Shown here: piece by piece, positions 1-64,000 of the stretch | Numbering within the stretch: position 1 is the first letter of the stretch | Layout: every line of letters begins with the position of its first letter | Assembly (NCBI GenBank): GCA_001899775.1 | Contig: MKWN01000037.1 | Coordinates: forward strand, 1-64,000 | Reading direction: 5' to 3' | DNA length: 64,000 nucleotides | From: Thiobacillus sp. 65-29 | Lineage (GTDB): Bacteria > Pseudomonadota > Gammaproteobacteria > Burkholderiales > Thiobacillaceae | Made by a program: the position numbers and the translations under genes | The notes under the pieces: model-generated | The model's input: only the letters and a program-made list of their open reading frames with translations | Told to the model about the DNA's origin: nothing | Database searches by the model: none

Positions 1-45
1 AGCGGTGGCAACACTGTGGAGGTTCGAGTCCTCTTCTGGGCACCA
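1..45 (+). tRNA. tRNA-Leu, 3' part only
   Basis: Only the 3' half lies in the window. Visible are a long class II variable arm (about 1-19), the T arm with GGTTCGAGTCC (21-31), the acceptor 3' strand TCTGGGC and an encoded CCA at 43-45. The long variable arm plus this acceptor and T-arm pattern matches betaproteobacterial tRNA-Leu. The anticodon is outside the window, so the isoacceptor cannot be named. Confidence 0.85.
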
Positions 46-71
46 AACGCAGCTAGAAAATTTAGCTTGAT

Positions 72-102
72 ACAAAAAGCCGACCTCGCGTCGGCTTTTT
101 GT
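72..102. terminator. bidirectional Rho-independent terminator
   Basis: A perfect 13-bp inverted repeat (72-84 with 90-102, 5-nt loop) contains GCCGAC/GTCGGC flanked by A5 on one side and T5 on the other. It can therefore act on either strand. It lies between the tRNA-Leu (plus strand) and the 3' end of purA (minus strand), where convergent transcripts would need to stop. Confidence 0.85.
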
Positions 103-119
103 TTGCCTCGCCTGCACGC

Positions 120-1433
<1,314 letters not shown>

Positions 1434-2402
1434 TTACTGTCCCGTCGGCGCGCCGGCACGTACCAGCTCGCGCAAATCCATGCTGAATCCGGTGGCCGGC
1501 CGCGCGCGGCCGAACACACGCCCCACCTCGTCGTAGCGTCCGCCCTGGGCCACCGCGTGGCTACGCCCACCTACGTAGGCGGCGAACACGACGCCGCTGT
1601 GGTAGCCGTAGCCGCGCAGCTCCGCCAGATCGTAGGCGAGGTCCGTCTCCCCCAGCTCGCGGTCGATGGCGTCGAGCACATCGAGTGCCGCCTCGACCGC
1701 AGGCAACTGCGGCAGGCAGGTACGCGCTTCACCGAGCACGCTGCGGTCGCCGTACAGGCGCGGCAGCGCGGCGAACGCATCGCGCAGCGCGATGGGCAGG
1801 CCGGCGGTCAGCACCGCCACCGCACTGGCATCCTTGGCCTGCAGGGCGCCGAAAAGCTCGTGTTCGACGGCCCCGTCGAGGCGGGCTTCCCTGGCGAGCG
1901 CACGATACACGCCGACATGTCCGATATCGAGCTGGAACACGGCGATGCCGCACGCGGCCAGCGCCTGCCGCATCAACTGCAGAATCTCGAGATCCGCGGC
2001 GACGCCGGCCTCGCCGTAGAGCTCCGCGCCGATCTGGATCGGCTCGCGCGAGCGGTGGAATCCGGCTGACAGCGTGTGCAGCACGCTGCCCGCATAGCAC
2101 AGGCGGTTCACCGCATTCCCGGCAAGCAGATGCGCATCGATGCGCGCAACCTGTGGTGTGATATCGGCGCGCACGCCCATCAGCCGTCCCGACACGCGAT
2201 CGACCACCTTGTAGGTCTTCAGGTCCAGCGCCGCGCCCACTCCAGTCAGCAGCGAGTCGACGAATTCCATCAGCGGCGGAATCACCAGTTGGTAGCCGCG
2301 GGCACGGAACAGGTCGAGCAAGACGCGACGCATGTCCTCCATGCGCCAGGCCTCCGGCGGCAGGACGTCCTCGACGTTTTCAGGCAGCAGCCAGGCGGTC
2401 AT
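1434..2402 (-). CDS. hisZ: ATP phosphoribosyltransferase regulatory subunit HisZ
   Basis: A catalytically inactive paralogue of histidyl-tRNA synthetase that, in species with short-form HisG, forms the HisG-HisZ complex for the first step of histidine synthesis. The 322-aa protein shows the class II synthetase-like core: RGYQLVIPPLMEF (about 34-46), the motif-2-like GVRADITPQVARIDAH, and a C-terminal GGRYDEVGRVFG then ATGFSMDLREL. It ends soon after that last motif. It lies between the DUF2065 gene and purA. The real hisS is at 10198-11463, which supports a regulatory role here. Confidence 0.93.
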   Translation of the reverse strand: MTAWLLPENVEDVLPPEAWRMEDMRRVLLDLFRARGYQLVIPPLMEFVDSLLTGVGAALDLKTYKVVDRVSGRLMGVRADITPQVARIDAHLLAGNAVNRLCYAGSVLHTLSAGFHRSREPIQIGAELYGEAGVAADLEILQLMRQALAACGIAVFQLDIGHVGVYRALAREARLDGAVEHELFGALQAKDASAVAVLTAGLPIALRDAFAALPRLYGDRSVLGEARTCLPQLPAVEAALDVLDAIDRELGETDLAYDLAELRGYGYHSGVVFAAYVGGRSHAVAQGGRYDEVGRVFGRARPATGFSMDLRELVRAGAPTGQ

Positions 2403-2414
2403 GGGTCTTGCGGC

Positions 2415-2603
2415 TCACTTGAACGACAGCAACAGCAGGAGGCCGGCGAGCATCGAGGCCGCGCCGATAAAACGCAGCTGGCCGTCGCGCAGCGCGGCGA
2501 TGCGGCTCACACCGTCCCGCCACGCCGCCGGCGCGGCGAACGGCAGCATGCCCTCGATCACCAGCAGCAGGCCGACCGCCGCGATCCAGTCCCAGCTGGT
2601 CAT
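2415..2603 (-). CDS. DUF2065 small membrane protein
   Basis: A 62-aa protein with two hydrophobic segments (about 7-24 and 44-60) joined by a short basic linker, the usual layout of DUF2065 (YjeT) proteins. It probably sits in the inner membrane; no activity is established for the family. Its ATG overlaps the hflC stop as ATGA, so it is likely coupled to hflC. The same small gene is commonly found beside hflC in proteobacteria. Confidence 0.85.
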   Translation of the reverse strand: MTSWDWIAAVGLLLVIEGMLPFAAPAAWRDGVSRIAALRDGQLRFIGAASMLAGLLLLLSFK

Positions 2604-3481
2604 TGCCCACCCGCGGCCCGCGGATTCTTCATGTACTTGAAGAAGTCGGCGCTCGGATCGAGCACCATGACATCGCTCTTGCTGCGGAAGCTCTCGCGAT
2701 ACGCCTGCATGCTGCGGTAGAACGCATAGAATTCGGGGTTCTTGCCGAACGCCGCGGCGTAGACCGCGGCCGCCCGCGCATCGCCCTCGCCCTTGACCTG
2801 CTGCGCGTCACGATACGCTTCGGCGACGATCACTTCCTTCTGTTTGTCGGCATCCGCCTTGATCTTCTCGGCTTCCGCCGCGCCGGTCGAACGCAGCTCG
2901 TTGGCCACCTGCTTGCGCTCGGCCTCCATGCGCCGGTAGACGTTCTCCGACACCGTTTCCGGCAGGTCGACGCGCTTGATGCGCACGTCGACCACCTGCA
3001 CGCCAATCTTGCGCGCATCGCTGTCGGCCTTGGTGCGGATGATGTTCATGATCTCGTCGCGGCTGCCCGAGACCACGTCGTTGATGGTGCGTTTGCCGAA
3101 CTCGGCACGCAAGCCGTCGTTGACCGTCTGGTTGAGACGGATCTGCGCGCGCATCTCGTCGCCGCCCACCGACACGTAGAACTGCTTGGCGTCGATCACG
3201 CGCCACTTGATGAACGAGTCCACCAGCACGTTCTTCTTTTCCGAGGTAATGAAACGCTCGGGGTCGGCTGCATCGAGGGTGAGGATACGCGTATCGAAAT
3301 AGCGCACGTTCTGCACCAGCGGCAGCTTCCAGTAGAGTCCGGGCTTCGTCTTCACGCCGACCACCTCGCCGAGCTGGAACACCAGGGCGTTCTGTCGCTG
3401 GTCGACGGTGAACATGCTGCCGGAAAGCACGACCAGGGCGACCAACAGGGCGACCAGCACCGGGGCGAGGTTTCTGCTCAT
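2600..3481 (-). CDS. hflC: HflC, SPFH-domain modulator of FtsH protease
   Basis: Inner-membrane protein that with HflK forms the HflKC complex around the FtsH protease and modulates membrane-protein turnover. The 293-aa protein has one N-terminal transmembrane segment (about 5-25), the SPFH/band-7 domain beginning MFTVDQRQNALVFQLGEVV, and a long charged helical region (about 190-260) rich in Ala, Glu and Lys. It overlaps hflK by ATGA at its start and the DUF2065 gene by ATGA at its end. Confidence 0.96.
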   Translation of the reverse strand: MSRNLAPVLVALLVALVVLSGSMFTVDQRQNALVFQLGEVVGVKTKPGLYWKLPLVQNVRYFDTRILTLDAADPERFITSEKKNVLVDSFIKWRVIDAKQFYVSVGGDEMRAQIRLNQTVNDGLRAEFGKRTINDVVSGSRDEIMNIIRTKADSDARKIGVQVVDVRIKRVDLPETVSENVYRRMEAERKQVANELRSTGAAEAEKIKADADKQKEVIVAEAYRDAQQVKGEGDARAAAVYAAAFGKNPEFYAFYRSMQAYRESFRSKSDVMVLDPSADFFKYMKNPRAAGGQ

Positions 3482-4671
3482 GGCCGGTCCTCCCGGTCAC
3501 GGCTGCGCAAGGCGTCGCGCGAGCGCACGTCCAGCGATTGCGTGGACGGCGCGGTGGGCGCAGCCGGCTGCGGAAGGGTCTCCGTCGTGCCAGAATACGT
3601 CTGGCCGAGATTCTGCTGCAACTTGTCGAGCGGCAGATAGAGCAGGCTGTTGCCGCCCTTCTGGTCGACGACCACCTTGCTGGTGTTGTTCATCACGGTC
3701 TGCATGGTGTCGAGGTACATGCGTTGGCGCGTCACCTGCGGTGCCTTCTGGTATTCGTTGAAAATCTGCGAGAAGCGACTCGCCTCGCCCTGCGCGTTGG
3801 CGGTCACCGCCTGCTTGTAGCCCTCGGCTTCCTCTTTCAGGCGCGACGCGAGACCACGTGCGCGCGGCACGATGTCGTTGGAGTAGGCCTCGGCCTCGTT
3901 CTTCAGCCGCTCGCGGTCCTGGCCCGCCTTCACCGCGTCGTCGAACGCCGCCTGCACCTGTTCGGGTGGCTGGATGTTCTGCAAGGTGACCTGGCTGATG
4001 CTGATGCCGGTCCGGTAGCGATCGTGGATTTCCTGCATCAGTTGCTTGGCGCGTGCGGCGATTTCCGCGCGTCCTTCATAGAGAACGAAGTCCATCTTGT
4101 TCTTGCCGACGATCTCGCGCATCGCGGTCTCGGCCACTTGTAGCGCACTGTCGTCAGGCGCGCGGTTGACGAACAGGAACTCGACCGGATCCTTGAGAAC
4201 GTACTGTACGGCGAACTGCAGGTCGATGATGTTCTCGTCGTCGGTGAGCATCAGCGATTCCTTGAGCACCTTGCTCTTCACGTTGTTGCGGTAGCCGATT
4301 TCGACGGTGCGCACCTGGTCGACGTTGACGACCTCGCGCGACTCGATCGGCCACGGCAGGTGCCAGCGCGGCCCCGGATCGGTGGTCTCGACGTACTTGC
4401 CGAAGCGCAGCACGACGCCCCGCTGGCCGGTGTCGACGATGTAGAAGCCACTTGCCACCCACACCAGCGCGAGGATGCCGATCAGGCCCAGCACCAGATT
4501 ACCGCCTCCCGGCACACCGACGCCGGACGGACCCTCGCCACCGCCATTTCCCCTGCCGCCGAACATGCCGGCCAGACGCTGGTTGAAGCGCCGCCATATC
4601 TCGTCCAGATCGGGAGGGCCGCTGTTGTTGCGCTTACCGTTGTTGCCCCATTGGGGGTCGTTCCAGGCCAT
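3478..4671 (-). CDS. hflK: HflK, SPFH-domain modulator of FtsH protease
   Basis: Partner of HflC in the HflKC complex. The 397-aa protein has the typical Gly/Asn-rich cytoplasmic N-terminus (MAWNDPQWGNNGKRNNSGPP), a transmembrane segment at about 59-78 (LVLGLIGILALVWVASG), an SPFH domain (YIVDTGQRGVVLRFGKYVET onward), a helical region, and a Pro/Thr/Ser-rich tail ending in arginine-aspartate repeats. It is 6 bp downstream of hflX and overlaps hflC by 4 bp. Confidence 0.96.
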   Translation of the reverse strand: MAWNDPQWGNNGKRNNSGPPDLDEIWRRFNQRLAGMFGGRGNGGGEGPSGVGVPGGGNLVLGLIGILALVWVASGFYIVDTGQRGVVLRFGKYVETTDPGPRWHLPWPIESREVVNVDQVRTVEIGYRNNVKSKVLKESLMLTDDENIIDLQFAVQYVLKDPVEFLFVNRAPDDSALQVAETAMREIVGKNKMDFVLYEGRAEIAARAKQLMQEIHDRYRTGISISQVTLQNIQPPEQVQAAFDDAVKAGQDRERLKNEAEAYSNDIVPRARGLASRLKEEAEGYKQAVTANAQGEASRFSQIFNEYQKAPQVTRQRMYLDTMQTVMNNTSKVVVDQKGGNSLLYLPLDKLQQNLGQTYSGTTETLPQPAAPTAPSTQSLDVRSRDALRSRDREDRP

Positions 4672-4677
4672 ATCGTG

Positions 4678-5832
4678 TCAAGAAGTGTGTGCCGTTGGTT
4701 GGGGCGCGGCGCCGACGGATTCGTCCGCCGCAGCGCGGGCGCGCTCGGCGCCCAGGATTTCCGACAGCGCACCCCGCAGAAGTTCAAGTCCGGCACCGGT
4801 TCGGGCGGACACGTAAACACTGGCGAGTTTAGCATATTCGTCCCGTGCCACCCCCGGCGCCACCTCGGTGAGATCGAGCTTGTTGTAGACGCGCAGAACC
4901 GGCACGTCTTCGGCACCGATCTCCTTCAATACCTGTTCCACCGCGCCAATCTGGCGCTCGCGTGCCGAGCTGGCGGCATCGATCACGTGCAGCAGCAGAT
5001 CGGCTTCGGCGGTCGCCTCCAGCGTGGCGCGAAACGCCGCGACCAGGCTGTGCGGCAGATTGGTGACGAAACCCACGGTATCGGACAACACCACTTCGCC
5101 GATTCCGGGCAGGTAGACCTTGCGCGTAGTGGTGTCGAGGGTGGCGAACAACTGGTCGGCGGCGTAGGCGCCGGCACGGGTCAATGCATTGAAAAGCGTG
5201 GACTTGCCGGCGTTGGTATAGCCGACCAGCGCCACCGACAGGACGTCGCGGCGTTCGCGTGCGCGCCGCTGGGTGCGGCGCTGGCGCGCCAGCTTGTCGA
5301 TGCGTTCGCGCAGGGCCTTGACGCGCAGGCCAATGAGGCGACGGTCGGTTTCGAGCTGCTTTTCGCCAGGGCCGCGCAGGCCGACGCCGCCGCGCTGGCG
5401 CTCGAGGTGGGTCCAGCCGCGCACCAGGCGCGTCGACAGGTGCTGCAGCTGCGCGAGTTCGACCTGCAGCTTGCCCTCGGCGCTGCGCGCACGCCGCGCG
5501 AAAATGTCGAGAATCAGGCTGACACGGTCGATCACCCGGCAGTGCAAGCGGCGCTCCAGGTTGCGCTCCTGCGCCGGCGACAGTTCGTGGTTGAAGATGA
5601 CGACGTCCGCCTCGGTCGCCGCGACCAGCGCGGCAATCTCGTCGGCCTTGCCGCTGCCGACGAACAGCGCCGCGTCGGGACGCGCCCGCCGGCCCTCGAC
5701 TTCGCCACGAAGGTCGAGCCCCGCGCCGCCGGCGAGCAGGCGCAGCTCGGCCACGCTCTCGGCGTAGTCCGGGTCACCCAGATCGATGGCCACGAGCACC
5801 ACCCGCTCGCCGCCCGCGTGTCGCTCAAACAT
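4678..5832 (-). CDS. hflX: GTPase HflX
   Basis: Ribosome-associated GTPase that can split stalled 70S ribosomes. From the ATG at 5832 the protein is 384 aa and begins MFERHAGGERVVLVAIDLG, as HflX proteins do; the frame stays open further upstream but without family-like sequence. Seen are the HflX N-domain with GSGKADEI, the linker GLRGPGEKQLETDRR, the G1 motif GYTNAGKST and the G3 region DTVGFVTNLPH. No strong ribosome-binding site precedes the start. Hfq is normally encoded just upstream of hflX but is not found here. Confidence 0.94.
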   Translation of the reverse strand: MFERHAGGERVVLVAIDLGDPDYAESVAELRLLAGGAGLDLRGEVEGRRARPDAALFVGSGKADEIAALVAATEADVVIFNHELSPAQERNLERRLHCRVIDRVSLILDIFARRARSAEGKLQVELAQLQHLSTRLVRGWTHLERQRGGVGLRGPGEKQLETDRRLIGLRVKALRERIDKLARQRRTQRRARERRDVLSVALVGYTNAGKSTLFNALTRAGAYAADQLFATLDTTTRKVYLPGIGEVVLSDTVGFVTNLPHSLVAAFRATLEATAEADLLLHVIDAASSARERQIGAVEQVLKEIGAEDVPVLRVYNKLDLTEVAPGVARDEYAKLASVYVSARTGAGLELLRGALSEILGAERARAAADESVGAAPQPTAHTS

Positions 5833-6365
5833 GGCGTGGGGCAATCGCCGCGTGGGGGCACAGCACGGATCGGATGAGGTGGGGCATGCGGACGGGAGAA
5901 TACGGATGGACAGCCACGCATTGTAGCGCGCCACAGTCCGGAAGCACGGTCGTGGAGGGTTGCGTCGAGGACGAAGCCGGCCTGGACGCGCCGGCGACGA
6001 ACACCGACCCGCGCGGCACAATGGGGTTGATGCGGATTCCGTGGACCCGCTGGCTCAATGGGGATGACACCACGGGTCGTCACCTCTGCACGCAAACATG
6101 AACGTGGCGCCGTGCGGTCGCGGCGCATTCTGACCATGCCCTCAGCACGAGGTTTGCCCCCTGCCGGCGCGGGGATTTGCGTTGACGAGGGGCCGGCCGG
6201 CGCTCAGAATGACGAACCATTCCTGCAAACGCTCATGACGATTCACCACCCCGGAACATGCAACAACGACTCGTCATGAACGTTGCGTTCTCCTCGCCCT
6301 CTCGCGCAAACGAGAGAGCGGGACAAAGTCTCGCGACGCGAGTTTCACGTTAATCGGAGCCCCCC
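5833..6365. other. 533-bp intergenic region in the expected hfq position
   Basis: No credible gene was found on either strand, and none of the open frames resembles Hfq. The segment lies between divergent genes (hflX leftward, the 93-aa gene rightward) and must hold their promoters; no clear sigma-70 hexamers stand out. Its right end (about 6299-6354) holds a small hairpin, CTCTCG/CGAGAG, followed by one copy of a dispersed repeat also seen near 15561 and 46105. Confidence 0.6.
6321..6354 (+). repeat. dispersed intergenic repeat, family A copy 1
   Basis: This copy reads GGACAAAGTCTCGCGACGCG then AGTTTCACGTTAAT. It matches, with a few substitutions, segments at 15561-15592 and 46105-46140. 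The shared core is ACAAgG-TCTCGC-n-GCG-GTTT-A-gT-AA. In copies 1 and 2 it is preceded by a small purine-rich hairpin. Here it ends 11 bp before the ATG at 6366, so it may be part of a 5' leader. Confidence 0.5.
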
Positions 6366-6647
6366 ATGGACGACAAAGCCCTGCACGACGAACAGCGCCT
6401 GATGCGCATGATGCGCAAGACCCTGACGTCCATCGTGCGCGACACCGCACCGCGCGACGGCAACCCGAGCCCGCTGACGGAAGCGACGGTCATGAACATC
6501 AAGGATTGCCTGATGGTGATCGCCAGTCGCGAAACCGAGCTTGCGCGCCTGACCGGGCGCACGCTCGACGAGCGGCCGCACTTCAGCGACGAGACGCCGA
6601 CCTCGCATGCGATCAAGGTCGGCAGCATTTCCAAGAAGCCTCACTGA
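6366..6647 (+). CDS. conserved hypothetical protein, 93 aa
   Basis: A small soluble, probably helical protein starting MDDKALHDEQRLMRMMRKTL. The middle is charged (MNIKDCLMVIASRETELARL) and the C-terminus is short and basic. There is no signal peptide or membrane segment. The start at 6366 is preceded by CGGAGCCCCCC, a good ribosome-binding site. It reads opposite to the surrounding housekeeping genes and is followed 11 bp later by a second small gene. I do not recognise a function. Confidence 0.7.
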   Translation: MDDKALHDEQRLMRMMRKTLTSIVRDTAPRDGNPSPLTEATVMNIKDCLMVIASRETELARLTGRTLDERPHFSDETPTSHAIKVGSISKKPH

Positions 6648-6658
6648 CGGCGCCGCAC

Positions 6659-6910
6659 ATGCCGCTGCCCAGCAGCCTGTTTGCCGACACCGAAACCAGC
6701 GTTGTCGCCACGGTCGCGGCGGTGATCTATGCGCCCGCGGGCAAGGGTCGCAAACGCTTTCCGGAAGGCGTGGTCGAGGTGTATGCGAGCGAGGACGAGG
6801 CACGCAGCCACGCCGATCCCACCAGACACCGCCACGCGGCCATCGCCAGCGGACCGTCGCGCTCGTCGGAAGGCTTCAGGCTCTATTACCTGGTACGCTG
6901 GCTCGACTGA
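6659..6910 (+). CDS. hypothetical protein, 83 aa
   Basis: A small protein (MPLPSSLFADTETSVVATVA ... FRLYYLVRWLD) with no recognised domain. The central VIYAPAGKGRKRFPEGVVEVYASEDEA and the closing aromatic strand suggest a small alpha/beta fold. It starts 11 bp after the 93-aa gene and probably shares its transcript. It runs convergently toward the 3' end of der, leaving 64 bp in which I see no terminator. Confidence 0.6.
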   Translation: MPLPSSLFADTETSVVATVAAVIYAPAGKGRKRFPEGVVEVYASEDEARSHADPTRHRHAAIASGPSRSSEGFRLYYLVRWLD

Positions 6911-6974
6911 GCCGCCGGCTCGCGTCCATCTCAGCGGTTTCTTCGCGCGCGCCCAAGACGGGTGGGCATGGCCG

Positions 6975-8384
6975 TCAGGTGTCGCCGTACACCTTGCGCC
7001 GTATGCGTTTCTCGCGCCGTCGCCGGGTGGCCTCGCTCTCGGTGAGCGGCCCACGCTGTTTCCCTTCGAACGGATTCCTGCCGGTATCTTCCTTGACCTG
7101 GATCCGGAGCGGCGTGCCCTGCAAATTGAATGCCTTGCGAAAACAGCTTTCCAGGTAGCGTTTGTAGTCGTCACGCAGGCCTTCCAAGGCGTTGCCGTGC
7201 AGGACGATGACCGGCGGATTCTTGCCGCCCTGATGGGCGTAACGCGGCTTGGGCCGGAACAGGCCGCTCTTCGGCGGCGCGTGCTGCGCCACGGCGGCTT
7301 CCAGTACGCGCGTGAGCTTGGGCGTCGTCATCCTGATGAAGGCCGCGGCGTGTGCCGCCTCGACGTCCTTCAACAGGTTCTCCAACCCCTTGCCCTTTAG
7401 CGCCGAAATATAGTTGAAGCGGGCAAAATCGAGAAAGGCGAGTTTGCGTCCGATCTCGCGCTTGATATCGTCGCGCCGCTCGGCGGACAGGCCGTCCCAC
7501 TTGTTGACCGCGACCACCAGCGCACGCCCGCTCTCCAGGATGAAGCCGGCCAGGTGCGCATCCTGCTCGGCAATGTTCTCGCGCGCGTCGAGCACCAGCA
7601 CCACCACGTTGGCGTCCTCGATCGCCTGTAACGTCTTGATGACGGAAAATTTCTCCACTGCCTCGAACACCTTGCCCTTGCGGCGCACGCCGGCGGTGTC
7701 GATGAGGATGTAGGGCTTGCCGTCACGCTCGAATTCGACATGGATCGAATCGCGTGTGGTGCCAGGCTGATCGAAGGCGATGACGCGCTCCTCACCGACC
7801 AGTGCATTGACGAGGGTCGACTTGCCGGCGTTGGGCCGCCCCACCAGGGCGATCTTCGGCACGCCGTGCTCGCTCGCTTCCTCCGCCATTTCGGGAAACG
7901 GCGCCAGCGCCTCGGCGATGAGATCGCCGATGCCATCGCCATGCGCGCCGGAAATCGCCAGCGGCTCACCCAGTCCGAGTTCGTGGAATTCCGCAGTCAC
8001 CACCGCGCGATTCATGCCCTCGGCCTTGTTGACGGCGAGAAACACCGGACACTGCGCGCGACGCAGGCGGTCGGCGATGACCTTGTCCTGCGGCGTCAGG
8101 CCGCTGCGGGCGTCGACCATGAAGATGACTGCATCGGCCTCGTCGATCGCCTGCAGCGTCTGCCGCGCCATCTCGGCGAGGATGCCGTCCTTGGCCACCG
8201 GCTCCAGGCCGCCGGTGTCGACCACGAGATAGGGCTTGCCGCCGATGCGGCCGCGCCCGTAATGACGGTCGCGCGTCAGCCCCGGCATGTCGTGCACCAG
8301 CGCGTCGCGCGTGCCGGTCAGCCGGTTGAAGAGCGTCGATTTGCCGACGTTGGGACGGCCGACGAGGACGAGTGTGGGAAGCAT
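6975..8384 (-). CDS. der: ribosome biogenesis GTPase Der (EngA)
   Basis: An essential GTPase needed for 50S subunit maturation. The 469-aa protein has the tandem G domains that define the family: GRPNVGKST near residues 8-16 with DTGG after it, and a second GRPNAGKST near 185-193 with [10 protein letters not shown], then the NKWD motif and a C-terminal KH-like domain. It starts directly after bamB with no gap. Downstream, where hfq-hflX usually follows, the order is broken by two plus-strand genes. Confidence 0.97.
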
Positions 8385-9545
8385 TTATTGTACGCGGAAG
8401 GCGACGACCGTACCCTTCGTCGTCTGCGCCGCGAAGCCGGGGCCGATATCGACCGGCGCCGTGCGCACCGCGCTGTCCACGCGGGCGCGTGCGACGAAGC
8501 TGCCGTCGTCCACCGACAGCACATGCACGTAGCCTTCGCCATCGCCGACCGCGACCCAGTTGCCCAGTGCCAGCGGCGCGGTGACCTGACGGCGGGCCAG
8601 TTTGTCCTGGCGCCACACGGCACGGCCGGATGCCTTGTCGTAGGCGGTGACGGCGTCCTTGTCGTCGGTGACGTAGACGTTGCGCCCGTCCATCGCCAGT
8701 CCGCTGTTACTGGAGGTGTCCCGCGCCCACATCGGTCCGCCGTTGCGGCGGTCGAAACAGGCGACGCGTCCCTGGTACGCCACCGCGCAGACCTGGGAGG
8801 TATCGACTGCGGGGTTGCCCATCACGTCGGCCACGCGTTCGAGTTCGGTGGCGCCGCGCGGCAGGGCCACGGTGGCCTCCCACAACTGCGCGCCGTTGCG
8901 GGCATCGAGCGCGACGAGCTTGCCGCCGGGGAAACCGGCATAGACCACACCCTCGAAGGCCGTCAGGCCCCCGGAGCCGCGCAGGCTCAGCGGCGGCAGG
9001 TTGCGGCTGTACAGCCACTTGCGGCTGCCGTCGGCAAGCGCAAGGCCATGCACGCGGCCATCTCCGGTGCGCACGATGACGGTATCGGCGACCGCCAGCA
9101 ATTGCCCGGTCACTTCGCTCGACAGGGCGGCTTTCCAGCGCGGCTGGCCATTGGCAGCATCGAGTGCGACAAGCTCGCCCTTGGCCCCCCCGGCGAGAGC
9201 CAGCCCGAGGCCGGCACCCGCGCCGGCGGAAAGCCTGAGACCCGTGTCCTGCCGCCAGGCAAGGCTGCCATTGTTGACGGCAATGCGTACCACGCGCCCT
9301 CCCCCGGCGGCGAAGACGTTTTCGCCATCGGCCTGCGGAGACAGCAGATAGCCGTCAGCATCGCCGGTATCGGCTTTCCAGGCTTCGCTCAGGGCGACAC
9401 CCGGCTTGAAATCGACCAGCTCGGCCGGTTTGACCCGCGTCGGGCCAGCGCCGAACCAGCCGCCGACGGTACCGGTCACCGACGAGACCGTGCTGCACCC
9501 GACGAGCGCCAGCGCGGCGCCGGCGAGGAGTGTGCGCCGGATCAC
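8385..9545 (-). CDS. bamB: outer membrane assembly lipoprotein BamB
   Basis: Lipoprotein of the BAM complex that helps insert beta-barrel proteins into the outer membrane. The 386-aa protein starts with GTG at 9545 and has a lipoprotein signal peptide with lipobox LVGC (Cys near 17). The rest is an eight-bladed PQQ-type propeller with repeated blades such as LVALDAANGQPRW and AYDKASGRAVW. The GTG overlaps the stop of the upstream TPR gene, and the gene abuts der. This is the usual hisS-yfgM-bamB-der order. Confidence 0.95.
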   Translation of the reverse strand: MIRRTLLAGAALALVGCSTVSSVTGTVGGWFGAGPTRVKPAELVDFKPGVALSEAWKADTGDADGYLLSPQADGENVFAAGGGRVVRIAVNNGSLAWRQDTGLRLSAGAGAGLGLALAGGAKGELVALDAANGQPRWKAALSSEVTGQLLAVADTVIVRTGDGRVHGLALADGSRKWLYSRNLPPLSLRGSGGLTAFEGVVYAGFPGGKLVALDARNGAQLWEATVALPRGATELERVADVMGNPAVDTSQVCAVAYQGRVACFDRRNGGPMWARDTSSNSGLAMDGRNVYVTDDKDAVTAYDKASGRAVWRQDKLARRQVTAPLALGNWVAVGDGEGYVHVLSVDDGSFVARARVDSAVRTAPVDIGPGFAAQTTKGTVVAFRVQ

Positions 9546-10183
9546 TTGACCGCTCCTCCCACACCGTCGAGCTTGAGCTCGACGATGTTGCGATAGGGGT
9601 TGTCGTCACCCAGTTTGCCAAGGGCCGCCTGGTAGGCGGCGCGGGCCTCGTCCGCCTTGCCCTGGGCGAACAGGACGTCGCCCCGCAAATCGTCGAAGCG
9701 TGCGGCGAAAGCGTCGCTGTGGCTGCCCGCGAGCGTCTTCAGTGCCGCGTCGTAGGCTTTCTGGTCGAGTTGTACGCCGGCGAGACGCAGGCGCGCGAGG
9801 TCCTTCAGCGCCGGCTCCTTCGCCTGGGCAAGCGCCCATTCCAGTTGTGCCTGCGCGCTCTTCAGGTCGCCGCTACCCGCATTGATGCGGGCCAGCACCA
9901 GCGCCGCACGCGGCGCGTACGCCGTGCCCTGGTACTGGTCGATCAACAGCCCTCCCGCCTCGCGCGCGGCTTTCACATCGTTGGCGGCGAGCGATTGCGT
10001 CAGCCGTTCGTACACGGCGCCGGCTTCCACATTCTGCGTCAGCGTACGCTGTTGCCAGTAGCGCCAGCCGGCCGCAGCGGCCACGACCACTGCCAAGGCA
10101 ATCAGCGCGAGGTTGCCCCAGCGCTTCCACCAGGCCTTCAGTTCGTCCAGCCGTTCCTGCTCGTCGAGGTCGTAGGTTGCCAT
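9542..10183 (-). CDS. YfgM-like tetratricopeptide membrane protein
   Basis: A 213-aa inner-membrane protein. A short cytoplasmic N-terminus (MATYDLDEQERLDELKAWWK) leads into one transmembrane helix (about 22-43) and a periplasmic TPR-type helical domain (PF09976-like, YfgM family). In E. coli YfgM is an ancillary subunit of the SecYEG translocon and interacts with periplasmic chaperones; that role is inferred here from family and position. It lies between hisS and bamB and overlaps bamB by 4 bp. Confidence 0.88.
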   Translation of the reverse strand: MATYDLDEQERLDELKAWWKRWGNLALIALAVVVAAAAGWRYWQQRTLTQNVEAGAVYERLTQSLAANDVKAAREAGGLLIDQYQGTAYAPRAALVLARINAGSGDLKSAQAQLEWALAQAKEPALKDLARLRLAGVQLDQKAYDAALKTLAGSHSDAFAARFDDLRGDVLFAQGKADEARAAYQAALGKLGDDNPYRNIVELKLDGVGGAVK

Positions 10184-10197
10184 TACACGTAGCCTTT

Positions 10198-11463
<1,266 letters not shown>

Positions 11464-11481
11464 GACAATAAGTTTTTCTTG

Positions 11482-11567
11482 TCCGCGAAGGACGCGAAGA
11501 GACGCGAAGTAAACGTCAATGAAACCCGGTTTGGGTTTTCTTCGCGCAACTTCGCGTCCTTCGCGGA
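11482..11567. repeat. paired inverted repeat, family B (CCGCGAAGGACGCGAAG)
   Basis: An 18-bp sequence, TCCGCGAAGGACGCGAAG (11482-11499), recurs as its exact reverse complement at 11550-11567, with degenerate GACGCGAAG units inside. It occupies the ispG-hisS gap. Transcribed as part of the ispG-hisS message it would form a long stem with a 50-nt loop. A single related unit is at 42328-42356. It looks like a BIME/REP-type dispersed element. Confidence 0.7.
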
Positions 11568-11577
11568 TAAATGCTTT

Positions 11578-12828
11578 TCAGCTTCCATAGCGCCGCCGCA
11601 CATAGTCCTCGACCAGCGCCTGGAATTCCTCGGCGATCCTCTCGCCTTTCAGTGTCACCGTCTTTTCGCCGTCGACGTACACCGGCGCCACCGGCACTTC
11701 GCCGGTGCCGGGCAGCGAAATGCCGATGTTGGCGTGCTTCGATTCGCCGGGTCCGTTGACGACGCAGCCCATCACCGCGACCTGCATGGTTTCGACGCCG
11801 GGATACTGGCTGCGCCACACCGGCATCTGCTTGCGAAGATAAGTCTCGATCGCCTGCGCGAGTTCCTGGAACACCGTGGAGGTGGTGCGCCCGCAGCCCG
11901 GACAGGCAGTGACCTGCGGCGTGAATGCGCGCAGGCCCAGCGCCTGCAGGATTTCCTGCGCGACGCGCACCTCCAGCGTGCGGTCGCCGCCGGGCTCGGG
12001 GGTCAGCGAGACGCGGATGGTATCGCCGATGCCTTCCTGCAGCAGCACCGCCAGGGCGGCGCTCGAGGCGACGATGCCCTTGCTGCCCATGCCCGCCTCG
12101 GTCAGGCCCAGGTGCAGCGCATAGTCGCACTGCGCGGACAGGTCGCGATACACCGCGATGAGATCCTGCACCCGACTCATCTTGCACGACAGGACGATGC
12201 GGTCGCCGGCAAGGCCGAGTTCCTCCGCCTTCGCCGCCGATTCGAGCGCGGAGGCGACCATCGCGCGGCGCATCACGACCTCCGGATCGAGCGGCCGGGG
12301 CAGACGCGCGTTCTCGTCCATCATGCGTGCCGCAAGCGCCGGGTCGAGGCTGCCCCAGTTGACGCCGATGCGCACCGGCTTGTCGTAGCGGCATGCGGTG
12401 TCGATCAGCGTGGAAAACTGCTCGTCGCGCTTGCTGCCGCGCCCGAGGTTGCCCGGATTGATGCGGTACTTGGCCAGCGCCTCGGCACACGCAGGTTCCT
12501 GCGTCAACAGCTTGTGGCCGTTGAAATGGAAATCGCCGACCAGGGGCACGCGGCAGCCCAGCGCGTCGAGACGCGCGCGAATACGCGGCACCGCCGCCGC
12601 GGCTTCCGCAGTGTTCACGGTGATGCGCACGAGCTCGGAGCCGGCCTCGGCAAGTGCCTGCACCTGGTTCACCGTGGCCGTGACGTCGGCCGTATCGGTG
12701 TTGGTCATCGACTGCACCACCACCGGCGCGTCGCCACCGACCCGGACCGCGCCGACCCGCACCTGGCGCGTGGGGCGACGAACAATCTGCGACATCATGT
12801 TTCCCGCTTGTCTTTCTTCATGGGTCAT
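11578..12828 (-). CDS. ispG: 4-hydroxy-3-methylbut-2-en-1-yl diphosphate synthase IspG
   Basis: [4Fe-4S] enzyme of the non-mevalonate isoprenoid pathway that converts MEcPP to HMBPP. The iron-sulfur ligands are visible in [10 protein letters not shown] and in [14 protein letters not shown]. The N-terminal barrel opens with a [14 protein letters not shown] segment and [11 protein letters not shown]. The ATG at 12828 overlaps the rodZ stop as ATGA and gives 416 aa. An ATG pair at 12798/12795 gives 406/405 aa and is preceded by GCGGGAAAC, so it is a fair alternative. Confidence 0.95.
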
Positions 12829-13649
12829 TCTTCGAGCGTGAAACGGGCGACCGTCACGTCGATGAAGGGTTTGAGATCGATCGGGCGACCGTTGTAAGTC
12901 ATGCGCACCTGCGCCGCGTTGCCGACCACCACATCGAACGGCGGCTCGCCACGCACCTCGATGCTGCTGCCGGCCGTGTCGAGCTGACGGTGCAGCATGC
13001 GCCCCGTCGCATCGCGAATTTCGACCCACGAATCGGCGCCGAATTCCAGCTGCAACACACCGCGCACAACCGGCGCCACCGCAGACGGGGTTTCGTCCGC
13101 AGCTACGGCGCCGGCATCCTGCACGGCCGGCACTGTGGGGACGGCCTCCGGAGTCGTCGGCGCTTCGGCGGCCACAGGCGGCTCAACCGGCACCGTGTCG
13201 GCCGCTGCCGGCGTCGCCGGCGCGACAGCCGGTGCCCTCGTCGCACCCACGGGCACCTCGTCTTCGTCACTGTTGAGCCACCAGTAGAGTGCCACCGGAA
13301 CCACCGCCAGCACGGCCACGCCGAACAAAGCGAGCAGCAACCAAGGCGACGTCAGCCAGTTGCGCGACGGCAGCGGCGCCTCCGGGCGCATCACGACCGG
13401 TTCGGCCGTCGCTCCGCCCATGTCGGCCAGCAACGGGTCGGGCGCGAGCCCCAGCAGGCGCGCATAATTGCGTACGAATCCGCGCGCGAACACGGGCTGT
13501 CCGAGCGAGTCGAAGTCGTCGGCCTCCATCGCCTCGATCTGGCGGCGCATCAGGCGCAGACGTGCCGCCACGTCGTCGACGCCGAGGCCCTGCGCTTCGC
13601 GCGCGTCGCGCAGCGTCTGTCCGACCGGCCCGGATGCGGGATCGCTCAT
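12825..13649 (-). CDS. rodZ: RodZ-like cell-shape protein
   Basis: Links the MreB cytoskeleton to the membrane in rod-shaped bacteria. The 274-aa protein has an N-terminal XRE/HTH_25 helix-turn-helix ([20 protein letters not shown] through [15 protein letters not shown]), one transmembrane helix at about 101-122, an Ala/Pro/Thr-rich periplasmic linker, and a C-terminal DUF4115 domain ([19 protein letters not shown]). It overlaps pilW upstream and ispG downstream by 4 bp each. Confidence 0.92.
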
Positions 13650-14416
13650 TCGTACTGCCCCGCCAGCAGGCGGCGCGTCTCATCGGCATCCGGAAAACGC
13701 TTGCGCAGTTGTTGTCCGTAGACCGCCTCCTGCGCACGGTCGCCCAGCTTGCGTTCCACACGCACGCCGAGCCACAGACTCTCCGCGGTGGGTGGCGCGA
13801 GCTCGGCATGACGGGCCAGCAGACGCTGCGCCTCCGTCACTTGCCCCTGGCGGAAACGCAGGCCGGCCAGCTTGAGCAGCGTGGTCGGGTTGTCCGGCTG
13901 CAACTTGAGCGATTTCTGCAGGTTGGTCTCGGCCAGCGCGAGATCGCCCTTCTGCTCCGCACACAGCCCCGCATTGGCCATGGCGCGTTCGGGATACGCA
14001 TACAACGGATTACGCAGGGCGGCCGCGAACTGTTCCAGTCCTTCGTCGTACCGGCCGCGTGTGCACAGGAACCAGCCCAGATTGTTGCGCGCCTCGGAAT
14101 CGTTGCGATCGAGTTCGATCGCGCGCCGGAAATTTTCTTCCGCCAGCTTGTCCTCGGCCAGTTCCATGTAGATCAGGCCGTAGACGTTGTAGGCCGGTCC
14201 ATAACGATTCTCCGCCGAGATCGCCTTGCGCAGTTCGTCGAGCGCGACCTTGTACTGGCCTCGCGTGTAATACGCGCTCGCCAGGTCGGTGAAGGCACGC
14301 GCGCGCTGGCCGCTCTCGCTGTCGGCGGTCCTGCCGGATGCGTCGTCACCCCCCTGCGGCACGGCTGCGCAGCCGCACAGCCAAAGGCTGGCCAGAAGGG
14401 TCTTCCAGTTTTTCAC
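13646..14416 (-). CDS. pilW: type IV pilus biogenesis lipoprotein PilW (TPR)
   Basis: Outer-membrane TPR lipoprotein that stabilises the PilQ secretin multimer. Starting at the GTG (14416) that overlaps the rlmN stop, with GGGAGG just upstream, it is 256 aa. It begins with a signal peptide and lipobox LCGC (Cys near 15). Six TPR-like repeats follow ([40 protein letters not shown] and so on). In this window it would also be a plausible partner of the MSHA secretin, but that is inference. Confidence 0.88.
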
Positions 14417-15516
14417 GCCGCCTCCCTGTGCAGTCGTTTGATCACGCGCCCGCTGCGGTCCGCCACCTGCCCCGCCAGCTGACCGCATGCGGCGTCGATG
14501 TCGTCGCCGCGCGTCCTGCGCGTGGTGACCACGTAGCCCGCATCCTGCAGGATCTCGCGAAACACCCGCATCGCCTCGCCGCCCGGTTTCTCGTAGCCCG
14601 CATCCGGAAAGGGATTGAACGGAATGAGATTGAACTTGCACGGCACGTCGCGTGCAAGCTCGACCAGCTCGCGCGCGTGCACAGGCTGATCGTTCACGCC
14701 TGCCAGCAGGACATATTCGAAAGTGATGAAGTCGCGCGGCGCATGCACGAGATAGCGCCGGCACGCCGCCATCAGCTCGGCCAGCGGATATTTCTTGTTG
14801 ATCGGCACGAGCCGGTCACGCAAGGCATCGTTCGGTGCGTGCAGGCTCACCGCCAACGCCACCGGACAGCGCTCGGCCAGGCGATCCATCGCCGGCACCA
14901 ACCCCGAGGTCGACACCGTCACGCGGCGGCGCGACAGACCGTAGGCGTGATCGTCGAGCATGACACCGAGCGCGGTCACCACATTCTCGAAATTGGCCAG
15001 CGGCTCGCCCATGCCCATCATCACCACGTTGGACACCGGGCGCTCGGCGATCTCTCCGGTGGTACGGTTGGCTTCGGTCTTCAGGGAATGCTGCGCCACC
15101 CACAACTGACCGATGATCTCGGCCACGCCGAGGTTACGGTTGAACCCCTGGCGCCCGGTCGAGCAGAAGCTGCACTCCAGCGCACAGCCCACCTGCGAGG
15201 ACACGCACAGGGTGCCGCGGTCGTCCTCGGGGATGAATACGGTCTCGATACCGTTGCCGACGCCGACATCGAACAGCCACTTGCGCGTGCCGTCGGCGGA
15301 GCGGTGCAGGAACTTGATCGCGGGCGCCTGCACCACCGCCTGCGCTTGCAGGGTCTCGCGCAGGCTCTTGGCGATGTCCGTCATGTGCGCGAAATCGGCC
15401 ACCCCCGCCTGGTGGATCCAGCGAAACACCTGGCGGGCACGGAAGGGCTTCTCGCCAAGTTCGGCGAACCAGGCGGTCAATCCGGGAAGGTCGAAATCGA
15501 GCAGATTCTGTGGCAT
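14413..15516 (-). CDS. rlmN: 23S rRNA (adenine2503-C2)/tRNA methyltransferase RlmN
   Basis: Radical SAM enzyme that methylates C2 of A2503 in 23S rRNA and A37 of some tRNAs. From ATG 15516, with AGGAAA upstream, it is 367 aa. The radical SAM motif is [11 protein letters not shown], the SAM-binding region follows ([17 protein letters not shown]), and the methyl-carrying Cys lies in the C-terminal DAACGQLAG. It lies between ndk and pilW as is usual in Betaproteobacteria. Confidence 0.96.
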
Positions 15517-15560
15517 GCGTTTTCCTTTCCTCATCCTCTTCCGCAAGCAGGAGAGGAGAC

Positions 15561-15592
15561 GACAAGGTCTCGCTTCGCGCGTTTCAGATCAA
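15561..15592 (+). repeat. dispersed intergenic repeat, family A copy 2
   Basis: GACAAGGTCTCGCTTCGCGC then GTTTCAGATCAA matches copies at 6321-6354 and 46105-46140 in the same plus orientation. It is preceded by a small purine/pyrimidine hairpin (about 15536-15557). It overlaps the last bases of ndk and fills the ndk-rlmN gap, so it would be read antisense within the ndk-rlmN message. Confidence 0.5.
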
Positions 15593-16017
15593 CGGCCGGC
15601 GTAGACTTCGCAGCCGGGGAAGAAATAGGCGATCTCGATCGCCGCGGTCTCCGGCGCGTCGGAGCCGTGCACGGCGTTGGCGTCGATGCTCTCGGCAAAA
15701 TCCGCGCGGATGGTGCCCGGCTCGGCCTTCTTCGGATCGGTCGCGCCCATCAGCGCGCGGTTCTTGGCGATCGCGTCCTCGCCCTCGAGCACCTGCAGCA
15801 CGACGGGGCCGGACACCATGAACTCGACCAGATCCTTGAAGAAGGGGCGGTCCTTGTGCACGGCGTAGAAGCCTTCGGCTTCCTGACGCGAAAGGTGCTT
15901 CATTTTCGACGCCACGATCTTGAGGCCGTTGGTCTCGAAACGGCTGACGATCTTGCCGATCACGTTCTTTTTGACGGCGTCGGGCTTGATGATGGAAAAC
16001 GTGCGCTGAACGGCCAT
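15589..16017 (-). CDS. ndk: nucleoside diphosphate kinase
   Basis: Transfers the gamma phosphate of ATP to other (d)NDPs through a phosphohistidine. The 142-aa protein begins with the family signature [17 protein letters not shown]. It has [11 protein letters not shown] and the active-site His in [20 protein letters not shown] (near 117). Full length. It precedes rlmN. Confidence 0.97.
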
Positions 16018-16073
16018 GATGATATGTGCTCCCGGAAAGAAAAAACGTTCAAAAAACGATGAAAATCAGCCCG

Positions 16074-17459
16074 CTAGGATAGCACGCGCGGCCGCTCGCT
16101 GTCTTGCCCCGGCAACCCTTCCTGCACATCCGGCTGAATCCCGGCCTCCCCCGGCCCGGCGTGGAACGCAGCATCGATCCCGATGCCATGCACCCACGCC
16201 AACCGCCCGTCGCACCACAAAAGCGGCAGGCGCGCGCGCTGCCACGGCGGCACCGCACGTTCCTGCATGAGGTTCTTCAGGCTGCGATGCGGGCCGTCCG
16301 GCGTCAGCTGCATGCGCTCCCCACCGGTGCGCGCGCCCAGCGTCACCACCGCGTTTTCCAGCGCCGCGCGGCGCAGGCCGGCGCCCGCCACCGGCTGCAT
16401 CGCCACCGTGACGCCTGCCGCCGGCACCCATAGTGCAGCCTCGCCGCGCCAGCGTACCGGGGGCGCGGGTGGCGGCAACGACGGCGCGAGGTAGGCGCCG
16501 CCACGAAAACGCCACAGTGACCACGGACCGAGATTCACCTGCACGCGCGCGTCCTGGCGCGCCGCGAGCAGCTGGCGCAGGGCTTCGTCCAGCACCCGCG
16601 CCTGCGGCATGGGCAGACCATGGCGGGCGATGAAGTGACGCAGCAGATTGCGTGCACGCGCCGGCGTCAGTCCCGCCAGCGCCGCACAGTCGAGGCGCGC
16701 GCCAGCGACCGCCCCGGCTGCGTCGATGAGCGCCAGCTCGTCGAGGAGTTCCGCCGCCTCGGCCTGCAGACCCGCCGCGCGTGCGAGGGTGGCCGAACTG
16801 CCGGGAAAATGTGCCGCCAGGCGCGGCATGATCTCCTGGCGCAGCGCGTTGCGCCGGTAGCGCATGTCGACGTTGCTGTCGTCCTCGACCCATTCCAGAT
16901 CGTGCGCCGCGGCGTAGTCGCGCAACTGGGCGCGGCTGATACCGAGCAGAGGGCGCAATTGCACGGCGCGCCAGCCGGAGCGCCGTTGCAGCTCGGGCAT
17001 GGCCGCCAGTCCCTTGGGGCCGGCGCCGCGCAGCAACTGCAGCAGCAGCGTTTCCGCCTGGTCGTCCTGCTGGTGCGCGGTGAGCAGGAAGTCCGCGTCC
17101 ACCTCGGCGAAGATGTCGTGGCGCAGGCGCCGCGCCGCGGCTTCGATGCCGGCAGCATCGTCGCGCGTGACCGTCACGCGGTGCACGGCGAGCGTGACGC
17201 CGTGCATCGCACAGTGACGCGCGCAGAAATCCGCCCAGTCATCCGCCTGCGGCGACAAGCCATGGTGGACATGAACGGTATGCAGGGTGAAGCGGTGATC
17301 GTCGCGCAGGGCGCCGAGGACATGCAGCAGCGCCATCGAATCGAGACCACCGGACAGCGCCAGCGCCAGACGGGCGCCGCGCGGCACGTGGCGAACCAGC
17401 ACGTCCGCCACGCTGGCGAGGACGGCTTTACTTGGCGGAAGCTTCCTTGAAACTGCCAT
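16074..17459 (-). CDS. tilS: tRNA(Ile)-lysidine synthetase TilS
   Basis: Modifies C34 of tRNA-Ile(CAU) to lysidine so that it reads AUA. The ATG at 17459 gives 461 aa and overlaps the accA 3' end by 32 bp; a GTG at 17411 is an alternative. The PP-loop ATP-pyrophosphatase motif is [15 protein letters not shown] near residue 40, followed by [20 protein letters not shown] and the [15 protein letters not shown] segment typical of TilS. The C-terminal domain ends with [20 protein letters not shown]. Confidence 0.93.
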
Positions 17460-18396
17460 ACGCCCGCAGACGCTGGTAGCGCGCGGCCAGCAGGGCATCC
17501 AGCGGCTGCTTGCGCAGTTCCGCCAGGGTGTCGGTCAGGGCGCGACGCATGGCCTGGAACATGGTGTCCCAGTCACGCTGCGCGCCGCCAAGCGGCTCGT
17601 CGACGATGCGGTCGACCAGGCCATTGGCTTTCAGGCGATCCGCCGTGATGCCCAGCGTCTCGGCAGCAACCGACGCCTTGTCCGCGCTCTTCCACAGGAT
17701 CGAGGCGCAGCCTTCGGGAGAGATGACCGAATAGGTCGAGTACTCCAGGATCAGGGTGCGATCGCCGACACCGATCGCCAGGGCGCCGCCCGATCCACCC
17801 TCGCCAACGATGCTGCAGATGATCGGCGTCTGCAATTCGGCCATCACGTAGAGGTTACGCGCGATGGCCTCGGACTGGCCGCGTTCTTCCGCGCCGATGC
17901 CCGGATAAGCGCCGGGCGTGTCGATGAAGGTGAAGATGGGCATGCGGAATTTTTCCGCGAGGCGCATCAGGCGCAGGGCCTTGCGGTAGCCCTCGGGCCG
18001 TGGCATGCCGAAATTGCGATGGAGCTTTTCCTTGGTATCGCGCCCCTTCTGGTGCCCGATGACCAGCACCGGCTCGCCGTTGAAGCGTGCCACACCGCCG
18101 ACGATCGCCGGATCGTCGGCAAAGGCACGATCGCCATGCAGTTCGACGAAATCGGTGAACAGGCCCTGCACGTAATCGAGCGTATAGGGACGCTGCGGGT
18201 GACGCGCCACCTGCGACACCTGCCAGGCGGAAAGCTTGGCGTAGATGTCCCGGGTCAGCGTCTGGCTCTTCTTCTGCAGGCGGCGGATCTCTTCCGAGAT
18301 ATCCAGCGCGGAATCATCCTGCACGAAGCGCAGCTCTTCGATCTTGGCTTCGAGCTCGGCGATCGGCTGCTCGAAGTCGAGGAAGGTGATTTTCAT
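17428..18396 (-). CDS. accA: acetyl-CoA carboxylase carboxyltransferase subunit alpha
   Basis: With AccD it transfers the carboxyl group from biotin to acetyl-CoA, giving malonyl-CoA for fatty acid synthesis. From ATG 18396 it is 322 aa, full length. It begins with a short helical N-terminus ([20 protein letters not shown]), then the crotonase-like carboxyltransferase domain with [38 protein letters not shown] and [18 protein letters not shown]. tilS overlaps its 3' end, a pairing seen in many Betaproteobacteria. Confidence 0.97.
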
Positions 18397-18461
18397 CAAG
18401 CGTTGGGGGAATGGAATGTCAGCCGGTTATTTTAGCAGGCGGCCGCCGCGCCGCCGTTTGC

Positions 18462-18941
18462 TCAATGATGATGACCGTGGGCGCCGTGGGCGTGGCCGTG
18501 CGCCACCTCATCGGGCGTCGCGGCCCGCACCTCGGCCACCGTGCACTGAAAGTGCACCGCCTGTCCGGCGTAGGGATGGTTGCCGTCGACGACGACCTTG
18601 TCATCCGCGATATCGGTCACCGTGTAGAGCATTTCCTCGCCACCCTCGACCGGCGCACCGACGAACTGCATGCCGACCTCGATATTGTCGGGAAACACCT
18701 CGCGCGATTCGATCCGCACCAGTTCGTCGTCGAATTCGCCGAAAGCATCGGCCGGCTGCAATTTGAGATCGACGGTCTCGCCAGTGGCCTTGCCTTCCAG
18801 CGCCTGTTCGACCAGCGGGAAGATGTTGTCGTAGCCGCCGTGCAGGTAGCTCACGGGTTCGTCGCTTTCCTCCAGCGTGCGGCCGTCGAGGTCGCGGACG
18901 ATGTAGGAGAGGGTGACGACGGTGTCCTTGCAGATATTCAT
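18462..18941 (-). CDS. slyD: FKBP-type peptidyl-prolyl isomerase SlyD
   Basis: Peptidyl-prolyl isomerase and chaperone with metal-binding ability. From ATG 18941 it is 159 aa. It starts MNICKDTVVTLSYIVRDLDG, has the FKBP fold interrupted by the IF chaperone domain (about 65-125), and ends in a His-rich tail (HGHAHGAHGHHH) suited to nickel binding. The ATG overlaps the bcp stop as ATGA. A role in nickel delivery is known in E. coli and only inferred here. Confidence 0.92.
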   Translation of the reverse strand: MNICKDTVVTLSYIVRDLDGRTLEESDEPVSYLHGGYDNIFPLVEQALEGKATGETVDLKLQPADAFGEFDDELVRIESREVFPDNIEVGMQFVGAPVEGGEEMLYTVTDIADDKVVVDGNHPYAGQAVHFQCTVAEVRAATPDEVAHGHAHGAHGHHH

Positions 18942-19402
18942 TTGAGTTCCTTTACCAGTTCCAGCACTTCCGCCGCGTGACCACGGCTGGCGACACCATA
19001 CAGCGCGTGGCGGATAACGCCCCGAGGGTCGATGACGAAGGTGGCACGCACCGCGCTCTTGCGCATGACGCCATCCACATCCTTGTCCTGCATCACGCCG
19101 TAGGCCTCGCTCATCGTCTGCTCCTTGTCGGCGAGCAGCGGCACGCCGATGCCGTGCTTGTCGCGAAACTCGCCGTGCTTGATGCAGTCGTCGCGCGAGA
19201 CGCCCAGCACGACCGCGCCAAGCCTGGCAAAATCGCTCTCGAGTTCGGAGAATTCGATCGCTTCGGCCGTGCAGCCGGGTGTATCGTCGCGCAAATAGAA
19301 GAACAGCACGACAGTCTTCCCGCGCAACTGCGACAATTCGATGAAATTCATGTCCGCGTCCGGGCTGGAAAAGTCCGGCGCGGGGTCGCCCGCCTTCAGC
19401 AT
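18938..19402 (-). CDS. bcp: thioredoxin-dependent thiol peroxidase (Bcp/PrxQ)
   Basis: Peroxiredoxin reducing H2O2 and organic peroxides. From ATG 19402, with GGAG upstream, it is 154 aa. It has a thioredoxin fold with the peroxidatic Cys in DDTPGCTAEAIEF (near 45). The second Cys seen five residues later in E. coli Bcp is absent (Ile here), but another Cys occurs in SRDDCIKHGEF. It is coupled to slyD by a 4-bp overlap and is divergent from the 19501 gene. Confidence 0.92.
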   Translation of the reverse strand: MLKAGDPAPDFSSPDADMNFIELSQLRGKTVVLFFYLRDDTPGCTAEAIEFSELESDFARLGAVVLGVSRDDCIKHGEFRDKHGIGVPLLADKEQTMSEAYGVMQDKDVDGVMRKSAVRATFVIDPRGVIRHALYGVASRGHAAEVLELVKELK

Positions 19403-19456
19403 GAGAAGAACTCCGCAATGCAATTTTCGGCGCATTCTAGCCCGGGAATGCGTCGC

Positions 19457-19462
19457 TATAAT
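19457..19462 (+). promoter_or_regulatory. possible -10 element (TATAAT)
   Basis: A perfect TATAAT in the 98-bp gap between divergent bcp and the gene at 19501, 38 bp before its ATG. No good TTGACA lies 16-18 bp upstream, so the promoter assignment is tentative. The local AT-rich stretch stands out in this GC-rich sequence. Confidence 0.35.
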
Positions 19463-19500
19463 ATTTTTTTGTCGAATCGCGTCCGAAAGGCTCCGCAAGG

Positions 19501-19971
19501 ATGAATACCATCGAAACCCCGTCCGAACTGCGCGCCGCATTCGACGCCCTGCTCGCCGGCTGCCACCGCACGCTGCGGCTGTACGACCACGACCTCACCC
19601 TGTTCGAACTGGACGACATGGAGCGCCATGCCGCATTGCGCGCGTTCTGCGTGGCGGGGGGCGGACGCCGCATCGAGTTCCTGCTCGACGACATCGACCG
19701 CGTGGCGCGCACCCACCCGCGCCTGATGCAACTGGTACGCGACTTCGGCCATGTCCTGCAGATCCGCCAGTCCGATCCGCATGCACCACGCCCCGACGAG
19801 GCTTTCGTACTCGCCGACCGCCTCGCTGTCCTCGTGCGCGCGGACAAGTCCGCGCTGCGCGGAAATCTGCACGCGGACGATGCGGCCGTTGCCGCACCGC
19901 TGCACCAGGTCTTCGAGGGCATGTGGCAGCGTGCACCGGCGCAGGTGTCGGCGACGACGCTGGGACTCTGA
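19501..19971 (+). CDS. conserved hypothetical protein, 156 aa
   Basis: A soluble protein (MNTIETPSELRAAFDALLAG ... VSATTLGL) with no signal peptide or membrane segment. Features such as TLRLYDHDLTLFELDDMERH, RRIEFLLDDIDRVARTHPRL and AFVLADRLAVLVRADKS suggest an alpha/beta fold, loosely like proteins of the phospholipase D or DUF7931 type. I cannot assign an activity. An AT-rich promoter-like region precedes it, and it ends 7 bp before the 3' end of convergent lptG. Confidence 0.75.
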   Translation: MNTIETPSELRAAFDALLAGCHRTLRLYDHDLTLFELDDMERHAALRAFCVAGGGRRIEFLLDDIDRVARTHPRLMQLVRDFGHVLQIRQSDPHAPRPDEAFVLADRLAVLVRADKSALRGNLHADDAAVAAPLHQVFEGMWQRAPAQVSATTLGL

Positions 19972-19978
19972 TCCCGGC

Positions 19979-21052
19979 TCAGCGTCGTTCCACCCAGCGG
20001 ATTCCCGCCAGCGCGAAGCCGAGAAAAATCAACAGCGGCAGGGTGGACACCGCCGCCGGCGGCCAGTCGTTGAGCAGACCGAGGTGGCCGAACAGGCGGC
20101 TCAGCAGATGAAAACCCAGACCGGCCAGGATGCCGAGGAAGATCTTGCTGCTGGTGCCGCCCGTACGCGGCCCCTGGATCGCGAAGGGCATCGCGATCAG
20201 CATCATGATCGGGATGATGAAGGGGTTGACGAATTTGCTCCACAGCGCGACCTCGTAGCGCGAGGATTTCTGGCCGTTCGCCTTCAGATGCGCGACGTAG
20301 CGCCACAGCGTGCGCGCCGACATACGCTCCGGCGCCACCAGCAGCACACTGAGAATGTCCGGTGTCAGCACCGACTGCCAGGTCTGCGCCTCCCGGTGAA
20401 CCGCGCGCAAGCCGTCCGCACTGAAATGCGTTTCCATCACTCCGGTGAGGTTCCAGCCCTGCTCGCCGCGCCAGTCGGCCTCGCGCGCCGCGCGAATCCA
20501 GCCGAGCCGCCCCTCGGCGTCGAAACCGTAGATCTCGATGTCGCGCAGCGTGCTGTCGGGCATGACCTCGCGCACGTTGATGAAGGTGCTGCCGTCCTTC
20601 ACCCACAGGCCGGACCGGAACTGTTGCGCCACCACCGACCGCGTCGCCGACAGCTTGAAACGTTGCGCCGCCTGTTCCGACCACGGCGCGACGTATTCGC
20701 CGAGCAGCAGCAGGATCAGCGAGAGCACCACCCCGATCGCGGCGAAATAGCCGGCCACGCGCCAGTTCGACAGGCCCGACACACGCATCACCGCATACTC
20801 GGTGTTGCCGACCAGGCGTGAAAGGGCGAACAGCGTGCCGATCAGTGCCGCCACAGGCAGGATTTCGTACAGGTGGCCCGGCATGTTCAACAGCACCACC
20901 ACCGCCGCCTGGCCAAGACCGTAGTTGTTGCGCCCGAGGCTGCCAAGCTCCTGGATCACGTCAAAAAAGGCGAACAGCACGAGCAACCCGAGCAGCACGA
21001 ATCCGGAGGCCCCCAGCACCTGTGCGCCCAGGTAGCGTGCGAGCAGTCTCAT
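19979..21052 (-). CDS. lptG: LPS export ABC transporter permease LptG
   Basis: Inner-membrane subunit of LptB2FG, which extracts lipopolysaccharide and passes it to the Lpt bridge. From ATG 21052 the protein is 357 aa. It has an N-terminal TM pair (LLARYLGAQVLGASGFVLLG onward), a further TM near 60-120, a periplasmic beta-jellyroll middle, and three C-terminal TM helices ending FALAGIRWVERR. The ATG overlaps the lptF stop as ATGA. Confidence 0.95.
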   Translation of the reverse strand: MRLLARYLGAQVLGASGFVLLGLLVLFAFFDVIQELGSLGRNNYGLGQAAVVVLLNMPGHLYEILPVAALIGTLFALSRLVGNTEYAVMRVSGLSNWRVAGYFAAIGVVLSLILLLLGEYVAPWSEQAAQRFKLSATRSVVAQQFRSGLWVKDGSTFINVREVMPDSTLRDIEIYGFDAEGRLGWIRAAREADWRGEQGWNLTGVMETHFSADGLRAVHREAQTWQSVLTPDILSVLLVAPERMSARTLWRYVAHLKANGQKSSRYEVALWSKFVNPFIIPIMMLIAMPFAIQGPRTGGTSSKIFLGILAGLGFHLLSRLFGHLGLLNDWPPAAVSTLPLLIFLGFALAGIRWVERR

Positions 21053-22128
21053 GCCGTTCCCCGGCGCCAGGGCCGCGTGCGCATGCGCCGATGGAACAGC
21101 AGTGCGGTGGCGGCGAGCATGATCAGGTGCGGCGCGACGATGCCGACGGCGGCGTTGAGCTTGTCCTGCGACACCCACGCCTGCGCCAGCGACAGCAGGT
21201 TGTTGTAGACGAAATACAGCAGCAGCGCGACCAAGAGCCCGTAGGAGCGACGCGCGCGCGTATTGACGAAGCCAAGCGGAATCGCCATCACCGCGAGGAT
21301 CAGCGCGGACAGCGGCACGCCGAAGCGCCACAGCAGCTCGGCACGCGCCGGCGGCGACGGATCGCGCAGCAGGTCATCGAGCGGCGCGTGGCGCACGCTG
21401 GTTTCCTTGCCGCCAACGGCGACGGGGTCGAGGCGCATCCAGTACCGTTCGAATTCGATGACCCGGTAGTCGAGCCGCCCCGGGGTGCCCTCGTAGCGGC
21501 GACCGTCCTTGAACACCAGGTAGCGCGAGCCGTCGGGCAGCTCGGTGTGGCTGCCTTCGTGCGCCACCACCAGGCCAAGCTGGCCGTCGATGCGCGACTG
21601 CATGAAGACGTTGCGCACGATACCGGTGAGCGGGTTGAGGGATTCGACGTAGTAGACGCGCTGCCCACCGCTGGATTCCGCGAACAGCCCCGGCGCGATC
21701 AGGCTGCTCTCGCTGCGGCTGCGCAACTCGTCGCGGTATTCGTTCTTCTTGGCCTGCGCCCAGGGATTCAGGACCACGGTGAGCAGGAAGATCACCGCAG
21801 CCAGCGGCAGCGCGAAGGTGAGAACCGGACGCAGCCACTGCGTGAGCGACAGCCCGGCACCGAACCAGATCACCATCTCGCTGTCGCGCCACATGCGTGA
21901 CAGCGGCAGCAGCACCCCGGCGAACAGCGCGATGGTCATCAGCACCGGCAGGAAATACAGCAGGGAAAAGCCGAGGAACGTGAATACCGCCTCGTTGGCG
22001 AGCTCGCCGCGCGCCACGTCACCGAGCAGGCGGATGAACAGGACCACCAGGGCGATCGCGACCAGCACCGCCAGCACGGCGCCCGCGGTCAGGCCCATTT
22101 CGCGCGTCAGCGTGCGCCGGTAAAGCAT
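21049..22128 (-). CDS. lptF: LPS export ABC transporter permease LptF
   Basis: Second permease of LptB2FG. From ATG 22128 it is 359 aa, starting MLYRRTLTREMGLTAGAVLA. It has TM helices at about 13-35, 55-75 and 98-118, a periplasmic domain (RVYYVESLNPLTGIVRNVFM; GRRYEGTPGRLDYRVIEFER), and C-terminal TM helices. It forms a two-gene operon with lptG and is divergent from pepA. Confidence 0.95.
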   Translation of the reverse strand: MLYRRTLTREMGLTAGAVLAVLVAIALVVLFIRLLGDVARGELANEAVFTFLGFSLLYFLPVLMTIALFAGVLLPLSRMWRDSEMVIWFGAGLSLTQWLRPVLTFALPLAAVIFLLTVVLNPWAQAKKNEYRDELRSRSESSLIAPGLFAESSGGQRVYYVESLNPLTGIVRNVFMQSRIDGQLGLVVAHEGSHTELPDGSRYLVFKDGRRYEGTPGRLDYRVIEFERYWMRLDPVAVGGKETSVRHAPLDDLLRDPSPPARAELLWRFGVPLSALILAVMAIPLGFVNTRARRSYGLLVALLLYFVYNNLLSLAQAWVSQDKLNAAVGIVAPHLIMLAATALLFHRRMRTRPWRRGTA

Positions 22129-22157
22129 GGCTCGAAGCGGACACACCGCAAACGCTT

Positions 22158-22187
22158 TTGACATTCCACACGGCCCGCGCCAATAAT
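22158..22187 (+). promoter_or_regulatory. sigma-70-type promoter for pepA
   Basis: TTGACA at 22158-22163 matches the -35 consensus fully. It is followed after 18 bp by AATAAT at 22182-22187, five of six matches to the -10. It lies in the 120-bp divergent gap between lptF and pepA and points toward pepA, about 60 bp from its ATG. Confidence 0.6.
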
Positions 22188-22248
22188 CGTGCGATCGGCA
22201 GCATCGTCGCCGGACGCCACGGTAAATTGTATTTTTTTGAGCACGGAC

Positions 22249-23766
22249 ATGAAGAACAGGGAAATCGAGGTCGAATTTAGCATAAAAAGCGGTGCCCCCG
22301 AAAAGCAGCGCACCGCCTGCATCGTGGTCGGCGTATTCGAGGGACGCAAACTCTCCGGTCCCGCACGGGAAGTCGATCGCGCCAGCGACGGCTATCTTGC
22401 CGGCATCCTGCGCGGCGGCGACATGGAAGGCAAGGCCGGGGCCTCGCTGCTGCTTCACGGTGTCCCCAACATCCCCGCCGAGCGCGTATTGCTGATCGGC
22501 CTCGGCAAGGAGCGCGAGTTCCATGAAAAGGCCTATCGCGACGCCATCGCCAGCGCGGTGAAAACCCTGCGCGATACCGGTGCGATGGATGCGGTGATCA
22601 CGCTATCCGAGCTTGCCGTAAAGAAGCGCGACGTCATCTGGAGCATCGAGCAGGCCGTGGTCGCCTCGCATGGCACGCTGTATCGCTTCGACGCCATGAA
22701 AAGCAAGCGTGAAGACGCTCGCCGCCCGCTCAAACGTGTCGTGTTCACGGTTGCGCGCCGCGGCGAGCTGAAATCCGGCGAAACCGGCCTCGTGCACGGG
22801 CAGGCCATCGCCCGCGGCATCGATCTCGCGAAGGATCTTGGCAACACCCCCTCGAACGTCTGCACGCCGGACTACCTGGCCGCCGAGGCGAAGCGGCTGG
22901 CGAAAGCCTACCGCTTCGGCTGCGAAGTGCTCGACCAGGCCGCCTGCGAGAAACTCGGCATGGGTTCCTTCCTGTCGGTCGGCAAGGGCAGCGACAAGCC
23001 GCCGCGCTTCATTGTGCTGAAGCACAACGGCGGCAACAAGGGCGACAAACCCGTGGTACTGGTCGGCAAGGCGATCACTTTCGACGCCGGCGGCATCTCG
23101 CTCAAACCGCCCGCCGAAATGGACGAGATGAACTACGACATGAGCGGCGGCGGTGCCGTGCTCGGTGCGTTTCGCGCCATCGGCGAACTGGGCCTGCCGC
23201 TCAACGTGATCGGCCTCGTGCCCTCCTGCGAAAACCTGCCCGACGCCCACGCCAACAAGCCGGGCGACATCGTCACCTCGATGTCCGGCCAGACCATCGA
23301 AATCCTCAATACCGACGCCGAGGGCCGCCTGATCCTGTGCGACGCGCTCACCTACGCCGAGCGCTTCGAGCCGGACGCCGTCGTCGACCTGGCGACACTC
23401 ACCGGCGCCTGCGTCATCGCGCTGGGCGCGCACCCCAGCGCCCTGTACGCCAACCACGATCCGCTCGCGCGCGAGATCGAACATGCCGCCGATCATGCCT
23501 GGGACCGCGTCTGGCGCATGCCGCTGTGGGACGATTACCAGGAGCAACTGAAGAGCAGCCTTGCCGACATGGCCAACATCGGCGGCCGCCCGGCCGGGTC
23601 GATCACCGCCGCGTGTTTCCTGTCGCGCTTCGCCAAGAAATATCACTGGGCGCACCTGGACATCGCCGGCACGGCCTACAAGGGAGGGCGCGAGAAGGGC
23701 TCGACCGGGCGACCGGTGGCGCTGCTGGTGCACTTCCTGCTCAACCGCGTCGCCAAAGCGTCGTGA
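22249..23766 (+). CDS. pepA: leucyl aminopeptidase (M17)
   Basis: Cytosolic hexameric di-metal aminopeptidase; homologues also act as DNA-binding proteins in recombination and carAB control. The 505-aa protein has an N-terminal macro-like domain and a C-terminal catalytic domain. Metal and catalytic motifs are VGKAITFDAGGISLK, YDMSGGGAVLG, the signature NTDAEGRLIL and PAGSITAACFLSRF. Its TGA overlaps the holC GTG start. Confidence 0.96.
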   Translation: MKNREIEVEFSIKSGAPEKQRTACIVVGVFEGRKLSGPAREVDRASDGYLAGILRGGDMEGKAGASLLLHGVPNIPAERVLLIGLGKEREFHEKAYRDAIASAVKTLRDTGAMDAVITLSELAVKKRDVIWSIEQAVVASHGTLYRFDAMKSKREDARRPLKRVVFTVARRGELKSGETGLVHGQAIARGIDLAKDLGNTPSNVCTPDYLAAEAKRLAKAYRFGCEVLDQAACEKLGMGSFLSVGKGSDKPPRFIVLKHNGGNKGDKPVVLVGKAITFDAGGISLKPPAEMDEMNYDMSGGGAVLGAFRAIGELGLPLNVIGLVPSCENLPDAHANKPGDIVTSMSGQTIEILNTDAEGRLILCDALTYAERFEPDAVVDLATLTGACVIALGAHPSALYANHDPLAREIEHAADHAWDRVWRMPLWDDYQEQLKSSLADMANIGGRPAGSITAACFLSRFAKKYHWAHLDIAGTAYKGGREKGSTGRPVALLVHFLLNRVAKAS

Positions 23767-24197
23767 CCGAAATCACCTTCTACACGTTCGCCGAGGATCC
23801 GCTCGATGTCGCACGCCGCATCGCGACGAAGGCTTACACGCGCGGCCAGCAGGTGATGCTCTACGCGCCCGACGCGACCGTCGCAGGCAACGTCGACCGC
23901 CTGTTATGGACCGTGCCCGCGCTGACCTTTGTGCCACACTGTCGCGACAGCGACGCCCTCGCCGGCGAGACGCCGATACTGATCGGCAGCAACCCCGACG
24001 CGCTCGGCCGCGCCGATGTACTGATCAACCTCGGTGCCAGCGAGCCGCCCGGCTATGCGCGTTACGAGCGAGTCATCGAGATCGTCGGCCAGGGCGACGA
24101 CGCGCGCGAACAGGGTCGGGCACGCTACCGCTTCTATCAGGCGCGCGGTTATGCCATGCAGACCCACGACCTGCGTGCGCGCGAGGAAAGCCGATGA
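23763..24197 (+). CDS. holC: DNA polymerase III subunit chi
   Basis: Chi subunit of the clamp-loader complex, which contacts SSB and psi. The GTG at 23763 overlaps the pepA stop (GTGA) and gives 144 aa. The sequence VTEITFYTFAEDPLDVARRI, the middle LWTVPALTFVPHC, ETPILIGSN, and the C-terminal YRFYQARGYAMQTHDL match the HolC fold. pepA-holC-valS is the classic proteobacterial order. Confidence 0.9.
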   Translation: MTEITFYTFAEDPLDVARRIATKAYTRGQQVMLYAPDATVAGNVDRLLWTVPALTFVPHCRDSDALAGETPILIGSNPDALGRADVLINLGASEPPGYARYERVIEIVGQGDDAREQGRARYRFYQARGYAMQTHDLRAREESR

Positions 24198-24661
24198 GCG
24201 ACAGTCCCCTGCTCGGCAAGATGGATGCGCTGCTGAAAAAGCACCGCGGCGGCGACGCGTTGCCCGCCAGCGAGGCGAGCGCCGCACCCCCGCCGGACGC
24301 CTGGCTGCCGGTGCTCACCGACGTCATCGAACGCGGCACGCCGCCTGCGCCTGCGGAAGCGCCGCCAGCGACCGCGAACGCGGTCGAACCCGTACCCACC
24401 ATGATGGCACCCGAGCCAACCCCCCCCGCCGTCGCTCAGGGTCCGCTGCTCCCCGTGGGCGACACCCTCACCGAGCAGTTGATGAGCGAACTCGCCCCGC
24501 GCCTGACCGAAGTCATGGAAAAACAGGTCGCTGCCGAATTGCGCAAGAACCTCGACGAAACCGTGTCCACCCTGCTCGCCCAACTCGACGTCAATGTGCG
24601 CGAAATCGTGCGCGAAGCCGTCGCGGAAAAACTCAAGACACCGCGCGATCCCTCCGCCTGA
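24194..24661 (+). CDS. hypothetical protein, 155 aa, between holC and valS
   Basis: The ATG at 24194 overlaps the holC stop. The N-terminus (MSDSPLLGKMDALLKKHRGG) is followed by an Ala/Pro-rich, probably disordered middle (about 35-95) and a helical C-terminus (LTEQLMSELAPRLTEVMEKQ ... LLAQLDVNVREIVREAVAEKL) likely to form a coiled coil. It resembles short proteins often found at this place in Betaproteobacteria, with unknown role. Operon context would allow a link to the replication clamp loader, but nothing in the sequence shows it. Confidence 0.7.
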   Translation: MSDSPLLGKMDALLKKHRGGDALPASEASAAPPPDAWLPVLTDVIERGTPPAPAEAPPATANAVEPVPTMMAPEPTPPAVAQGPLLPVGDTLTEQLMSELAPRLTEVMEKQVAAELRKNLDETVSTLLAQLDVNVREIVREAVAEKLKTPRDPSA

Positions 24662-24722
24662 GCCGCTGCGCCTGATCGCGCGGCACGCTTTTTTGGGATA
24701 ATCACGGCTTTGCCCGCACGCC

Positions 24723-27461
24723 ATGGAACTCGCCAAATCCTTCGAACCGGCTGACATCGAGAAGCGCTGGTACGCCCACTGGGAAAGCGCCGGCTATTTC
24801 AAGGCCGGCGACGCGCCCGACACGCCCGCTTACTGCATCCTGCTGCCGCCGCCCAACGTCACCGGCACGCTGCACATGGGTCACGCCTTCCAGCACACGC
24901 TGATGGACGCGCTCACACGCTACCACCGCATGGCGGGCGACAACACGCTGTGGCAGCCCGGCACCGACCACGCCGGCATCGCCACCCAGATCGTGGTGGA
25001 GCGCCAGCTCGACCAGCAGGGCGTGTCGCGCCACGCCCTTGGCCGCGAGAAATTCCTGGAAAAGGTGTGGGAATGGAAGGAGCATTCCGGCTCCACCATC
25101 ACCCGCCAGATGCGCCGGCTGGGCACCAGCCCCGACTGGAGCCGCGAGCGCTTCACTATGGACGAAGGCCTGTCGAAGGCCGTCACCGAGGTGTTCGTGC
25201 GCCTGTATCGCGAGGGACTGATCTACCGTGGCAAGCGCCTGGTCAACTGGGACCCGGTGCTGCAGACCGCAGTGTCCGATCTCGAGGTGGTGAGCCAGGA
25301 GGAGGACGGCTTCATCTGGGAGATCAACTATCCGCTGGAAGACGGCACAGGTTTCCTCACCGTCGCCACCACGCGCCCGGAAACCCTGCTCGGCGACACC
25401 GCGGTCGCCGTGCATCCCGAGGACGAACGCTACCGGCACCTGATCGGCAAGCAGGTGCGCCTGCCCGTCGCCGAGCGCAGCATTCCGGTCATCGCCGACG
25501 ATTACGTCGATCGCGAATTCGGCACCGGCGTGGTGAAGATCACCCCCGCGCACGATTTCAACGACTGGCAGGTCGGCCAGCGCCACGGCCTCGTCGCCAG
25601 CAACGTGCTCACGCTCGACGCGAAGATGAACGATCTTTGCCCCGTCGAATACCAGGGCCTCGACCGCTACGATGCGCGCCAGAAGCTGCTCGACGCGCTG
25701 CAGGCCAAGGGCCTGCTGGTGTCGGCCAAGGCGCACAAGCTGATGATTCCGCGCGGCGACCGCACGCACGCGGTGATCGAGCCCATGCTCACCGACCAAT
25801 GGTTCATGAGCATGGAAGGCCTGGCCCGGCGTGCGCTCGACGTGGTCGACAGCGGTGAACTCAGGTTCGTCCCGGAAAACTGGACCACCACCTATCGCCA
25901 ATGGCTGGAGAACATCCAGGACTGGTGCGTGTCGCGCCAGTTGTGGTGGGGACACCGCATTCCCGCCTGGTACGACGCCGACGGCAACTTCTACGTCGCC
26001 CACAACGAGGCGGACGCGCAAAAACAGGCCGGCGGGCGCGAACTCACGCAGGACGCCGACGTCCTCGACACCTGGTTCTCCAGCGCGCTGTGGCCCTTCT
26101 CCACGCTCGGCTGGCCGGACGAGACACCCGAACTCGAACGCTACCTGCCGACCTCGGTGCTGGTCACCGGCTTCGACATCATCTTCTTCTGGGTCGCCCG
26201 CATGGTGATGATGTCGCTGCACTTCACCGGCAAGGTGCCGTTCCGCGAGGTCTATGTGACGGGTCTGGTGCGCGACTCCGAAGGCCAGAAGATGAGCAAG
26301 TCGAAGGGCAACGTACTCGACCCCATCGATCTTATTGACGGCATCGGCATCGACGACCTCGTCGCCAAGCGCACCTCCGGCCTGATGAACCCCGGGCAGG
26401 CCGCCGGCATCGAGAAGCGCACCCGCCGCGAATTCCCCCAGGGCATCGCCGCCTACGGCACCGATGCGTTGAGGTTCACCTTCGCCAGCCTCGCCACGCA
26501 CGGGCGCGACATCAAGTTCGACCTCCAGCGCGCAGAAGGCTACCGCAACTTCTGCAACAAACTGTGGAATGCCACCCGCTTCGCGCTGATGAACCTGGAA
26601 GGCCACGACTGCGGCCTTGACGCGTCGGCCTCCTTCGAGTATTCCGATGCCGACCGCTGGATCGTCGCACGGCTACAGCAGGCCGTCAGCGACGTGCACG
26701 ATGCCTTCGCCGCCTACCGCTTCGACCAGGCCGCGCGCGGCGTTTACGAATTCGTGTGGGACGAGTTCTGCGACTGGTATCTCGAACTCGCCAAGGTGCA
26801 GTTGAACACTGGCACCCCCGCGCAGCAGCGCGCCACGCGCCGGACGTTCGCCGGCGTGCTCGAAACCACGCTGCGTCTGGCCCACCCCATCATTCCCTTC
26901 ATCACCGAGGAGTTGTGGCAGAAAGTCGCCCCACTCGCCGGCGTCGCGGGCGAGAGCATCATGCTCGCGCGCTATCCGGAACAAAGCGACGCGCAGCGCC
27001 ACCCCGAAAGCGTCGCCGCCATCCAGTTGCTGAAGGAACTCGTCAACGCCTGCCGCACCCTGCGCGGTGAAATGAACCTTTCCCCCGCGCAGCGCGTGCC
27101 GGCCGTGATCGAAGGCGACACCGCGCGCATCGAGGCCCTCGCGCCCTACATCACCGCACTCGCCAGACTCTCCGGCGTGAACGCGGTGGCGACGCTCACC
27201 GAGGCCGACGCCCCCATCGCCCTCGTCGGCGACATGCGCGTGATGCTGGTGGTGGAAATCGACAAGACCGCCGAACGCGCCCGCCTCGACAAGGAAATCG
27301 CGCGCATCGAAGGGGAGATCGCCAAGGCGCAGGCCAAGCTCGCCAACCCCAGCTTCGTCGACCGCGCACCCGCCGCCGTCGTCGCACAGGAAAAAACCCG
27401 GCTCGCGGATTTCGGCACCATGTTGGACAAGCTGCGCGCGCAGCGTGTACGACTGGGCTGA
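24723..27461 (+). CDS. valS: valine--tRNA ligase
   Basis: Class I synthetase charging tRNA-Val. The 912-aa protein has the HIGH-type signature in [15 protein letters not shown] (about 43-57), the CP1 editing domain ([21 protein letters not shown]), KMSKSKGN near 526, an anticodon-binding domain and a C-terminal coiled-coil tRNA-binding arm ([20 protein letters not shown]). A GATAAT -10-like sequence lies at 24697-24702 just upstream. Confidence 0.97.
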
Positions 27462-27614
27462 CAACGTCATCAGCGCCTCATTGGGCAGGGGGGCGCACCA
27501 GAGCCCCCCCGACCCCTGCACGGATCAGACCGAAGTTGTGGCGGGTGCAGGGCACGACGTGCCCCGTCGACTGCCCCCTGCCCATACGCCGCATGGGGCG
27601 GCGTGTCTCCACCG
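27462..27614. other. convergent gap between valS and mshN
   Basis: This 153-bp segment separates the 3' ends of valS and mshN. It holds a GC-only stem (GGGGGGC at 27488-27494 with GCCCCCC at 27503-27509) and no T run, so a Rho-independent terminator is not evident. No gene is seen. Confidence 0.4.
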
Positions 27615-28698
27615 TCACTTCCCGACCCTGGCGCGGGCGAAGGCGGCGAGGTCGTCTGGAAGGGGGCCGCTTTGCAGGGCGCGCTGGTAGGCGGTGCGGG
27701 CTTCGGCGGATTTGCCCTGGGCTTCGAGGCTGATGGCGAGACCGGCCCACCAGGTACCCTGGCCGGGTTGCTGGCGCAGGGCCTGTTCGTAGTGGCGGGC
27801 GGCGTCGGCGGGACGGTCGAGCTGGACGAGCATAGCGGCCAGGGTGGCGTGGTAGTCTGCGCCGGCACCGGGCTTGTCGGCGGTTTCAATGAGGGTGGCC
27901 GCAGCATCGGCGGTGTCGCCACGGGCGGCTTGCAGGCGGGCGAGGCTCATGGCAAGGCCAGGGTGGTCGGGCGTGAGGGCGCGGCCGTTGCGCAGGAGGA
28001 CTTCGGCATCGGCGGCCTGGCCGCTGCGACTGAGCAGTGCGGCGAGCGCCAGGCGCGCGTCGGCATGAGCGGGGGCCGCGTCGAGGGCGGCGAGAAGCGC
28101 GAGACGGGCACTCTCGGTGCGCCCGGCCTGAAGTTCCGCGAGGGCCTTGCGGTAATAGGTGTCGGCGATTTCGCCGCCGGAGGGCGGGCGGGTTTCGTGC
28201 TGGATGGTGGACACGGCGGGTTCGGCCGCAGGGGTGGCCGGCAGCGTTTTTGCCTGCTTCAGGGCGAGCCTGTTACCGGCTTCAGGCAACGCGCGCGGGG
28301 GGGGTAGCGGCTTCCGGCACCGGCCACGGCGCGCGAGGCGGGTTGACGGCAAGCATATCGGCGGTGGCGGGTGCCGGGGCTGCGGTGGTGGGCGGCGTCA
28401 CAGGAGAGGCCGGTGCAGCGACGGGAGCCGTCGACGCAGACGCTGGCGCGACTGCAGGGCCAACAACGACGGGCGCGGGGAGTGAGGGCCGGGCGGCGTG
28501 TGGAGGCGCAGGAGGCGCCTTGCCGAGGGTGCTCCACGCGAACCAGGCGGCGGCACCGACAATGGGCACGAGCAAGGCGGCGAGCGCCCACCGGCCGGGA
28601 CGGCGCCGGCCCGTGGCGCCGGCAGATGCCGGGAACGGCGCGGCGGGCGCGGCGCGGCGGGCGTCCAGTTCACGCAGGGTCTGGTTGATGATGCTCAT
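27615..28698 (-). pseudogene. mshN: MSHA biogenesis protein MshN, split by a frameshift
   Basis: The N-terminal part (28698-28282) starts MSIINQTLRELDARRAAPAA, the typical MshN opening. It has a TM helix near 37-54 and an Ala/Pro linker, and runs into a stop. The C-terminal part continues in another frame to 27615 with five TPR-like repeats. The switch coincides with eight C on the coding strand (G8 at 28297-28304). With seven C the two parts fuse in frame into a normal 360-aa MshN. This could be a real mutation, phase variation, transcriptional slippage or a sequencing error. MshN is an inner-membrane TPR protein of MSHA pilus assembly. ATGA overlap with mshM. Confidence 0.8.
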
Positions 28699-29678
28699 GC
28701 GAGGATGCCCTGTGCGAGCCAGCCGGCGATGGCACCGGCAGCGACGAGCGCGATGCCGGCGAGGATGCGCAGCCGGACGCTGGCGGGACGCGCTGCCAGG
28801 GTATCGCGCGCGGCTTCGCGCACTTCACGCAGACCGGGGCGCTCGAGGCCGCGCCCCCAGGCGAGCAGCAGGGTCTTGTGGGCGACGACGTTGGCAACGC
28901 GGGGGACACCGCCACTGGCGGCATGCAGGGCGGCGACGGCACGCGCGGGGAACAGCGGCGCGGCAGCGGGACCGCGGCCCGCGCGCGCGACGCGGTGGTC
29001 GAGATAGGCGGCAAGCTCGCTGCGGGTGAGCGGGCGCAGGGTATCGTGAAAACTGATGCGCGTCTTGAATTGCGGAATGATTTCGAGGCGGGCGTCGAGT
29101 TCGGGCTGGCCGAAGAGAACGATGCAGAGGAGTTTCTGCTTCTCGGTTTCGAGGTTGGACAGCAGACGCACGGTTTCCAGGCTTTCCGGCGACAGCGCCT
29201 GCGCCTCGTCGATGACGAGGACGACCTGGATGCCGGCTGCGGCCAGTTCGATGAGACGGGTTTCGATGCTGCGCTGCACGGTGTAGGCACTTTCGCTGTC
29301 GCAGAATTCGAAACCCAGTTCAGCGGCAACCGCGCGGAGGATGCCGGCGGGATCGAGCGCGGGGTTGGGCAGATAGAGTGCGCGGGTGCCGGACGGCAAT
29401 GCCGCGAGCAGGGTACGGCACAGGAGCGTCTTGCCGGTGCCGACGGCGCCGACGATGCGCAGAAAACCTTCGCCGCCGGCGAGCGCATGAAGCAGGGTGT
29501 CGAGCGCTTCACGGTGCGGCGGCGAAGCGAAGAAGAAGTCCGTGTCGGGGGTGAGGCCGAAGGGTGTTTCGGCAAGGCCGAAGTGGGCGAGATACGAGAG
29601 CGTGCGGCCTGCCGGCACGGGAGCCGGCACGCCAAGCGAAGTGTCAGGGGTGGGAGCCGGCACGGCGAGGGTGTTCAT
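28695..29678 (-). CDS. mshM: MSHA biogenesis AAA ATPase MshM (ExeA-like)
   Basis: ATPase of the ExeA/GspA type, which in secretion and pilus systems helps place the secretin through peptidoglycan. From ATG 29678 it is 327 aa. SYLAHFGLAETPFGLTPDTD is the ExeA-type opening, with Walker A GAVGTGKTLLCRTLL near 72-86 and Walker B VLVIDEAQALS. A single TM helix lies at the C-terminus (ILAGIALVAAGAIAGWLAQG). It follows mshL and overlaps mshN by 4 bp. Confidence 0.9.
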   Translation of the reverse strand: MNTLAVPAPTPDTSLGVPAPVPAGRTLSYLAHFGLAETPFGLTPDTDFFFASPPHREALDTLLHALAGGEGFLRIVGAVGTGKTLLCRTLLAALPSGTRALYLPNPALDPAGILRAVAAELGFEFCDSESAYTVQRSIETRLIELAAAGIQVVLVIDEAQALSPESLETVRLLSNLETEKQKLLCIVLFGQPELDARLEIIPQFKTRISFHDTLRPLTRSELAAYLDHRVARAGRGPAAAPLFPARAVAALHAASGGVPRVANVVAHKTLLLAWGRGLERPGLREVREAARDTLAARPASVRLRILAGIALVAAGAIAGWLAQGILA

Positions 29679-29739
29679 CGCGGGTTGTTCAACGATCCTG
29701 GCATGGCCGATGATCGACCTACGGAAAATTGGTACAAGG

Positions 29740-31410
29740 TCATGGCAGGGTGACGGGGCGTTCGAGCTTTTCGATACGCTGCCGGGTGGCGACGGCGTCG
29801 GCCTGCCAGTCTTCGTGGCGATCGATGACGGTGGGCTTGATGAGGATGACGAGTTCACTCTTCAGCGTGCTCTGGCGCGTGTTACCGAAAAGATAGCCGA
29901 CGAGTGGGATGCTGCCCAGACCGGGAATGCGGTTGGCACCACCGTCGAAAGCCTGCTTCATCATGCCCCCGATGGCAACGATGCGACCGTCCTCGACCTG
30001 CACGACGCTGTCGGTCTCGGATACCGCACTGGATGCGAGCGGCAGGATGAGTTCACCGGCGGCACCGGCGTCGATGAACTTGACCTTTTCGGTAACGACG
30101 CTGACGGAGGGGCGCACATGCAGGGTGATGCGCCCTTGCTCGTCGATCTGCGGGGTGACGTCCAGCGCGATGCCGGAGAAGAAGGGCTGCAGGGTAACAC
30201 TGGGAGTGGTGGTGGTGCCCGCACCACCGGTGTTGCTGGTGGTCGATACATCGGTGACGAAGAAATCGTCGGTACCGACCTTGAGCACGGCTTTCTGGTT
30301 GTTGAGCGCGGCGATGCGCGGGCTGGACAACACATGCACGCTGCCCTGGGTTTCAAGGAAGTCGATCAGCGCGGCGAAGCTCTTGGTCTGGAAGGCGAGG
30401 CCGAAGACACCGCCAGTGGTGCCGGACGCCGCGGGCAGGCCGCTGCCGAGCACTTGGCCAAGCGTGCCGCTGGCGGCGCCGGTGACGAAGTCGAAGCTGC
30501 CGGTATCGGCGCCGCCGGAGGTCCTGTGCTGACCGTTGTGCAGCACCGCCCAGTTGATGCCGGTCTGGAAGCCGTCCTTCAACTGGACTTCGAGGATCTT
30601 GGCTTCCAGCATGACCTGGCGCTCGACGGCGAGCGCGGTGGCCTTGAGGAAGCGTTCGACGTCGCGCATGGCCTGCGGCGCGGCCTTCACCACGACCACG
30701 CCGGATTGCGGATTGACGATGACCGTGCCGCCATCGCCGGTGATGGCGCCGAGTGCGGCTTTCAGTTCACCCCAGAAGTCGGAGGTGAGAGTCGTGGTGA
30801 CCTTGCTGGTTTCCAGCGACTGCTGCGCGGCACTGCGGCTGCCCGAGCCGCCGGTGCTGCCGGCCCCGCCGCCTCCGGTGTTGACGGAGCCCGAAACGAC
30901 ACGGGTGTCCGAGGCGCCGGCGCGCGTGCCGGCAAGGTAGTTGACCTTGAAGATGCGGGTCTGCGCGGTGAGCGGATGCACCACCACGCGGCTGCCGTCG
31001 ATGGCGTAGTCGTAGCCATAGAGCTCGCGGATCGAGGCCAGCGCCTCCGGAACGGTGACGTTCTTGAGGTTGGCGGAAATCGTGCCCGCCACGTCCGGAT
31101 GCACCAGCATGCTGTAGCGCGTACCGGAAACAATGGCCATGAACACATCGCGCGCGGGTGCACCGTTGACGGCGAGATCGAAGCGCGTTTCGGGGACCGC
31201 GGCCGGCGCAGCTGCCCTGGGAAGCTCCAGTGCCAGCGGCGGCAGCAGCGCGGCACGTGCCTGGGCTTCGCTGACCGGCGGCGGTGCGGGTTGCGCGGCG
31301 GCCTCGGCTTCCGCACGGATCGCCTCTTGCGTCGGGCGGGGGGTGAGCGGTCCGGCACACGCCGCCAGCAGCAGCGGCACGGCAACGTGAAGGGCCCAGG
31401 GTTTGTTCAT
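29740..31410 (-). CDS. mshL: MSHA pilus secretin MshL
   Basis: Outer-membrane secretin channel for the MSHA-type pilus. The 556-aa protein has a lipoprotein signal (lipobox LAAC, Cys near 18) and a Pro/Ala linker. A STN-type N-domain follows ([20 protein letters not shown]), then an N1-like domain, a Gly/Ser-rich insertion near 190-210, and the secretin domain ([53 protein letters not shown]). It lies between mshK and mshM. Confidence 0.94.
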
Positions 31411-31429
31411 GGGGACGTTCTCCTGTATT

Positions 31430-31750
31430 TCATTGCTTGCGCCGCCGCGTCTCGGCCTCGGGATGCAGCTTCAGCACCACGGTTTCGCTGCCACGGCGCA
31501 GCGTCACTTCGGTTTCGTCGATGCGCACGACACGCGCACCCTGATAACGGTCGCCAACCCGCACCGACCGGCCGTCGAGGATGGCGACACGCTGCGCCCC
31601 GCTGCTGCGTATGGCGGTGAGTGCGACCGGCGGTGGTGCCTCCACACTGTCGGCACGCGGCGGTGGCGCGGTAGGATCGGGCAGTTCCGCCTGCGCGGGC
31701 GAGGCGGCGAGCGCGGCGAGCAGGACGAGCGAGATCAGACGCGCAGCCAT
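31430..31750 (-). CDS. mshK: MSHA biogenesis protein MshK
   Basis: Small periplasmic protein of the MSHA assembly set. From ATG 31750 it is 106 aa: a Sec signal peptide ([21 protein letters not shown]), then [12 protein letters not shown] and an SH3-like GspC/PilP-type beta domain ([40 protein letters not shown]). By position and fold it likely links the inner-membrane MshIJ set to the secretin MshL. It overlaps mshJ by 16 bp. Confidence 0.85.
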
Positions 31751-32391
31751 GCTTCGTCCAGACTGAGGGTGTGGAGGGTGAGGACGAGCGTGAGCTCGGG
31801 GCGCATGCTCGCGTCGAGCCGCACTTCGGCCCACTCGAACTGCCAGGGCAGCGCCTCGACGCGCTCCAGATAGGCGACGAGATCGGCGTAGCGGCCAACC
31901 AGGGTGATTTCGAAACCGTGCCGCCAGATGCCGGACGGTGCGGCGCCCTCCCCGCCCGCCGGCCGCAACGGCTGCGGTTCGAGCGAGCGCAGACCGGTGA
32001 CACGCACGCCCGCGCCACCGCGCGCCATCTCGCGCAGCACCTGCGGCATGCGCTCGGGCGGCACCATGGCGCGCATGCGCTGTTCGAGTTCGGTATCGAG
32101 TTCGGCGAGGCGCGCCGTAGCGCGGGCGAGCGCCTCGCGCGCTGCCTGGTCGGGATCATGGGCCGTGCGTGCGCCAAGTTCGCCCTGCTGCGCGGCGAGT
32201 TCCGCGATCGCGGCATCGGCGGCTTCGATACGCGTTTGCGCGGCGGCCCGGCGTGCATTGACGGGGTCGATCAGCAGCAACTGGATCAGGGCGAGCAGCG
32301 CCACGACGAGGGCGGCGAACACGAACAGTCGCTCGCGCAGACTCATGGCGTCGACGCGTACGCGCATGCGTTGCAGGCTCTCAGCGTTCAT
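31735..32391 (-). CDS. mshJ: MSHA biogenesis protein MshJ (PilO/GspM-like)
   Basis: Inner-membrane alignment protein. From ATG 32391 it is 218 aa, with a short cytoplasmic N-terminus, one TM helix near 23-43 (LFVFAALVVALLALIQLLLI), a periplasmic coiled coil rich in Ala/Glu/Arg (about 50-115) and a ferredoxin-like C-terminal domain (WRHGFEITLVGRYADLVAYL). It overlaps the PilN-like gene upstream and mshK downstream. Confidence 0.87.
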   Translation of the reverse strand: MNAESLQRMRVRVDAMSLRERLFVFAALVVALLALIQLLLIDPVNARRAAAQTRIEAADAAIAELAAQQGELGARTAHDPDQAAREALARATARLAELDTELEQRMRAMVPPERMPQVLREMARGGAGVRVTGLRSLEPQPLRPAGGEGAAPSGIWRHGFEITLVGRYADLVAYLERVEALPWQFEWAEVRLDASMRPELTLVLTLHTLSLDEAWLRV

Positions 32392-33010
32392 CGCCCGTCT
32401 CCGTTGCGACCTTCGCCGGCACACCGGCGACGAGGGTGAAATCGACCTGGCCGGGCGCGCTGGTCTGCGCCTGCGCCGGTGCCACCTGCATGGCGGAAAA
32501 ACGCATGCCGGCAAACGGCGCCTGCCGGCCGAGCTGGTCGAGGTAGGCGCTCAGCAGGCGCGCCTCCAGCGCCGAGCCGTTCAAGGCGACGTGGCCGGGC
32601 GCAAGGGTAAAACCATTCAACCACACGCCGTCGACACGGCCGTGCGCGAGCGCCCGCAGGCGCGCCGCAAAGCCGCTGGATACGGTGCCAGGCGTGGCAC
32701 CGAGCGACGCGCGCAGCGCCTCGCGCGCGGCCACCTGCGCCTCGATGGCACGTGCACGCTCGGTGACGAGCTTGCTGGCAGGGCGCGCGGCCGCCGCGGC
32801 CTGCGCGTCGAACGCCTGCTGGGCGGCAGCCTGCCCGGCTTCACGCGCGGCGGCACGCGTTTCGTCGGCGGCAGCGCGGGCATGCAGCCAGGCGGTCCAC
32901 GCAAGCGCGACGACGAGCGCGAAGCCGGCGCCGAACGCCATCTCGCGCAGGCCGAAGGCGTAGCGCTTCTTCAACAGCAGCGGGTTGATGAGGTTGATTT
33001 GTTGGCTCAT
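32381..33010 (-). CDS. PilN-like MSHA protein (MshI2)
   Basis: A 209-aa inner-membrane protein beginning SQQINLINPLLLKKRYAFGL; the QINLxNP motif is the PilN signature that binds PilM-type proteins. One TM helix (about 24-43) is followed by a long Ala-rich coiled coil and a periplasmic PilN fold. It is placed directly after mshI (PilM-like), overlapping by 4 bp, so the two probably work as a PilM-PilN pair. Confidence 0.87.
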   Translation of the reverse strand: MSQQINLINPLLLKKRYAFGLREMAFGAGFALVVALAWTAWLHARAAADETRAAAREAGQAAAQQAFDAQAAAAARPASKLVTERARAIEAQVAAREALRASLGATPGTVSSGFAARLRALAHGRVDGVWLNGFTLAPGHVALNGSALEARLLSAYLDQLGRQAPFAGMRFSAMQVAPAQAQTSAPGQVDFTLVAGVPAKVATETGDER

Positions 33011-33915
33011 GGCTGCGTGTCTTCCCGGCGCAGCGCGGCACCGATGGCATGAAAGCAGGCCGGCGGCAGCGCGGCGACATCAGGCAGCGCGCTGGTGTCG
33101 AGGACTTCGGCGAGCGACAGAACCTCGACCGGCAGGGCGAGATTGGCAGCGAGCCCCTCGCGCAGCCGTTCGACCTGTGCGAGCGGGGCGAGCAGCAGGC
33201 GGTCCACCGGAATGCCGCCGAACTGACGGTCGAAATGATCGAGTGTGCGCTGGATTTCCAGCGTGGGGCGTTCGAGCGCGGCGCCCAGGTCGCCGCCGTC
33301 GAGAATCGCCGGATTCACCGCCAGCGTGCGCGCCATGCACAGTTCGCCGTCGAGCGAGAGGGTGAGCAGGCCACCCGACTCGATGAAGGAGAAGATCGCC
33401 AGTGCACGGCCGGGCTTTTCCAGGCGCGCGGCGATGTTGCGCTGCGCGGTTTCGATGATGTCGATGATCTTGAGATCGAGACCGGCCGCCAGCGCGAGCG
33501 CGGTTTCGTCCGCCAGCAGGGTGTTGCGCGCGGCGACGGCGAACAACTGGCGCACATGGCTGAGGTGTTCGGGATGCGGCACGGCGAGCACGTCGAAGGT
33601 GCCGTCGTCGGCATGAAAATCGAGCTGGTCCTGGATCTGCCAGCGCACGGCTGCCTTGAGTTCGTCCGCCGGCACATTGGGGGCGTCGACCAGGCGCAGG
33701 CGGTAGTCGGCCGCCCGCAATACCAGACTTGCTGGCCCCCGCGCGTGCAGGTTCGCCAGCGCCTCACGCCAGTTCTCCCCTGCCACCGCCACCTCGCCAG
33801 CGGCGAGCAGCCGGGGCACCGCGACGCGACGGTCGACGCGCGCGTAGGCGATGCGATCCGCCAGACGCAGGTATGCGGTGAGACCCCCTTCGGCTTTCCG
33901 GCGAAAGAAACGCAT
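33007..33915 (-). CDS. mshI: MSHA biogenesis protein MshI (PilM-like)
   Basis: Cytoplasmic actin-fold protein of the assembly platform. From ATG 33915 it is 302 aa, starting MRFFRRKAEGGLTAYLRLAD. Parts of the PilM/ASKHA fold include LKAAVRWQIQDQLDFHADDG and LAIFSFIESGGLLTLSLDGE. It is the first gene of the I-I2-J-K-L-M-N block. The 114-bp upstream gap includes alternating CGCGCAC/GTGTG sequence but no clear promoter. Confidence 0.85.
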   Translation of the reverse strand: MRFFRRKAEGGLTAYLRLADRIAYARVDRRVAVPRLLAAGEVAVAGENWREALANLHARGPASLVLRAADYRLRLVDAPNVPADELKAAVRWQIQDQLDFHADDGTFDVLAVPHPEHLSHVRQLFAVAARNTLLADETALALAAGLDLKIIDIIETAQRNIAARLEKPGRALAIFSFIESGGLLTLSLDGELCMARTLAVNPAILDGGDLGAALERPTLEIQRTLDHFDRQFGGIPVDRLLLAPLAQVERLREGLAANLALPVEVLSLAEVLDTSALPDVAALPPACFHAIGAALRREDTQP

Positions 33916-34029
33916 GAGATTTTTGGCGCAAGCCCCTAATAATTCGACGAATACTACAACCAAACCCACCCGCGCACGCGTGTGCCGCGCACAACTGTGC
34001 GATTCACCCCACACTCGGGCCGGCGCCCC

Positions 34030-36255
34030 TCAGTACATCTCGCGCATGTAGATCAGGCGCCGGCTGCCGCGATAGAGGCCGAAGCTCGCCCGCGCGACGG
34101 GATCGTTGTCCCAGGTCGTGCCGGGCGCCCACTTCCCCTGCAGGTAGGACATCCCCGCACCCGCCGCAACGCAATGGGTGCCGCCGGGCGGATCGCTGCC
34201 GAGGTCGATGCACAGATCGACGCTGCCGCTGTTGCCGGCCCCCGGCGCGGAAAGCCGCAGGTTGCCACGGCCGGCCTTGAAACGCCCGGATAGCGTCACC
34301 GTCGTCTCGGGGCTGTTCAGATCGCGCTGCCAGTTGCCGAGCGCCACGTCGGCCGCGGAAAGCTGGGTGCAGAAATCCGCCGTATTGAGCACGAATCCGC
34401 TGCCGTTCCAATAGCGGGTTTCGATCGGCACCGGCAGGCCGAGCAGCTCGGAACCGTGGGCATTGGACAGAACCAGCTGACCAAAACGGATTTGATTGCC
34501 GGCGTCGAAGGCGATATCCGGAAACTGCGCGGGGACCGCCGTGTCGATGGTACCGTTGCCCGACACGCTGTTCTCGGCGATGTCCTGAACGCTCATCGAC
34601 AGGGTGATATCGGCCAGGAAGGGGGCGACCGGGCTTGAGCGCACAAAGGCGAGTTCGTCGGTGGGGTTGGCCGTCATGGTGCCCTTTCCACCGCCGGCCC
34701 CGGTGACGGTCGGTGTCCCAAGAAGGCTGATGTCCAGCGTACCCGTGACCACTGTATAGGTCTGTACGGTACCGAGCGGTACCAGTTTCCACAGCGGGCC
34801 CGCATAGTTGAGCGTGAGCGCGCCACCGGCATTTTTCGCCATGATGGTGGCCTGCGGCAGCGTGACGTAGCCGAACGGCTGGCCGACGTAGGTAAAGGAA
34901 CGGACGGGACAGGTGGCGTCGTTGAAAGTCCTGAACTGGGGTACGCTGGCGGTGGCGAGATCGAAATGATCGGGAACGAAGCGGCCTACACCGAATGGCG
35001 CCGATTCGATCTGGCGCTCGGCAATGCTGGAACCGTCGCCAGCGTCGACCGCGGTAAAGGCCGTATCCACGAGTTTCATGGTGAACGCGCCAACCTCGCC
35101 ATAGGTGGCGCTGTCGCTCGTCAACGTGCCGGAAGACGTGGTCCAGACACCGGCAGCGAGTATGCCCGGTGCGCAAGCACTGGCCGGCAGCAGGCAGCTT
35201 ACGAAACTGGCGAGCGGATTTCCGGTGTAGTGTGCCGTAGGCGTGCCGACGGCGTTGTAGGCCGTGGCGCGCAGGCTGAATGGGCGCCCTGCCCGATGCA
35301 CGACACCGCCGCTCGCGGCCAGATTGTCGAGTGTGCGGCCCGTGCCGGCACTGGCGCTGTCGGCATCGCTTGCCGACAGATTGCCGAAGCTCGCCGGACG
35401 AATGGCGAGCGCGTCAGCGGAGCACGCGACGATGCTGGGGGCGCCCGTCGCCGGATAGCTCATGCGCACGCGCACGTTGGGCCAGGCTTCCGGCTCGCTG
35501 ATGCTCCCAAGCGTCTTGCGGCCATGGTCGGCTGCGCTGAAAGCCAAGGTACCGAGGTTGCGGATCGTCGCATGCGAGGCGCAGGCAACGCCGCTCGTCG
35601 CGTCGACCAGCTCGACCTTGACGCTGCCGGCGAACGCCGCCTGCACCGCAGTGCCGGCACTGTCGAGTGCGACGACGTCGATGGCGAAGGCATTCGCGGC
35701 GACCTTGGTGCGAATCACGCCTGACGTGCTTCCCGCGGGTGTACCGGTTTCGAAGGCATTGAAACCGCCGGGAGCGGTCGGCGCCCCGGTGACGGTCAGC
35801 GTGGCCGTGGCCGGACCTACCGAACCGGCACTCGACGTCACCGTTCCGGTACTGTTCACGTAGCTCCCGGCGATGCTCGACGTGACCGACACGCTGACGC
35901 TGCATGACTGGTTCCCCGTGATGCTTCCACCCGTCAGCCTGAGCGACGTGCCGTTCGGCGCGGCTGTCACGCTGCCGCCGCAGGTGTTGACCACATTGGG
36001 TGCCGCGGCATTTTTCAGATTCGCCGGATATGTGTCGGTAAAGGTGATGTTCGATGCGCCCCCGGGGGGTGGCCGGTTCTGAATGATGATGGTGAGTGTC
36101 GAATTCCCTCCCGTGGCGATCGTATCCGGGCTGAAACTCTTGGTCACTGAGACGAGGTCGGCATCGGCATGCGGCACCAGGCCAAGCAACAGCACCAGGA
36201 TCGCAAGCCAGGTGCCGAGACGGTCGATGCAGTGCAGAGGGTATCCGGTATTCAT
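34030..36255 (-). CDS. mshQ: MshQ-like secreted pilus-associated protein
   Basis: A large secreted protein of 741 aa with a signal peptide near residues 14-33 (WLAILVLLLGLVPHADA). A DUF11/conserved-repeat-like beta domain follows (VTKSFSPDTIATGGNSTLTI; SNITFTDTYPANL). The rest is an extended DUF6701-type MshQ region with paired cysteines and ends with SFGLYRGSRRLIYMREMY. It is the last gene of the E-to-Q block and overlaps mshP by 4 bp. The presumed role is an adhesin or tip component of the MSHA pilus, inferred from family and size. Confidence 0.85.
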   Translation of the reverse strand: MNTGYPLHCIDRLGTWLAILVLLLGLVPHADADLVSVTKSFSPDTIATGGNSTLTIIIQNRPPPGGASNITFTDTYPANLKNAAAPNVVNTCGGSVTAAPNGTSLRLTGGSITGNQSCSVSVSVTSSIAGSYVNSTGTVTSSAGSVGPATATLTVTGAPTAPGGFNAFETGTPAGSTSGVIRTKVAANAFAIDVVALDSAGTAVQAAFAGSVKVELVDATSGVACASHATIRNLGTLAFSAADHGRKTLGSISEPEAWPNVRVRMSYPATGAPSIVACSADALAIRPASFGNLSASDADSASAGTGRTLDNLAASGGVVHRAGRPFSLRATAYNAVGTPTAHYTGNPLASFVSCLLPASACAPGILAAGVWTTSSGTLTSDSATYGEVGAFTMKLVDTAFTAVDAGDGSSIAERQIESAPFGVGRFVPDHFDLATASVPQFRTFNDATCPVRSFTYVGQPFGYVTLPQATIMAKNAGGALTLNYAGPLWKLVPLGTVQTYTVVTGTLDISLLGTPTVTGAGGGKGTMTANPTDELAFVRSSPVAPFLADITLSMSVQDIAENSVSGNGTIDTAVPAQFPDIAFDAGNQIRFGQLVLSNAHGSELLGLPVPIETRYWNGSGFVLNTADFCTQLSAADVALGNWQRDLNSPETTVTLSGRFKAGRGNLRLSAPGAGNSGSVDLCIDLGSDPPGGTHCVAAGAGMSYLQGKWAPGTTWDNDPVARASFGLYRGSRRLIYMREMY

Positions 36256-36677
36256 TTCGCAAACACCGCTTCGATGCGTCGTTCGACGTAATCCGGCTCA
36301 CCCGCCGCGCCGGCCGTCGCCGTGGACCTGATCTGATAGACGGAAACGGTTTCCGCACCATCACTCACGTCGCTGCGCCGGCATTCGACGGTGACGGAGA
36401 AAAGCCCGAGCGTCGCACCCAGAGTGAGAGTGGACGGTGAAGGTGGACAGGGTGTGGCGGGTCCGGGTGGAACGATCACCTGCCACGCCGCCCACTCGAT
36501 GCCGGCGCGCGCGGCCTGGTAGGCGCGCGCGCTGTGCACGTCGAGTGCGGCGGCGAGGTGGCTGGTGCGCGACAGCGTGACCAGGTAGGCGCCCAGCGCG
36601 GCCAGCACCACCAGCAGAAAGATCGCGGAAGGAAGCGCGAAGCCGCGTCCGGCGCGGCGGAGCATGGTGCGTGTCAT
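36252..36677 (-). CDS. mshP: MSHA minor pilin-like protein MshP
   Basis: A 141-aa PilX-type protein: MTRTMLRRAGRG then a hydrophobic helix, FALPSAIFLLVVLAALGAYL. Cleavage is expected after Gly12, and the +5 Glu of major pilins is absent, as in MshP. It has YQAARAGIEWAAWQV, a conserved PilX/MshP segment, and two cysteines. It is between mshO and mshQ with 4-bp overlaps on both sides. Confidence 0.85.
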   Translation of the reverse strand: MTRTMLRRAGRGFALPSAIFLLVVLAALGAYLVTLSRTSHLAAALDVHSARAYQAARAGIEWAAWQVIVPPGPATPCPPSPSTLTLGATLGLFSVTVECRRSDVSDGAETVSVYQIRSTATAGAAGEPDYVERRIEAVFAK

Positions 36678-37477
36678 GGCTGGTTCACCACCTGGGTCGC
36701 GGCGTAGAGGCGCGCGCTTTCGTTGTCGCGCGTGAGCGTGAGGGTGACGCTGACCAGTCCGCCACGCTCGGTGACGCCCGGTTCATAGGTGATGCGACAG
36801 GCACTGACACCGTCGGCAAGCAGCGCGCTGGGCGTCGCCGCGGCAAAGCTCGTCGGCTGCGCCGCGCCGACCGCATAGCCCCAGTAGCGGGTGAGCGTAT
36901 GCGCGGCGGGGTCGCATACGTAGCTCACCGGACCTTCGACGACATAAAAACGGCTGCCCGGCGAAGCGAGTGGAAAGAGCTTGGCGGCGATGTTGAGGGT
37001 CGTCGCGCTGCCGCTCGCACCCGTATACGCAGCCAGGGTTTCGCCCGCCCAGGCGTCGGCGCCGGGTATGCCGAGGTTGTAGACCGCGATCATGTCCCCG
37101 GCGCGCATGACGATGGCCGGTCCCAGCACGTCGAAGCTGCTGTCGGCGGCAGTGAAGTCGAGGATGTCGCCGCCGCCTTCGGCGCGGTAGCGCCCGCCCG
37201 TGCGGGTGGCGAGGAATTCCAGATAGGTGACGCCGCCCACCTCGACCACCCGCACGCTGTTGGGCAGCGCCAGACGGATGTCGCGCCCGATGCGGCGCAG
37301 CGCGGTGTCGGCCGCATCGGCGAGGCGCGCGCGGCGATCCTGCGCCACGTAGCTCTCCAGCGGTGCGCGCAGGAACACCGCGACCATGGCACCGACGATC
37401 GCGGTGACCGCCATGACGATGACGAGTTCGACCAGGCTGAAGCCGGCGGCGCGGACGGGTTCACAGATTCGGCGCAT
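36674..37477 (-). CDS. mshO: MSHA minor prepilin MshO (PilW/GspJ type)
   Basis: A 267-aa type IV prepilin. The leader MRRICEPVRAAG is followed by the N-methylated helix FSLVELVIVMAVTAIVGAMV with Glu at +5. The C-terminal globular part has AADTALRRIGRDIRLALPNS, typical of PilW/GspJ-like minor pilins. It overlaps mshD by 17 bp and mshP by 4 bp. Confidence 0.88.
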   Translation of the reverse strand: MRRICEPVRAAGFSLVELVIVMAVTAIVGAMVAVFLRAPLESYVAQDRRARLADAADTALRRIGRDIRLALPNSVRVVEVGGVTYLEFLATRTGGRYRAEGGGDILDFTAADSSFDVLGPAIVMRAGDMIAVYNLGIPGADAWAGETLAAYTGASGSATTLNIAAKLFPLASPGSRFYVVEGPVSYVCDPAAHTLTRYWGYAVGAAQPTSFAAATPSALLADGVSACRITYEPGVTERGGLVSVTLTLTRDNESARLYAATQVVNQP

Positions 37478-38078
37478 GGCGGGTGCGGTAGCCGGACAGG
37501 CTGAGACTGTGATTGCCGGGACCGGTCGCGGTCACCGTGACGAGCAGGGTCTCGCCCGCGGGAATGCCGTTGAAGATCCCGGCGGGGACGACGCTGACGG
37601 TGGCGGAATAGGCATCCAGTCCGGCCACGACATCGCCGGCAAGGTCGGCGATGCCGGTCATGGCGAAGCCGTCATAATCATTGACGTTGTCGAAGGGGCG
37701 CGTGGCAGCGTAACGTGATTCGCCTGCCTCCGGCCCGCTGGTCTCGGGTGTCGCGCAGTCGGCGGCGCTGGTGGCGGTTTCGGTATTGGGGTCGTCCGGA
37801 TCGCAATACGTGAAGGGTTTGGCCAGCACTTCTTCCAGCAGCGACTCGGCGATGGCCTGCACCTGCTTGCGCACCACCGGGTCGGCGCTGGCGCGCGTGC
37901 TGGTGCTGTAGACCGTCAGCAGGCCGGCGACGGCGATGCCGACCACGACGATGAACACCAGAAGTTCGATGAGGCTGATGCCGTGCTGGGTAAATTCGGC
38001 ACGCGAGCGAACGGCTCGCACCGCCTGTGCCAAGCACCTGGACCGCGGCAGTCGCCGGGGCGACGGTCTAATGAACAT
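37461..38078 (-). CDS. mshD: MSHA minor prepilin MshD (PilV/GspI type)
   Basis: From ATG 38078 it is 205 aa. It has an unusually long basic leader (about 34 residues, MFIRPSPRRLPRSRCLAQAV ...) before HG|ISLIELLVFIVVVGIAVAGL, with Glu at +5. QVQAIAESLLEEVLAKPFTY is typical of PilV/MshD proteins. The start overlaps the end of mshC by 11 bp. The long leader suggests that a later start is possible, but no other good ATG precedes the prepilin motif. Confidence 0.85.
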   Translation of the reverse strand: MFIRPSPRRLPRSRCLAQAVRAVRSRAEFTQHGISLIELLVFIVVVGIAVAGLLTVYSTSTRASADPVVRKQVQAIAESLLEEVLAKPFTYCDPDDPNTETATSAADCATPETSGPEAGESRYAATRPFDNVNDYDGFAMTGIADLAGDVVAGLDAYSATVSVVPAGIFNGIPAGETLLVTVTATGPGNHSLSLSGYRTRHAPNL

Positions 38079-38517
38079 AGCCCGTCTCCCGTTCCACCCG
38101 CACGCGGTAGGTGCCGGCGCCGTTGACCAGGATATCGAGAGTGGCCGCGATATCGGGACGCCCTCCGGCGTCGAAGCCGAGCGTCGTCGCGGGGCTGAGC
38201 ACCACACCGGCCGGCGCGGTGACGGCGTAGGGTTTCTCCCCACCCGGGCCGGGGGCAGGCGTGGTGCAGGGGGCCGCCGCCAGGTAGCACAGACTGGCCT
38301 GTCCGGCAGTGACCTGAACGAACACGTCGCGGCGCTGCGCCACCGCGAGCTTTTGCGCGTAGCGGACCGTGGCCGCGAGCTGATCGGCGTAGCCGCGGCT
38401 GTCGAAGCCGTTGCGCCCCACCAGACGCGGCATGGCCACCGCCGCAAGAATGCCGGCGATGGCCATGACGACAATGAGTTCGACGAGGGTAAAGCCGTGG
38501 ACCGGACGCGCGCTCAC
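38068..38517 (-). CDS. mshC: MSHA minor prepilin MshC (GspH type)
   Basis: A 149-aa prepilin starting with GTG at 38517. The leader MSARPVHG precedes FTLVELIVVMAIAGILAAVA, with Glu at +5. YADQLAATVRYAQKLAVAQR matches GspH/FimT-like minor pilins. It starts 16 bp after mshA and overlaps mshD. Confidence 0.87.
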   Translation of the reverse strand: MSARPVHGFTLVELIVVMAIAGILAAVAMPRLVGRNGFDSRGYADQLAATVRYAQKLAVAQRRDVFVQVTAGQASLCYLAAAPCTTPAPGPGGEKPYAVTAPAGVVLSPATTLGFDAGGRPDIAATLDILVNGAGTYRVRVERETGYVH

Positions 38518-38533
38518 GGCATCGGCCAGGAAC

Positions 38534-39103
38534 TCAGCAACCCGTGGTCGTCACCGCGCTGACGACGGGTGCCGCGTTCGCCGCGGGGGCCGTGTAGGTG
38601 AACGAGCAGTTCGCCGGGGCACTGCCGCCGCTCACAAGGATGGTGATGACCGCGCCAGCCCCCCCGCCGCCGCCTGCGAGACGGTAGCCTTCCGGTGCGA
38701 GTGCGGTATTCGCGGTGGCAACGGTGGTACCGGCCGGGAAGAAAGTCGAGGTCAGGCCACTCGCGTTGACGATACCCATCACGTTGGCGGTGGGATAGGT
38801 GTTGAGGATCTGCACCAGGCCGCTTTCCGTACACAGGTTGGTGGTGTTGTTGGCCGGGCTGGCGCCAAAGCCGGTAGTAACCGGGCAGGCTACCGTATCG
38901 GCCACACCGCCGCGCGCCAGCGCGGTGCCGTGAACCATTGCCGCAGCTGCCTGCACCGCGCCGCGCGCCGCATTGAGCTTGGCGATGCGGGCGTCGCGCT
39001 GGATATTGGTGAAACGCGGCAGGGCCACCGCGGCAAGAATGCCGAGGATGACAATGACGACGATCAGCTCGATCATGGTGAAACCGTGTTGCCTGGTTTT
39101 CAT
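38534..39103 (-). CDS. mshA: MSHA-type pilin MshA
   Basis: Probable major structural pilin. From ATG 39103, with TGGAG upstream, it is 189 aa. The short leader MKTRQHG precedes the pilin helix FTMIELIVVIVILGILAAVA with Glu at +5. The C-terminal domain has four cysteines (VACPV, NLCTES, NCSFTY and a terminal GC) suited to two disulfides. It is the first prepilin gene after mshE-mshG and has its own 171-bp upstream gap with a strong hairpin. A second pilin gene (mshB) is not seen. Confidence 0.87.
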   Translation of the reverse strand: MKTRQHGFTMIELIVVIVILGILAAVALPRFTNIQRDARIAKLNAARGAVQAAAAMVHGTALARGGVADTVACPVTTGFGASPANNTTNLCTESGLVQILNTYPTANVMGIVNASGLTSTFFPAGTTVATANTALAPEGYRLAGGGGGAGAVITILVSGGSAPANCSFTYTAPAANAAPVVSAVTTTGC

Positions 39104-39221
39104 TTTGGTCTCCACAGGTTGGGGGTCGGATGACAGGCAAGTTTCGGGCCCGTTGCTGCAAATTTCGGCACATGGCGCCAGAACTTTATAGGCTTCACGG
39201 TTTTTTTCATTGTGGCGGGCC

Positions 39222-39246
39222 CATCGCCGCCACCGGCGGCGATGGC
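39222..39246. other. perfect 11-bp hairpin between mshG and mshA
   Basis: CCATCGCCGCC (39222-39232) pairs with GGCGGCGATGG (39236-39246) across a 3-nt loop. Read on the minus strand it lies just after mshG and before mshA. It is followed by an A-rich stretch rather than a U run, so it is not a standard terminator. It may stabilise or separate the pilin message from mshEG. An AT-rich stretch (about 39190-39212) nearer mshA could hold a promoter. Confidence 0.5.
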
Positions 39247-39274
39247 CGCGCGGACGCGGTTGCTGCATGGGGCC

Positions 39275-40501
39275 TCACTTGATCGCGACGCGTGCGAGAT
39301 CCCACATGGGCAGGAACACGCCGAGCGCCAGCACGAGCACGACGGCCCCCAGGGCGACGACGATGATCGGCTCGATGCGTGCGGCGAGGGTCTTGATTTC
39401 GTAATCCACCTCGCGTTCGTACATTTCCGCGACTTCCTGCATGAGTTCGTCCATGCTGCCGGTTTCCTCGCCGACGGCGATCATCTGCAGCACGACGGGA
39501 TTGAACACGCGCGTGGCCTGGGCGGTGCGCAGCACCGATTCGCCGCGCTCGATGCCGTTGCGCATCTGTTCGATACGCGAGGCGATCCAGGCGTTGTCGC
39601 TGACTTCGGCGACGACCGCCAGTGCCTGCGCGGCAGGAATGCCGCTTCTCAGGGAAAGCGCGAGGCTGCGGGCAAAGCGCGCGAGCGTACTACGCAGCAC
39701 GATGGACCCGGTGAGCGGCAGGCGCAGCTTGAAACGGTCCCAGACGAGCCGCCCGCTGTCGCTCGCGCGCCACAGACGGAAACCGGCGATGGCGCCCGCC
39801 AGCGCGGCGAGCAGGAGCCAGCCGTAGTCGAGGGTGAAGCGTGAGGTGCCGATGAGGATCCTCGTCATCAGCGGCAGCTCCGCGCCGAGCCCCGCGTACA
39901 CCTTGGCGAAGGCCGGAATGACGAAGACGTTGATGACGGCGATGGCGGCCGCCATGGCGATGACGACGAAGATCGGATAGCGCAGGGCCTCCTTGATGCG
40001 CGCACGCGTTTCGCGTTCGAATTCGAGGTACTCGAACATGCGCAGAAGGATTTCCTCCAGCCGGCCGGTGGCCTCGCCGATGCGCACCATCGCCACGTAG
40101 AAGGGCGAGAACACCTGCGGATGCTGGCGCATCGCGGCAGACAGGTCACGCCCCGCCTCGAGTGCGGTCTTGAGCGCTTCGATCACGCGTTTGAACGCGA
40201 CGTTGACGGTCGACTCGGCCAAGCCGTCGAGCGCACGCAGAATGGGCACTCCGGCGCGCATCAGGGTGTAGAGCTGACGCGAGAACAGCTGCACGTCGAT
40301 GGGCTTGACCACGGGCGCGAACAGCGCGAACGGCGCACCGCCGGCGCCGCGCCGCTCGGCGCGGTCGCTCTCGGTGATGCTGACCGGTGTGATGCCGCTC
40401 CGGACGAGATAGCTCGCGCAGGCGACGGCGCTTTCACCGTCGAATACCCCGCGCACGGCGTCACCGCCTTGTGCCCGTCCGGTATAGACGAACTGAGGCA
40501 T
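39275..40501 (-). CDS. mshG: MSHA inner-membrane platform protein MshG (GspF family)
   Basis: Polytopic platform protein on which the assembly ATPase acts. The 408-aa protein has two GspF repeats (VQLFSRQLYTLMRAGVPILR ... and IVLRSTLARFARSLALSLRS ...) and three main TM segments (about 170-190, 215-240 and 375-398). It begins with the short QFVYTGRAQGGDAVRG domain. Its start overlaps the mshE stop. Confidence 0.93.
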   Translation of the reverse strand: MPQFVYTGRAQGGDAVRGVFDGESAVACASYLVRSGITPVSITESDRAERRGAGGAPFALFAPVVKPIDVQLFSRQLYTLMRAGVPILRALDGLAESTVNVAFKRVIEALKTALEAGRDLSAAMRQHPQVFSPFYVAMVRIGEATGRLEEILLRMFEYLEFERETRARIKEALRYPIFVVIAMAAAIAVINVFVIPAFAKVYAGLGAELPLMTRILIGTSRFTLDYGWLLLAALAGAIAGFRLWRASDSGRLVWDRFKLRLPLTGSIVLRSTLARFARSLALSLRSGIPAAQALAVVAEVSDNAWIASRIEQMRNGIERGESVLRTAQATRVFNPVVLQMIAVGEETGSMDELMQEVAEMYEREVDYEIKTLAARIEPIIVVALGAVVLVLALGVFLPMWDLARVAIK

Positions 40502-42234
40502 CAGGCCGTGTCGTCCTGGGCGCTCACGCGCATGGCCTCGGCAAGCGAGGTGGCGCCGGCGCGCGCGAGTGCGAGCGCCTGGTCACGCAGGGTGTGGCCG
40601 GCCAGCGAGGCACGCGCGGTGGCGACGAAACGGGCAGGTTCCTCGCGCGCGAGACTGTCGGCGAGCGTCGCATCGATTTCGAGGAGTTCGTGAATCGCGC
40701 GCCGCCCGGCGTAGCCGGTGTGGTGGCAGCGGTCGCAGCCGCGCCCGGCGACAAAGCCCGTGTCACCGCCGTTCTCCGCCGCGCTGCCGAGCCACACCTG
40801 TTCCTGCGGCGTAAGCGTGTGCGGCGCCTTGCAGTGGTCGCACACCCGGCGCAGCAGCCGCTGCGCCAGCACCCCCTGTACCGAAGTCGCCACCATGAAG
40901 GCCGGCACGCCCATGTCGAGCAGGCGCACCGGCGTGGAGGCGGCGTCGTTGGTGTGCAGCGTGGACAGCACGAGGTGACCCGTCATCGCCGCGCGCAGCG
41001 CGATCTGCGCGGTTTCCGGGTCGCGCATCTCGCCGACGAGGATGACGTCCGGATCCTGCCGCAGCATGGCGCGCAGCACACGCGCGAAGCTGAGGTCGAT
41101 CTTTTCGTTGGCCTGCACCTGGTTGACGCCGGGCAGCCGGTATTCCACCGGATCCTCGACGGTGATGATCTTGGTGCCGGGATCGTTGAGTTCCGCAAGC
41201 GCAGCATACAGCGTGGTGGTCTTGCCGCTGCCGGTGGGGCCGGTCACCAGCACCAGGCCGTTCGGACGGTGCAGGATCGCGCGGAAGCGCTCCAGCATCG
41301 CCGGCGGCATGCCGAGATGGTCCAGGCCCGGCGCACTGTCACCCTGGCTCAGCAGGCGCATCACCACCGATTCGCCATACTGGGTGGGCAGCGTGGACAG
41401 GCGCACGTCGAGGGTGCGGCCGCGCACCTTGATGGCGAAGCGACCGTCCTGCGGCAGGCGTTTTTCGGAAATGTCGAGCCCGGAGACGATCTTCAGGCGC
41501 AGGGCCAGGGCCGGAGCGATCTTCAGGTCGGCCTCGGTCTGCGGATGCAAAATACCGTCGATGCGAAAACGGATGACGAGCTGCTTTTCCTGCGGCTCGA
41601 TATGGACGTCGGATGCGCCAACCTGCATGGCGTCCTCGAACAGGGTCTGCAGCAGGCGCACCACCGGCGCGTCGACGGCGCCCTCGCCAAGCGCTTCCAG
41701 GCCGATGATGTTGGCATCACTCTCGCTGAGATCGCGCGCGAGTTCCTCGGTAAGCCCCTGGATGTCGTCGGTGCGGCGGTACAGCCGGTCGATCGCGGCG
41801 AGCAGGTCGCCCTCCGCGACGACGGCAAGCTGGATACCCTCGGTGATGAGGCGGGCAATTTCGTCATACGCGGCAAGATCGGTCGGATCGGCCATGCCGA
41901 CGAGCACGTCGCCATCGCGCCGCGCCAATGGAATCGCGCGGAAGCGCCGCGCCTGTGTTTCCGACAGGCGCTGGATGATGCCCGTTTCCGGATTGAAGCG
42001 CCGCAGATCGACGAAGGGCAGCGCAAGCTGGCGCGCCAGCGCCTGCGCGATGTCGTTCTCGCCGGCCAGGCCGGTCTCGACGATGATGCGCCCGAGCCGC
42101 CGCCCGCTTTTCTTCTGCGCCGCGAGCGCCACCTCCAGATCGGCGGCCGAAATGACCTTCTGCTCGACCAGCAGGTCGCCAAGACGGATCTTCTGGCGTG
42201 GGGGGGGCGTCGACGCGACGGGTTCGGCTGGCAT
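40501..42234 (-). CDS. mshE: MSHA pilus assembly ATPase MshE
   Basis: Hexameric GspE-type ATPase driving pilus extension. The 577-aa protein has an N-terminal MshEN domain (KIRLGDLLVEQKVISAADLE; LALPFVDLRRFNPETG), reported in homologues to bind c-di-GMP. Then come Walker A GPTGSGKTTTLYAAL, the Asp box and Walker B region (DPDVILVGEMRDPETAQIAL) and a tetracysteine zinc site (CDHCKAPHT and CDRCHHTGY). It is the first gene of the E-G-A-C-D-O-P-Q block. Confidence 0.94.
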   Translation of the reverse strand: MPAEPVASTPPPRQKIRLGDLLVEQKVISAADLEVALAAQKKSGRRLGRIIVETGLAGENDIAQALARQLALPFVDLRRFNPETGIIQRLSETQARRFRAIPLARRDGDVLVGMADPTDLAAYDEIARLITEGIQLAVVAEGDLLAAIDRLYRRTDDIQGLTEELARDLSESDANIIGLEALGEGAVDAPVVRLLQTLFEDAMQVGASDVHIEPQEKQLVIRFRIDGILHPQTEADLKIAPALALRLKIVSGLDISEKRLPQDGRFAIKVRGRTLDVRLSTLPTQYGESVVMRLLSQGDSAPGLDHLGMPPAMLERFRAILHRPNGLVLVTGPTGSGKTTTLYAALAELNDPGTKIITVEDPVEYRLPGVNQVQANEKIDLSFARVLRAMLRQDPDVILVGEMRDPETAQIALRAAMTGHLVLSTLHTNDAASTPVRLLDMGVPAFMVATSVQGVLAQRLLRRVCDHCKAPHTLTPQEQVWLGSAAENGGDTGFVAGRGCDRCHHTGYAGRRAIHELLEIDATLADSLAREEPARFVATARASLAGHTLRDQALALARAGATSLAEAMRVSAQDDTA

Positions 42235-42540
42235 GGCGGGCGGATCTCCTGAATGTGCCCCTATCGGCGCAAACGGGCGCCGGCTTTAGTGTGTGCTCGT
42301 GTGGCACGCGCCTTGTCCGTTCATTTTATCCGCGAAGGGCGCGAAGGAACGCCAAGAACAAATCCTGTCGCGGTGCATTGCGCATCGAGCCGGCGCGGCG
42401 CGGGTTCGGCCGGGGACGTTCACCCTCTCCCCAACCCCTGAAGGGGCCCGAGCGCACCCCCGCTCCCCGCTCCCCGCTCCCCGCTCCCCGCTCCCCGCTC
42501 CCCGCTCCCCGCTCCCCGCTCCCCGCTTACCGCTTACCGC
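42235..42540. other. 306-bp non-coding region upstream of mshE
   Basis: No gene is seen. It holds a family B repeat unit (42328-42356), a pyrimidine-rich stretch and the heptamer tandem array (42458-42548). Any promoter for mshE must lie in its left part, but I see no clear hexamers. Confidence 0.45.
42328..42356 (+). repeat. family B repeat unit (CCGCGAAGGGCGCGAAGG)
   Basis: A single copy of the motif ATCCGCGAAGGGCGCGAAGG followed by AACGCCAAG. It is nearly the same as each arm of the inverted pair at 11482-11567. It is intergenic, upstream of mshE. Confidence 0.5.
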
Positions 42541-42548
42541 TTACCGCT
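42458..42548. repeat. heptanucleotide tandem repeat, (CCCCGCT)10 + (TACCGCT)3
   Basis: Ten exact copies of CCCCGCT (42458-42527) followed directly by three exact copies of TACCGCT (42528-42548), then degenerate units. On the minus strand the last TACCGCT copy supplies the TAA stop of the small secreted-protein gene ending at 42541. Exact tandem heptamers are prone to slipped-strand copy-number change. Confidence 0.9.
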
Positions 42549-42840
42549 CCCCGCCTGCCGCTCCCGGCCCACCCACCCATTCCCCCGCCCGCGTACCGGG
42601 GCGCAAGCGGCCCTGGTAGATGAAGCCGGCGCCGTAGCGGCGGCTGCCGTCGGGCGCGACGACGGGCTCGTTTTCGCTCCAGATCCACACATGACCTTCG
42701 CGGGTATCGAGGATGAAGGCGCGGCCGCCACCCTGCCCTCCCGCTGCACCGGCGAGGGGAAGCGCCTGGTAGCGCCCCTCGTCGGCGAGGGTCGCCATCG
42801 GCAGGGCGAACAGCCCCAGAAGCATGCAAAGGGTACGCAT
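42541..42840 (-). CDS. small secreted protein, 99 aa, unknown function
   Basis: From ATG 42840, with GGAG nine bases upstream, the protein begins with a signal peptide (MRTLCMLLGLFALPMATLA|DE). The mature part has RAFILDTREGHVWIWSENEP and YGAGFIYQGRLRPG, suggesting a small beta protein; no family is recognised. The C-terminus is Gly/Ala-rich (VGGPGAAGGER), and its last codons and stop fall in the degenerate start of the heptamer array. It follows hslO with an 11-bp gap. Confidence 0.7.
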   Translation of the reverse strand: MRTLCMLLGLFALPMATLADEGRYQALPLAGAAGGQGGGRAFILDTREGHVWIWSENEPVVAPDGSRRYGAGFIYQGRLRPGTRAGEWVGGPGAAGGER

Positions 42841-42851
42841 CGCGGCTCCTT

Positions 42852-43700
42852 TCACTCAAACAGCGCGGCAACCGCCACCGCGTCGAGCACGTATTCGTGG
42901 TTGCAGATGTCGTCATGCACGCGGATTTCGCCGTGCTCGGCGAGGATGGCGTCGCATTCGGCGCGTCCGACGCCACGCAGCATGGCGTGGATTTTCGCCG
43001 GGTCGTAGGGACAATGATAGGTCACCGGGCGCGGGTCGAACACACGCACGTCCTCTTCGGGAAACAGCCGGCCGATCAGGGCGATGGCGCCCAATCCGAG
43101 CAGTTCGCCGGGGCGCACGGTGGCCGCGAGCTGCTGCACGCGATTCCAGCCGTCGGGATCACGCGCCGCCGCACCGGGAAGCGCCTGCAGAAAAAGACCG
43201 GCCGCGCTGTCGCGGTCGGCGGCGAGCCACAGGCGGGTGGGCAACTGCTCGGATTGGGCGAGATAGTGTTCGAACGCGGCGGCGAGGGTGTCGCCCTGCA
43301 GCGGCACGTGGCTCTGATAGGGCTGGCGCATGTCGGCGACGTCGAGGGTGAGCGTCAGCGCACCCTCGCCGAGCAGTTGCGCGAGCGTGCCGGCGACGAC
43401 GTCGGGCGCGGCACGCGCCATGCCGCGCAGGCGCAATTGTTCGTCGCAATCCATGACCAGCAGCGGAATGGCGCCGTCGCCACGCAACTGGAAGGTGAGG
43501 CGGCCGGGTTGCTTGAGGTTGGCGGCGATGAGCGTGGTGACGCCGGCGAGCTGGCCCAGCAGTTCGAGCGCCGGTTGCGGGGTGTCGCGTCGCGCGGCCA
43601 TGTCGCGCCAGGCGGACCCCAGTTGCACCCACGCGCCACGGATGTCGAGCGCCTCGAACAGAAAGCCGCGCACGCAGCCGGCATCTGCCTCCGTGTTCAA
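42852..43700 (-). CDS. hslO: Hsp33-family chaperone with degenerate zinc site
   Basis: Hsp33 is normally a redox-switched holdase. The likely start is the TTG at 43700, overlapping the upstream stop (TTGA), giving 282 aa; a GTG nine codons on is an alternative. The N-terminal region (VRGFLFEALDIRGAWVQLGS) and GLGAIALIGRLFPEEDVRVF are family-like. The C-terminal zinc region reads VTYHCPYDPAKIHAML ... GEIRVHDDICNHEY. Of the four ligand cysteines (CxC and CxxC) only two are present, with His/Asp nearby. Classical redox control is therefore doubtful, although an alternative metal site is possible. Confidence 0.85.
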   Translation of the reverse strand: MNTEADAGCVRGFLFEALDIRGAWVQLGSAWRDMAARRDTPQPALELLGQLAGVTTLIAANLKQPGRLTFQLRGDGAIPLLVMDCDEQLRLRGMARAAPDVVAGTLAQLLGEGALTLTLDVADMRQPYQSHVPLQGDTLAAAFEHYLAQSEQLPTRLWLAADRDSAAGLFLQALPGAAARDPDGWNRVQQLAATVRPGELLGLGAIALIGRLFPEEDVRVFDPRPVTYHCPYDPAKIHAMLRGVGRAECDAILAEHGEIRVHDDICNHEYVLDAVAVAALFE

Positions 43701-44953
43701 TTGAGCTGCACCCGCTCGCCCCAAGGCACGGGGGCCTTGCCCTTGACCAGCCAGACGACGGGATAGGCGGGCGGCACCTTGGGGAAGTCGCCCTCGGCAT
43801 CGGTGAAATACACCAGCAGATTCGGGCTGCGGCCCGCCCGCTCCACCCAGTCGAACACCGGATGGAAATCGGTGCCGCCGCCGCCTTCGATGCCTTCGGG
43901 CAGTTGCAGGGTGTCCCAGGGTTCGAATTCCCACGGACCGGCTTCGTCGATGCATGTGTCACAGGCAAGCAGGGTGATGCGCGCACGCACCAGGCCCTTC
44001 AAGGCATCGAGCTCGCCGGCGAATGCGCGCAACTCCTCGTCGGTGATGGAGCCGCTGGTGTCGATCGCGGCGATCACGTCGATGCCTTCGCTCGACAGGC
44101 GCGGCAGCAGCGCTTCGCCCTCGCGCCGCGACGGCCGCCGCCACGAGTAGTCGTCGCGCTGGTTGATGGCAAAGAAGCGCGCCAGCAGCGCGCGCCAGGG
44201 CAGACTGGGGGCGAGCAGGCCGTCGACCAGGCGCAGCATCGACTGCGACAGCTTGCCGGCCTGGCGCGCGGCCTGGGCGGCCGCAGCCAGCCGGTTCTTC
44301 CATTGCTCGGCGAGTTTTTCGCGTTCGCTTTGCGACAGGGGCTCCGGTTGCGCCGAGGCCTCGCCGCCGCTGCCCTGCTGCGGCTCGCCCTCGCCCTGGC
44401 CTTCCCCGGCCTGCCCGCCGGAGTCACCGGTATCGGGCTTGTCCTGGCGCTCGCCCTGATCCGGACTGCCGCTTGCCTGGTTGTCGCTGTCGAACAGGTG
44501 CTGGTCGAAGGATTCCTCGGTGGTGTCCTCGGGGATGAGGGGATAGATCTCCTCGGCCGACAGCGTCATGTAGTTCTGGTCGGCGAGGATGCCGTGCAAG
44601 GGCGGTTTCATCCCCTCCTCGATGAGGATGAGGTTCACCGCATGGTCGCAGGCGACGTCCCAGCGGTGCCGGGAACGGTACTGGCGTCGGTGCGGATGGC
44701 CCATCGCACAGTGCATGGCCTCGTGCGCCAGCACGAACTGGGTCTGCGCAAGGCTGAGGTTGTCGATGAATTTCGGGTTGAAGTAGAACGCCTTGGCGTC
44801 CGTCCCGGTGGTGGTGCACCAGTCGCCGCCCGGCGTCAGCGGCAGATGCATGACCAGCGCGCCGAGGAAGGGGCGCTCCATGATGAGCCGCGTGCGCGCC
44901 GCGGCGAGCTTGGTGAGGATGGGTTCGAGCGCGGGGCCGGGCTGGTCAGCCAT
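43697..44953 (-). CDS. VWA-like / putative metallopeptidase-domain protein (DUF2201)
   Basis: A 418-aa protein. The N-terminal metallopeptidase-like domain carries FVLAHEAMHCAMGHPHRR with HExxH, near residues 73-90. An acidic, Gln/Gly-rich linker follows (GERQDKPDTGDSGGQAGEGQ, about 165-210), then a VWA-like domain with the MIDAS-type DTSGS in DVIAAIDTSGSITDEELRAF. The start at 44953 overlaps the MoxR stop (TGATG). Such MoxR-VWA pairs act as AAA chaperone systems maturing or inserting cofactors into partner proteins. The client here is unknown. Confidence 0.85.
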   Translation of the reverse strand: MADQPGPALEPILTKLAAARTRLIMERPFLGALVMHLPLTPGGDWCTTTGTDAKAFYFNPKFIDNLSLAQTQFVLAHEAMHCAMGHPHRRQYRSRHRWDVACDHAVNLILIEEGMKPPLHGILADQNYMTLSAEEIYPLIPEDTTEESFDQHLFDSDNQASGSPDQGERQDKPDTGDSGGQAGEGQGEGEPQQGSGGEASAQPEPLSQSEREKLAEQWKNRLAAAAQAARQAGKLSQSMLRLVDGLLAPSLPWRALLARFFAINQRDDYSWRRPSRREGEALLPRLSSEGIDVIAAIDTSGSITDEELRAFAGELDALKGLVRARITLLACDTCIDEAGPWEFEPWDTLQLPEGIEGGGGTDFHPVFDWVERAGRSPNLLVYFTDAEGDFPKVPPAYPVVWLVKGKAPVPWGERVQLN

Positions 44954-45996
44954 CAGTGTTCGTAGAGGACCAGATCGGTGATGCTGTTGGCCCATTCGGC
45001 GAACGCCGGCACGGTGAACAGCGGCCGCCCGACCGCACGATGCAGATCGGACACCAGCATCACACCCATCTCGCGCTGTGGGAAACGTTGTGCATACTTG
45101 AGAATGTTGCCGTACACCGTGGCCGCGTCGCCACGCTCGGCGGCGAGCAACGCCTTGCGCACCAGCGCGGCAGCGACGCCGTACTGCAGGTCGATGCCGG
45201 CCGGCACTTCCGCCGCTTCGCCGGCGATGATGGCGTCGATGTCCGGCATCTGCGCCATGTTGTCGACGAAGGTTTTCAGTTCCAGGCCGGCGGACTGGCC
45301 GACACAGGCGATCAGCGCATCGGCGAGCAGCGCGGTGGCGTCGAACTTCTGCAGGGCGCGGTGGGCGAACTCCCACGAGCGCGGGCTGGGGAAGGCAATC
45401 GGCGTGTGCGCGGGATCGAAGCTGAACAGGAGGTCGGGGCGGAAGCGCAGGAAGGCGATCACGCGCGCATCGATGTTCTCGGTGTAGGCCCAGCGCACCC
45501 AGTCGTCGAGAAACACCTCGACCTCGTAGTGGGTGAACCGGTTGGCGAGCGGCGCCGGCATGGCGTAGGTGACGCCGCGGTCGCCCTGGCGGTTGCCGGC
45601 GGCGAAGATGACCCAGCCGTCCGGTATGCGGTATTCGCCCAGGCGACGGTCGAGGATGAGCTGGTAGGCCGCGGCCGACACCGTGGGTGGCGCCGAGGTG
45701 AGCTCGTCGAGGAACAGGATGCCCGAGGGGCCATGGCGTGCCGCGTCCGGCAGCACGGCGGGGATCGACCACTCGACGAGTTGCCCGCTGCGGAACGGAA
45801 TGCCACGCAGGTCGGTCGGTTCCATCTGGGAGAGGCGGATGTCGATGAGCGGCACGCCGTGCTGCCGGGCGATCTTGGCGACGATCTGTGACTTGCCCAC
45901 CCCGGGCGGTCCCCACAGCATCACCGGGGTGTGGTGACCGCCGGCGGTGCTTGCGAACTCGCGATCGAGGATGGTTTCAATGTGGGAAGGACGCAT
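44953..45996 (-). CDS. MoxR-type AAA+ ATPase
   Basis: From ATG 45996 it is 347 aa. Walker A is GPPGVGKSQIVAKIA (near 29-43) and Walker B is GILFLDELTSAP. The sensor/arginine region is ILDRRLGEYRIPDGWVIFAA and NRQGDRGVTYAMPAPLANRF. It is translationally coupled to the VWA protein, its probable partner. Family F-like MoxR proteins drive conformational work on substrates bound by the VWA subunit. Confidence 0.88.
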   Translation of the reverse strand: MRPSHIETILDREFASTAGGHHTPVMLWGPPGVGKSQIVAKIARQHGVPLIDIRLSQMEPTDLRGIPFRSGQLVEWSIPAVLPDAARHGPSGILFLDELTSAPPTVSAAAYQLILDRRLGEYRIPDGWVIFAAGNRQGDRGVTYAMPAPLANRFTHYEVEVFLDDWVRWAYTENIDARVIAFLRFRPDLLFSFDPAHTPIAFPSPRSWEFAHRALQKFDATALLADALIACVGQSAGLELKTFVDNMAQMPDIDAIIAGEAAEVPAGIDLQYGVAAALVRKALLAAERGDAATVYGNILKYAQRFPQREMGVMLVSDLHRAVGRPLFTVPAFAEWANSITDLVLYEH

Positions 45997-46104
45997 GGGC
46001 TTTGAGGCACGGCGATATGTATTTTGGGATAATAAACGCTCGCGCACGCGCATTCCAGTTTCGCCCTTGCCCGGAATGGGGGGATTTTGCTACGGTGCGG
46101 CGTC

Positions 46105-46140
46105 AGGACAAGGCTCGCTGCGCGAGTTTTACGTCAATGA
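46105..46140 (+). repeat. dispersed intergenic repeat, family A copy 3
   Basis: AGGACAAGGCTCGCTGCGCG then AGTTTTACGTCAATGA. It shares its core and orientation with copies 6321-6354 and 15561-15592. It ends 12 bp before the Nudix ATG, so, like copy 1, it would lie in a 5' leader. Confidence 0.5.
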
Positions 46141-46152
46141 ACTGGATTCGGC

Positions 46153-46686
46153 ATGAATTACTGTAGTGAATGCGGCGCGCCCGTGGTTCTGCGCGTGCCC
46201 GACGGCGACAGCCTGCCACGCTATGTGTGCCCGAACTGCGGCACCGTCCATTACCAGAACCCGAAGATGGTGGTGGGCTGCATCCCGGAATGGGAGGACA
46301 GGGTACTGCTGTGCCGCCGCGCCATCGAGCCGAAGCATGGGATGTGGACGCTGCCAGCGGGCTTCATGGAAAACGGCGAAACCACCGCCGAGGGCGCGGC
46401 GCGCGAGACGTGGGAAGAAGCCGGTGCACGCATCGAGATCGGCAGCCTGTACACGCTGTACAACCTGCCGCACGTCAACCAGGTGTATTTCATCTTCCGC
46501 GCGCGCCTGCTCGATCTCGATTTCCAGCCGGGCATCGAGTCACTCGAGGCCCGGCTGTTCACCGAGGCGGAAATCCCCTGGGACCGTATCGCCTTCCGCA
46601 CCGTGCGCTCGACGCTGGAACAATATTTCGCCGACCGTCGCAACGACCGCTTCGCCTTTCATTTCGGCGACATCCGCACGCGCTGA
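46153..46686 (+). CDS. Nudix hydrolase with N-terminal zinc ribbon
   Basis: A 177-aa protein with a zinc ribbon (CSECGAP ... CPNCGTVHYQNP) and a Nudix domain. The Nudix box runs from GFMENGETTAEGAARETWEE through AGARIEI, i.e. the GX5EX7REUXEEXGU pattern. It resembles NudC-like or ADP-ribose pyrophosphatase-type zinc-ribbon Nudix proteins; the substrate cannot be told from sequence. It is divergent from moxR. Confidence 0.88.
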   Translation: MNYCSECGAPVVLRVPDGDSLPRYVCPNCGTVHYQNPKMVVGCIPEWEDRVLLCRRAIEPKHGMWTLPAGFMENGETTAEGAARETWEEAGARIEIGSLYTLYNLPHVNQVYFIFRARLLDLDFQPGIESLEARLFTEAEIPWDRIAFRTVRSTLEQYFADRRNDRFAFHFGDIRTR

Positions 46687-46739
46687 GACGCGCCGCGGTC
46701 ATTCATGCCGCCCTTGTACCCGGACCTTGCCAATGGACC

Positions 46740-46803
46740 GTAGGTCGGGCTTCAGCCCGACAGCCGTTGTCGGTCCGTTGTGTCGGGTTGAAACCCGACC
46801 TAC
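46740..46803. repeat. REP-like doublet (BIME), GTAGGTCGGG...CCCGACCTAC
   Basis: Two REP-like hairpins in opposite orientation: 46740-46762 (TCGGGCTTCAGCCCGA core) and 46781-46803 (TCGGGTTGAAACCCGA core), with outer arms GTAGGTCGGG and CCCGACCTAC. It lies between the convergent 3' ends of the Nudix and 502-aa genes, a typical REP location. Such elements are mobilised by REP-associated tyrosine transposases; no such gene is in the window. Confidence 0.8.
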
Positions 46804-46845
46804 CTGCGATCGACATGCTTCTCATGAGCCAGGACAACGATGCTT

Positions 46846-48354
46846 TCAGGCCGCAGCGGCGAACTGCTCCCGCCCCAGCACGTCCATGCCTACGCGCAGC
46901 CAGCCTTCGTGGGCTTCCTGCACTTCGCCCAGCCGCAGGCGATAAATCACATCACCGTCGCGCAGGGTGAGATGGGCGCCAAAGCGGTAGTGCGCCTTCG
47001 GCAACAGCAGGTTGCAAAGTCCCTGCTCCTGCTCCGCCAGCGGCATGAACAGCGCCCAGGTACGCGTCTCGCCCTGGCCATCGGCCTGCCGGTCGAACAG
47101 CACTTCCACCCGCTTCGGATGGCGCGACAGGCGCTGCGCACCGAGCAGATTCTGGCCGCCCTCCTCGCGCGTCCAGCGTACCACCAGCAGTTGCCACACC
47201 GCCTCGGCCGGATCCCAGCTCACCGCGAGCAGGCGGCCGTGCGGCAAGGTGTGCCGCTCCGGCAGCATGAAACCCATGCCTTCCGTGCTTTCGTCGCGCA
47301 GCATCCACGGTTCGAGTCCCGCGCGATTCGGAGCCGAGCCCGAAGCCGCCAGCGTCGACATCACATTGTCGACACCCGCCGCCACCCATACCTGGCCGAA
47401 ACGATGTGTGCGCTGACGGTTGCGCCGGATGCCGCCGCGTTCGATCAGGCTCGCCACCTGGCGGGTCAATGCCTCGTCCACGCCCGCCGCCCCGCCGGCA
47501 TCGGCGGATTTCAGGTGCGCGACCAGATCGTCGAGCGCGAAATAGCGCAGGCGGCGGCCACGTACCCACTCCCCGTCAAGCTTGCTCGCGCCCTCGGCAA
47601 GCGACAGATCGACGACATGGCTGTCGACGTCGCGGGTCGGCACCGCCGCGGGCAGCGGCAGGGGTTCGTAATCGGCGAGCATGCGCGCGATCAGTTCGAC
47701 CTCATGCGCACGGAAGCCGACCGGATGGACCAGCCCCATGAGCACGACCAGCGCATACTCGCGTGCGCAGTGCGTGCTTTCGTCGCCGATCGTCGCCGGC
47801 GCGCGGTCGAATCCGTCGCGCTCGACCAGACGGAAAATCTTGTTCACGCGCCGCCAGGCCGAGGGCGCGGGTTCGCGCGCCTGGTGGTAGTCCCAGCGCA
47901 TCACCAGACCGGCATAGCGCAGCGCACGCGCCGCGATTTCGGCCACCTGGGGCTTCAGTTCGACGCTTTCCGCATTGCGGTAGGCTTGCTTGAGAAAATC
48001 CAGCCAGGCCTCCGCCAACAGCGACCAGAACATCCAGGATTCGCGCCACAGTGCCTGGCGGGCGAGACGGAAGGTCGCCTGATTGCGCACGTACTGCTCG
48101 ACGATGCGCTGTTGCAGCACAAGACCGGTGGCCTCCAGCCTCTGCAACATTTTCATGCGCGCCAGCGTCGCCGTGCCACGTTCCGCGTTGAAACGCTCCA
48201 GCCCTTCGACGAGTGCATGATGCGCGTCGTAGTCCGAATCCGCCGGCAGGTGCTGCAACCATCGCTCCGTCGCCTTGAGCGAGGCGAAGGGCGAACCCGC
48301 TCCGGCCTTGCGGCGACGGGCGATCGTGCTCAGCATTCCGAAAAATTCGTTCAT
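46846..48354 (-). CDS. conserved hypothetical protein, 502 aa
   Basis: A large soluble protein beginning MNEFFGMLSTIARRRKAGAG. The N-terminal half is helical (TERWLQHLPADSDYDAHHAL; IVEQYVRNQATFRLARQALW). The C-terminal half has beta features (GRLLAVSWDPAEAVWQLLVV; HYRFGAHLTLRDGDVIYRLR). There is no signal peptide, TM segment or recognised catalytic motif. It resembles large betaproteobacterial proteins of unknown role; a PilZ-like C-terminus is conceivable but I cannot support it. It lies between the REP doublet and tRNA-Ser. Confidence 0.75.
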   Translation of the reverse strand: MNEFFGMLSTIARRRKAGAGSPFASLKATERWLQHLPADSDYDAHHALVEGLERFNAERGTATLARMKMLQRLEATGLVLQQRIVEQYVRNQATFRLARQALWRESWMFWSLLAEAWLDFLKQAYRNAESVELKPQVAEIAARALRYAGLVMRWDYHQAREPAPSAWRRVNKIFRLVERDGFDRAPATIGDESTHCAREYALVVLMGLVHPVGFRAHEVELIARMLADYEPLPLPAAVPTRDVDSHVVDLSLAEGASKLDGEWVRGRRLRYFALDDLVAHLKSADAGGAAGVDEALTRQVASLIERGGIRRNRQRTHRFGQVWVAAGVDNVMSTLAASGSAPNRAGLEPWMLRDESTEGMGFMLPERHTLPHGRLLAVSWDPAEAVWQLLVVRWTREEGGQNLLGAQRLSRHPKRVEVLFDRQADGQGETRTWALFMPLAEQEQGLCNLLLPKAHYRFGAHLTLRDGDVIYRLRLGEVQEAHEGWLRVGMDVLGREQFAAAA

Positions 48355-48687
48355 GGTCCGGTACCGGGAGATGACATACCCGGCTCAGCAGTATCCATGC
48401 CAGTTGGCGGGGCTTGCGGCCCTGTGGCAAGCACATGTTTCGCCAAGGATTCGTTCGGACGCCGCACCCTGTTCCACACACATTTCCACGAAAACTCGAC
48501 AGCGCCTGTCGACGCACCGACAGGCGGTCAAGGCGTCGCCCGGGGCGCGCCGAGCCGGTACAATGCCGGGGCCTGAGACGCAGAAACGGCAATCGGACCG
48601 GGAGACCGGTTTCGCCGCGTGCAGCGGATCGGGCCACAATGCGGTCGCCGGAACCCAAAACCCGTCGCCTGCATCGTTCAGGTCGTT
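48355..48687. other. 333-bp gap between the 502-aa gene and tRNA-Ser
   Basis: No gene is seen. It must hold the promoter of the leftward gene and that of tRNA-Ser. A TACAAT (48559-48564) could be a -10 for rightward transcription but has no good -35. Confidence 0.4.
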
Positions 48688-48778
48688 GGAAGCGTGGCCG
48701 AGTGGTTTAAGGCAGTGCTCTTGAAAAGCACCGAGGGCTGATACCCCTCCGTGAGTTCGAATCTCACCGCTTCCGCCA
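48688..48778 (+). tRNA. tRNA-Ser (anticodon UGA)
   Basis: A complete 91-nt class II tRNA. The acceptor strands GGAAGCG (48688-48694) and CGCTTCC (48768-48774) pair, the anticodon loop CTTGAAA gives anticodon TGA, there is a long variable arm and T-loop GTTCGAATC, and CCA is encoded at 48776-48778. Its last 14 bp recur at 62720-62733, marking it as the integration site of the adjacent element. Confidence 0.97.
48765..48778. repeat. attL core (14 bp) in the tRNA-Ser 3' end
   Basis: CACCGCTTCCGCCA, identical to 62720-62733 and in the same orientation. It forms the acceptor 3' strand and CCA of tRNA-Ser, so integration leaves the tRNA intact. Confidence 0.85.
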
Positions 48779-48822
48779 GAACATCAATAAAAACAATAAT
48801 TTGAAAGTGTAATGCAGGCATT

Positions 48823-48842
48823 ACCCACCACAACACCCACCA
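48823..48842. repeat. two ACCCACCA arm-type sites, left end
   Basis: ACCCACCA at 48823-48830 and 48835-48842, 12 bp apart start to start. The same octamer occurs three times at the right end (62557-62587) with the same spacing. Clustered, phased short repeats at both ends are expected of integrase arm-binding sites. Confidence 0.65.
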
Positions 48843-48900
48843 CTTCGAGGGTGCTAGGGAACGTGCCACTCATGTAGCGCTTTTTCGGAAAGGGAGAGGC

Positions 48901-49563
48901 ATGAAGGCACGCAACACGCTCACGGCTGCACTCATACTGGCATCTGCTCTACCCGGAGCAGTGCAAGCAGCCCTGCATGATCGCGGCGGCGGTTTCATCT
49001 ACGACGATGCTCTCGATGTCACCTGGCTGCAGGATGCGAATTACGCCAAGACCAGCGGGCATGATGCGGGCGGCCTGATGACCTGGCAGGATGCCATGGC
49101 TTGGGTTGCAGGCCTCAGCGTTTACGACGCAGTTCGCAACACCACTTACGACGACTGGCGGCTCCCGGTAAGCGATTTCTGCTTCAACTACTCAGGCTGC
49201 GTCGACAGTGAAATGGGGCACCTGTATTACATCGACCTCGGCGGTGTGGCCCACGTAGATCTAGCCACGACTCACAACGACAACTACCTGCTTTTCCAGA
49301 ATATCCAGAACCCATTTGACGCCGGCCATTGGTCGAGCACCGTGGCAAGCACCTATCCGTCGCTTACGGTCTGGGCTTTTGATATGGACAACGGCATACA
49401 GAGCAAGAATGGCGCATCGAGCGACGCATACCTTTACGCTTGGGCCGTTCGCGATGGCGACGTGGCCGCAATTCCGGAACCCGAGACCTACGCCATGATG
49501 CTGGCGGGCCTTGGGCTCGTTGCCTTCGCGGCAGGCCGCCGGAACCATCTCAAAGCCAGGTGA
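48901..49563 (+). CDS. PEP-CTERM sorting-domain protein, DUF1566/Lcl-like
   Basis: A 220-aa exported protein. It has a signal peptide (MKARNTLTAALILASALPGA ...), a DUF1566/Lcl-type domain (ALDVTWLQDANYAKTSG; MTWQDAMAWV; TYDDWRLP), and a C-terminal sorting signal PEPETYAMMLAGLGLVAFAA followed by GRRNHLKAR. Exosortase would recognise PEP and anchor or process the protein at the envelope. GGGAGAGGC precedes the ATG. It sits just inside attL, on the opposite strand from the phage-type genes and with lower GC than its neighbours. It is probably cargo or a capture of host DNA. Confidence 0.87.
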   Translation: MKARNTLTAALILASALPGAVQAALHDRGGGFIYDDALDVTWLQDANYAKTSGHDAGGLMTWQDAMAWVAGLSVYDAVRNTTYDDWRLPVSDFCFNYSGCVDSEMGHLYYIDLGGVAHVDLATTHNDNYLLFQNIQNPFDAGHWSSTVASTYPSLTVWAFDMDNGIQSKNGASSDAYLYAWAVRDGDVAAIPEPETYAMMLAGLGLVAFAAGRRNHLKAR

Positions 49564-49572
49564 AACCCCGCC

Positions 49573-51360
49573 TCACCGCGCACCCAGCACCAGCGGCTCG
49601 TGCCCTCGGTTCATGCTTGCATAAGGGTCGTATTCCTGCGCCTTGTGCATGACGGCGGGGCCAATATCGTCAAGGCTCCCCACCGGTACCGGCACGGCGA
49701 AGGTGATCGCCAGCGCGTCGGCCGAGTCGGGTGAGGCCAGGCCGCGCGCCTTCATGCTTTCCTTCTTCTCTAGCAGGATGGCGTCGGCGGCGTTGTAGCC
49801 ATACTCGACGCCGGTCAGGTCAGTGGCGAGCATTTCGTCGCGGGGGATCGCCCCACCAGCCAGCCATTCACGCATTAATCCCCAAATCTCCGCGCGCCGG
49901 TTCGCCCACTTGCGCGGGTCCATTGCCCGGCCGCCGAACTGCACTTCGTTCACATCAAAGCCGATGGAGCGCAGCCGGTCGATCACCCCGCCGCCCACAC
50001 CGCCGCCGTCGACGTTGACGATGACGCGATTGCCGGCCAGTCGCAGCGTGTTGACGTGCTCGACCACTCGCGCGGCCAGGGTCATGGTGTCCGCGCCCTT
50101 CAGACGGATGGGAGCCCACGAACGCGCGTCACGCCCGCAGCGGGTCCATATCACGCTGCTGTCGTCGCCGAAGCGTGCTGGGTCAACACCTACGACGAAA
50201 GCCTCGTGGCGCTCTGCGGACACTTCCCGCACTTGGGCGTCATTGACCACATCGCGCGAGATGAACTGCAGGCTGGATGCGCTCGGGAACTCGCCCAGGA
50301 CACGAACCTTCACGAAGTCCGAGCCGATGCCGTAGTCGGCCACCCACTCGTCGATCTGATTCTTGTTGGTGATCTGGCACGTGCGGCTGTCGATCTGCCG
50401 GATGTTCCAGCGGTGCCGCTGGCCGTTGAAGCACTCGAAGAACTTGGTTCCGGTCCGGGTAGGGTTGCCGAATGCGAACCACATCGGCGCACCGTCCGTC
50501 ATGCCGCCCTCGGCCACTTCCCAAATCTTGGCCGGGATCGCGCTCGCCTCGTCGAAGATGTAGAACGGCGTCGAATCGGCGGCGTGCAGGCCGGCGAAGG
50601 ATTCGCTGTTTTCCTCCCGGCACGTCTGCGCATCGCAGCGCCAGGACTCTGGATACTCGGCCATCGTCATGCGCATCGCGCCCTTGCCGGCCGTCACATC
50701 GAACCACTCGCCAAAGATGCAGCGCTTCGTCCACTTGCCGATTTCCGCCCAGGTCTTGGACTCAAGCTGTGGCGCCGTGTTCGCCGTCACCACGCCGCGC
50801 GCATTGGGGCGCGTGCTCATGATCCAGTTGACCAGCCATGCGGTGATCGCACTCTTGCCGATGCCGTGGCCGCTGCTGATCGCGTTTCGGATGGCATCGA
50901 CTGCGGTACGCCCGTCGAATGCTCGTTCCGTCACCTGGCTGCCAATTTCCTCCAGCAGCTCGCAGGCCCAGGCATCGGGGCCGTGCTCGGTGTCGTAGGT
51001 CTCTCGATATTCCTGCGGCAGCTTCACCACCTGCAGCGAGCGGTCACGATCCCACTCGTAGGCAAACAGCACAAAGGCCAGCGGCTTGTCGTAGAAGTAC
51101 CCAGCCATGCGCTGCAGGACGGTGGCGGGCTCGATCTTCCGGCGGGTTGAGCGCTCAGCAACGAACCCAATTCTCAGCCACCCACGGGCGATGCGCCCAA
51201 CGTCGCCGGGCGTCCCGGCAAGCGCCTGCAATTCCTCCCTGGTGTGAGACGGCTTGGGCGGGGTGCGCCTGGCTGCGAGGATTTCAGCGCGAATGTCGTG
51301 GGCTGCGGACTGCGCGGCTTCAATCTTCTCCAGCCGGCGGGAAATGTTGATGGCCGTCAT
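49573..51360 (-). CDS. phage terminase large subunit
   Basis: ATPase-nuclease that packages DNA into proheads. The 595-aa protein has an ATPase domain with the Walker A-like SSGHGIGKSAITAW (near 160-175) and Walker B FYIFDEASAI. An RNaseH-like nuclease domain follows, with acidic residues in FVVGVDPARFGDDSSVIWTR, VNVDGGGVGGGVIDRL and a late DSADALAITFAV. Full length. The start overlaps the 161-aa gene by 4 bp. It is the last gene of the minus-strand series. Confidence 0.92.
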   Translation of the reverse strand: MTAINISRRLEKIEAAQSAAHDIRAEILAARRTPPKPSHTREELQALAGTPGDVGRIARGWLRIGFVAERSTRRKIEPATVLQRMAGYFYDKPLAFVLFAYEWDRDRSLQVVKLPQEYRETYDTEHGPDAWACELLEEIGSQVTERAFDGRTAVDAIRNAISSGHGIGKSAITAWLVNWIMSTRPNARGVVTANTAPQLESKTWAEIGKWTKRCIFGEWFDVTAGKGAMRMTMAEYPESWRCDAQTCREENSESFAGLHAADSTPFYIFDEASAIPAKIWEVAEGGMTDGAPMWFAFGNPTRTGTKFFECFNGQRHRWNIRQIDSRTCQITNKNQIDEWVADYGIGSDFVKVRVLGEFPSASSLQFISRDVVNDAQVREVSAERHEAFVVGVDPARFGDDSSVIWTRCGRDARSWAPIRLKGADTMTLAARVVEHVNTLRLAGNRVIVNVDGGGVGGGVIDRLRSIGFDVNEVQFGGRAMDPRKWANRRAEIWGLMREWLAGGAIPRDEMLATDLTGVEYGYNAADAILLEKKESMKARGLASPDSADALAITFAVPVPVGSLDDIGPAVMHKAQEYDPYASMNRGHEPLVLGAR

Positions 51361-51842
51361 TCCGGTTCATCCTCGGTGTCGTTGCTCAATAGTGCGGCGG
51401 AGCCTTCCAGTGCCGGCTTGCCTTCAAGAGTGCGCAGCCGGCGCTCGTGCTCGTCGACCACCACCGCCTTGGCATAGGTGTCCAACATCCGCAGCAGCTT
51501 GTCGCCAGCCTCGGCGCTGATTTCTCCGTCAGCCACCGCCGCAAGGATCGCGGTCGCCTTGTCCTGCAGCGTCTCGGCCTCCTTCAAGCCAGGCACCACC
51601 ACTTTCTCGGCTTCCGGGCGAGGCGCTGGAGCCAGTCGCTCCAGACACACCTTGATGCTGGTCGGGTCACCCATCTTGGCGAGCTGGACAGCCTTGGCGA
51701 TGATCTCTGCCTTGTGCGGCTCGATGAGATCCCGTACCTGCTCCGACGGGCTTTTGCCGCGCGGGCGCCCCGGCGATTTCAGGCCATGCCCGGGGAGCAG
51801 CTTTCCGCCCTCCGCCCGTTTGACCTGCGTTTTCTCCGTCAT
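51357..51842 (-). CDS. DUF5681-like phage protein, possible terminase partner
   Basis: From ATG 51842 it is 161 aa. The N-terminus is basic with GLKSPGRPRGKSPSEQVRDL, a motif of DUF5681-type phage proteins often beside terminase genes. A helical region follows (HKAEIIAKAVQLAKMGDPTS), with an acidic tail (SNDTEDEPE). The 4-bp overlaps with the HTH gene upstream and terL downstream point to a packaging role. The small-terminase assignment is by position only. Confidence 0.6.
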   Translation of the reverse strand: MTEKTQVKRAEGGKLLPGHGLKSPGRPRGKSPSEQVRDLIEPHKAEIIAKAVQLAKMGDPTSIKVCLERLAPAPRPEAEKVVVPGLKEAETLQDKATAILAAVADGEISAEAGDKLLRMLDTYAKAVVVDEHERRLRTLEGKPALEGSAALLSNDTEDEPE

Positions 51843-52105
51843 GGCGCCAGCTTCTCCGTTCGGCTCACAACCCTGATGCGAACAGGCTCCACGTTCCGGC
51901 GCTTGTTGCCACTCTTCCCGACCCATGACTGCACGGTTGAGCGATGGACGCCAAGCGCCTTGCCGATGGAGCGATACCCCACACCAGCCGCGTACATCTC
52001 GCGTGCTTTGGCGACCACATCATCGTCATGCCGCGCCATCCCGTGCGACGCGCCGACAAGCTTGCCGATGGCGTTTTGAAACAAAATCTCGATTTTCGTG
52101 AGCAT
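51839..52105 (-). CDS. helix-turn-helix phage protein, 88 aa
   Basis: CCGGAGGACTAGGA precedes the ATG at 52105, a good ribosome-binding site. A resolvase/transposase-like HTH is visible in VVAKAREMYAAGVGYRSIGK ALGVHRSTVQSWV (about 30-62), then a basic tail. This is a common form of small terminase DNA-binding subunit, but it could equally be a transcription regulator. It overlaps the 161-aa gene. Confidence 0.65.
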   Translation of the reverse strand: MLTKIEILFQNAIGKLVGASHGMARHDDDVVAKAREMYAAGVGYRSIGKALGVHRSTVQSWVGKSGNKRRNVEPVRIRVVSRTEKLAP

Positions 52106-52107
52106 TC

Positions 52108-52329
52108 CTAGTCCTCCGGTAGCAGATTGGCCGACGTGTGCCCGCGCACCTGCAAAGCCAGGCGTAGTTTCCGCATCGCTTGGTGCTCGATGCGCCGCAC
52201 CTCCTGAACCGTCACCGTGCGGCCTTCCTCCTCGGAGAGAGCCGCGGCGATTTCCTCTTCCGTTGCAGCATCATCGGAGCGGCATTCCACAGTTAAGACT
52301 TCTTCGATGCCTCGTTCATCTGGTACCAA
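52108..52329 (-). CDS. sigma-70 region 4-like DNA-binding protein, 73 aa
   Basis: The sequence AAALSEEEGRTVTVQEVRRI followed by EHQAMRKLRLAL resembles sigma-70 region 4, in which a helix-turn-helix ends in a RxIExxAxRKLR-type helix. The only start in frame is TTG (52329), overlapping the upstream gene by 37 bp. With no region 2 it cannot be a full sigma factor. It may be a late-gene regulator. Confidence 0.55.
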   Translation of the reverse strand: MVPDERGIEEVLTVECRSDDAATEEEIAAALSEEEGRTVTVQEVRRIEHQAMRKLRLALQVRGHTSANLLPED

Positions 52330-52817
52330 CTGCTTGCGACTTGGCCGGCAGAAGTGAGTAGAGAAGACGCGCCCGAAGCGAATGGACTGATACCGGCAGC
52401 AGACCCGTACTTCATAAGCGCCTCGCTCTGATAGTTCGCTCCTTGGGTTCTGTATCCCCAGGCACTCCGAACCGCATTCGACTCAAGCGTCATGCGGTCT
52501 GTCTCTTTGAGGATTTCCGTGCTTGCCTGCAGTTCTGCTGCATTGCCTTCGCCAAGGTCGATGCCGTTGGCGGCCATCGAAGCACGTTGACGCGCCTTGA
52601 GCTGCCCGGCCTGCATGGTGAGGCTGGCGACTTCCTTCTGGCCGCGCTCCATCGCGCCGCGATAACCCAACTCAGCGATGCGGGCGTTGATGCGCGACAT
52701 GCTCGCCTCAAAGGCAAGCTGGTTCTTGGTCATTTTTGCGCTATAAAAACCGCCGATGGCTCCAGATACGGCACCGGCCGCTTGCAACCCGAGAGAGAGA
52801 TTTGCGTACATGGACAT
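52293..52817 (-). CDS. T7 gp14-like virion core protein
   Basis: A 174-aa protein. MSMYANLSLGLQAAGAVSGA IGGFYSAKMTKNQLAFEASM has the Gly/Ala-rich opening and helical continuation seen in podovirus internal virion proteins of the gp14 family, which are ejected to extend the tail across the envelope. Further parts are LKARQRASMAANGIDLGEGN and TLESNAVRSAWGYRTQGANY. Its presence without tail or portal genes is notable. Confidence 0.65.
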   Translation of the reverse strand: MSMYANLSLGLQAAGAVSGAIGGFYSAKMTKNQLAFEASMSRINARIAELGYRGAMERGQKEVASLTMQAGQLKARQRASMAANGIDLGEGNAAELQASTEILKETDRMTLESNAVRSAWGYRTQGANYQSEALMKYGSAAGISPFASGASSLLTSAGQVASSWYQMNEASKKS

Positions 52818-52830
52818 GGGTGTTCCTCCT

Positions 52831-53274
52831 TCAGTGGATTCGGTGAGTGTTGTTCAGAATCACGGGCGACATGCGCACCACTTCGTCGGTGATGATCGGC
52901 CAGCGATCGCACAGCACATCGAGAACGAAGGCCACGTCCGCCAGGGTGAAGCCCTCTGCCATCTGGGCGTCGGATGCCGACAGCCCAAGCTCGCCGGATT
53001 GCAGCTTGTCGAATGCCTCCAGCGGTTCGATTTCTTCCGGGGCGCCACGCTCGAACGCCAGCGAGGCCAACTCCCCGGCCACGGCAATCGAGCGCCGCAG
53101 CGAATCGGGTAGATCGCCAGATGGATGGCGAACCCAGCAACCGCCGTCGAAGGACTTCCCGCCGGGGTGAGGGTTGACCGCCAAGTGGATCTCGCAGCCT
53201 GCGGAGATGGCAACGACGCCCTGGCCAACGACATGGGCGATGGTGAGGCTGAGGTCTTGATTAGCGTTTGCCAT
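52831..53274 (-). CDS. hypothetical phage protein, 147 aa
   Basis: Begins MANANQDLSLTIAHVVGQGV. It is soluble, with a beta-rich N-terminus and a helical C-terminus (FTLADVAFVLDVLCDRWPII). No recognised domain. It overlaps the 250-aa gene by 14 bp and ends 13 bp before the gp14-like gene. Confidence 0.6.
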   Translation of the reverse strand: MANANQDLSLTIAHVVGQGVVAISAGCEIHLAVNPHPGGKSFDGGCWVRHPSGDLPDSLRRSIAVAGELASLAFERGAPEEIEPLEAFDKLQSGELGLSASDAQMAEGFTLADVAFVLDVLCDRWPIITDEVVRMSPVILNNTHRIH

Positions 53275-54013
53275 TCTTCAGCTTTCCGGCAACACGCTGG
53301 CTGCGTGCCTTCTTGGCCAGCATCACGATGGTCTCGGCGTCGTCACCCAGGCCCATTGCTTCGATAGCTCGCGCTACGCGGGCATCACGTGCCACCAGCG
53401 CCCGGGCGTCGCGCAGGGCTTGCTTGGCTCCGCTGCCGAATTCGCGATTGAGCGCGTCGACGGCAGCCTCGCGCTGGGTGATGGTCTCCACCGGCGTGCT
53501 GCGCAGCGTCTCAACTCTGGTGCGCAGGGTACGCACGTCCAGCACGCCGAGGTCGAGGTCGGCCGCCATTTCCCGCAACTCGACTGCGGCCTGGCGCGCG
53601 TCAGAAGGGTCGATGCCTTCCGCTTCGCATTGCTCGTCGGTCAGTTCCTGCACCACATCGCGCAGCATGGACTGTGCATCGAACATGCGGCGCTCAGGAA
53701 GGTCGCGCAGTTCCTGCACCTCTGGCGGGACCTCGGCCAGCGGGGCGGACTTCTCCGGTTCGGGGTAAAGGATCGCCTGCATCTCTTCGTCGGTGTGCGG
53801 GCGGGGCGGTGCGTCCTGCGCCGGCTCCGTGTCAGGGCCACCAAACAGGCGCGCGGCGGGGTCGCTGACAGGTTCGGCAGGCTTCGCTTCAGGCTTTGGT
53901 GTTGACGGGTAGAGTCGTTCGGCCATTGCCGTGGCCTCGTCTACGGGCGCCTGCGGGGTTGTGGGTTTGGGCGTGCCGTAGAGGCGTTCCGCCATCGTTG
54001 CGTCGTCAAGCAT
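53261..54013 (-). CDS. phage protein with AERLY repeats, possible scaffold
   Basis: A 250-aa protein. The N-terminal half is Pro/Glu-rich and disordered-looking, with a repeated short motif (MAERLYGTPK, MAERLYPSTPK, AARLFGGPD, AILYPEPEK). The C-terminal half is helical (REMAADLDLGVLDVRTLRTR; DARALVARDARVARAIEAMG) with a basic end (GKLKNGKR). The layout resembles head-assembly or scaffolding proteins, but this is weak inference. Confidence 0.5.
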   Translation of the reverse strand: MLDDATMAERLYGTPKPTTPQAPVDEATAMAERLYPSTPKPEAKPAEPVSDPAARLFGGPDTEPAQDAPPRPHTDEEMQAILYPEPEKSAPLAEVPPEVQELRDLPERRMFDAQSMLRDVVQELTDEQCEAEGIDPSDARQAAVELREMAADLDLGVLDVRTLRTRVETLRSTPVETITQREAAVDALNREFGSGAKQALRDARALVARDARVARAIEAMGLGDDAETIVMLAKKARSQRVAGKLKNGKR

Positions 54014-54015
54014 GG

Positions 54016-54480
54016 TCAGCCCCCATTCGCGGCAGGCAAAGCCCGCCAGTAACTCGGTTCGTCGGTCAGGAAGGCGTTCGCCTCGCCCTCGGTGAGTGCA
54101 GCGCCGGCAGTGGTCAGCATCAGGCCGGCATAACGCTCGTATTCACCGTCGGGGATGCGCACGCAGGCCAGCATGGTGCCTGCTGGAATGGGCGTCGTAC
54201 TCGTCGCCACAGGGTCGCACTCGATGTGCTCGGTTGCCGAGCCATCGGTGGCGATGGGGATTTGCGCATCGGATACCAAGGCGAAGGTCAGCGTGCCATT
54301 GCCTGCTGCCGTGATGGCCGAATACGCCGTGATGACCAGCCAGCCAGCGGTGTGCACCGGGCCGGGCATGTTGTACTTCATGTCGAGATGGTCGCCGATG
54401 ATCGCTGTGCCGATGGCAAGTGGCAGCACGCCCGATGGCGCACCCCCTTTGCAGAATCGTTCCCAGTCGCTCATGAACAT
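54016..54480 (-). CDS. putative Bbp16-like capsid cement protein
   Basis: From ATG 54480, with AGGAG upstream, it is 154 aa; the frame also opens at a TTG (54486). It is beta-rich, with GPVHTAGWLVITAYSAITAA, GTMLACVRIPDGEYERYAGL and a C-terminal EANAFLTDEPSYWRALPAAN. This pattern resembles Bbp16-type decoration proteins of podoviruses. It would need a capsid to bind, and none is encoded here, so it may act on a helper's capsid. Confidence 0.45.
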   Translation of the reverse strand: MFMSDWERFCKGGAPSGVLPLAIGTAIIGDHLDMKYNMPGPVHTAGWLVITAYSAITAAGNGTLTFALVSDAQIPIATDGSATEHIECDPVATSTTPIPAGTMLACVRIPDGEYERYAGLMLTTAGAALTEGEANAFLTDEPSYWRALPAANGG

Positions 54481-54482
54481 GG

Positions 54483-55130
54483 TCAAAGCTCCTGGTTGAC
54501 CTGCTCGGCCAAACTGGCGACTGCGGCCTGCAGCTTCTTCGAGCGCGCGGCGAAGGCGTCACCCACAGCACCAAGGTCATGGCGCTGGAGATGCACGGAC
54601 GGGCTAGGCGCGAGCTTGCTGAAAACGCCCAGGCGCAGCATCTCGCCCTCAAGCAAGCTGCCAAGCAGTGAATCTCGCAGGGCAACACCCTGGACAATCG
54701 CAGAGTAGCGGTCACGCTGGCGCGTCGGAATCTGGCGCAGCAGTTCGCCTGCATCTACGCGGGCGGCATCGCCATGCTTGTGCATTTCCTCAAGCACTGA
54801 GACCAACTGCGCCAGCGCTTTGTCGACCTTGCCAGCGAGCGCTGCAGCGGCGTCGAGTTCGGCCACCACGCGCTTGACCCGGCCCAGGTTGGAAGCCTTC
54901 TGCTGGGCGCGGCCCTCGTCGCTCAGTTCTCCCTGCAGTTTCGCCAGGCGGCGCTCGTTGGAGGCTGCCATCGCCTCGCGCACGCCGATCTCGCTTTGGA
55001 TCACCGCGACTTCCTCGGCGTTGCCGCTGTCCGCTGCGTCGTCGAGTTCCTGGCGCAGCAGCTCCAAGGCCTTGCGGTTGGCTTCCTCCTGCTTCTGCAG
55101 GCCTTCAATCTTTTCCGTGATGCTTGCCAT
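54483..55130 (-). CDS. coiled-coil phage protein, 215 aa
   Basis: Begins MASITEKIEGLQKQEEANRK with heptad-like coiled coil through about residue 75 (LELLRQELDDAADSGNAEEV; ASNERRLAKLQGEL). More helices follow, including LVSVLEEMHKHGDAARVDAG and a C-terminal KKLQAAVASLAEQVNQEL. No domain is recognised. The position before the cement-like gene would fit a scaffold or a capsid-interacting factor. Confidence 0.6.
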   Translation of the reverse strand: MASITEKIEGLQKQEEANRKALELLRQELDDAADSGNAEEVAVIQSEIGVREAMAASNERRLAKLQGELSDEGRAQQKASNLGRVKRVVAELDAAAALAGKVDKALAQLVSVLEEMHKHGDAARVDAGELLRQIPTRQRDRYSAIVQGVALRDSLLGSLLEGEMLRLGVFSKLAPSPSVHLQRHDLGAVGDAFAARSKKLQAAVASLAEQVNQEL

Positions 55131-55216
55131 GGTCGGCTCCTGTGTTGAGTTGCTGCCATGGTGGCTGTCCATGCTGCATTTGTGGGCCAAAGGGAGGGAT
55201 GCGGGAGGGATAACCT

Positions 55217-55651
55217 TCATTCGATGCGCACCGGCAGCCCGAGCGGGTCATAGCAGCAGCGGACGGTCGCCCCTTCAGCTCTGAGGCGAATCGACCGAAC
55301 GGCCTCGGCCAGTGTGTGCAGGTTCATGTCGGCAAGGCGCTTGGCGAGCCGCCTACGCTGATCCTTGAGCGCGTCGCGGCTAAGTTCAGTCGATGCGACA
55401 ACCCACTCCCCAGGCGAAGCCAATGCGCGGCCGGCTTCACAAGCAATGCCCGGCACCCTTGCCAGGGTGCGGGTGTAGCCCTCCGTGTTCGTGACGCGCA
55501 GCGTGCCGGCCTCGTAGCGCCAGGCGCAGGGCTTCGCCGACAGTGCGCGCAGTTCCTCGATCACCTCCAGCACGTCGGCCATGCGTCCGGGGTCGCTCGG
55601 CAGGTGCATGGACAGAATGCCGGCGGCGATGGTCGCTTGCTCGGGGGTCAT
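55217..55651 (-). CDS. hypothetical phage protein, 144 aa
   Basis: From ATG 55651: MTPEQATIAAGILSMHLPSD, a helical protein with LEVIEELRALSAKPCAWRYE and DALKDQRRRLAKRLADMNLH. The ribosome-binding site is weak and an upstream extension is possible. It is the first gene after the repeat-rich gap and therefore opens the late, packaging-type block. Confidence 0.5.
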   Translation of the reverse strand: MTPEQATIAAGILSMHLPSDPGRMADVLEVIEELRALSAKPCAWRYEAGTLRVTNTEGYTRTLARVPGIACEAGRALASPGEWVVASTELSRDALKDQRRRLAKRLADMNLHTLAEAVRSIRLRAEGATVRCCYDPLGLPVRIE

Positions 55652-56207
55652 CCAATCGCCTGTTTCTTGCGGTCGGTGGCGGGTAGAGCGGTGGGTATTG
55701 GCGACAAAGTATCCGCAATACCGCACCAGCAAAGGACTACAAGCGGATAATGGTTCCGCCATACTCGTCTGCTGGCGTGGTTGCCGATGGCCTCAGTGCG
55801 GCCCGAGCCCGTCGAATCGCGCTCAGCTATGCGTTGCTGCCCTCGCCCGCTTTGCCCAGCCAGGATTGAGTGCGGGTGCTCAGTTCCACCACCATCTCTC
55901 ATGGCTAGGGACTCCATCAGCATCCAGTGCGGATAGGTGTTTCGCACCAATTCGCACCAGTCTCTGTCCATCCCGTTTTCCCGTCCCGTTATCGTTCCCG
56001 CAGCTCCTATAGCTGCTGCGGGAATCGCGGGAAAGTCCGGGGTTCCCGTTTCGGGACATTTCGGGAATCGCGGGAAACGCCTGTAAGCCTTGCCGTTATT
56101 GGCCTTCGGGGCATTTATTGATTTCGGGAATGCCCACTTTTTCGTCCTGAGTTTCCCCTGGCGTATGAGTTCGGGTCTACCCACCACTTCGGGAAAAAAC
56201 GGGAAAG
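55652..56207. promoter_or_regulatory. repeat-rich control or origin region
   Basis: This 556-bp gap separates the replication block from the packaging block. It holds a hairpin with 10-bp arms (TTCCCGCAGC 55995-56004, GCTGCGGGAA 56015-56024). Two exact copies of CGGGAATCGCGGGAAA (56019-56034, 56062-56077) follow, along with other CGGGA/TCCCG units to about 56205, and an internal ACCCACCACTTCG (56179-56191) matching the left-end arm site. A minus-strand open frame crosses it but its sequence is driven by the repeats. Origin iterons or a regulator-binding array are both plausible. Confidence 0.55.
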
Positions 56208-57404
56208 TCAGACGCACCATATCCAGCCCTCCCGATGCGCCAGATTCCCGCGTGAAATAAGCCCGGTGATTGCTGACTGTGTTCGCTCGGTCTGCCGCTT
56301 CGGATCACACACGAGCCTGCCACGCACCGCCTTGATCGCGTCTTCCAGGCGAAGGCACGGACGCCCGTTTGGGACGCCTTTGGGGGCATCTTGGGGCGCG
56401 AGTGTCCCGGCAGACTTGAACAGTTCACCCAAGGCATCCCAAACGACGCGCTGGTTTCCGGACTTGGGCGGCAGTGCCCGCCGAACGCTCTCGCTCGGGC
56501 CTTGCTCGGCTTGCACCACACACGATGTAACGGGCTCGCCATCCTCATCGATACCAAGATCAACAACCCGCAAGGTGAACGGATGCGCCTTGCCGTCCGC
56601 CCCATCCTTGGACTTGAACACGCGCCACGAGCGCCGATCTTCCTCGCGGCTCACCTCGATGGCGCAATCCAGGGCAGCAATCAAGCTTGAGTGCCCACGC
56701 AGCCCTTTGTTCGAGTCCTTGCCAGTGTGGTGGACAAGCAGGACCAGCCCACCCAACTCGGCTTGTATGGCCTTGGCGGCGCCGATGACTTCCCCCATGT
56801 CCTGCGAGCTGTTTTCATCCATGCCAGGCGCGGCGCGGTTGAGAGTGTCGATACACAGAACACCATCGGCCCACCCGGCCGCCCTCACCGCTTCGATCAA
56901 AGCAGCGCGATCCATCGGACTCCGTATGTCCATCGGCGTCAGCATGTAGCGCAAGCCACGACAAGGGCCGTGCTTGATGCGGCGGGCCTTCACCCGTTGC
57001 GCGATTCCGGCTTCCCCCTCCAGCCCGACGTACAGCACAGGCGCATCCTTCACCCGGCAGCCGAACCATTCATCACCACCCGCAACCGCTGCAAGCAGAT
57101 CGAGCGTGAGGAAGCTCTTGCCGCTACCACTCGGACCAAAGATCGCAGCGATGCCGGTAGCCGGCAGGACGCCACGCACCAGCCACGGAACGGGCGGCAT
57201 GGCCTCCAGGTCGTCGTCGGTCAGCAGTTTGAACTTTGGCGACGGTGCCATCTCGCCAAACGGGTCAGCCGTCATGCGGCTTTGATTTTTCTGTGTGCTA
57301 CCATGCCCATAGAGTGTTTTACCTTGTGCGCCCCGCCCTTCGTGGGGCGTTTCTTTTTGGGCGGCCGCCATCGGTGGCGATTGTGCGAGAACGTCGACCG
57401 TCAT
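56208..57404 (-). CDS. RepA-type AAA/RecA-like ATPase
   Basis: A 398-aa protein of the hexameric RepA helicase family (AAA_25). Walker A is FGPSGSGKSFLTLDLL (near 88-103), and Walker B-like motifs are GVLCIDTLNRAAPG and GGLVLLVHHTGKDS with SSLIAALDCAI. The C-terminus has a winged-helix-like region. It likely loads or unwinds at the element's origin, which may be the repeats just downstream. Its ATG overlaps the AlpA gene stop. Confidence 0.85.
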   Translation of the reverse strand: MTVDVLAQSPPMAAAQKETPHEGRGAQGKTLYGHGSTQKNQSRMTADPFGEMAPSPKFKLLTDDDLEAMPPVPWLVRGVLPATGIAAIFGPSGSGKSFLTLDLLAAVAGGDEWFGCRVKDAPVLYVGLEGEAGIAQRVKARRIKHGPCRGLRYMLTPMDIRSPMDRAALIEAVRAAGWADGVLCIDTLNRAAPGMDENSSQDMGEVIGAAKAIQAELGGLVLLVHHTGKDSNKGLRGHSSLIAALDCAIEVSREEDRRSWRVFKSKDGADGKAHPFTLRVVDLGIDEDGEPVTSCVVQAEQGPSESVRRALPPKSGNQRVVWDALGELFKSAGTLAPQDAPKGVPNGRPCLRLEDAIKAVRGRLVCDPKRQTERTQSAITGLISRGNLAHREGWIWCV

Positions 57405-57595
57405 GCCGCCCCCTTGCGCTGCCGCTGCCTGATCCAGTGGTCGACCTCATCCTCGACGAACATCAACCGCCTGGGCGCGACCTGAACCGGCTGGACGAAC
57501 TCGCCACGGTCGACCATGCGCTCAATCGTCCGCCGACTCGGCCCGTCATCACCGCCGAGCTTTTGTTGCACCGCCTCGTAGCTGATGAGCTTCAT
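57401..57595 (-). CDS. AlpA-like HTH protein, 64 aa
   Basis: MKLISYEAVQQKLGGDDGPS then RRTIERMVDRGEFVQPVQVA and VEDEVDHWIRQRQRK: an excisionase-type winged helix of the AlpA/MerR-like group. It lies between primase and RepA with 4-bp overlaps. Proteins of this type activate integrase or excision genes in P4-like elements. Confidence 0.8.
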   Translation of the reverse strand: MKLISYEAVQQKLGGDDGPSRRTIERMVDRGEFVQPVQVAPRRLMFVEDEVDHWIRQRQRKGAA

Positions 57596-58566
57596 TGTTG
57601 CCCCCTGTGTGATCTCATGCGCTCAGTGTCGGCTTGTGGTCGGTGGGTACGCGCACCCTGGAGAACGTCGAGCCAGTCGCCCACCACCGGCGGTACGTTC
57701 ACCTCAACGTCAAAGCCCTGCTGCACCAATCTGAACGCGGCGACATAGGCGGCCCGCTGCCCCGTGAAGCTGGCGTCGTTGTCCGCGAAGATCGTGATGC
57801 GCTTCACACCCGCAGGCGGCTCGAAGGTTTCGATGCCGTGCGCCGTGACGCATGACCAGACTGGAATGCCGAACCGAATGGAAGCCGCCAGGGCCGTTTC
57901 AATTCCCTCGGCTATGCCTATCCCTTCACCGACTGCCGAAAGTCGAATGGCGGCCCCTGTGACGGGCCTGCCGGGCATCAATTTCTTCGGACACTCGACC
58001 GGCGCCTTGTTCCCATCCTTGAGATAGGTCCGATGGAGCGTCACGCCCGTTCCGTCCGGTGCCAGGACGCGCGCAACCATCGCCGGGAACTTGCCGACGA
58101 ACTTCTCGCCGTCGTGATACGGAAGGGCCGGATGCAATCTCAGGTTGTCCGGTGGGCTTGCCAGATCGAGCCCACGCCCTGCCAGATAGCGCATCACCTC
58201 GTCGCTTATGGCCAGGGGCCTGCACTCGCTCCACACTCGGCGCAGCGCATCCAGCTTTTGCGCCTCGTCGGGAAGCTTCGCGACCGGCGCCGGCTGCACC
58301 ACTCCGGCGATAGCCTCGATCTCCTGGGCCGCCGTCTTGAAGTCCCAGCCCTTGAGTGCCATCACCAGCGCCACACCATCACCAGCCTTGCAATGCGAGC
58401 AATAGAACGTCCCGCGCCCCTCCTGATCGTCGAAGCGGAACCGATCTTTCCCGCCGCACATCGGGCAGGCCGTGTGTTTGCCGGAGAGATGCTTGTCGGT
58501 CAGGCCGAAACTGGACAGGATGCCGCGCCAGCGGCCTTGTGCCACCTCACGGACGGGCTGCAGCAT
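57592..58566 (-). CDS. TOPRIM primase with zinc-binding domain
   Basis: From ATG 58566, with GGAAGGAGG upstream, it is 324 aa. The zinc motif is CPMCGGKDRFRF ... FYCSHCKAGDG (near 34-66). A TOPRIM domain follows with GIAEGIETALAAS and ITIFADNDAS. This matches the primase half of P4 alpha and T7 gp4, without a fused helicase. It overlaps the helicase gene by about 20 bp and the next AlpA gene by 4 bp. Confidence 0.88.
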   Translation of the reverse strand: MLQPVREVAQGRWRGILSSFGLTDKHLSGKHTACPMCGGKDRFRFDDQEGRGTFYCSHCKAGDGVALVMALKGWDFKTAAQEIEAIAGVVQPAPVAKLPDEAQKLDALRRVWSECRPLAISDEVMRYLAGRGLDLASPPDNLRLHPALPYHDGEKFVGKFPAMVARVLAPDGTGVTLHRTYLKDGNKAPVECPKKLMPGRPVTGAAIRLSAVGEGIGIAEGIETALAASIRFGIPVWSCVTAHGIETFEPPAGVKRITIFADNDASFTGQRAAYVAAFRLVQQGFDVEVNVPPVVGDWLDVLQGARTHRPQADTERMRSHRGQQ

Positions 58567-60079
58567 TGGCAGCCTCCTTCCGCTTGGCATGGCGAATATC
58601 GCGGGATCTCACAAAGCTGATAAGGGCTTCCGATGCCGGTGCTGGTGCGTCATCAAGCCCCCTCGGCCACACCCCGAAGATGTCGCGGTAAATGTGTGCG
58701 GCCCACCCAAGCTTTCGACCCTTTTCGCGCGCCATCCAAAGCAAGGCGGAATAGGCCGCCTGCTTCTCGTCCCGCGTCGGTTTCTTGCCGCGATCGAGCC
58801 TCACAAGCTCGCCATCCTCGACCTCGACCTCGGACTTCCTCTCAGGCTCGAAGCCACAGGCCGGGCAAACGTGCACCTTAGGCGGCCGAACATAGCTGCA
58901 GGACGGGCACTTCTTCGGTTTCGATTCATCCTTCTGCTTGGCGCCGCTCGCCTTCTTCGGCGTGCCGTCGTCCAGTTCAAGCGGCAGGTCGTCGGTCGGA
59001 TAGCCGAGATGCGCGGCGCTGCCGGAATGGTCGAGGATGATGGCGCGGGATTTTCCCGGATAAGGGCGCAGCACCCGGCCAGCCATTTGAATCCACCGCG
59101 TCAGGCTTCGAGTCGGCCGCGCCAGGATCATTACCCCGCAGGCCGGCATGTCCCACCCTTCGGTCAAAATCCCCACGTTGGAGATCACCCGAGTCTGTCC
59201 GCTGGTGACGCGCTCCAGAATGCCACGGCGCTCTTCCTCGTCTGTGTAGCAGTCGATGTGCTCAGCCGGAATGCCGGCGGCGTTGAACTCACTGGCGATG
59301 TGCTTGCTGTGGGCAATGCTGGTCGCAAAGCAGACGGTCGGCAGGTCACCGCCAAGCCGCTTCCAGTGCGCCACGATGTCGCCCACCAAGGAAGGCTTGT
59401 CCACGGCTGCCGCCAGTTGGCGCTCGTTGTAGTCCTGCTCACCGAATGCATTGCGCACCAGGGCGACGCCTGAAAGATCAGGCTCAGATGGCGCGTAGAT
59501 GTCGCAGTCGACCAGGAAGCCCAGGTCGATGAGTTCCCGGATGCTGGCGGCCTTCACGATGCGCTCGAACAGCGGACCGCCCAGATCGTCGTAATGCTTG
59601 CCGAGCCCCTTGGCGAACGGCGTGGCACTCAACCCGATCACTGGCAGGGCGTTGTACCGGAACAGCAGCTCGCGATAGTGGCGGGAGCCGGCGACACCAT
59701 GGGCCTCGTCGATCACGATCACGTCTATGTCGACGGGCAAGCCTCGCCTGGCCACGGTATGAATGGAGCAGACCAGAACAGGCGCATCAAGCCGGTGGGT
59801 GTTGTCACCTTGCAGCACGCCGACACTCAGGCCGGACTGGCGCAAGCGGCGCGCAGCCTGCTCCACAAGCCCGATCCGGTTGGCGACGAACGCCACACGC
59901 CGGCCTTTACTGTTGGCGGAGTGGATCAGCGCAATGGCGATCTCTGTCTTGCCGCTGCCAGTGGGTGAGTAGATGATTTGCCGCAGGAGGCCGGCGCGTC
60001 CATTCTCTCGGGCCTGCTCCACGGCGCCGGACTGGTAGGGGCGGAGTTCCATCACTCGCCCCCCTGCATCGGGCCGCAT
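58547..60079 (-). CDS. DEAD/DEAH-box superfamily 2 helicase
   Basis: A 510-aa protein. Motif I is YSPTGSGKTEIAIALI, motif II is VIVIDEAHGVAG (DEAH), motif III is GLSATPF, and motif VI is RWIQMAGRVLRPYPGK. A C-terminal zinc-ribbon-like module carries CPSCSYVRPPKVHVCPACGF. ELRPYQSGAVEQ near the start is the Q-like motif. The ATG at 60079 follows the AlpA stop by 3 bp; an ATG at 60052 is an alternative. Confidence 0.88.
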   Translation of the reverse strand: MRPDAGGRVMELRPYQSGAVEQARENGRAGLLRQIIYSPTGSGKTEIAIALIHSANSKGRRVAFVANRIGLVEQAARRLRQSGLSVGVLQGDNTHRLDAPVLVCSIHTVARRGLPVDIDVIVIDEAHGVAGSRHYRELLFRYNALPVIGLSATPFAKGLGKHYDDLGGPLFERIVKAASIRELIDLGFLVDCDIYAPSEPDLSGVALVRNAFGEQDYNERQLAAAVDKPSLVGDIVAHWKRLGGDLPTVCFATSIAHSKHIASEFNAAGIPAEHIDCYTDEEERRGILERVTSGQTRVISNVGILTEGWDMPACGVMILARPTRSLTRWIQMAGRVLRPYPGKSRAIILDHSGSAAHLGYPTDDLPLELDDGTPKKASGAKQKDESKPKKCPSCSYVRPPKVHVCPACGFEPERKSEVEVEDGELVRLDRGKKPTRDEKQAAYSALLWMAREKGRKLGWAAHIYRDIFGVWPRGLDDAPAPASEALISFVRSRDIRHAKRKEAANAAARP

Positions 60080-60082
60080 GAC

Positions 60083-60295
60083 TCAGCCTTTGGTGCTGGT
60101 GGTCGGACGGCTCGCCGCCACGCGCTGCTTGATCCAGGCGTCGATTTCCTCGGCAACCCAGCCAGTCGCGCGGACGCCCAACTTGATGGGCGGCGGCATG
60201 TCGCCGGTTTTGACCTTCAGGAATACTGAGGACCGCGAAAGGCCCGTGCGGGCCATCACGTCAGGTAAGCGAATGATGTTGACCATCTTCTGCAC
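60083..60295 (-). CDS. AlpA-family regulator, 70 aa
   Basis: IIRLPDVMARTGLSRSSVFL then KVKTGDMPPPIKLGVRATGW and VAEEIDAWIKQRVAAS is the canonical AlpA sequence. In P4-like satellites such proteins trigger integrase expression and excision. It heads the helicase-primase-RepA operon and is separated from the 46-aa gene by a terminator. Confidence 0.88.
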   Translation of the reverse strand: MQKMVNIIRLPDVMARTGLSRSSVFLKVKTGDMPPPIKLGVRATGWVAEEIDAWIKQRVAASRPTTSTKG

Positions 60296-60370
60296 TCCGT
60301 TAAATTCAAAGGAGTCCTAAGACTATTGGCCGTTTTCTGAGGTACGCGCACCCCCCCCAGGACACAAAAG

Positions 60371-60396
60371 AAAAAGCCCGCACTGGGCGGGCCTTT
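60371..60396. terminator. Rho-independent terminator, mainly minus strand
   Basis: GCCCGC (60376-60381) pairs with GCGGGC (60387-60392). On the minus strand the stem is followed by TTTTTC, so it ends transcripts coming from int, the 217-aa gene and the 46-aa gene before alpA. T residues also follow on the plus strand. It splits the right-hand genes from the replication operon. Confidence 0.8.
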
Positions 60397-60423
60397 CTGG
60401 CTGATTCGACTACCTGAGAAACG

Positions 60424-60564
60424 TCATCGGCTCGTCGTGCTGACCCTGACCAGCAAACGCGCGAATGCTACAGCCCCGGATAATGGCGGCTTGCCGCTGG
60501 TGGTTACGCTGATCGTCTGGCCGCGCTTGCCGGGGGCTTTCCGAGTTTGTTTTTTGCTGGTCAT
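60424..60564 (-). CDS. small basic protein, 46 aa
   Basis: From ATG 60564, with GAGAGGT upstream: MTSKKQTRKAPGKRGQTISV, strongly basic, then a short tail ending VRVSTTSR. It follows the 217-aa gene by 11 bp and precedes a strong terminator. Function unknown; the basic character would suit nucleic-acid binding. Confidence 0.45.
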   Translation of the reverse strand: MTSKKQTRKAPGKRGQTISVTTSGKPPLSGAVAFARLLVRVSTTSR

Positions 60565-60575
60565 GTCATGACCTC

Positions 60576-61229
60576 TCACAAAAGTTTCGGTCCCAGTTGG
60601 CACGGCTTCCGGAAGGGGACCACATTGCCACCGCATTGGATCGGGTTGTCGGCATAGGCCACACCAGACGCGGAAACTTCTTCTGCGATGCAGTCAGGCG
60701 TCCATTGCTCCCTCAGCGACAGGTCCATAACGACACCACCCGCTTCAACCATGCCTCGTAACTCGGCGGTAAGTTCGTAGACCCTATTAAGCGCCGAATC
60801 GTGCAATCTGTAGCCACCCGACATTCCAGAACTGAACTCGCGCTCAATTCCATCCAGCAGAGAACCAATCATGCGGCCGGTTTGATCACGGTATTCACGC
60901 GTAGTCCTAGGCCATGACGCCACGAGCTCTTTGGCCTGCCGGAGTTCCTTTTCGCATTTCTCGCTTTGCTCCTGAGCTGCTTTTTCTTCCTCGTTCAAAT
61001 CACGGTAGACGCTGAACGTCGTCTTGGACGCGCGACGGATGCTGATTTCTCGCCCCAGCGGGTCTATCGTCTTGCATGTGGTTTTCTTCTCGCCGGGGTC
61101 GCCGGGGAAAGGCCACTCGCGGGTGATGCCGTGCTGAATCAGCGCCTCGCGCGTTCCCCTGGCACAGTGGCCCCACCAGTGGTGTTCGATCTTGACGCCA
61201 CGCGAGCGGCTAGAATTGGATGCAGCCAT
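60576..61229 (-). CDS. hypothetical element protein, 217 aa
   Basis: From ATG 61229, with AGGAG upstream: MAASNSSRSRGVKIEHHWWG HCARGTREALIQHGITREWPF, then a charged coiled segment (NEEEKAAQEQSEKCEKELRQ) and a helical region. No recognised domain. It lies between int and the 46-aa gene. A role as regulator, immunity or anti-phage factor is possible only by position. Confidence 0.55.
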   Translation of the reverse strand: MAASNSSRSRGVKIEHHWWGHCARGTREALIQHGITREWPFPGDPGEKKTTCKTIDPLGREISIRRASKTTFSVYRDLNEEEKAAQEQSEKCEKELRQAKELVASWPRTTREYRDQTGRMIGSLLDGIEREFSSGMSGGYRLHDSALNRVYELTAELRGMVEAGGVVMDLSLREQWTPDCIAEEVSASGVAYADNPIQCGGNVVPFRKPCQLGPKLL

Positions 61230-61313
61230 GATGCAATCTCCTAGACAGGTTGTTTTGTGGTCAGGGCTGGTCGGGTGTTGCTGCACCCTTCCGGCCCGCT
61301 TTGCCTGAATCCG

Positions 61314-62531
61314 TCAGGCGGCGGCTTTACCTTTGATCGACACTACGTTTTCCTTCGGCTCGCACCACGCGGCCCAGTCGGCCATCATCTGGCGCCGCTT
61401 CTCGAACATGTCGCCGCGCCGGTATGCCGCCTCCACCTTGTTGCCAACCACGTGCGCCAGCGCCATCTCGGCCATCTCGCCGGGGTAGTGCGTGACCTCT
61501 GCGGCCCAGTCCCGGAACGCAGAACGGAACCCGTGGACCGTGATGCCTGGGCTCATCCGGCGCAGCAGCATGGTGAGGCTCATATCTGACATGGGCTTGC
61601 CGCTGCGCACGCCGGGGAAAATGTGTTCACCCTGGCAAAGCTTCTTGGCATCTTCGAGCACCGCCAGCGCCGCATCCGAGAGAGGAATCCGGTGTTCCTT
61701 GCGAGCCTTCATCCTCGACGCAGGGATGACCCACACGCCCTTTTCCTCGTCTATCTCGGACCATTTCGCCTTCAGGGCCTCGCCACTGCGGCAAGCGGTG
61801 AGGATGACGAACTCCAGGCACAGCACACTGACCCCCTCATGGGTGCGCAGTTTGCCCATGAACTCGCCCATCTGATCGTATGGCAGGGCGGCGTGATGCT
61901 TGTGCGGCGCGATCTTGCCCGGCTGCGGCAGCACGTTGTCGAGGTGCCCACGCCAAGCTGCGGGATTCTCGCCGCTGCGGTAGCCCTTCACCTTGGCGTA
62001 GGACAGCACAAGCTCAATCCGTCCGCGCAGCCGCTTGGCCGTTTCGGTCTTGGTGAGCCAAATCGGGTTGAGCACTTCCAGCACCCTGGCGGTGTCCACC
62101 TCGCCGACCGCAATATCCCCCAGCACGGGGTAAGCGTAGGAGGCGAGCGTGTTCTCCCACTGGGCGGCGTGCTTGCTGTTCTTCCAGCCGGCCCGGTTGG
62201 CCTTGATGTATTCCAGCGCCATCGCCTTGAAGGTGACGGCCCCCGCAGCAACACGGGCGGCTTGCTCGGCCGCCACCTGGGCTTGCTGCTTGCGGTTCTC
62301 CAAGGGGTCGATCTTGTTGTGTACCAAGGCCCGCGCCCCGGCCGCCAGCCGCCGCGCATCCTTCGCGCTCACGTCGGCCAGCGAGCCCAGCCCCATCTCG
62401 CGGCGCCGGCCGTTGATCTGGAACCGGTAGATCCACGACTTCGCACCCGAGGGGCTCACCTGGAGATATAGCCCGTCACCGTCAAGCCAATACCCAGGCT
62501 TGGCATGTTTTATTTTCAGCTCAGTAAGCAT
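61314..62531 (-). CDS. P4-type tyrosine integrase
   Basis: From ATG 62531, with GGAGGGTGG upstream, it is 405 aa. An N-terminal DUF4102-type arm-binding domain (LKIKHAKPGYWLDGDGLYLQ) leads to the SAM-like core-binding domain and the catalytic domain. Catalytic residues are seen in ILTACRSGEALKAKWSEID (Arg), TVHGFRSAFRDWAAE (HxxR) and the nucleophile in EAAYRRGDMFEKRRQMM. It is adjacent to attR and reads into the element. Three ACCCACCA sites lie just upstream. Confidence 0.93.
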   Translation of the reverse strand: MLTELKIKHAKPGYWLDGDGLYLQVSPSGAKSWIYRFQINGRRREMGLGSLADVSAKDARRLAAGARALVHNKIDPLENRKQQAQVAAEQAARVAAGAVTFKAMALEYIKANRAGWKNSKHAAQWENTLASYAYPVLGDIAVGEVDTARVLEVLNPIWLTKTETAKRLRGRIELVLSYAKVKGYRSGENPAAWRGHLDNVLPQPGKIAPHKHHAALPYDQMGEFMGKLRTHEGVSVLCLEFVILTACRSGEALKAKWSEIDEEKGVWVIPASRMKARKEHRIPLSDAALAVLEDAKKLCQGEHIFPGVRSGKPMSDMSLTMLLRRMSPGITVHGFRSAFRDWAAEVTHYPGEMAEMALAHVVGNKVEAAYRRGDMFEKRRQMMADWAAWCEPKENVVSIKGKAAA

Positions 62532-62556
62532 CTTCCACCCTCCGCCATAGTCAACC

Positions 62557-62587
62557 ACCCACCATCTACCCACCACTCTACCCACCA
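62557..62587. repeat. three ACCCACCA arm-type sites, right end
   Basis: ACCCACCA at 62557-62564, 62568-62575 and 62580-62587, starts 11 and 12 bp apart, same orientation as the two left-end copies. They lie upstream of int, where the integrase arm domain would bind and could also repress its own promoter. Confidence 0.65.
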
Positions 62588-62618
62588 TTATGGCGATGGA
62601 TTGCAAAAAATCAAGGTG

Positions 62619-62707
62619 AACTGTAGTGGACTATAAATCGCTGAATTGCGCTTTCCTTATGGCTTTGCGGTTGACTTTGCTGAACAAAAATAAACTGTAG
62701 TGGACTA
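62619..62707. repeat. 15-bp direct repeat near attR
   Basis: AACTGTAGTGGACTA occurs at 62619-62633 and exactly again at 62693-62707, 74 bp apart, between the arm sites and the attR core. It may bind AlpA/excisionase or a host factor; no copy was noticed at the left end. Confidence 0.6.
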
Positions 62708-62719
62708 CAGATTGGCGGA

Positions 62720-62733
62720 CACCGCTTCCGCCA
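62720..62733. repeat. attR core (14 bp)
   Basis: CACCGCTTCCGCCA, identical to the 3' end of tRNA-Ser. It lies inside a perfect 9-bp inverted repeat (ATTGGCGGA 62711-62719, TCCGCCAAT 62727-62735). It is 33 bp before the radical SAM gene. Confidence 0.85.
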
Positions 62734-62766
62734 ATTTCCGCACCGCCCCGTGCGAAAATCCCTGCC

Positions 62767-63624
62767 ATGGCACGCACCGCCCCCCTCACGTCCCGTGACC
62801 ACGACCGCGACAACGCGGGGATGCGCTACGTGTATCCGGTGGTGTCGCGCCGTGCCGGCGGGGTGTCGGTGGGGGTGAATCTCAACCCCAACAACGCATG
62901 CAACTGGGCATGCGTCTATTGCCAGGTACCCAACCTCACGCGCGGCACGGCGCCGGACATCGATCTGGAACGCCTGGAAGCCGAACTGCGTGCGATGCTC
63001 GATGCCATCCTGCACGGCGATTTCATGCAGACGCGCGTGCCGGAAGGCGCGCGACGGCTCAACGACGTCGCCCTGTCGGGCAATGGCGAGCCGACCAGCG
63101 CCAAGGCGTTCCCCGACGTGATCGAACGGATCGGCCGCGTGCTGACGGATTTCGATCTCGCCGGGCGCATCAAGGTGGTGCTCATCACCAATGGCAGCCT
63201 GATCGATCGTCCGCGCGTACAGGCGGGACTGCGGCAGATGGCGGCGTTGAACGGCGAGATATGGTTCAAGTTCGACAGCGCGACCGTGGCGGGCATGCGC
63301 ATGATCAACCAGACGCGCATCAGCCCCGAAAAACAGTTCGCACGGCTCGCCCTCGCCGCGCGCCTGTGCCCGACCTGGCTGCAAACCTGCGTGTTCGCGC
63401 GCGATGGCGAGCCGCCCGCCGAGGCGGAGCAGGAGGCCTACCTCGCCGCCGTCGCACGCATCGTGCATGAGCGGATTCCGGTACGCGGGGTACTGCTGTA
63501 CGGCCTCGCCCGGCCGTCGCTGCAACCCCAGGCCCCGCGCCTCTCGGCCCTGCCCGCCGCGTGGCTGGAAGCCTTTGCGGACAGGATCCGCGCGGCAGGA
63601 CTCGCCGTCCGGGTGACGCCATGA
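62767..63624 (+). CDS. radical SAM protein, COG0731-like
   Basis: A 285-aa protein with the 4Fe-4S motif CNWACVYCQVP (CxxxCxxC, near 46-56), a glycine-rich VALSGNGEPTS segment and IKVVLITNGSLIDRP. It looks like a stand-alone radical SAM protein of the TYW1-like/COG0731 group found in bacteria. The substrate is unknown. Its stop overlaps the acpS start (ATGA). Insertion of the element moved tRNA-Ser about 14 kb away from it. Confidence 0.82.
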   Translation: MARTAPLTSRDHDRDNAGMRYVYPVVSRRAGGVSVGVNLNPNNACNWACVYCQVPNLTRGTAPDIDLERLEAELRAMLDAILHGDFMQTRVPEGARRLNDVALSGNGEPTSAKAFPDVIERIGRVLTDFDLAGRIKVVLITNGSLIDRPRVQAGLRQMAALNGEIWFKFDSATVAGMRMINQTRISPEKQFARLALAARLCPTWLQTCVFARDGEPPAEAEQEAYLAAVARIVHERIPVRGVLLYGLARPSLQPQAPRLSALPAAWLEAFADRIRAAGLAVRVTP

Positions 63625-64000
63625 TTCACGGCATCGGCACCGATCTGGTCGACACGCGGCGTGTGCGCGACGGCCTCGCACGCTTCGGCGAACACTACGC
63701 CGACCGCCTCCTCGCTCCGGCCGAGCATGCCGACTATTACGCGAGCCGCGACCCGGCGCGCTTCCTCGCCAAGTGCTTCGCGGCCAAGGAGGCGTTCGCC
63801 AAGGCGGCGGGCACGGGACTGCGTGCGCCGGTGACGCTGCGCAATCTTGCGGTGCTGCGCAATGCGCACGGCAGGCCGCATTTCGACTGCGCACCCGAGC
63901 TTGTCGCCTGGCTGACGGCGCAGGGCATCGTCGCGCACCACCTGTCGCTGTCCGACGAGGGCGAACTCGTGCTGGCTTACGCAATTCTGGAGAAGACATG
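63621..64000 (+). CDS. acpS: holo-[acyl-carrier-protein] synthase
   Basis: Transfers 4'-phosphopantetheine from CoA to apo-ACP. The 126-aa protein starts MIHGIGTDLVDTRRVRDGL, with the metal-binding Asp of GTDLVD and FLAKCFAAKEAFAKAAGTGL carrying the conserved KE. It is complete except that the stop codon (TG at 63999-64000) runs off the window. The ATG at 63998-64000 may start the next gene. Confidence 0.95.
   Translation, partial: MIHGIGTDLVDTRRVRDGLARFGEHYADRLLAPAEHADYYASRDPARFLAKCFAAKEAFAKAAGTGLRAPVTLRNLAVLRNAHGRPHFDCAPELVAWLTAQGIVAHHLSLSDEGELVLAYAILEKT

Follow-up and report, generated by a model that had tools for sequence, protein, structure and literature searches.

Among described phage satellites, PICIs, including the SaPIs, combine an integrase with a replication module in 12 to 15 kb, with AlpA in the Gram-negative ones, and the SaPIs are described as adding TerS and a capsid switch that mimics a scaffold (CpmB or Rcm) (PMC6092414, PMC12409344). 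A size ratio of about one third has been described for known satellites (PMC10803314). The element described here, from Thiobacillus sp. 65-29, resembles PICIs in integrase, replication module, AlpA and size, and its 13,955 bp are about one third of the 42,493 bp of BPP-1. It lies on contig MKWN01000037.1, of which a 64,000-nucleotide stretch, called the window below, was analyzed. With a probability of roughly 0.7, we judge the element to be a phage satellite, one of a lineage that would parasitize BPP-1-like short-tailed phages. The initial annotation had already proposed a satellite, and comparative genomics lends support to that reading, as searches of the element turned up neither a capsid nor a portal gene and its nearest relatives are likewise shell-less.

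Boundaries and gene content of the element

A tRNA-Ser(TGA) gene occupies positions 48688 to 48778, and its last 14 bases (48765 to 48778, plus strand), which form the left attachment repeat, recur exactly at 62720 to 62733 (plus strand), the right attachment repeat. The element between these two direct repeats therefore measures 13,955 bp. When joined, the flanks align unbroken in congeners (83% in G096 and 79% in G097), where the insertion site is empty. The exact repeats and the uninterrupted site bear out the initial annotation of an element of about 14 kb at tRNA-Ser. One plus-strand gene also lies between the repeats (48901 to 49563), encoding a PEP-CTERM protein (PF07589, 3.4e-8) that is probable cargo. 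A PADLOC scan of nine proteins found no convincing defense cargo; the helicase alone matched, to models that share helicase domains (best PbeA, 4.9e-23), and the other eight proteins had no match.

Twenty proteins were scanned against PHROGs and Pfam, 19 of or inside the element series and one encoded by a small overlapping ORF; NCBIfam gave nothing useful. The ORFs form a compact minus-strand series with no broken genes, as first described, and the library matches agree with the original calls of int, AlpA, SF2 helicase, primase, RepA-type ATPase and TerL. All genes named from here on are on the minus strand. They include a tyrosine integrase (61314 to 62606; phrog_1 7e-53, PF22022 6e-31), an AlpA regulator/excisionase (60083 to 60295; PF05930 3e-17), an SF2 helicase (58547 to 60079; phrog_16 8e-98), a primase (57592 to 58590; phrog_510 5e-84) and a RepA-type AAA_25 ATPase (56208 to 57404; PF13481 7e-39). 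Two AlpA proteins had been proposed; the first stands, and the second (57401 to 57595) is an AlpA-like HTH protein that falls below the Pfam cutoff for PF05930. No function was assigned to orf236 (60576 to 61286), whose sole match is phrog_2688 at an E value of 0.04, or to orf181 (55217 to 55762; 56% identity in L039), orf147 (52831 to 53274; 64% identity in L039) and a 73-amino-acid protein (52108 to 52329; 65% identity over 52 residues in L039). A small HTH protein (51839 to 52105) has weak HTH-family matches and is conserved in L039, L040 and L041, and orf190 (55648 to 56220) is a doubtful ORF without a family, with no more than a 37-residue match in L039.

Packaging and head genes

The TerL protein (49573 to 51360; phrog_2 2e-41) has 595 residues and begins with an N-terminal extension of about 75 residues that is characteristic of its lineage in the TerL tree. 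Beside it is a TerS-like protein of 161 amino acids from the likely start (51357 to 51842), which was assigned from position and conservation next to TerL; the gene is kept there in six elements, its match is to a family of unknown function (phrog_9747, 7e-7), and the PHROGs scan gave no match to any TerS family. The longest ORF for this protein starts at 51926. The virion-associated proteins of the initial annotation were likewise supported. A gp14-like internal virion (ejection) protein (52293 to 52817; phrog_418 4e-23) is 40% identical to the internal virion protein of BPP-1, with a Pfam T7_gp14 match below the cutoff. The Bbp16-like cement protein (54016 to 54486; 88% identity in L039) belongs to the Bbp16 cement family (PF21190, 1.3e-7), scoring 32.4 bits against a curated cutoff of 27.1, and was found in the window, L039, L041 and G282, and weakly in G501. 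The window cement, the window TerL and an orf250 profile had no convincing PDB sequence match; a mixed satellite-phage cement profile (A3), which itself includes phage rows, matches the BPP-1 cement chain 3j4u.

The protein encoded at 53261 to 54013, orf250, had been left unassigned. On profile comparison, it is a distant homolog of the BPP-1-like head-assembly protein of the Bbp18 type, newly recognized here, and neither a capsid nor a portal protein. Alignment of orf250 to the phage Bbp18-type family with hhalign gave a probability of 95.9% (E value of 5.9e-9), which falls to 42% with only three orf250 sequences. An orf250-based search recovers 11 of the 13 phage homologs, and among 388 BPP-1 ORFs the best match to orf250 is Bbp18 (1.7e-4). 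The reverse HMM search, with the phage profile on orf250, was not significant (best 0.44). An AlphaFold model was partly confident only (mean pLDDT of 66), and Foldseek against viral models returned no match at an E value of ≤0.001. In BPP-1-like phages, the Bbp18-type gene sits between the portal and capsid genes, and its family (phrog_458) is labeled "protease" by RefSeq and PHROGs; from gene position and by analogy, we infer that the protein is a scaffold. Through this Bbp18-type homology, orf250 would have motifs in common with a helper-type scaffold, as CpmB-like proteins do, given the probable scaffold role of the phage protein. The homology hints at the function of a protein that the family libraries do not match. 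A coiled-coil-type protein, orf245 (54483 to 55220), was linked to orf250 by synteny, being directly upstream of orf250 or of a cement-orf250 pair in seven of the eight orf250 loci; it had no phage record, and PDB gave only weak, unrelated helical proteins (best 0.013).

Missing shell, portal, tail and resident helper

None of the 20 proteins matched capsid, portal or lysis families in PHROGs or Pfam, and tail families gave just weak orf245 matches (E values of 0.02 to 0.04). Profiles for capsids and portals of the BPP-1 type, which do find these genes in phages left out of profile building, found nothing in the window or the host genome; the locus differs in this from a BPP-1-like prophage, with its Bbp17-type capsid and Bbp21-type portal genes. 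Apart from the weak orf245 matches, the initial observation that no capsid, portal, tail or lysis genes are recognizable was confirmed. The HMM check for a divergent capsid or portal hidden among the unassigned proteins, none of which exceeds 250 amino acids, was also negative, and neither orf250 nor orf245 matched the capsid family when compared by profile.

A resident helper prophage was sought as well, and no BPP-1-type capsid or portal turned up in seven carrier genomes, in runs that had no internal positive control. The capsid gene was not found in the genus Thiobacillus, and across 117 genomes of the family the capsid profile gave one distant match, in a different genus. That no helper prophage was found in host or genus would suit a chromosomal anti-phage island, in which decoy head and packaging proteins spoil phage assembly and nothing is transferred, and satellite scaffold proteins are described as interfering with helpers (PMC12409344). 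We consider such an island very improbable. Of the genes compared, TerL shows the strongest constraint (dN/dS of 0.097), which a decoy would hardly need; the element has an integrase and att repeats, and its type occurs in different hosts and at different sites, all of which favors mobility; and PADLOC matched the helicase alone, to models with which it has helicase domains in common.

Related elements and recurrence of the type

Related shell-less elements occur at guaA in Thiobacillus RS262, Azonexus and Stutzerimonas, and another is in G496. The four nearest relatives by TerL (92, 82, 72 and 62% identical) are integrative and about 11 to 20 kb long, and no BPP-1-type capsid or portal was found in them. 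The five element TerLs form one clade (support of 100/100), which was present in 100% of the bootstrap trees, and have in common the N-terminal region of about 75 residues, which was not found in 50,697 phage records. Neither this region nor orf250 was confirmed in IMG/VR, and encapsidated copies are therefore not in evidence. The module set varies, since neither orf250 nor cement was found in the Azonexus element and no TerL was found in G273 and G1449. Compared between two Thiobacillus elements for 11 of the 18 genes, dN/dS ranged from 0.10 to 0.55. The element type recurs across several hosts and sites and is not a one-off wreck.

These comparisons bear on whether the locus is a decaying, reduced prophage, once BPP-1-like, that has lost its capsid, portal and tail genes and of which the remainder lingers. 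The phage-type genes of the element (TerL, cement, gp14 and the Bbp18-like gene) are a subset of those of the homologous phage, and the Azonexus and Thiobacillus elements retain different parts, as separate deletions might leave. However, the TerLs from four host groups share one clade and a private N-terminus, the elements differ in integrases and sites, all 11 genes compared have dN/dS below 1, the element has no broken genes, and the AlpA and RepA genes for regulation and replication are unlike those of BPP-1. Nor did the search for relatives that keep the missing genes in a complete, larger prophage find one among the four nearest by TerL. Decay is therefore improbable, if somewhat less so than the anti-phage island.

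Proposed mechanism of helper exploitation

As a satellite, the element would be switched on by AlpA when a helper enters the cell, and would then excise and replicate. The orf250 protein may compete with its helper equivalent for the helper capsid protein. Smaller heads would be the most likely outcome, and the satellite cement would coat them. Its own TerS and TerL would load satellite DNA through the helper portal, the satellite gp14 would join the ejection set, and shell, portal, tail and lysis would be provided by the helper.

A different packaging route is conceivable, in which about three copies enter a full-size helper head as a multimer, with orf250 and cement acting in interference or in head stability and leaving the head size as it is. 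Three times 13,955 bp is 41.9 kb, near the 42.5 kb of BPP-1; PICMIs are described as packing concatemers into full-size heads (PMC10803314), and known satellites as sometimes having no small heads (PMC12409344). PICMIs, though, are described as being without packaging or capsid genes (PMC10803314), whereas the element keeps a diverging scaffold-like gene, and element sizes vary (about 11.5 to 19.9 kb), so that a fixed multiple is not general. We regard multimer packaging as rather unlikely, yet clearly the more probable of the alternatives.

Returning to the satellite with redirected heads, we tentatively suggest, at odds just short of even, a long-lived "shell parasite" lineage of BPP-1-like podophages. 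Its own TerS-TerL motor, with a private TerL domain, would set which DNA is packaged, its diverged scaffold would set the head size, and its cement and ejection protein would serve to stabilize and empty the head. The helper would contribute no more than shell, portal, tail and lysis, and the lineage would be a living middle step from PICIs to capsid-forming PICIs. If so, this is a satellite family for a phage group with a solved head structure (BPP-1, PMC3863775), and capsid redirection is therefore testable structurally. The orf245-orf250 pair and the TerL N-terminal region offer markers for finding more such elements.

Comparison with known systems

Among the literature matches listed, covering titles and abstract openings with most subscription papers and preprints outside the scope, none describes a satellite that encodes TerL, scaffold and cement itself while lacking a capsid. 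Gram-negative PICIs are described as having int, a replication module and a master regulator in conserved order within about 12 to 15 kb (PMC6092414), and the element has int, AlpA, helicase, primase and RepA in 13,955 bp. The same description includes no phage structural genes; unlike PICIs, the element encodes cement, gp14-like and Bbp18-like proteins, as well as TerL. The SaPI CpmB is described as redirecting helper capsid assembly, and orf250 is proposed to act alike. Capsid-forming PICIs, as described in PMC10690885, also encode TerS and TerL, but in addition a capsid, protease, portal and connectors, none of which was found here. A terminase pair, scaffold-like protein and cement without a shell would thus stand between ordinary and capsid-forming PICIs. 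The PICMIs are likewise small and helper dependent but are described as having no identifiable packaging genes (PMC10803314), and the Mulch and Flayer satellites, also small and helper dependent, are described as carrying capsid and portal genes without a primase (PMC10690885). BPP-1-like temperate podophages have a homologous cement (Bbp16), head-assembly protein (Bbp18) and gp14-type protein (Bbp12) and the same terminase fold, whereas the element lacks capsid, portal, tail, lysis and CI genes, is one third the size and has other replication genes. P4, likened to the proposed element by description, is a small satellite with a capsid-size protein (Sid) and a capsid decoration protein, Psu. 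It is set apart, again by description, in that it uses the helper terminase (PMC10690885), whereas the element has its own TerL.

Boundaries, insertion site and gene content of the element

The window comes from an assembly of 2.9 Mb in 61 contigs. Its tRNA-Ser(TGA) gene has its 3' end at 48778, and the last 14 bases of that gene are repeated exactly at 62720-62733. The extent proposed in the initial annotation, 48765-62733, was borne out, with 13,955 bp between the 14-bp exact repeats. Two congeners align unbroken to the joined flanks (G096, query 17-778, 83%, alignment inspected; G097, query 1-778, 79%), and several further congeners also align across the flank junction. In another congener (L080, G081:C36:72500-90500, ~959-6519), the same tRNA-Ser region carries a different integrase, 30% identical, along with what by eye is a large primase-type gene; the site therefore accepts other elements too.

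Twenty proteins of the element were scanned against PHROGs and Pfam. Support was obtained for an integrase, AlpA, an SF2 helicase, a primase, an AAA_25 ATPase, a Bbp16 cement protein, a gp14-like internal virion protein, and TerL, with weak support for a second AlpA-like protein. The orf245 protein (54483-55220, minus strand) matched tail profiles weakly (E 0.02-0.04), as is typical of coiled coils. A PEP-CTERM (exported, sorting-signal) protein is encoded on the plus strand at 48901-49563, between TerL and the tRNA and inside the repeats, opposite in strand to TerL, and is probably cargo.

Five BPP-1-like phage contigs, identified via TerL, supplied the sequences for a capsid profile and a portal profile. 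As controls, the capsid profile matched a gene in 8 loci outside the building set and the portal profile a gene in 6, near-copies L010 and L046 being among these control loci, and both matched the complete prophage L073 and BPP-1. Neither profile matched in the window, in its relatives from Thiobacillus RS262, Azonexus, Stutzerimonas, and G496, in the stretches from G217, G273, G282, and G501 (for G217 and G501, contigs of just 7 kb), or in G1449. Whole-genome searches matched in 0 of 7 carrier genomes, the controls being the local ones and none inside those runs. The absence of shell and portal genes covers BPP-1-type profiles and the Pfam, PHROG, and NCBIfam (10 proteins) libraries; the longest protein of the element with no family assignment is 250 amino acids.

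Related elements in other hosts

A TerL search of genome contigs gave eight loci, three with a full-length match, and these three are the same kind of element as that of the window. All three lie at guaA, with imperfect att-like repeats spanning ~14.2 kb (Thiobacillus RS262), ~12.4 kb (Stutzerimonas stutzeri 24a75), and ~19.9 kb (Azonexus hydrophilus). The RS262 element, from the same genus as the window, has the same order from helicase to TerL; its integrase is a different one, its RepA has been replaced, and its gp14 has diverged. Its RepA (L047, 10132-11406) begins with the same residues as the window RepA and has a different ATPase body; the adjoining primase is 86% identical to that of the window, and together these indicate a module swap. 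The Stutzerimonas element encodes primase, cement, orf250, TerS-like, and TerL proteins and a weak orf245 homolog. The Azonexus element encodes gp14, a transglycosylase-type protein, and a large virion protein, followed by TerS-like and TerL proteins; profile searches there detected neither orf250 nor cement.

Further loci carry parts of this set. G496 has int, AlpA, primase, orf245-like, orf250, TerS-like, and TerL (62.5%) genes within ~11.5 kb, G282 retains the TerS-like protein and a Bbp16 cement with a TerL of a different kind (26% over part), and G273 has orf250 and gp14 with no TerL match. With a three-protein orf250 profile, 6 of 399 genomes from the order gave a match, as did 1 of 369 from the class, which was the window's own; with an eight-protein profile, matches came from 2 of 390 genomes in the Stutzerimonas order and from 3 of 398 in the phylum. 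There is overlap among these samples, and the query's own genome is included. Among the new matches of the eight-protein profile, those in G1001 and G1533 share the same coordinates and represent the head-assembly gene of a complete prophage, and that in G1449 is a further element without a shell or TerL match. The latter (L085, G1449:C11:56000-75999, ~3736-13347) runs from int and a RepA-type protein through an orf250-like ORF (3.7e-9) to what by eye are a TerS-like and a large virion-type protein. Beyond the packaging genes there (14182-15165), and in G273 and G496, lie what by eye we take to be SOS-associated peptidase-like (SRAP/YedK) proteins. In L064 (G217:C190), an ORF adjoining orf250 (218-520, minus strand) also matches the orf250 profile (2.1e-7), and the contig ends soon after; it is perhaps a second copy of the C-terminal part of orf250, or a frame break.

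The packaging proteins

In a tree of 44 TerL rows, the sequences from the window, RS262, Azonexus, Stutzerimonas, and G496 formed one group (100/100, and in 100% of 200 bootstrap trees); the tree omits G282, and the Stutzerimonas row begins with extra upstream sequence, an artifact of choosing the start mechanically. These five were labeled satellite from locus content; capsid or portal was confirmed in 14 of the other 39 rows, the remainder being short or more distant. The five have a common N-terminal region of ~75 residues. Of the 39 other rows, three match the window TerL from residues 55, 69, and 69, and the remaining 36 from residue 72 or beyond. A search with the region itself gave no match among 50,697 phage records and no confirmed match in IMG/VR.

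The TerS-like protein, so called from its position and conservation, likely starts at the ATG at 51842, giving 161 amino acids. It matched no TerS family in PHROGs or Pfam, and its profile was unrelated to one built from TerS of the five comparison phages, a dissimilarity that fits a packaging site of the element's own. It had only two matches in the phage collection, one of them at 456-878 (26%, 2e-4) in MT836812.1, an 8.7-kb faecal phage record without annotation that could be a small satellite.

In a comparison of 11 of 18 genes between the two Thiobacillus elements, dN/dS ranged from 0.097 (terL) to 0.55 (orf250, 48% identical), all below 1, which argues against decay; the other seven (int, orf236, AlpA 1, RepA, orf190, gp14, and orf73) had been replaced or had diverged too far or were too short to be included.

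orf250 and the phage head-assembly protein

The five phages and BPP-1 share the order portal, a ~190-230-amino-acid protein, capsid, and cement. By hhalign, eight satellite orf250 proteins (53261-54013, minus strand, in the window) aligned with the five phage proteins of the portal-capsid slot at 95.9% probability (E 5.9e-9, 99 columns), ending in a common GLGxHPxxI region. With three orf250 proteins only, the probability was 42%; control pairings (orf245 with the head-assembly protein, and orf250 and orf245 with capsid) gave at most 0.2%. Among 9,615 ORFs of the loci examined, the orf250 profile had 40 matches at E <= 1. Of these, 24 were copies of orf250, and 11 were phage ORFs lying between portal and capsid (E 8.5e-8 to 5.9e-3), out of 13 that the phage profile recognizes. 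The others were the G217 ORF beside orf250, present in 3 copies, and a single ORF at E 0.96, present in 2. In BPP-1, Bbp18 was the best of 388 ORFs (1.7e-4). The phage profile run on orf250 was not significant (best 0.44), two of eight orf250 members matched phrog_458, the family of the phage protein (best 0.003), and orf250 had no match by tblastn in 50,697 phage records or by Foldseek. Sequence comparison thus gives good support to homology between orf250 and the phage head-assembly protein.

PHROGs and RefSeq name the phrog_458/Bbp18 family a protease; Pfam shows no protease domain. The retrieved portion of the BPP-1 head paper names Bbp16 as cement, does not contain the word protease, and has scaffold only as a software name (PMC3863775). 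Position and the lack of a Pfam protease domain suggest a scaffold role.

Comparison with known satellites

By analogy, we infer from this homology that orf250 may redirect helper capsid assembly. The main rival explanation is that the element is packaged as a trimer in full-size heads. Redirection by orf250 would resemble the pattern described for SaPI1 and SaPIpT1028, whose proteins compete with the helper scaffold via shared motifs and alter head size (PMC12409344); orf250 fits in keeping the C-terminal region of the phage protein with a different N-terminal half. The element's cement would then stabilize satellite heads, its TerS-TerL pair would load satellite DNA, and its gp14 may take part in ejection.

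Among known satellites, P4, PICIs, and PICMIs borrow the motor, whereas cf-PICIs and Mulch/Flayer bring both motor and shell (PMC12409344, PMC10690885, PMC10803314). The element differs from the former in having its own TerS-like protein and TerL, and from the latter in that shell and portal were not found. As far as the literature searched shows, TerS-like, TerL, scaffold-like, and cement proteins without shell or portal are a new combination.
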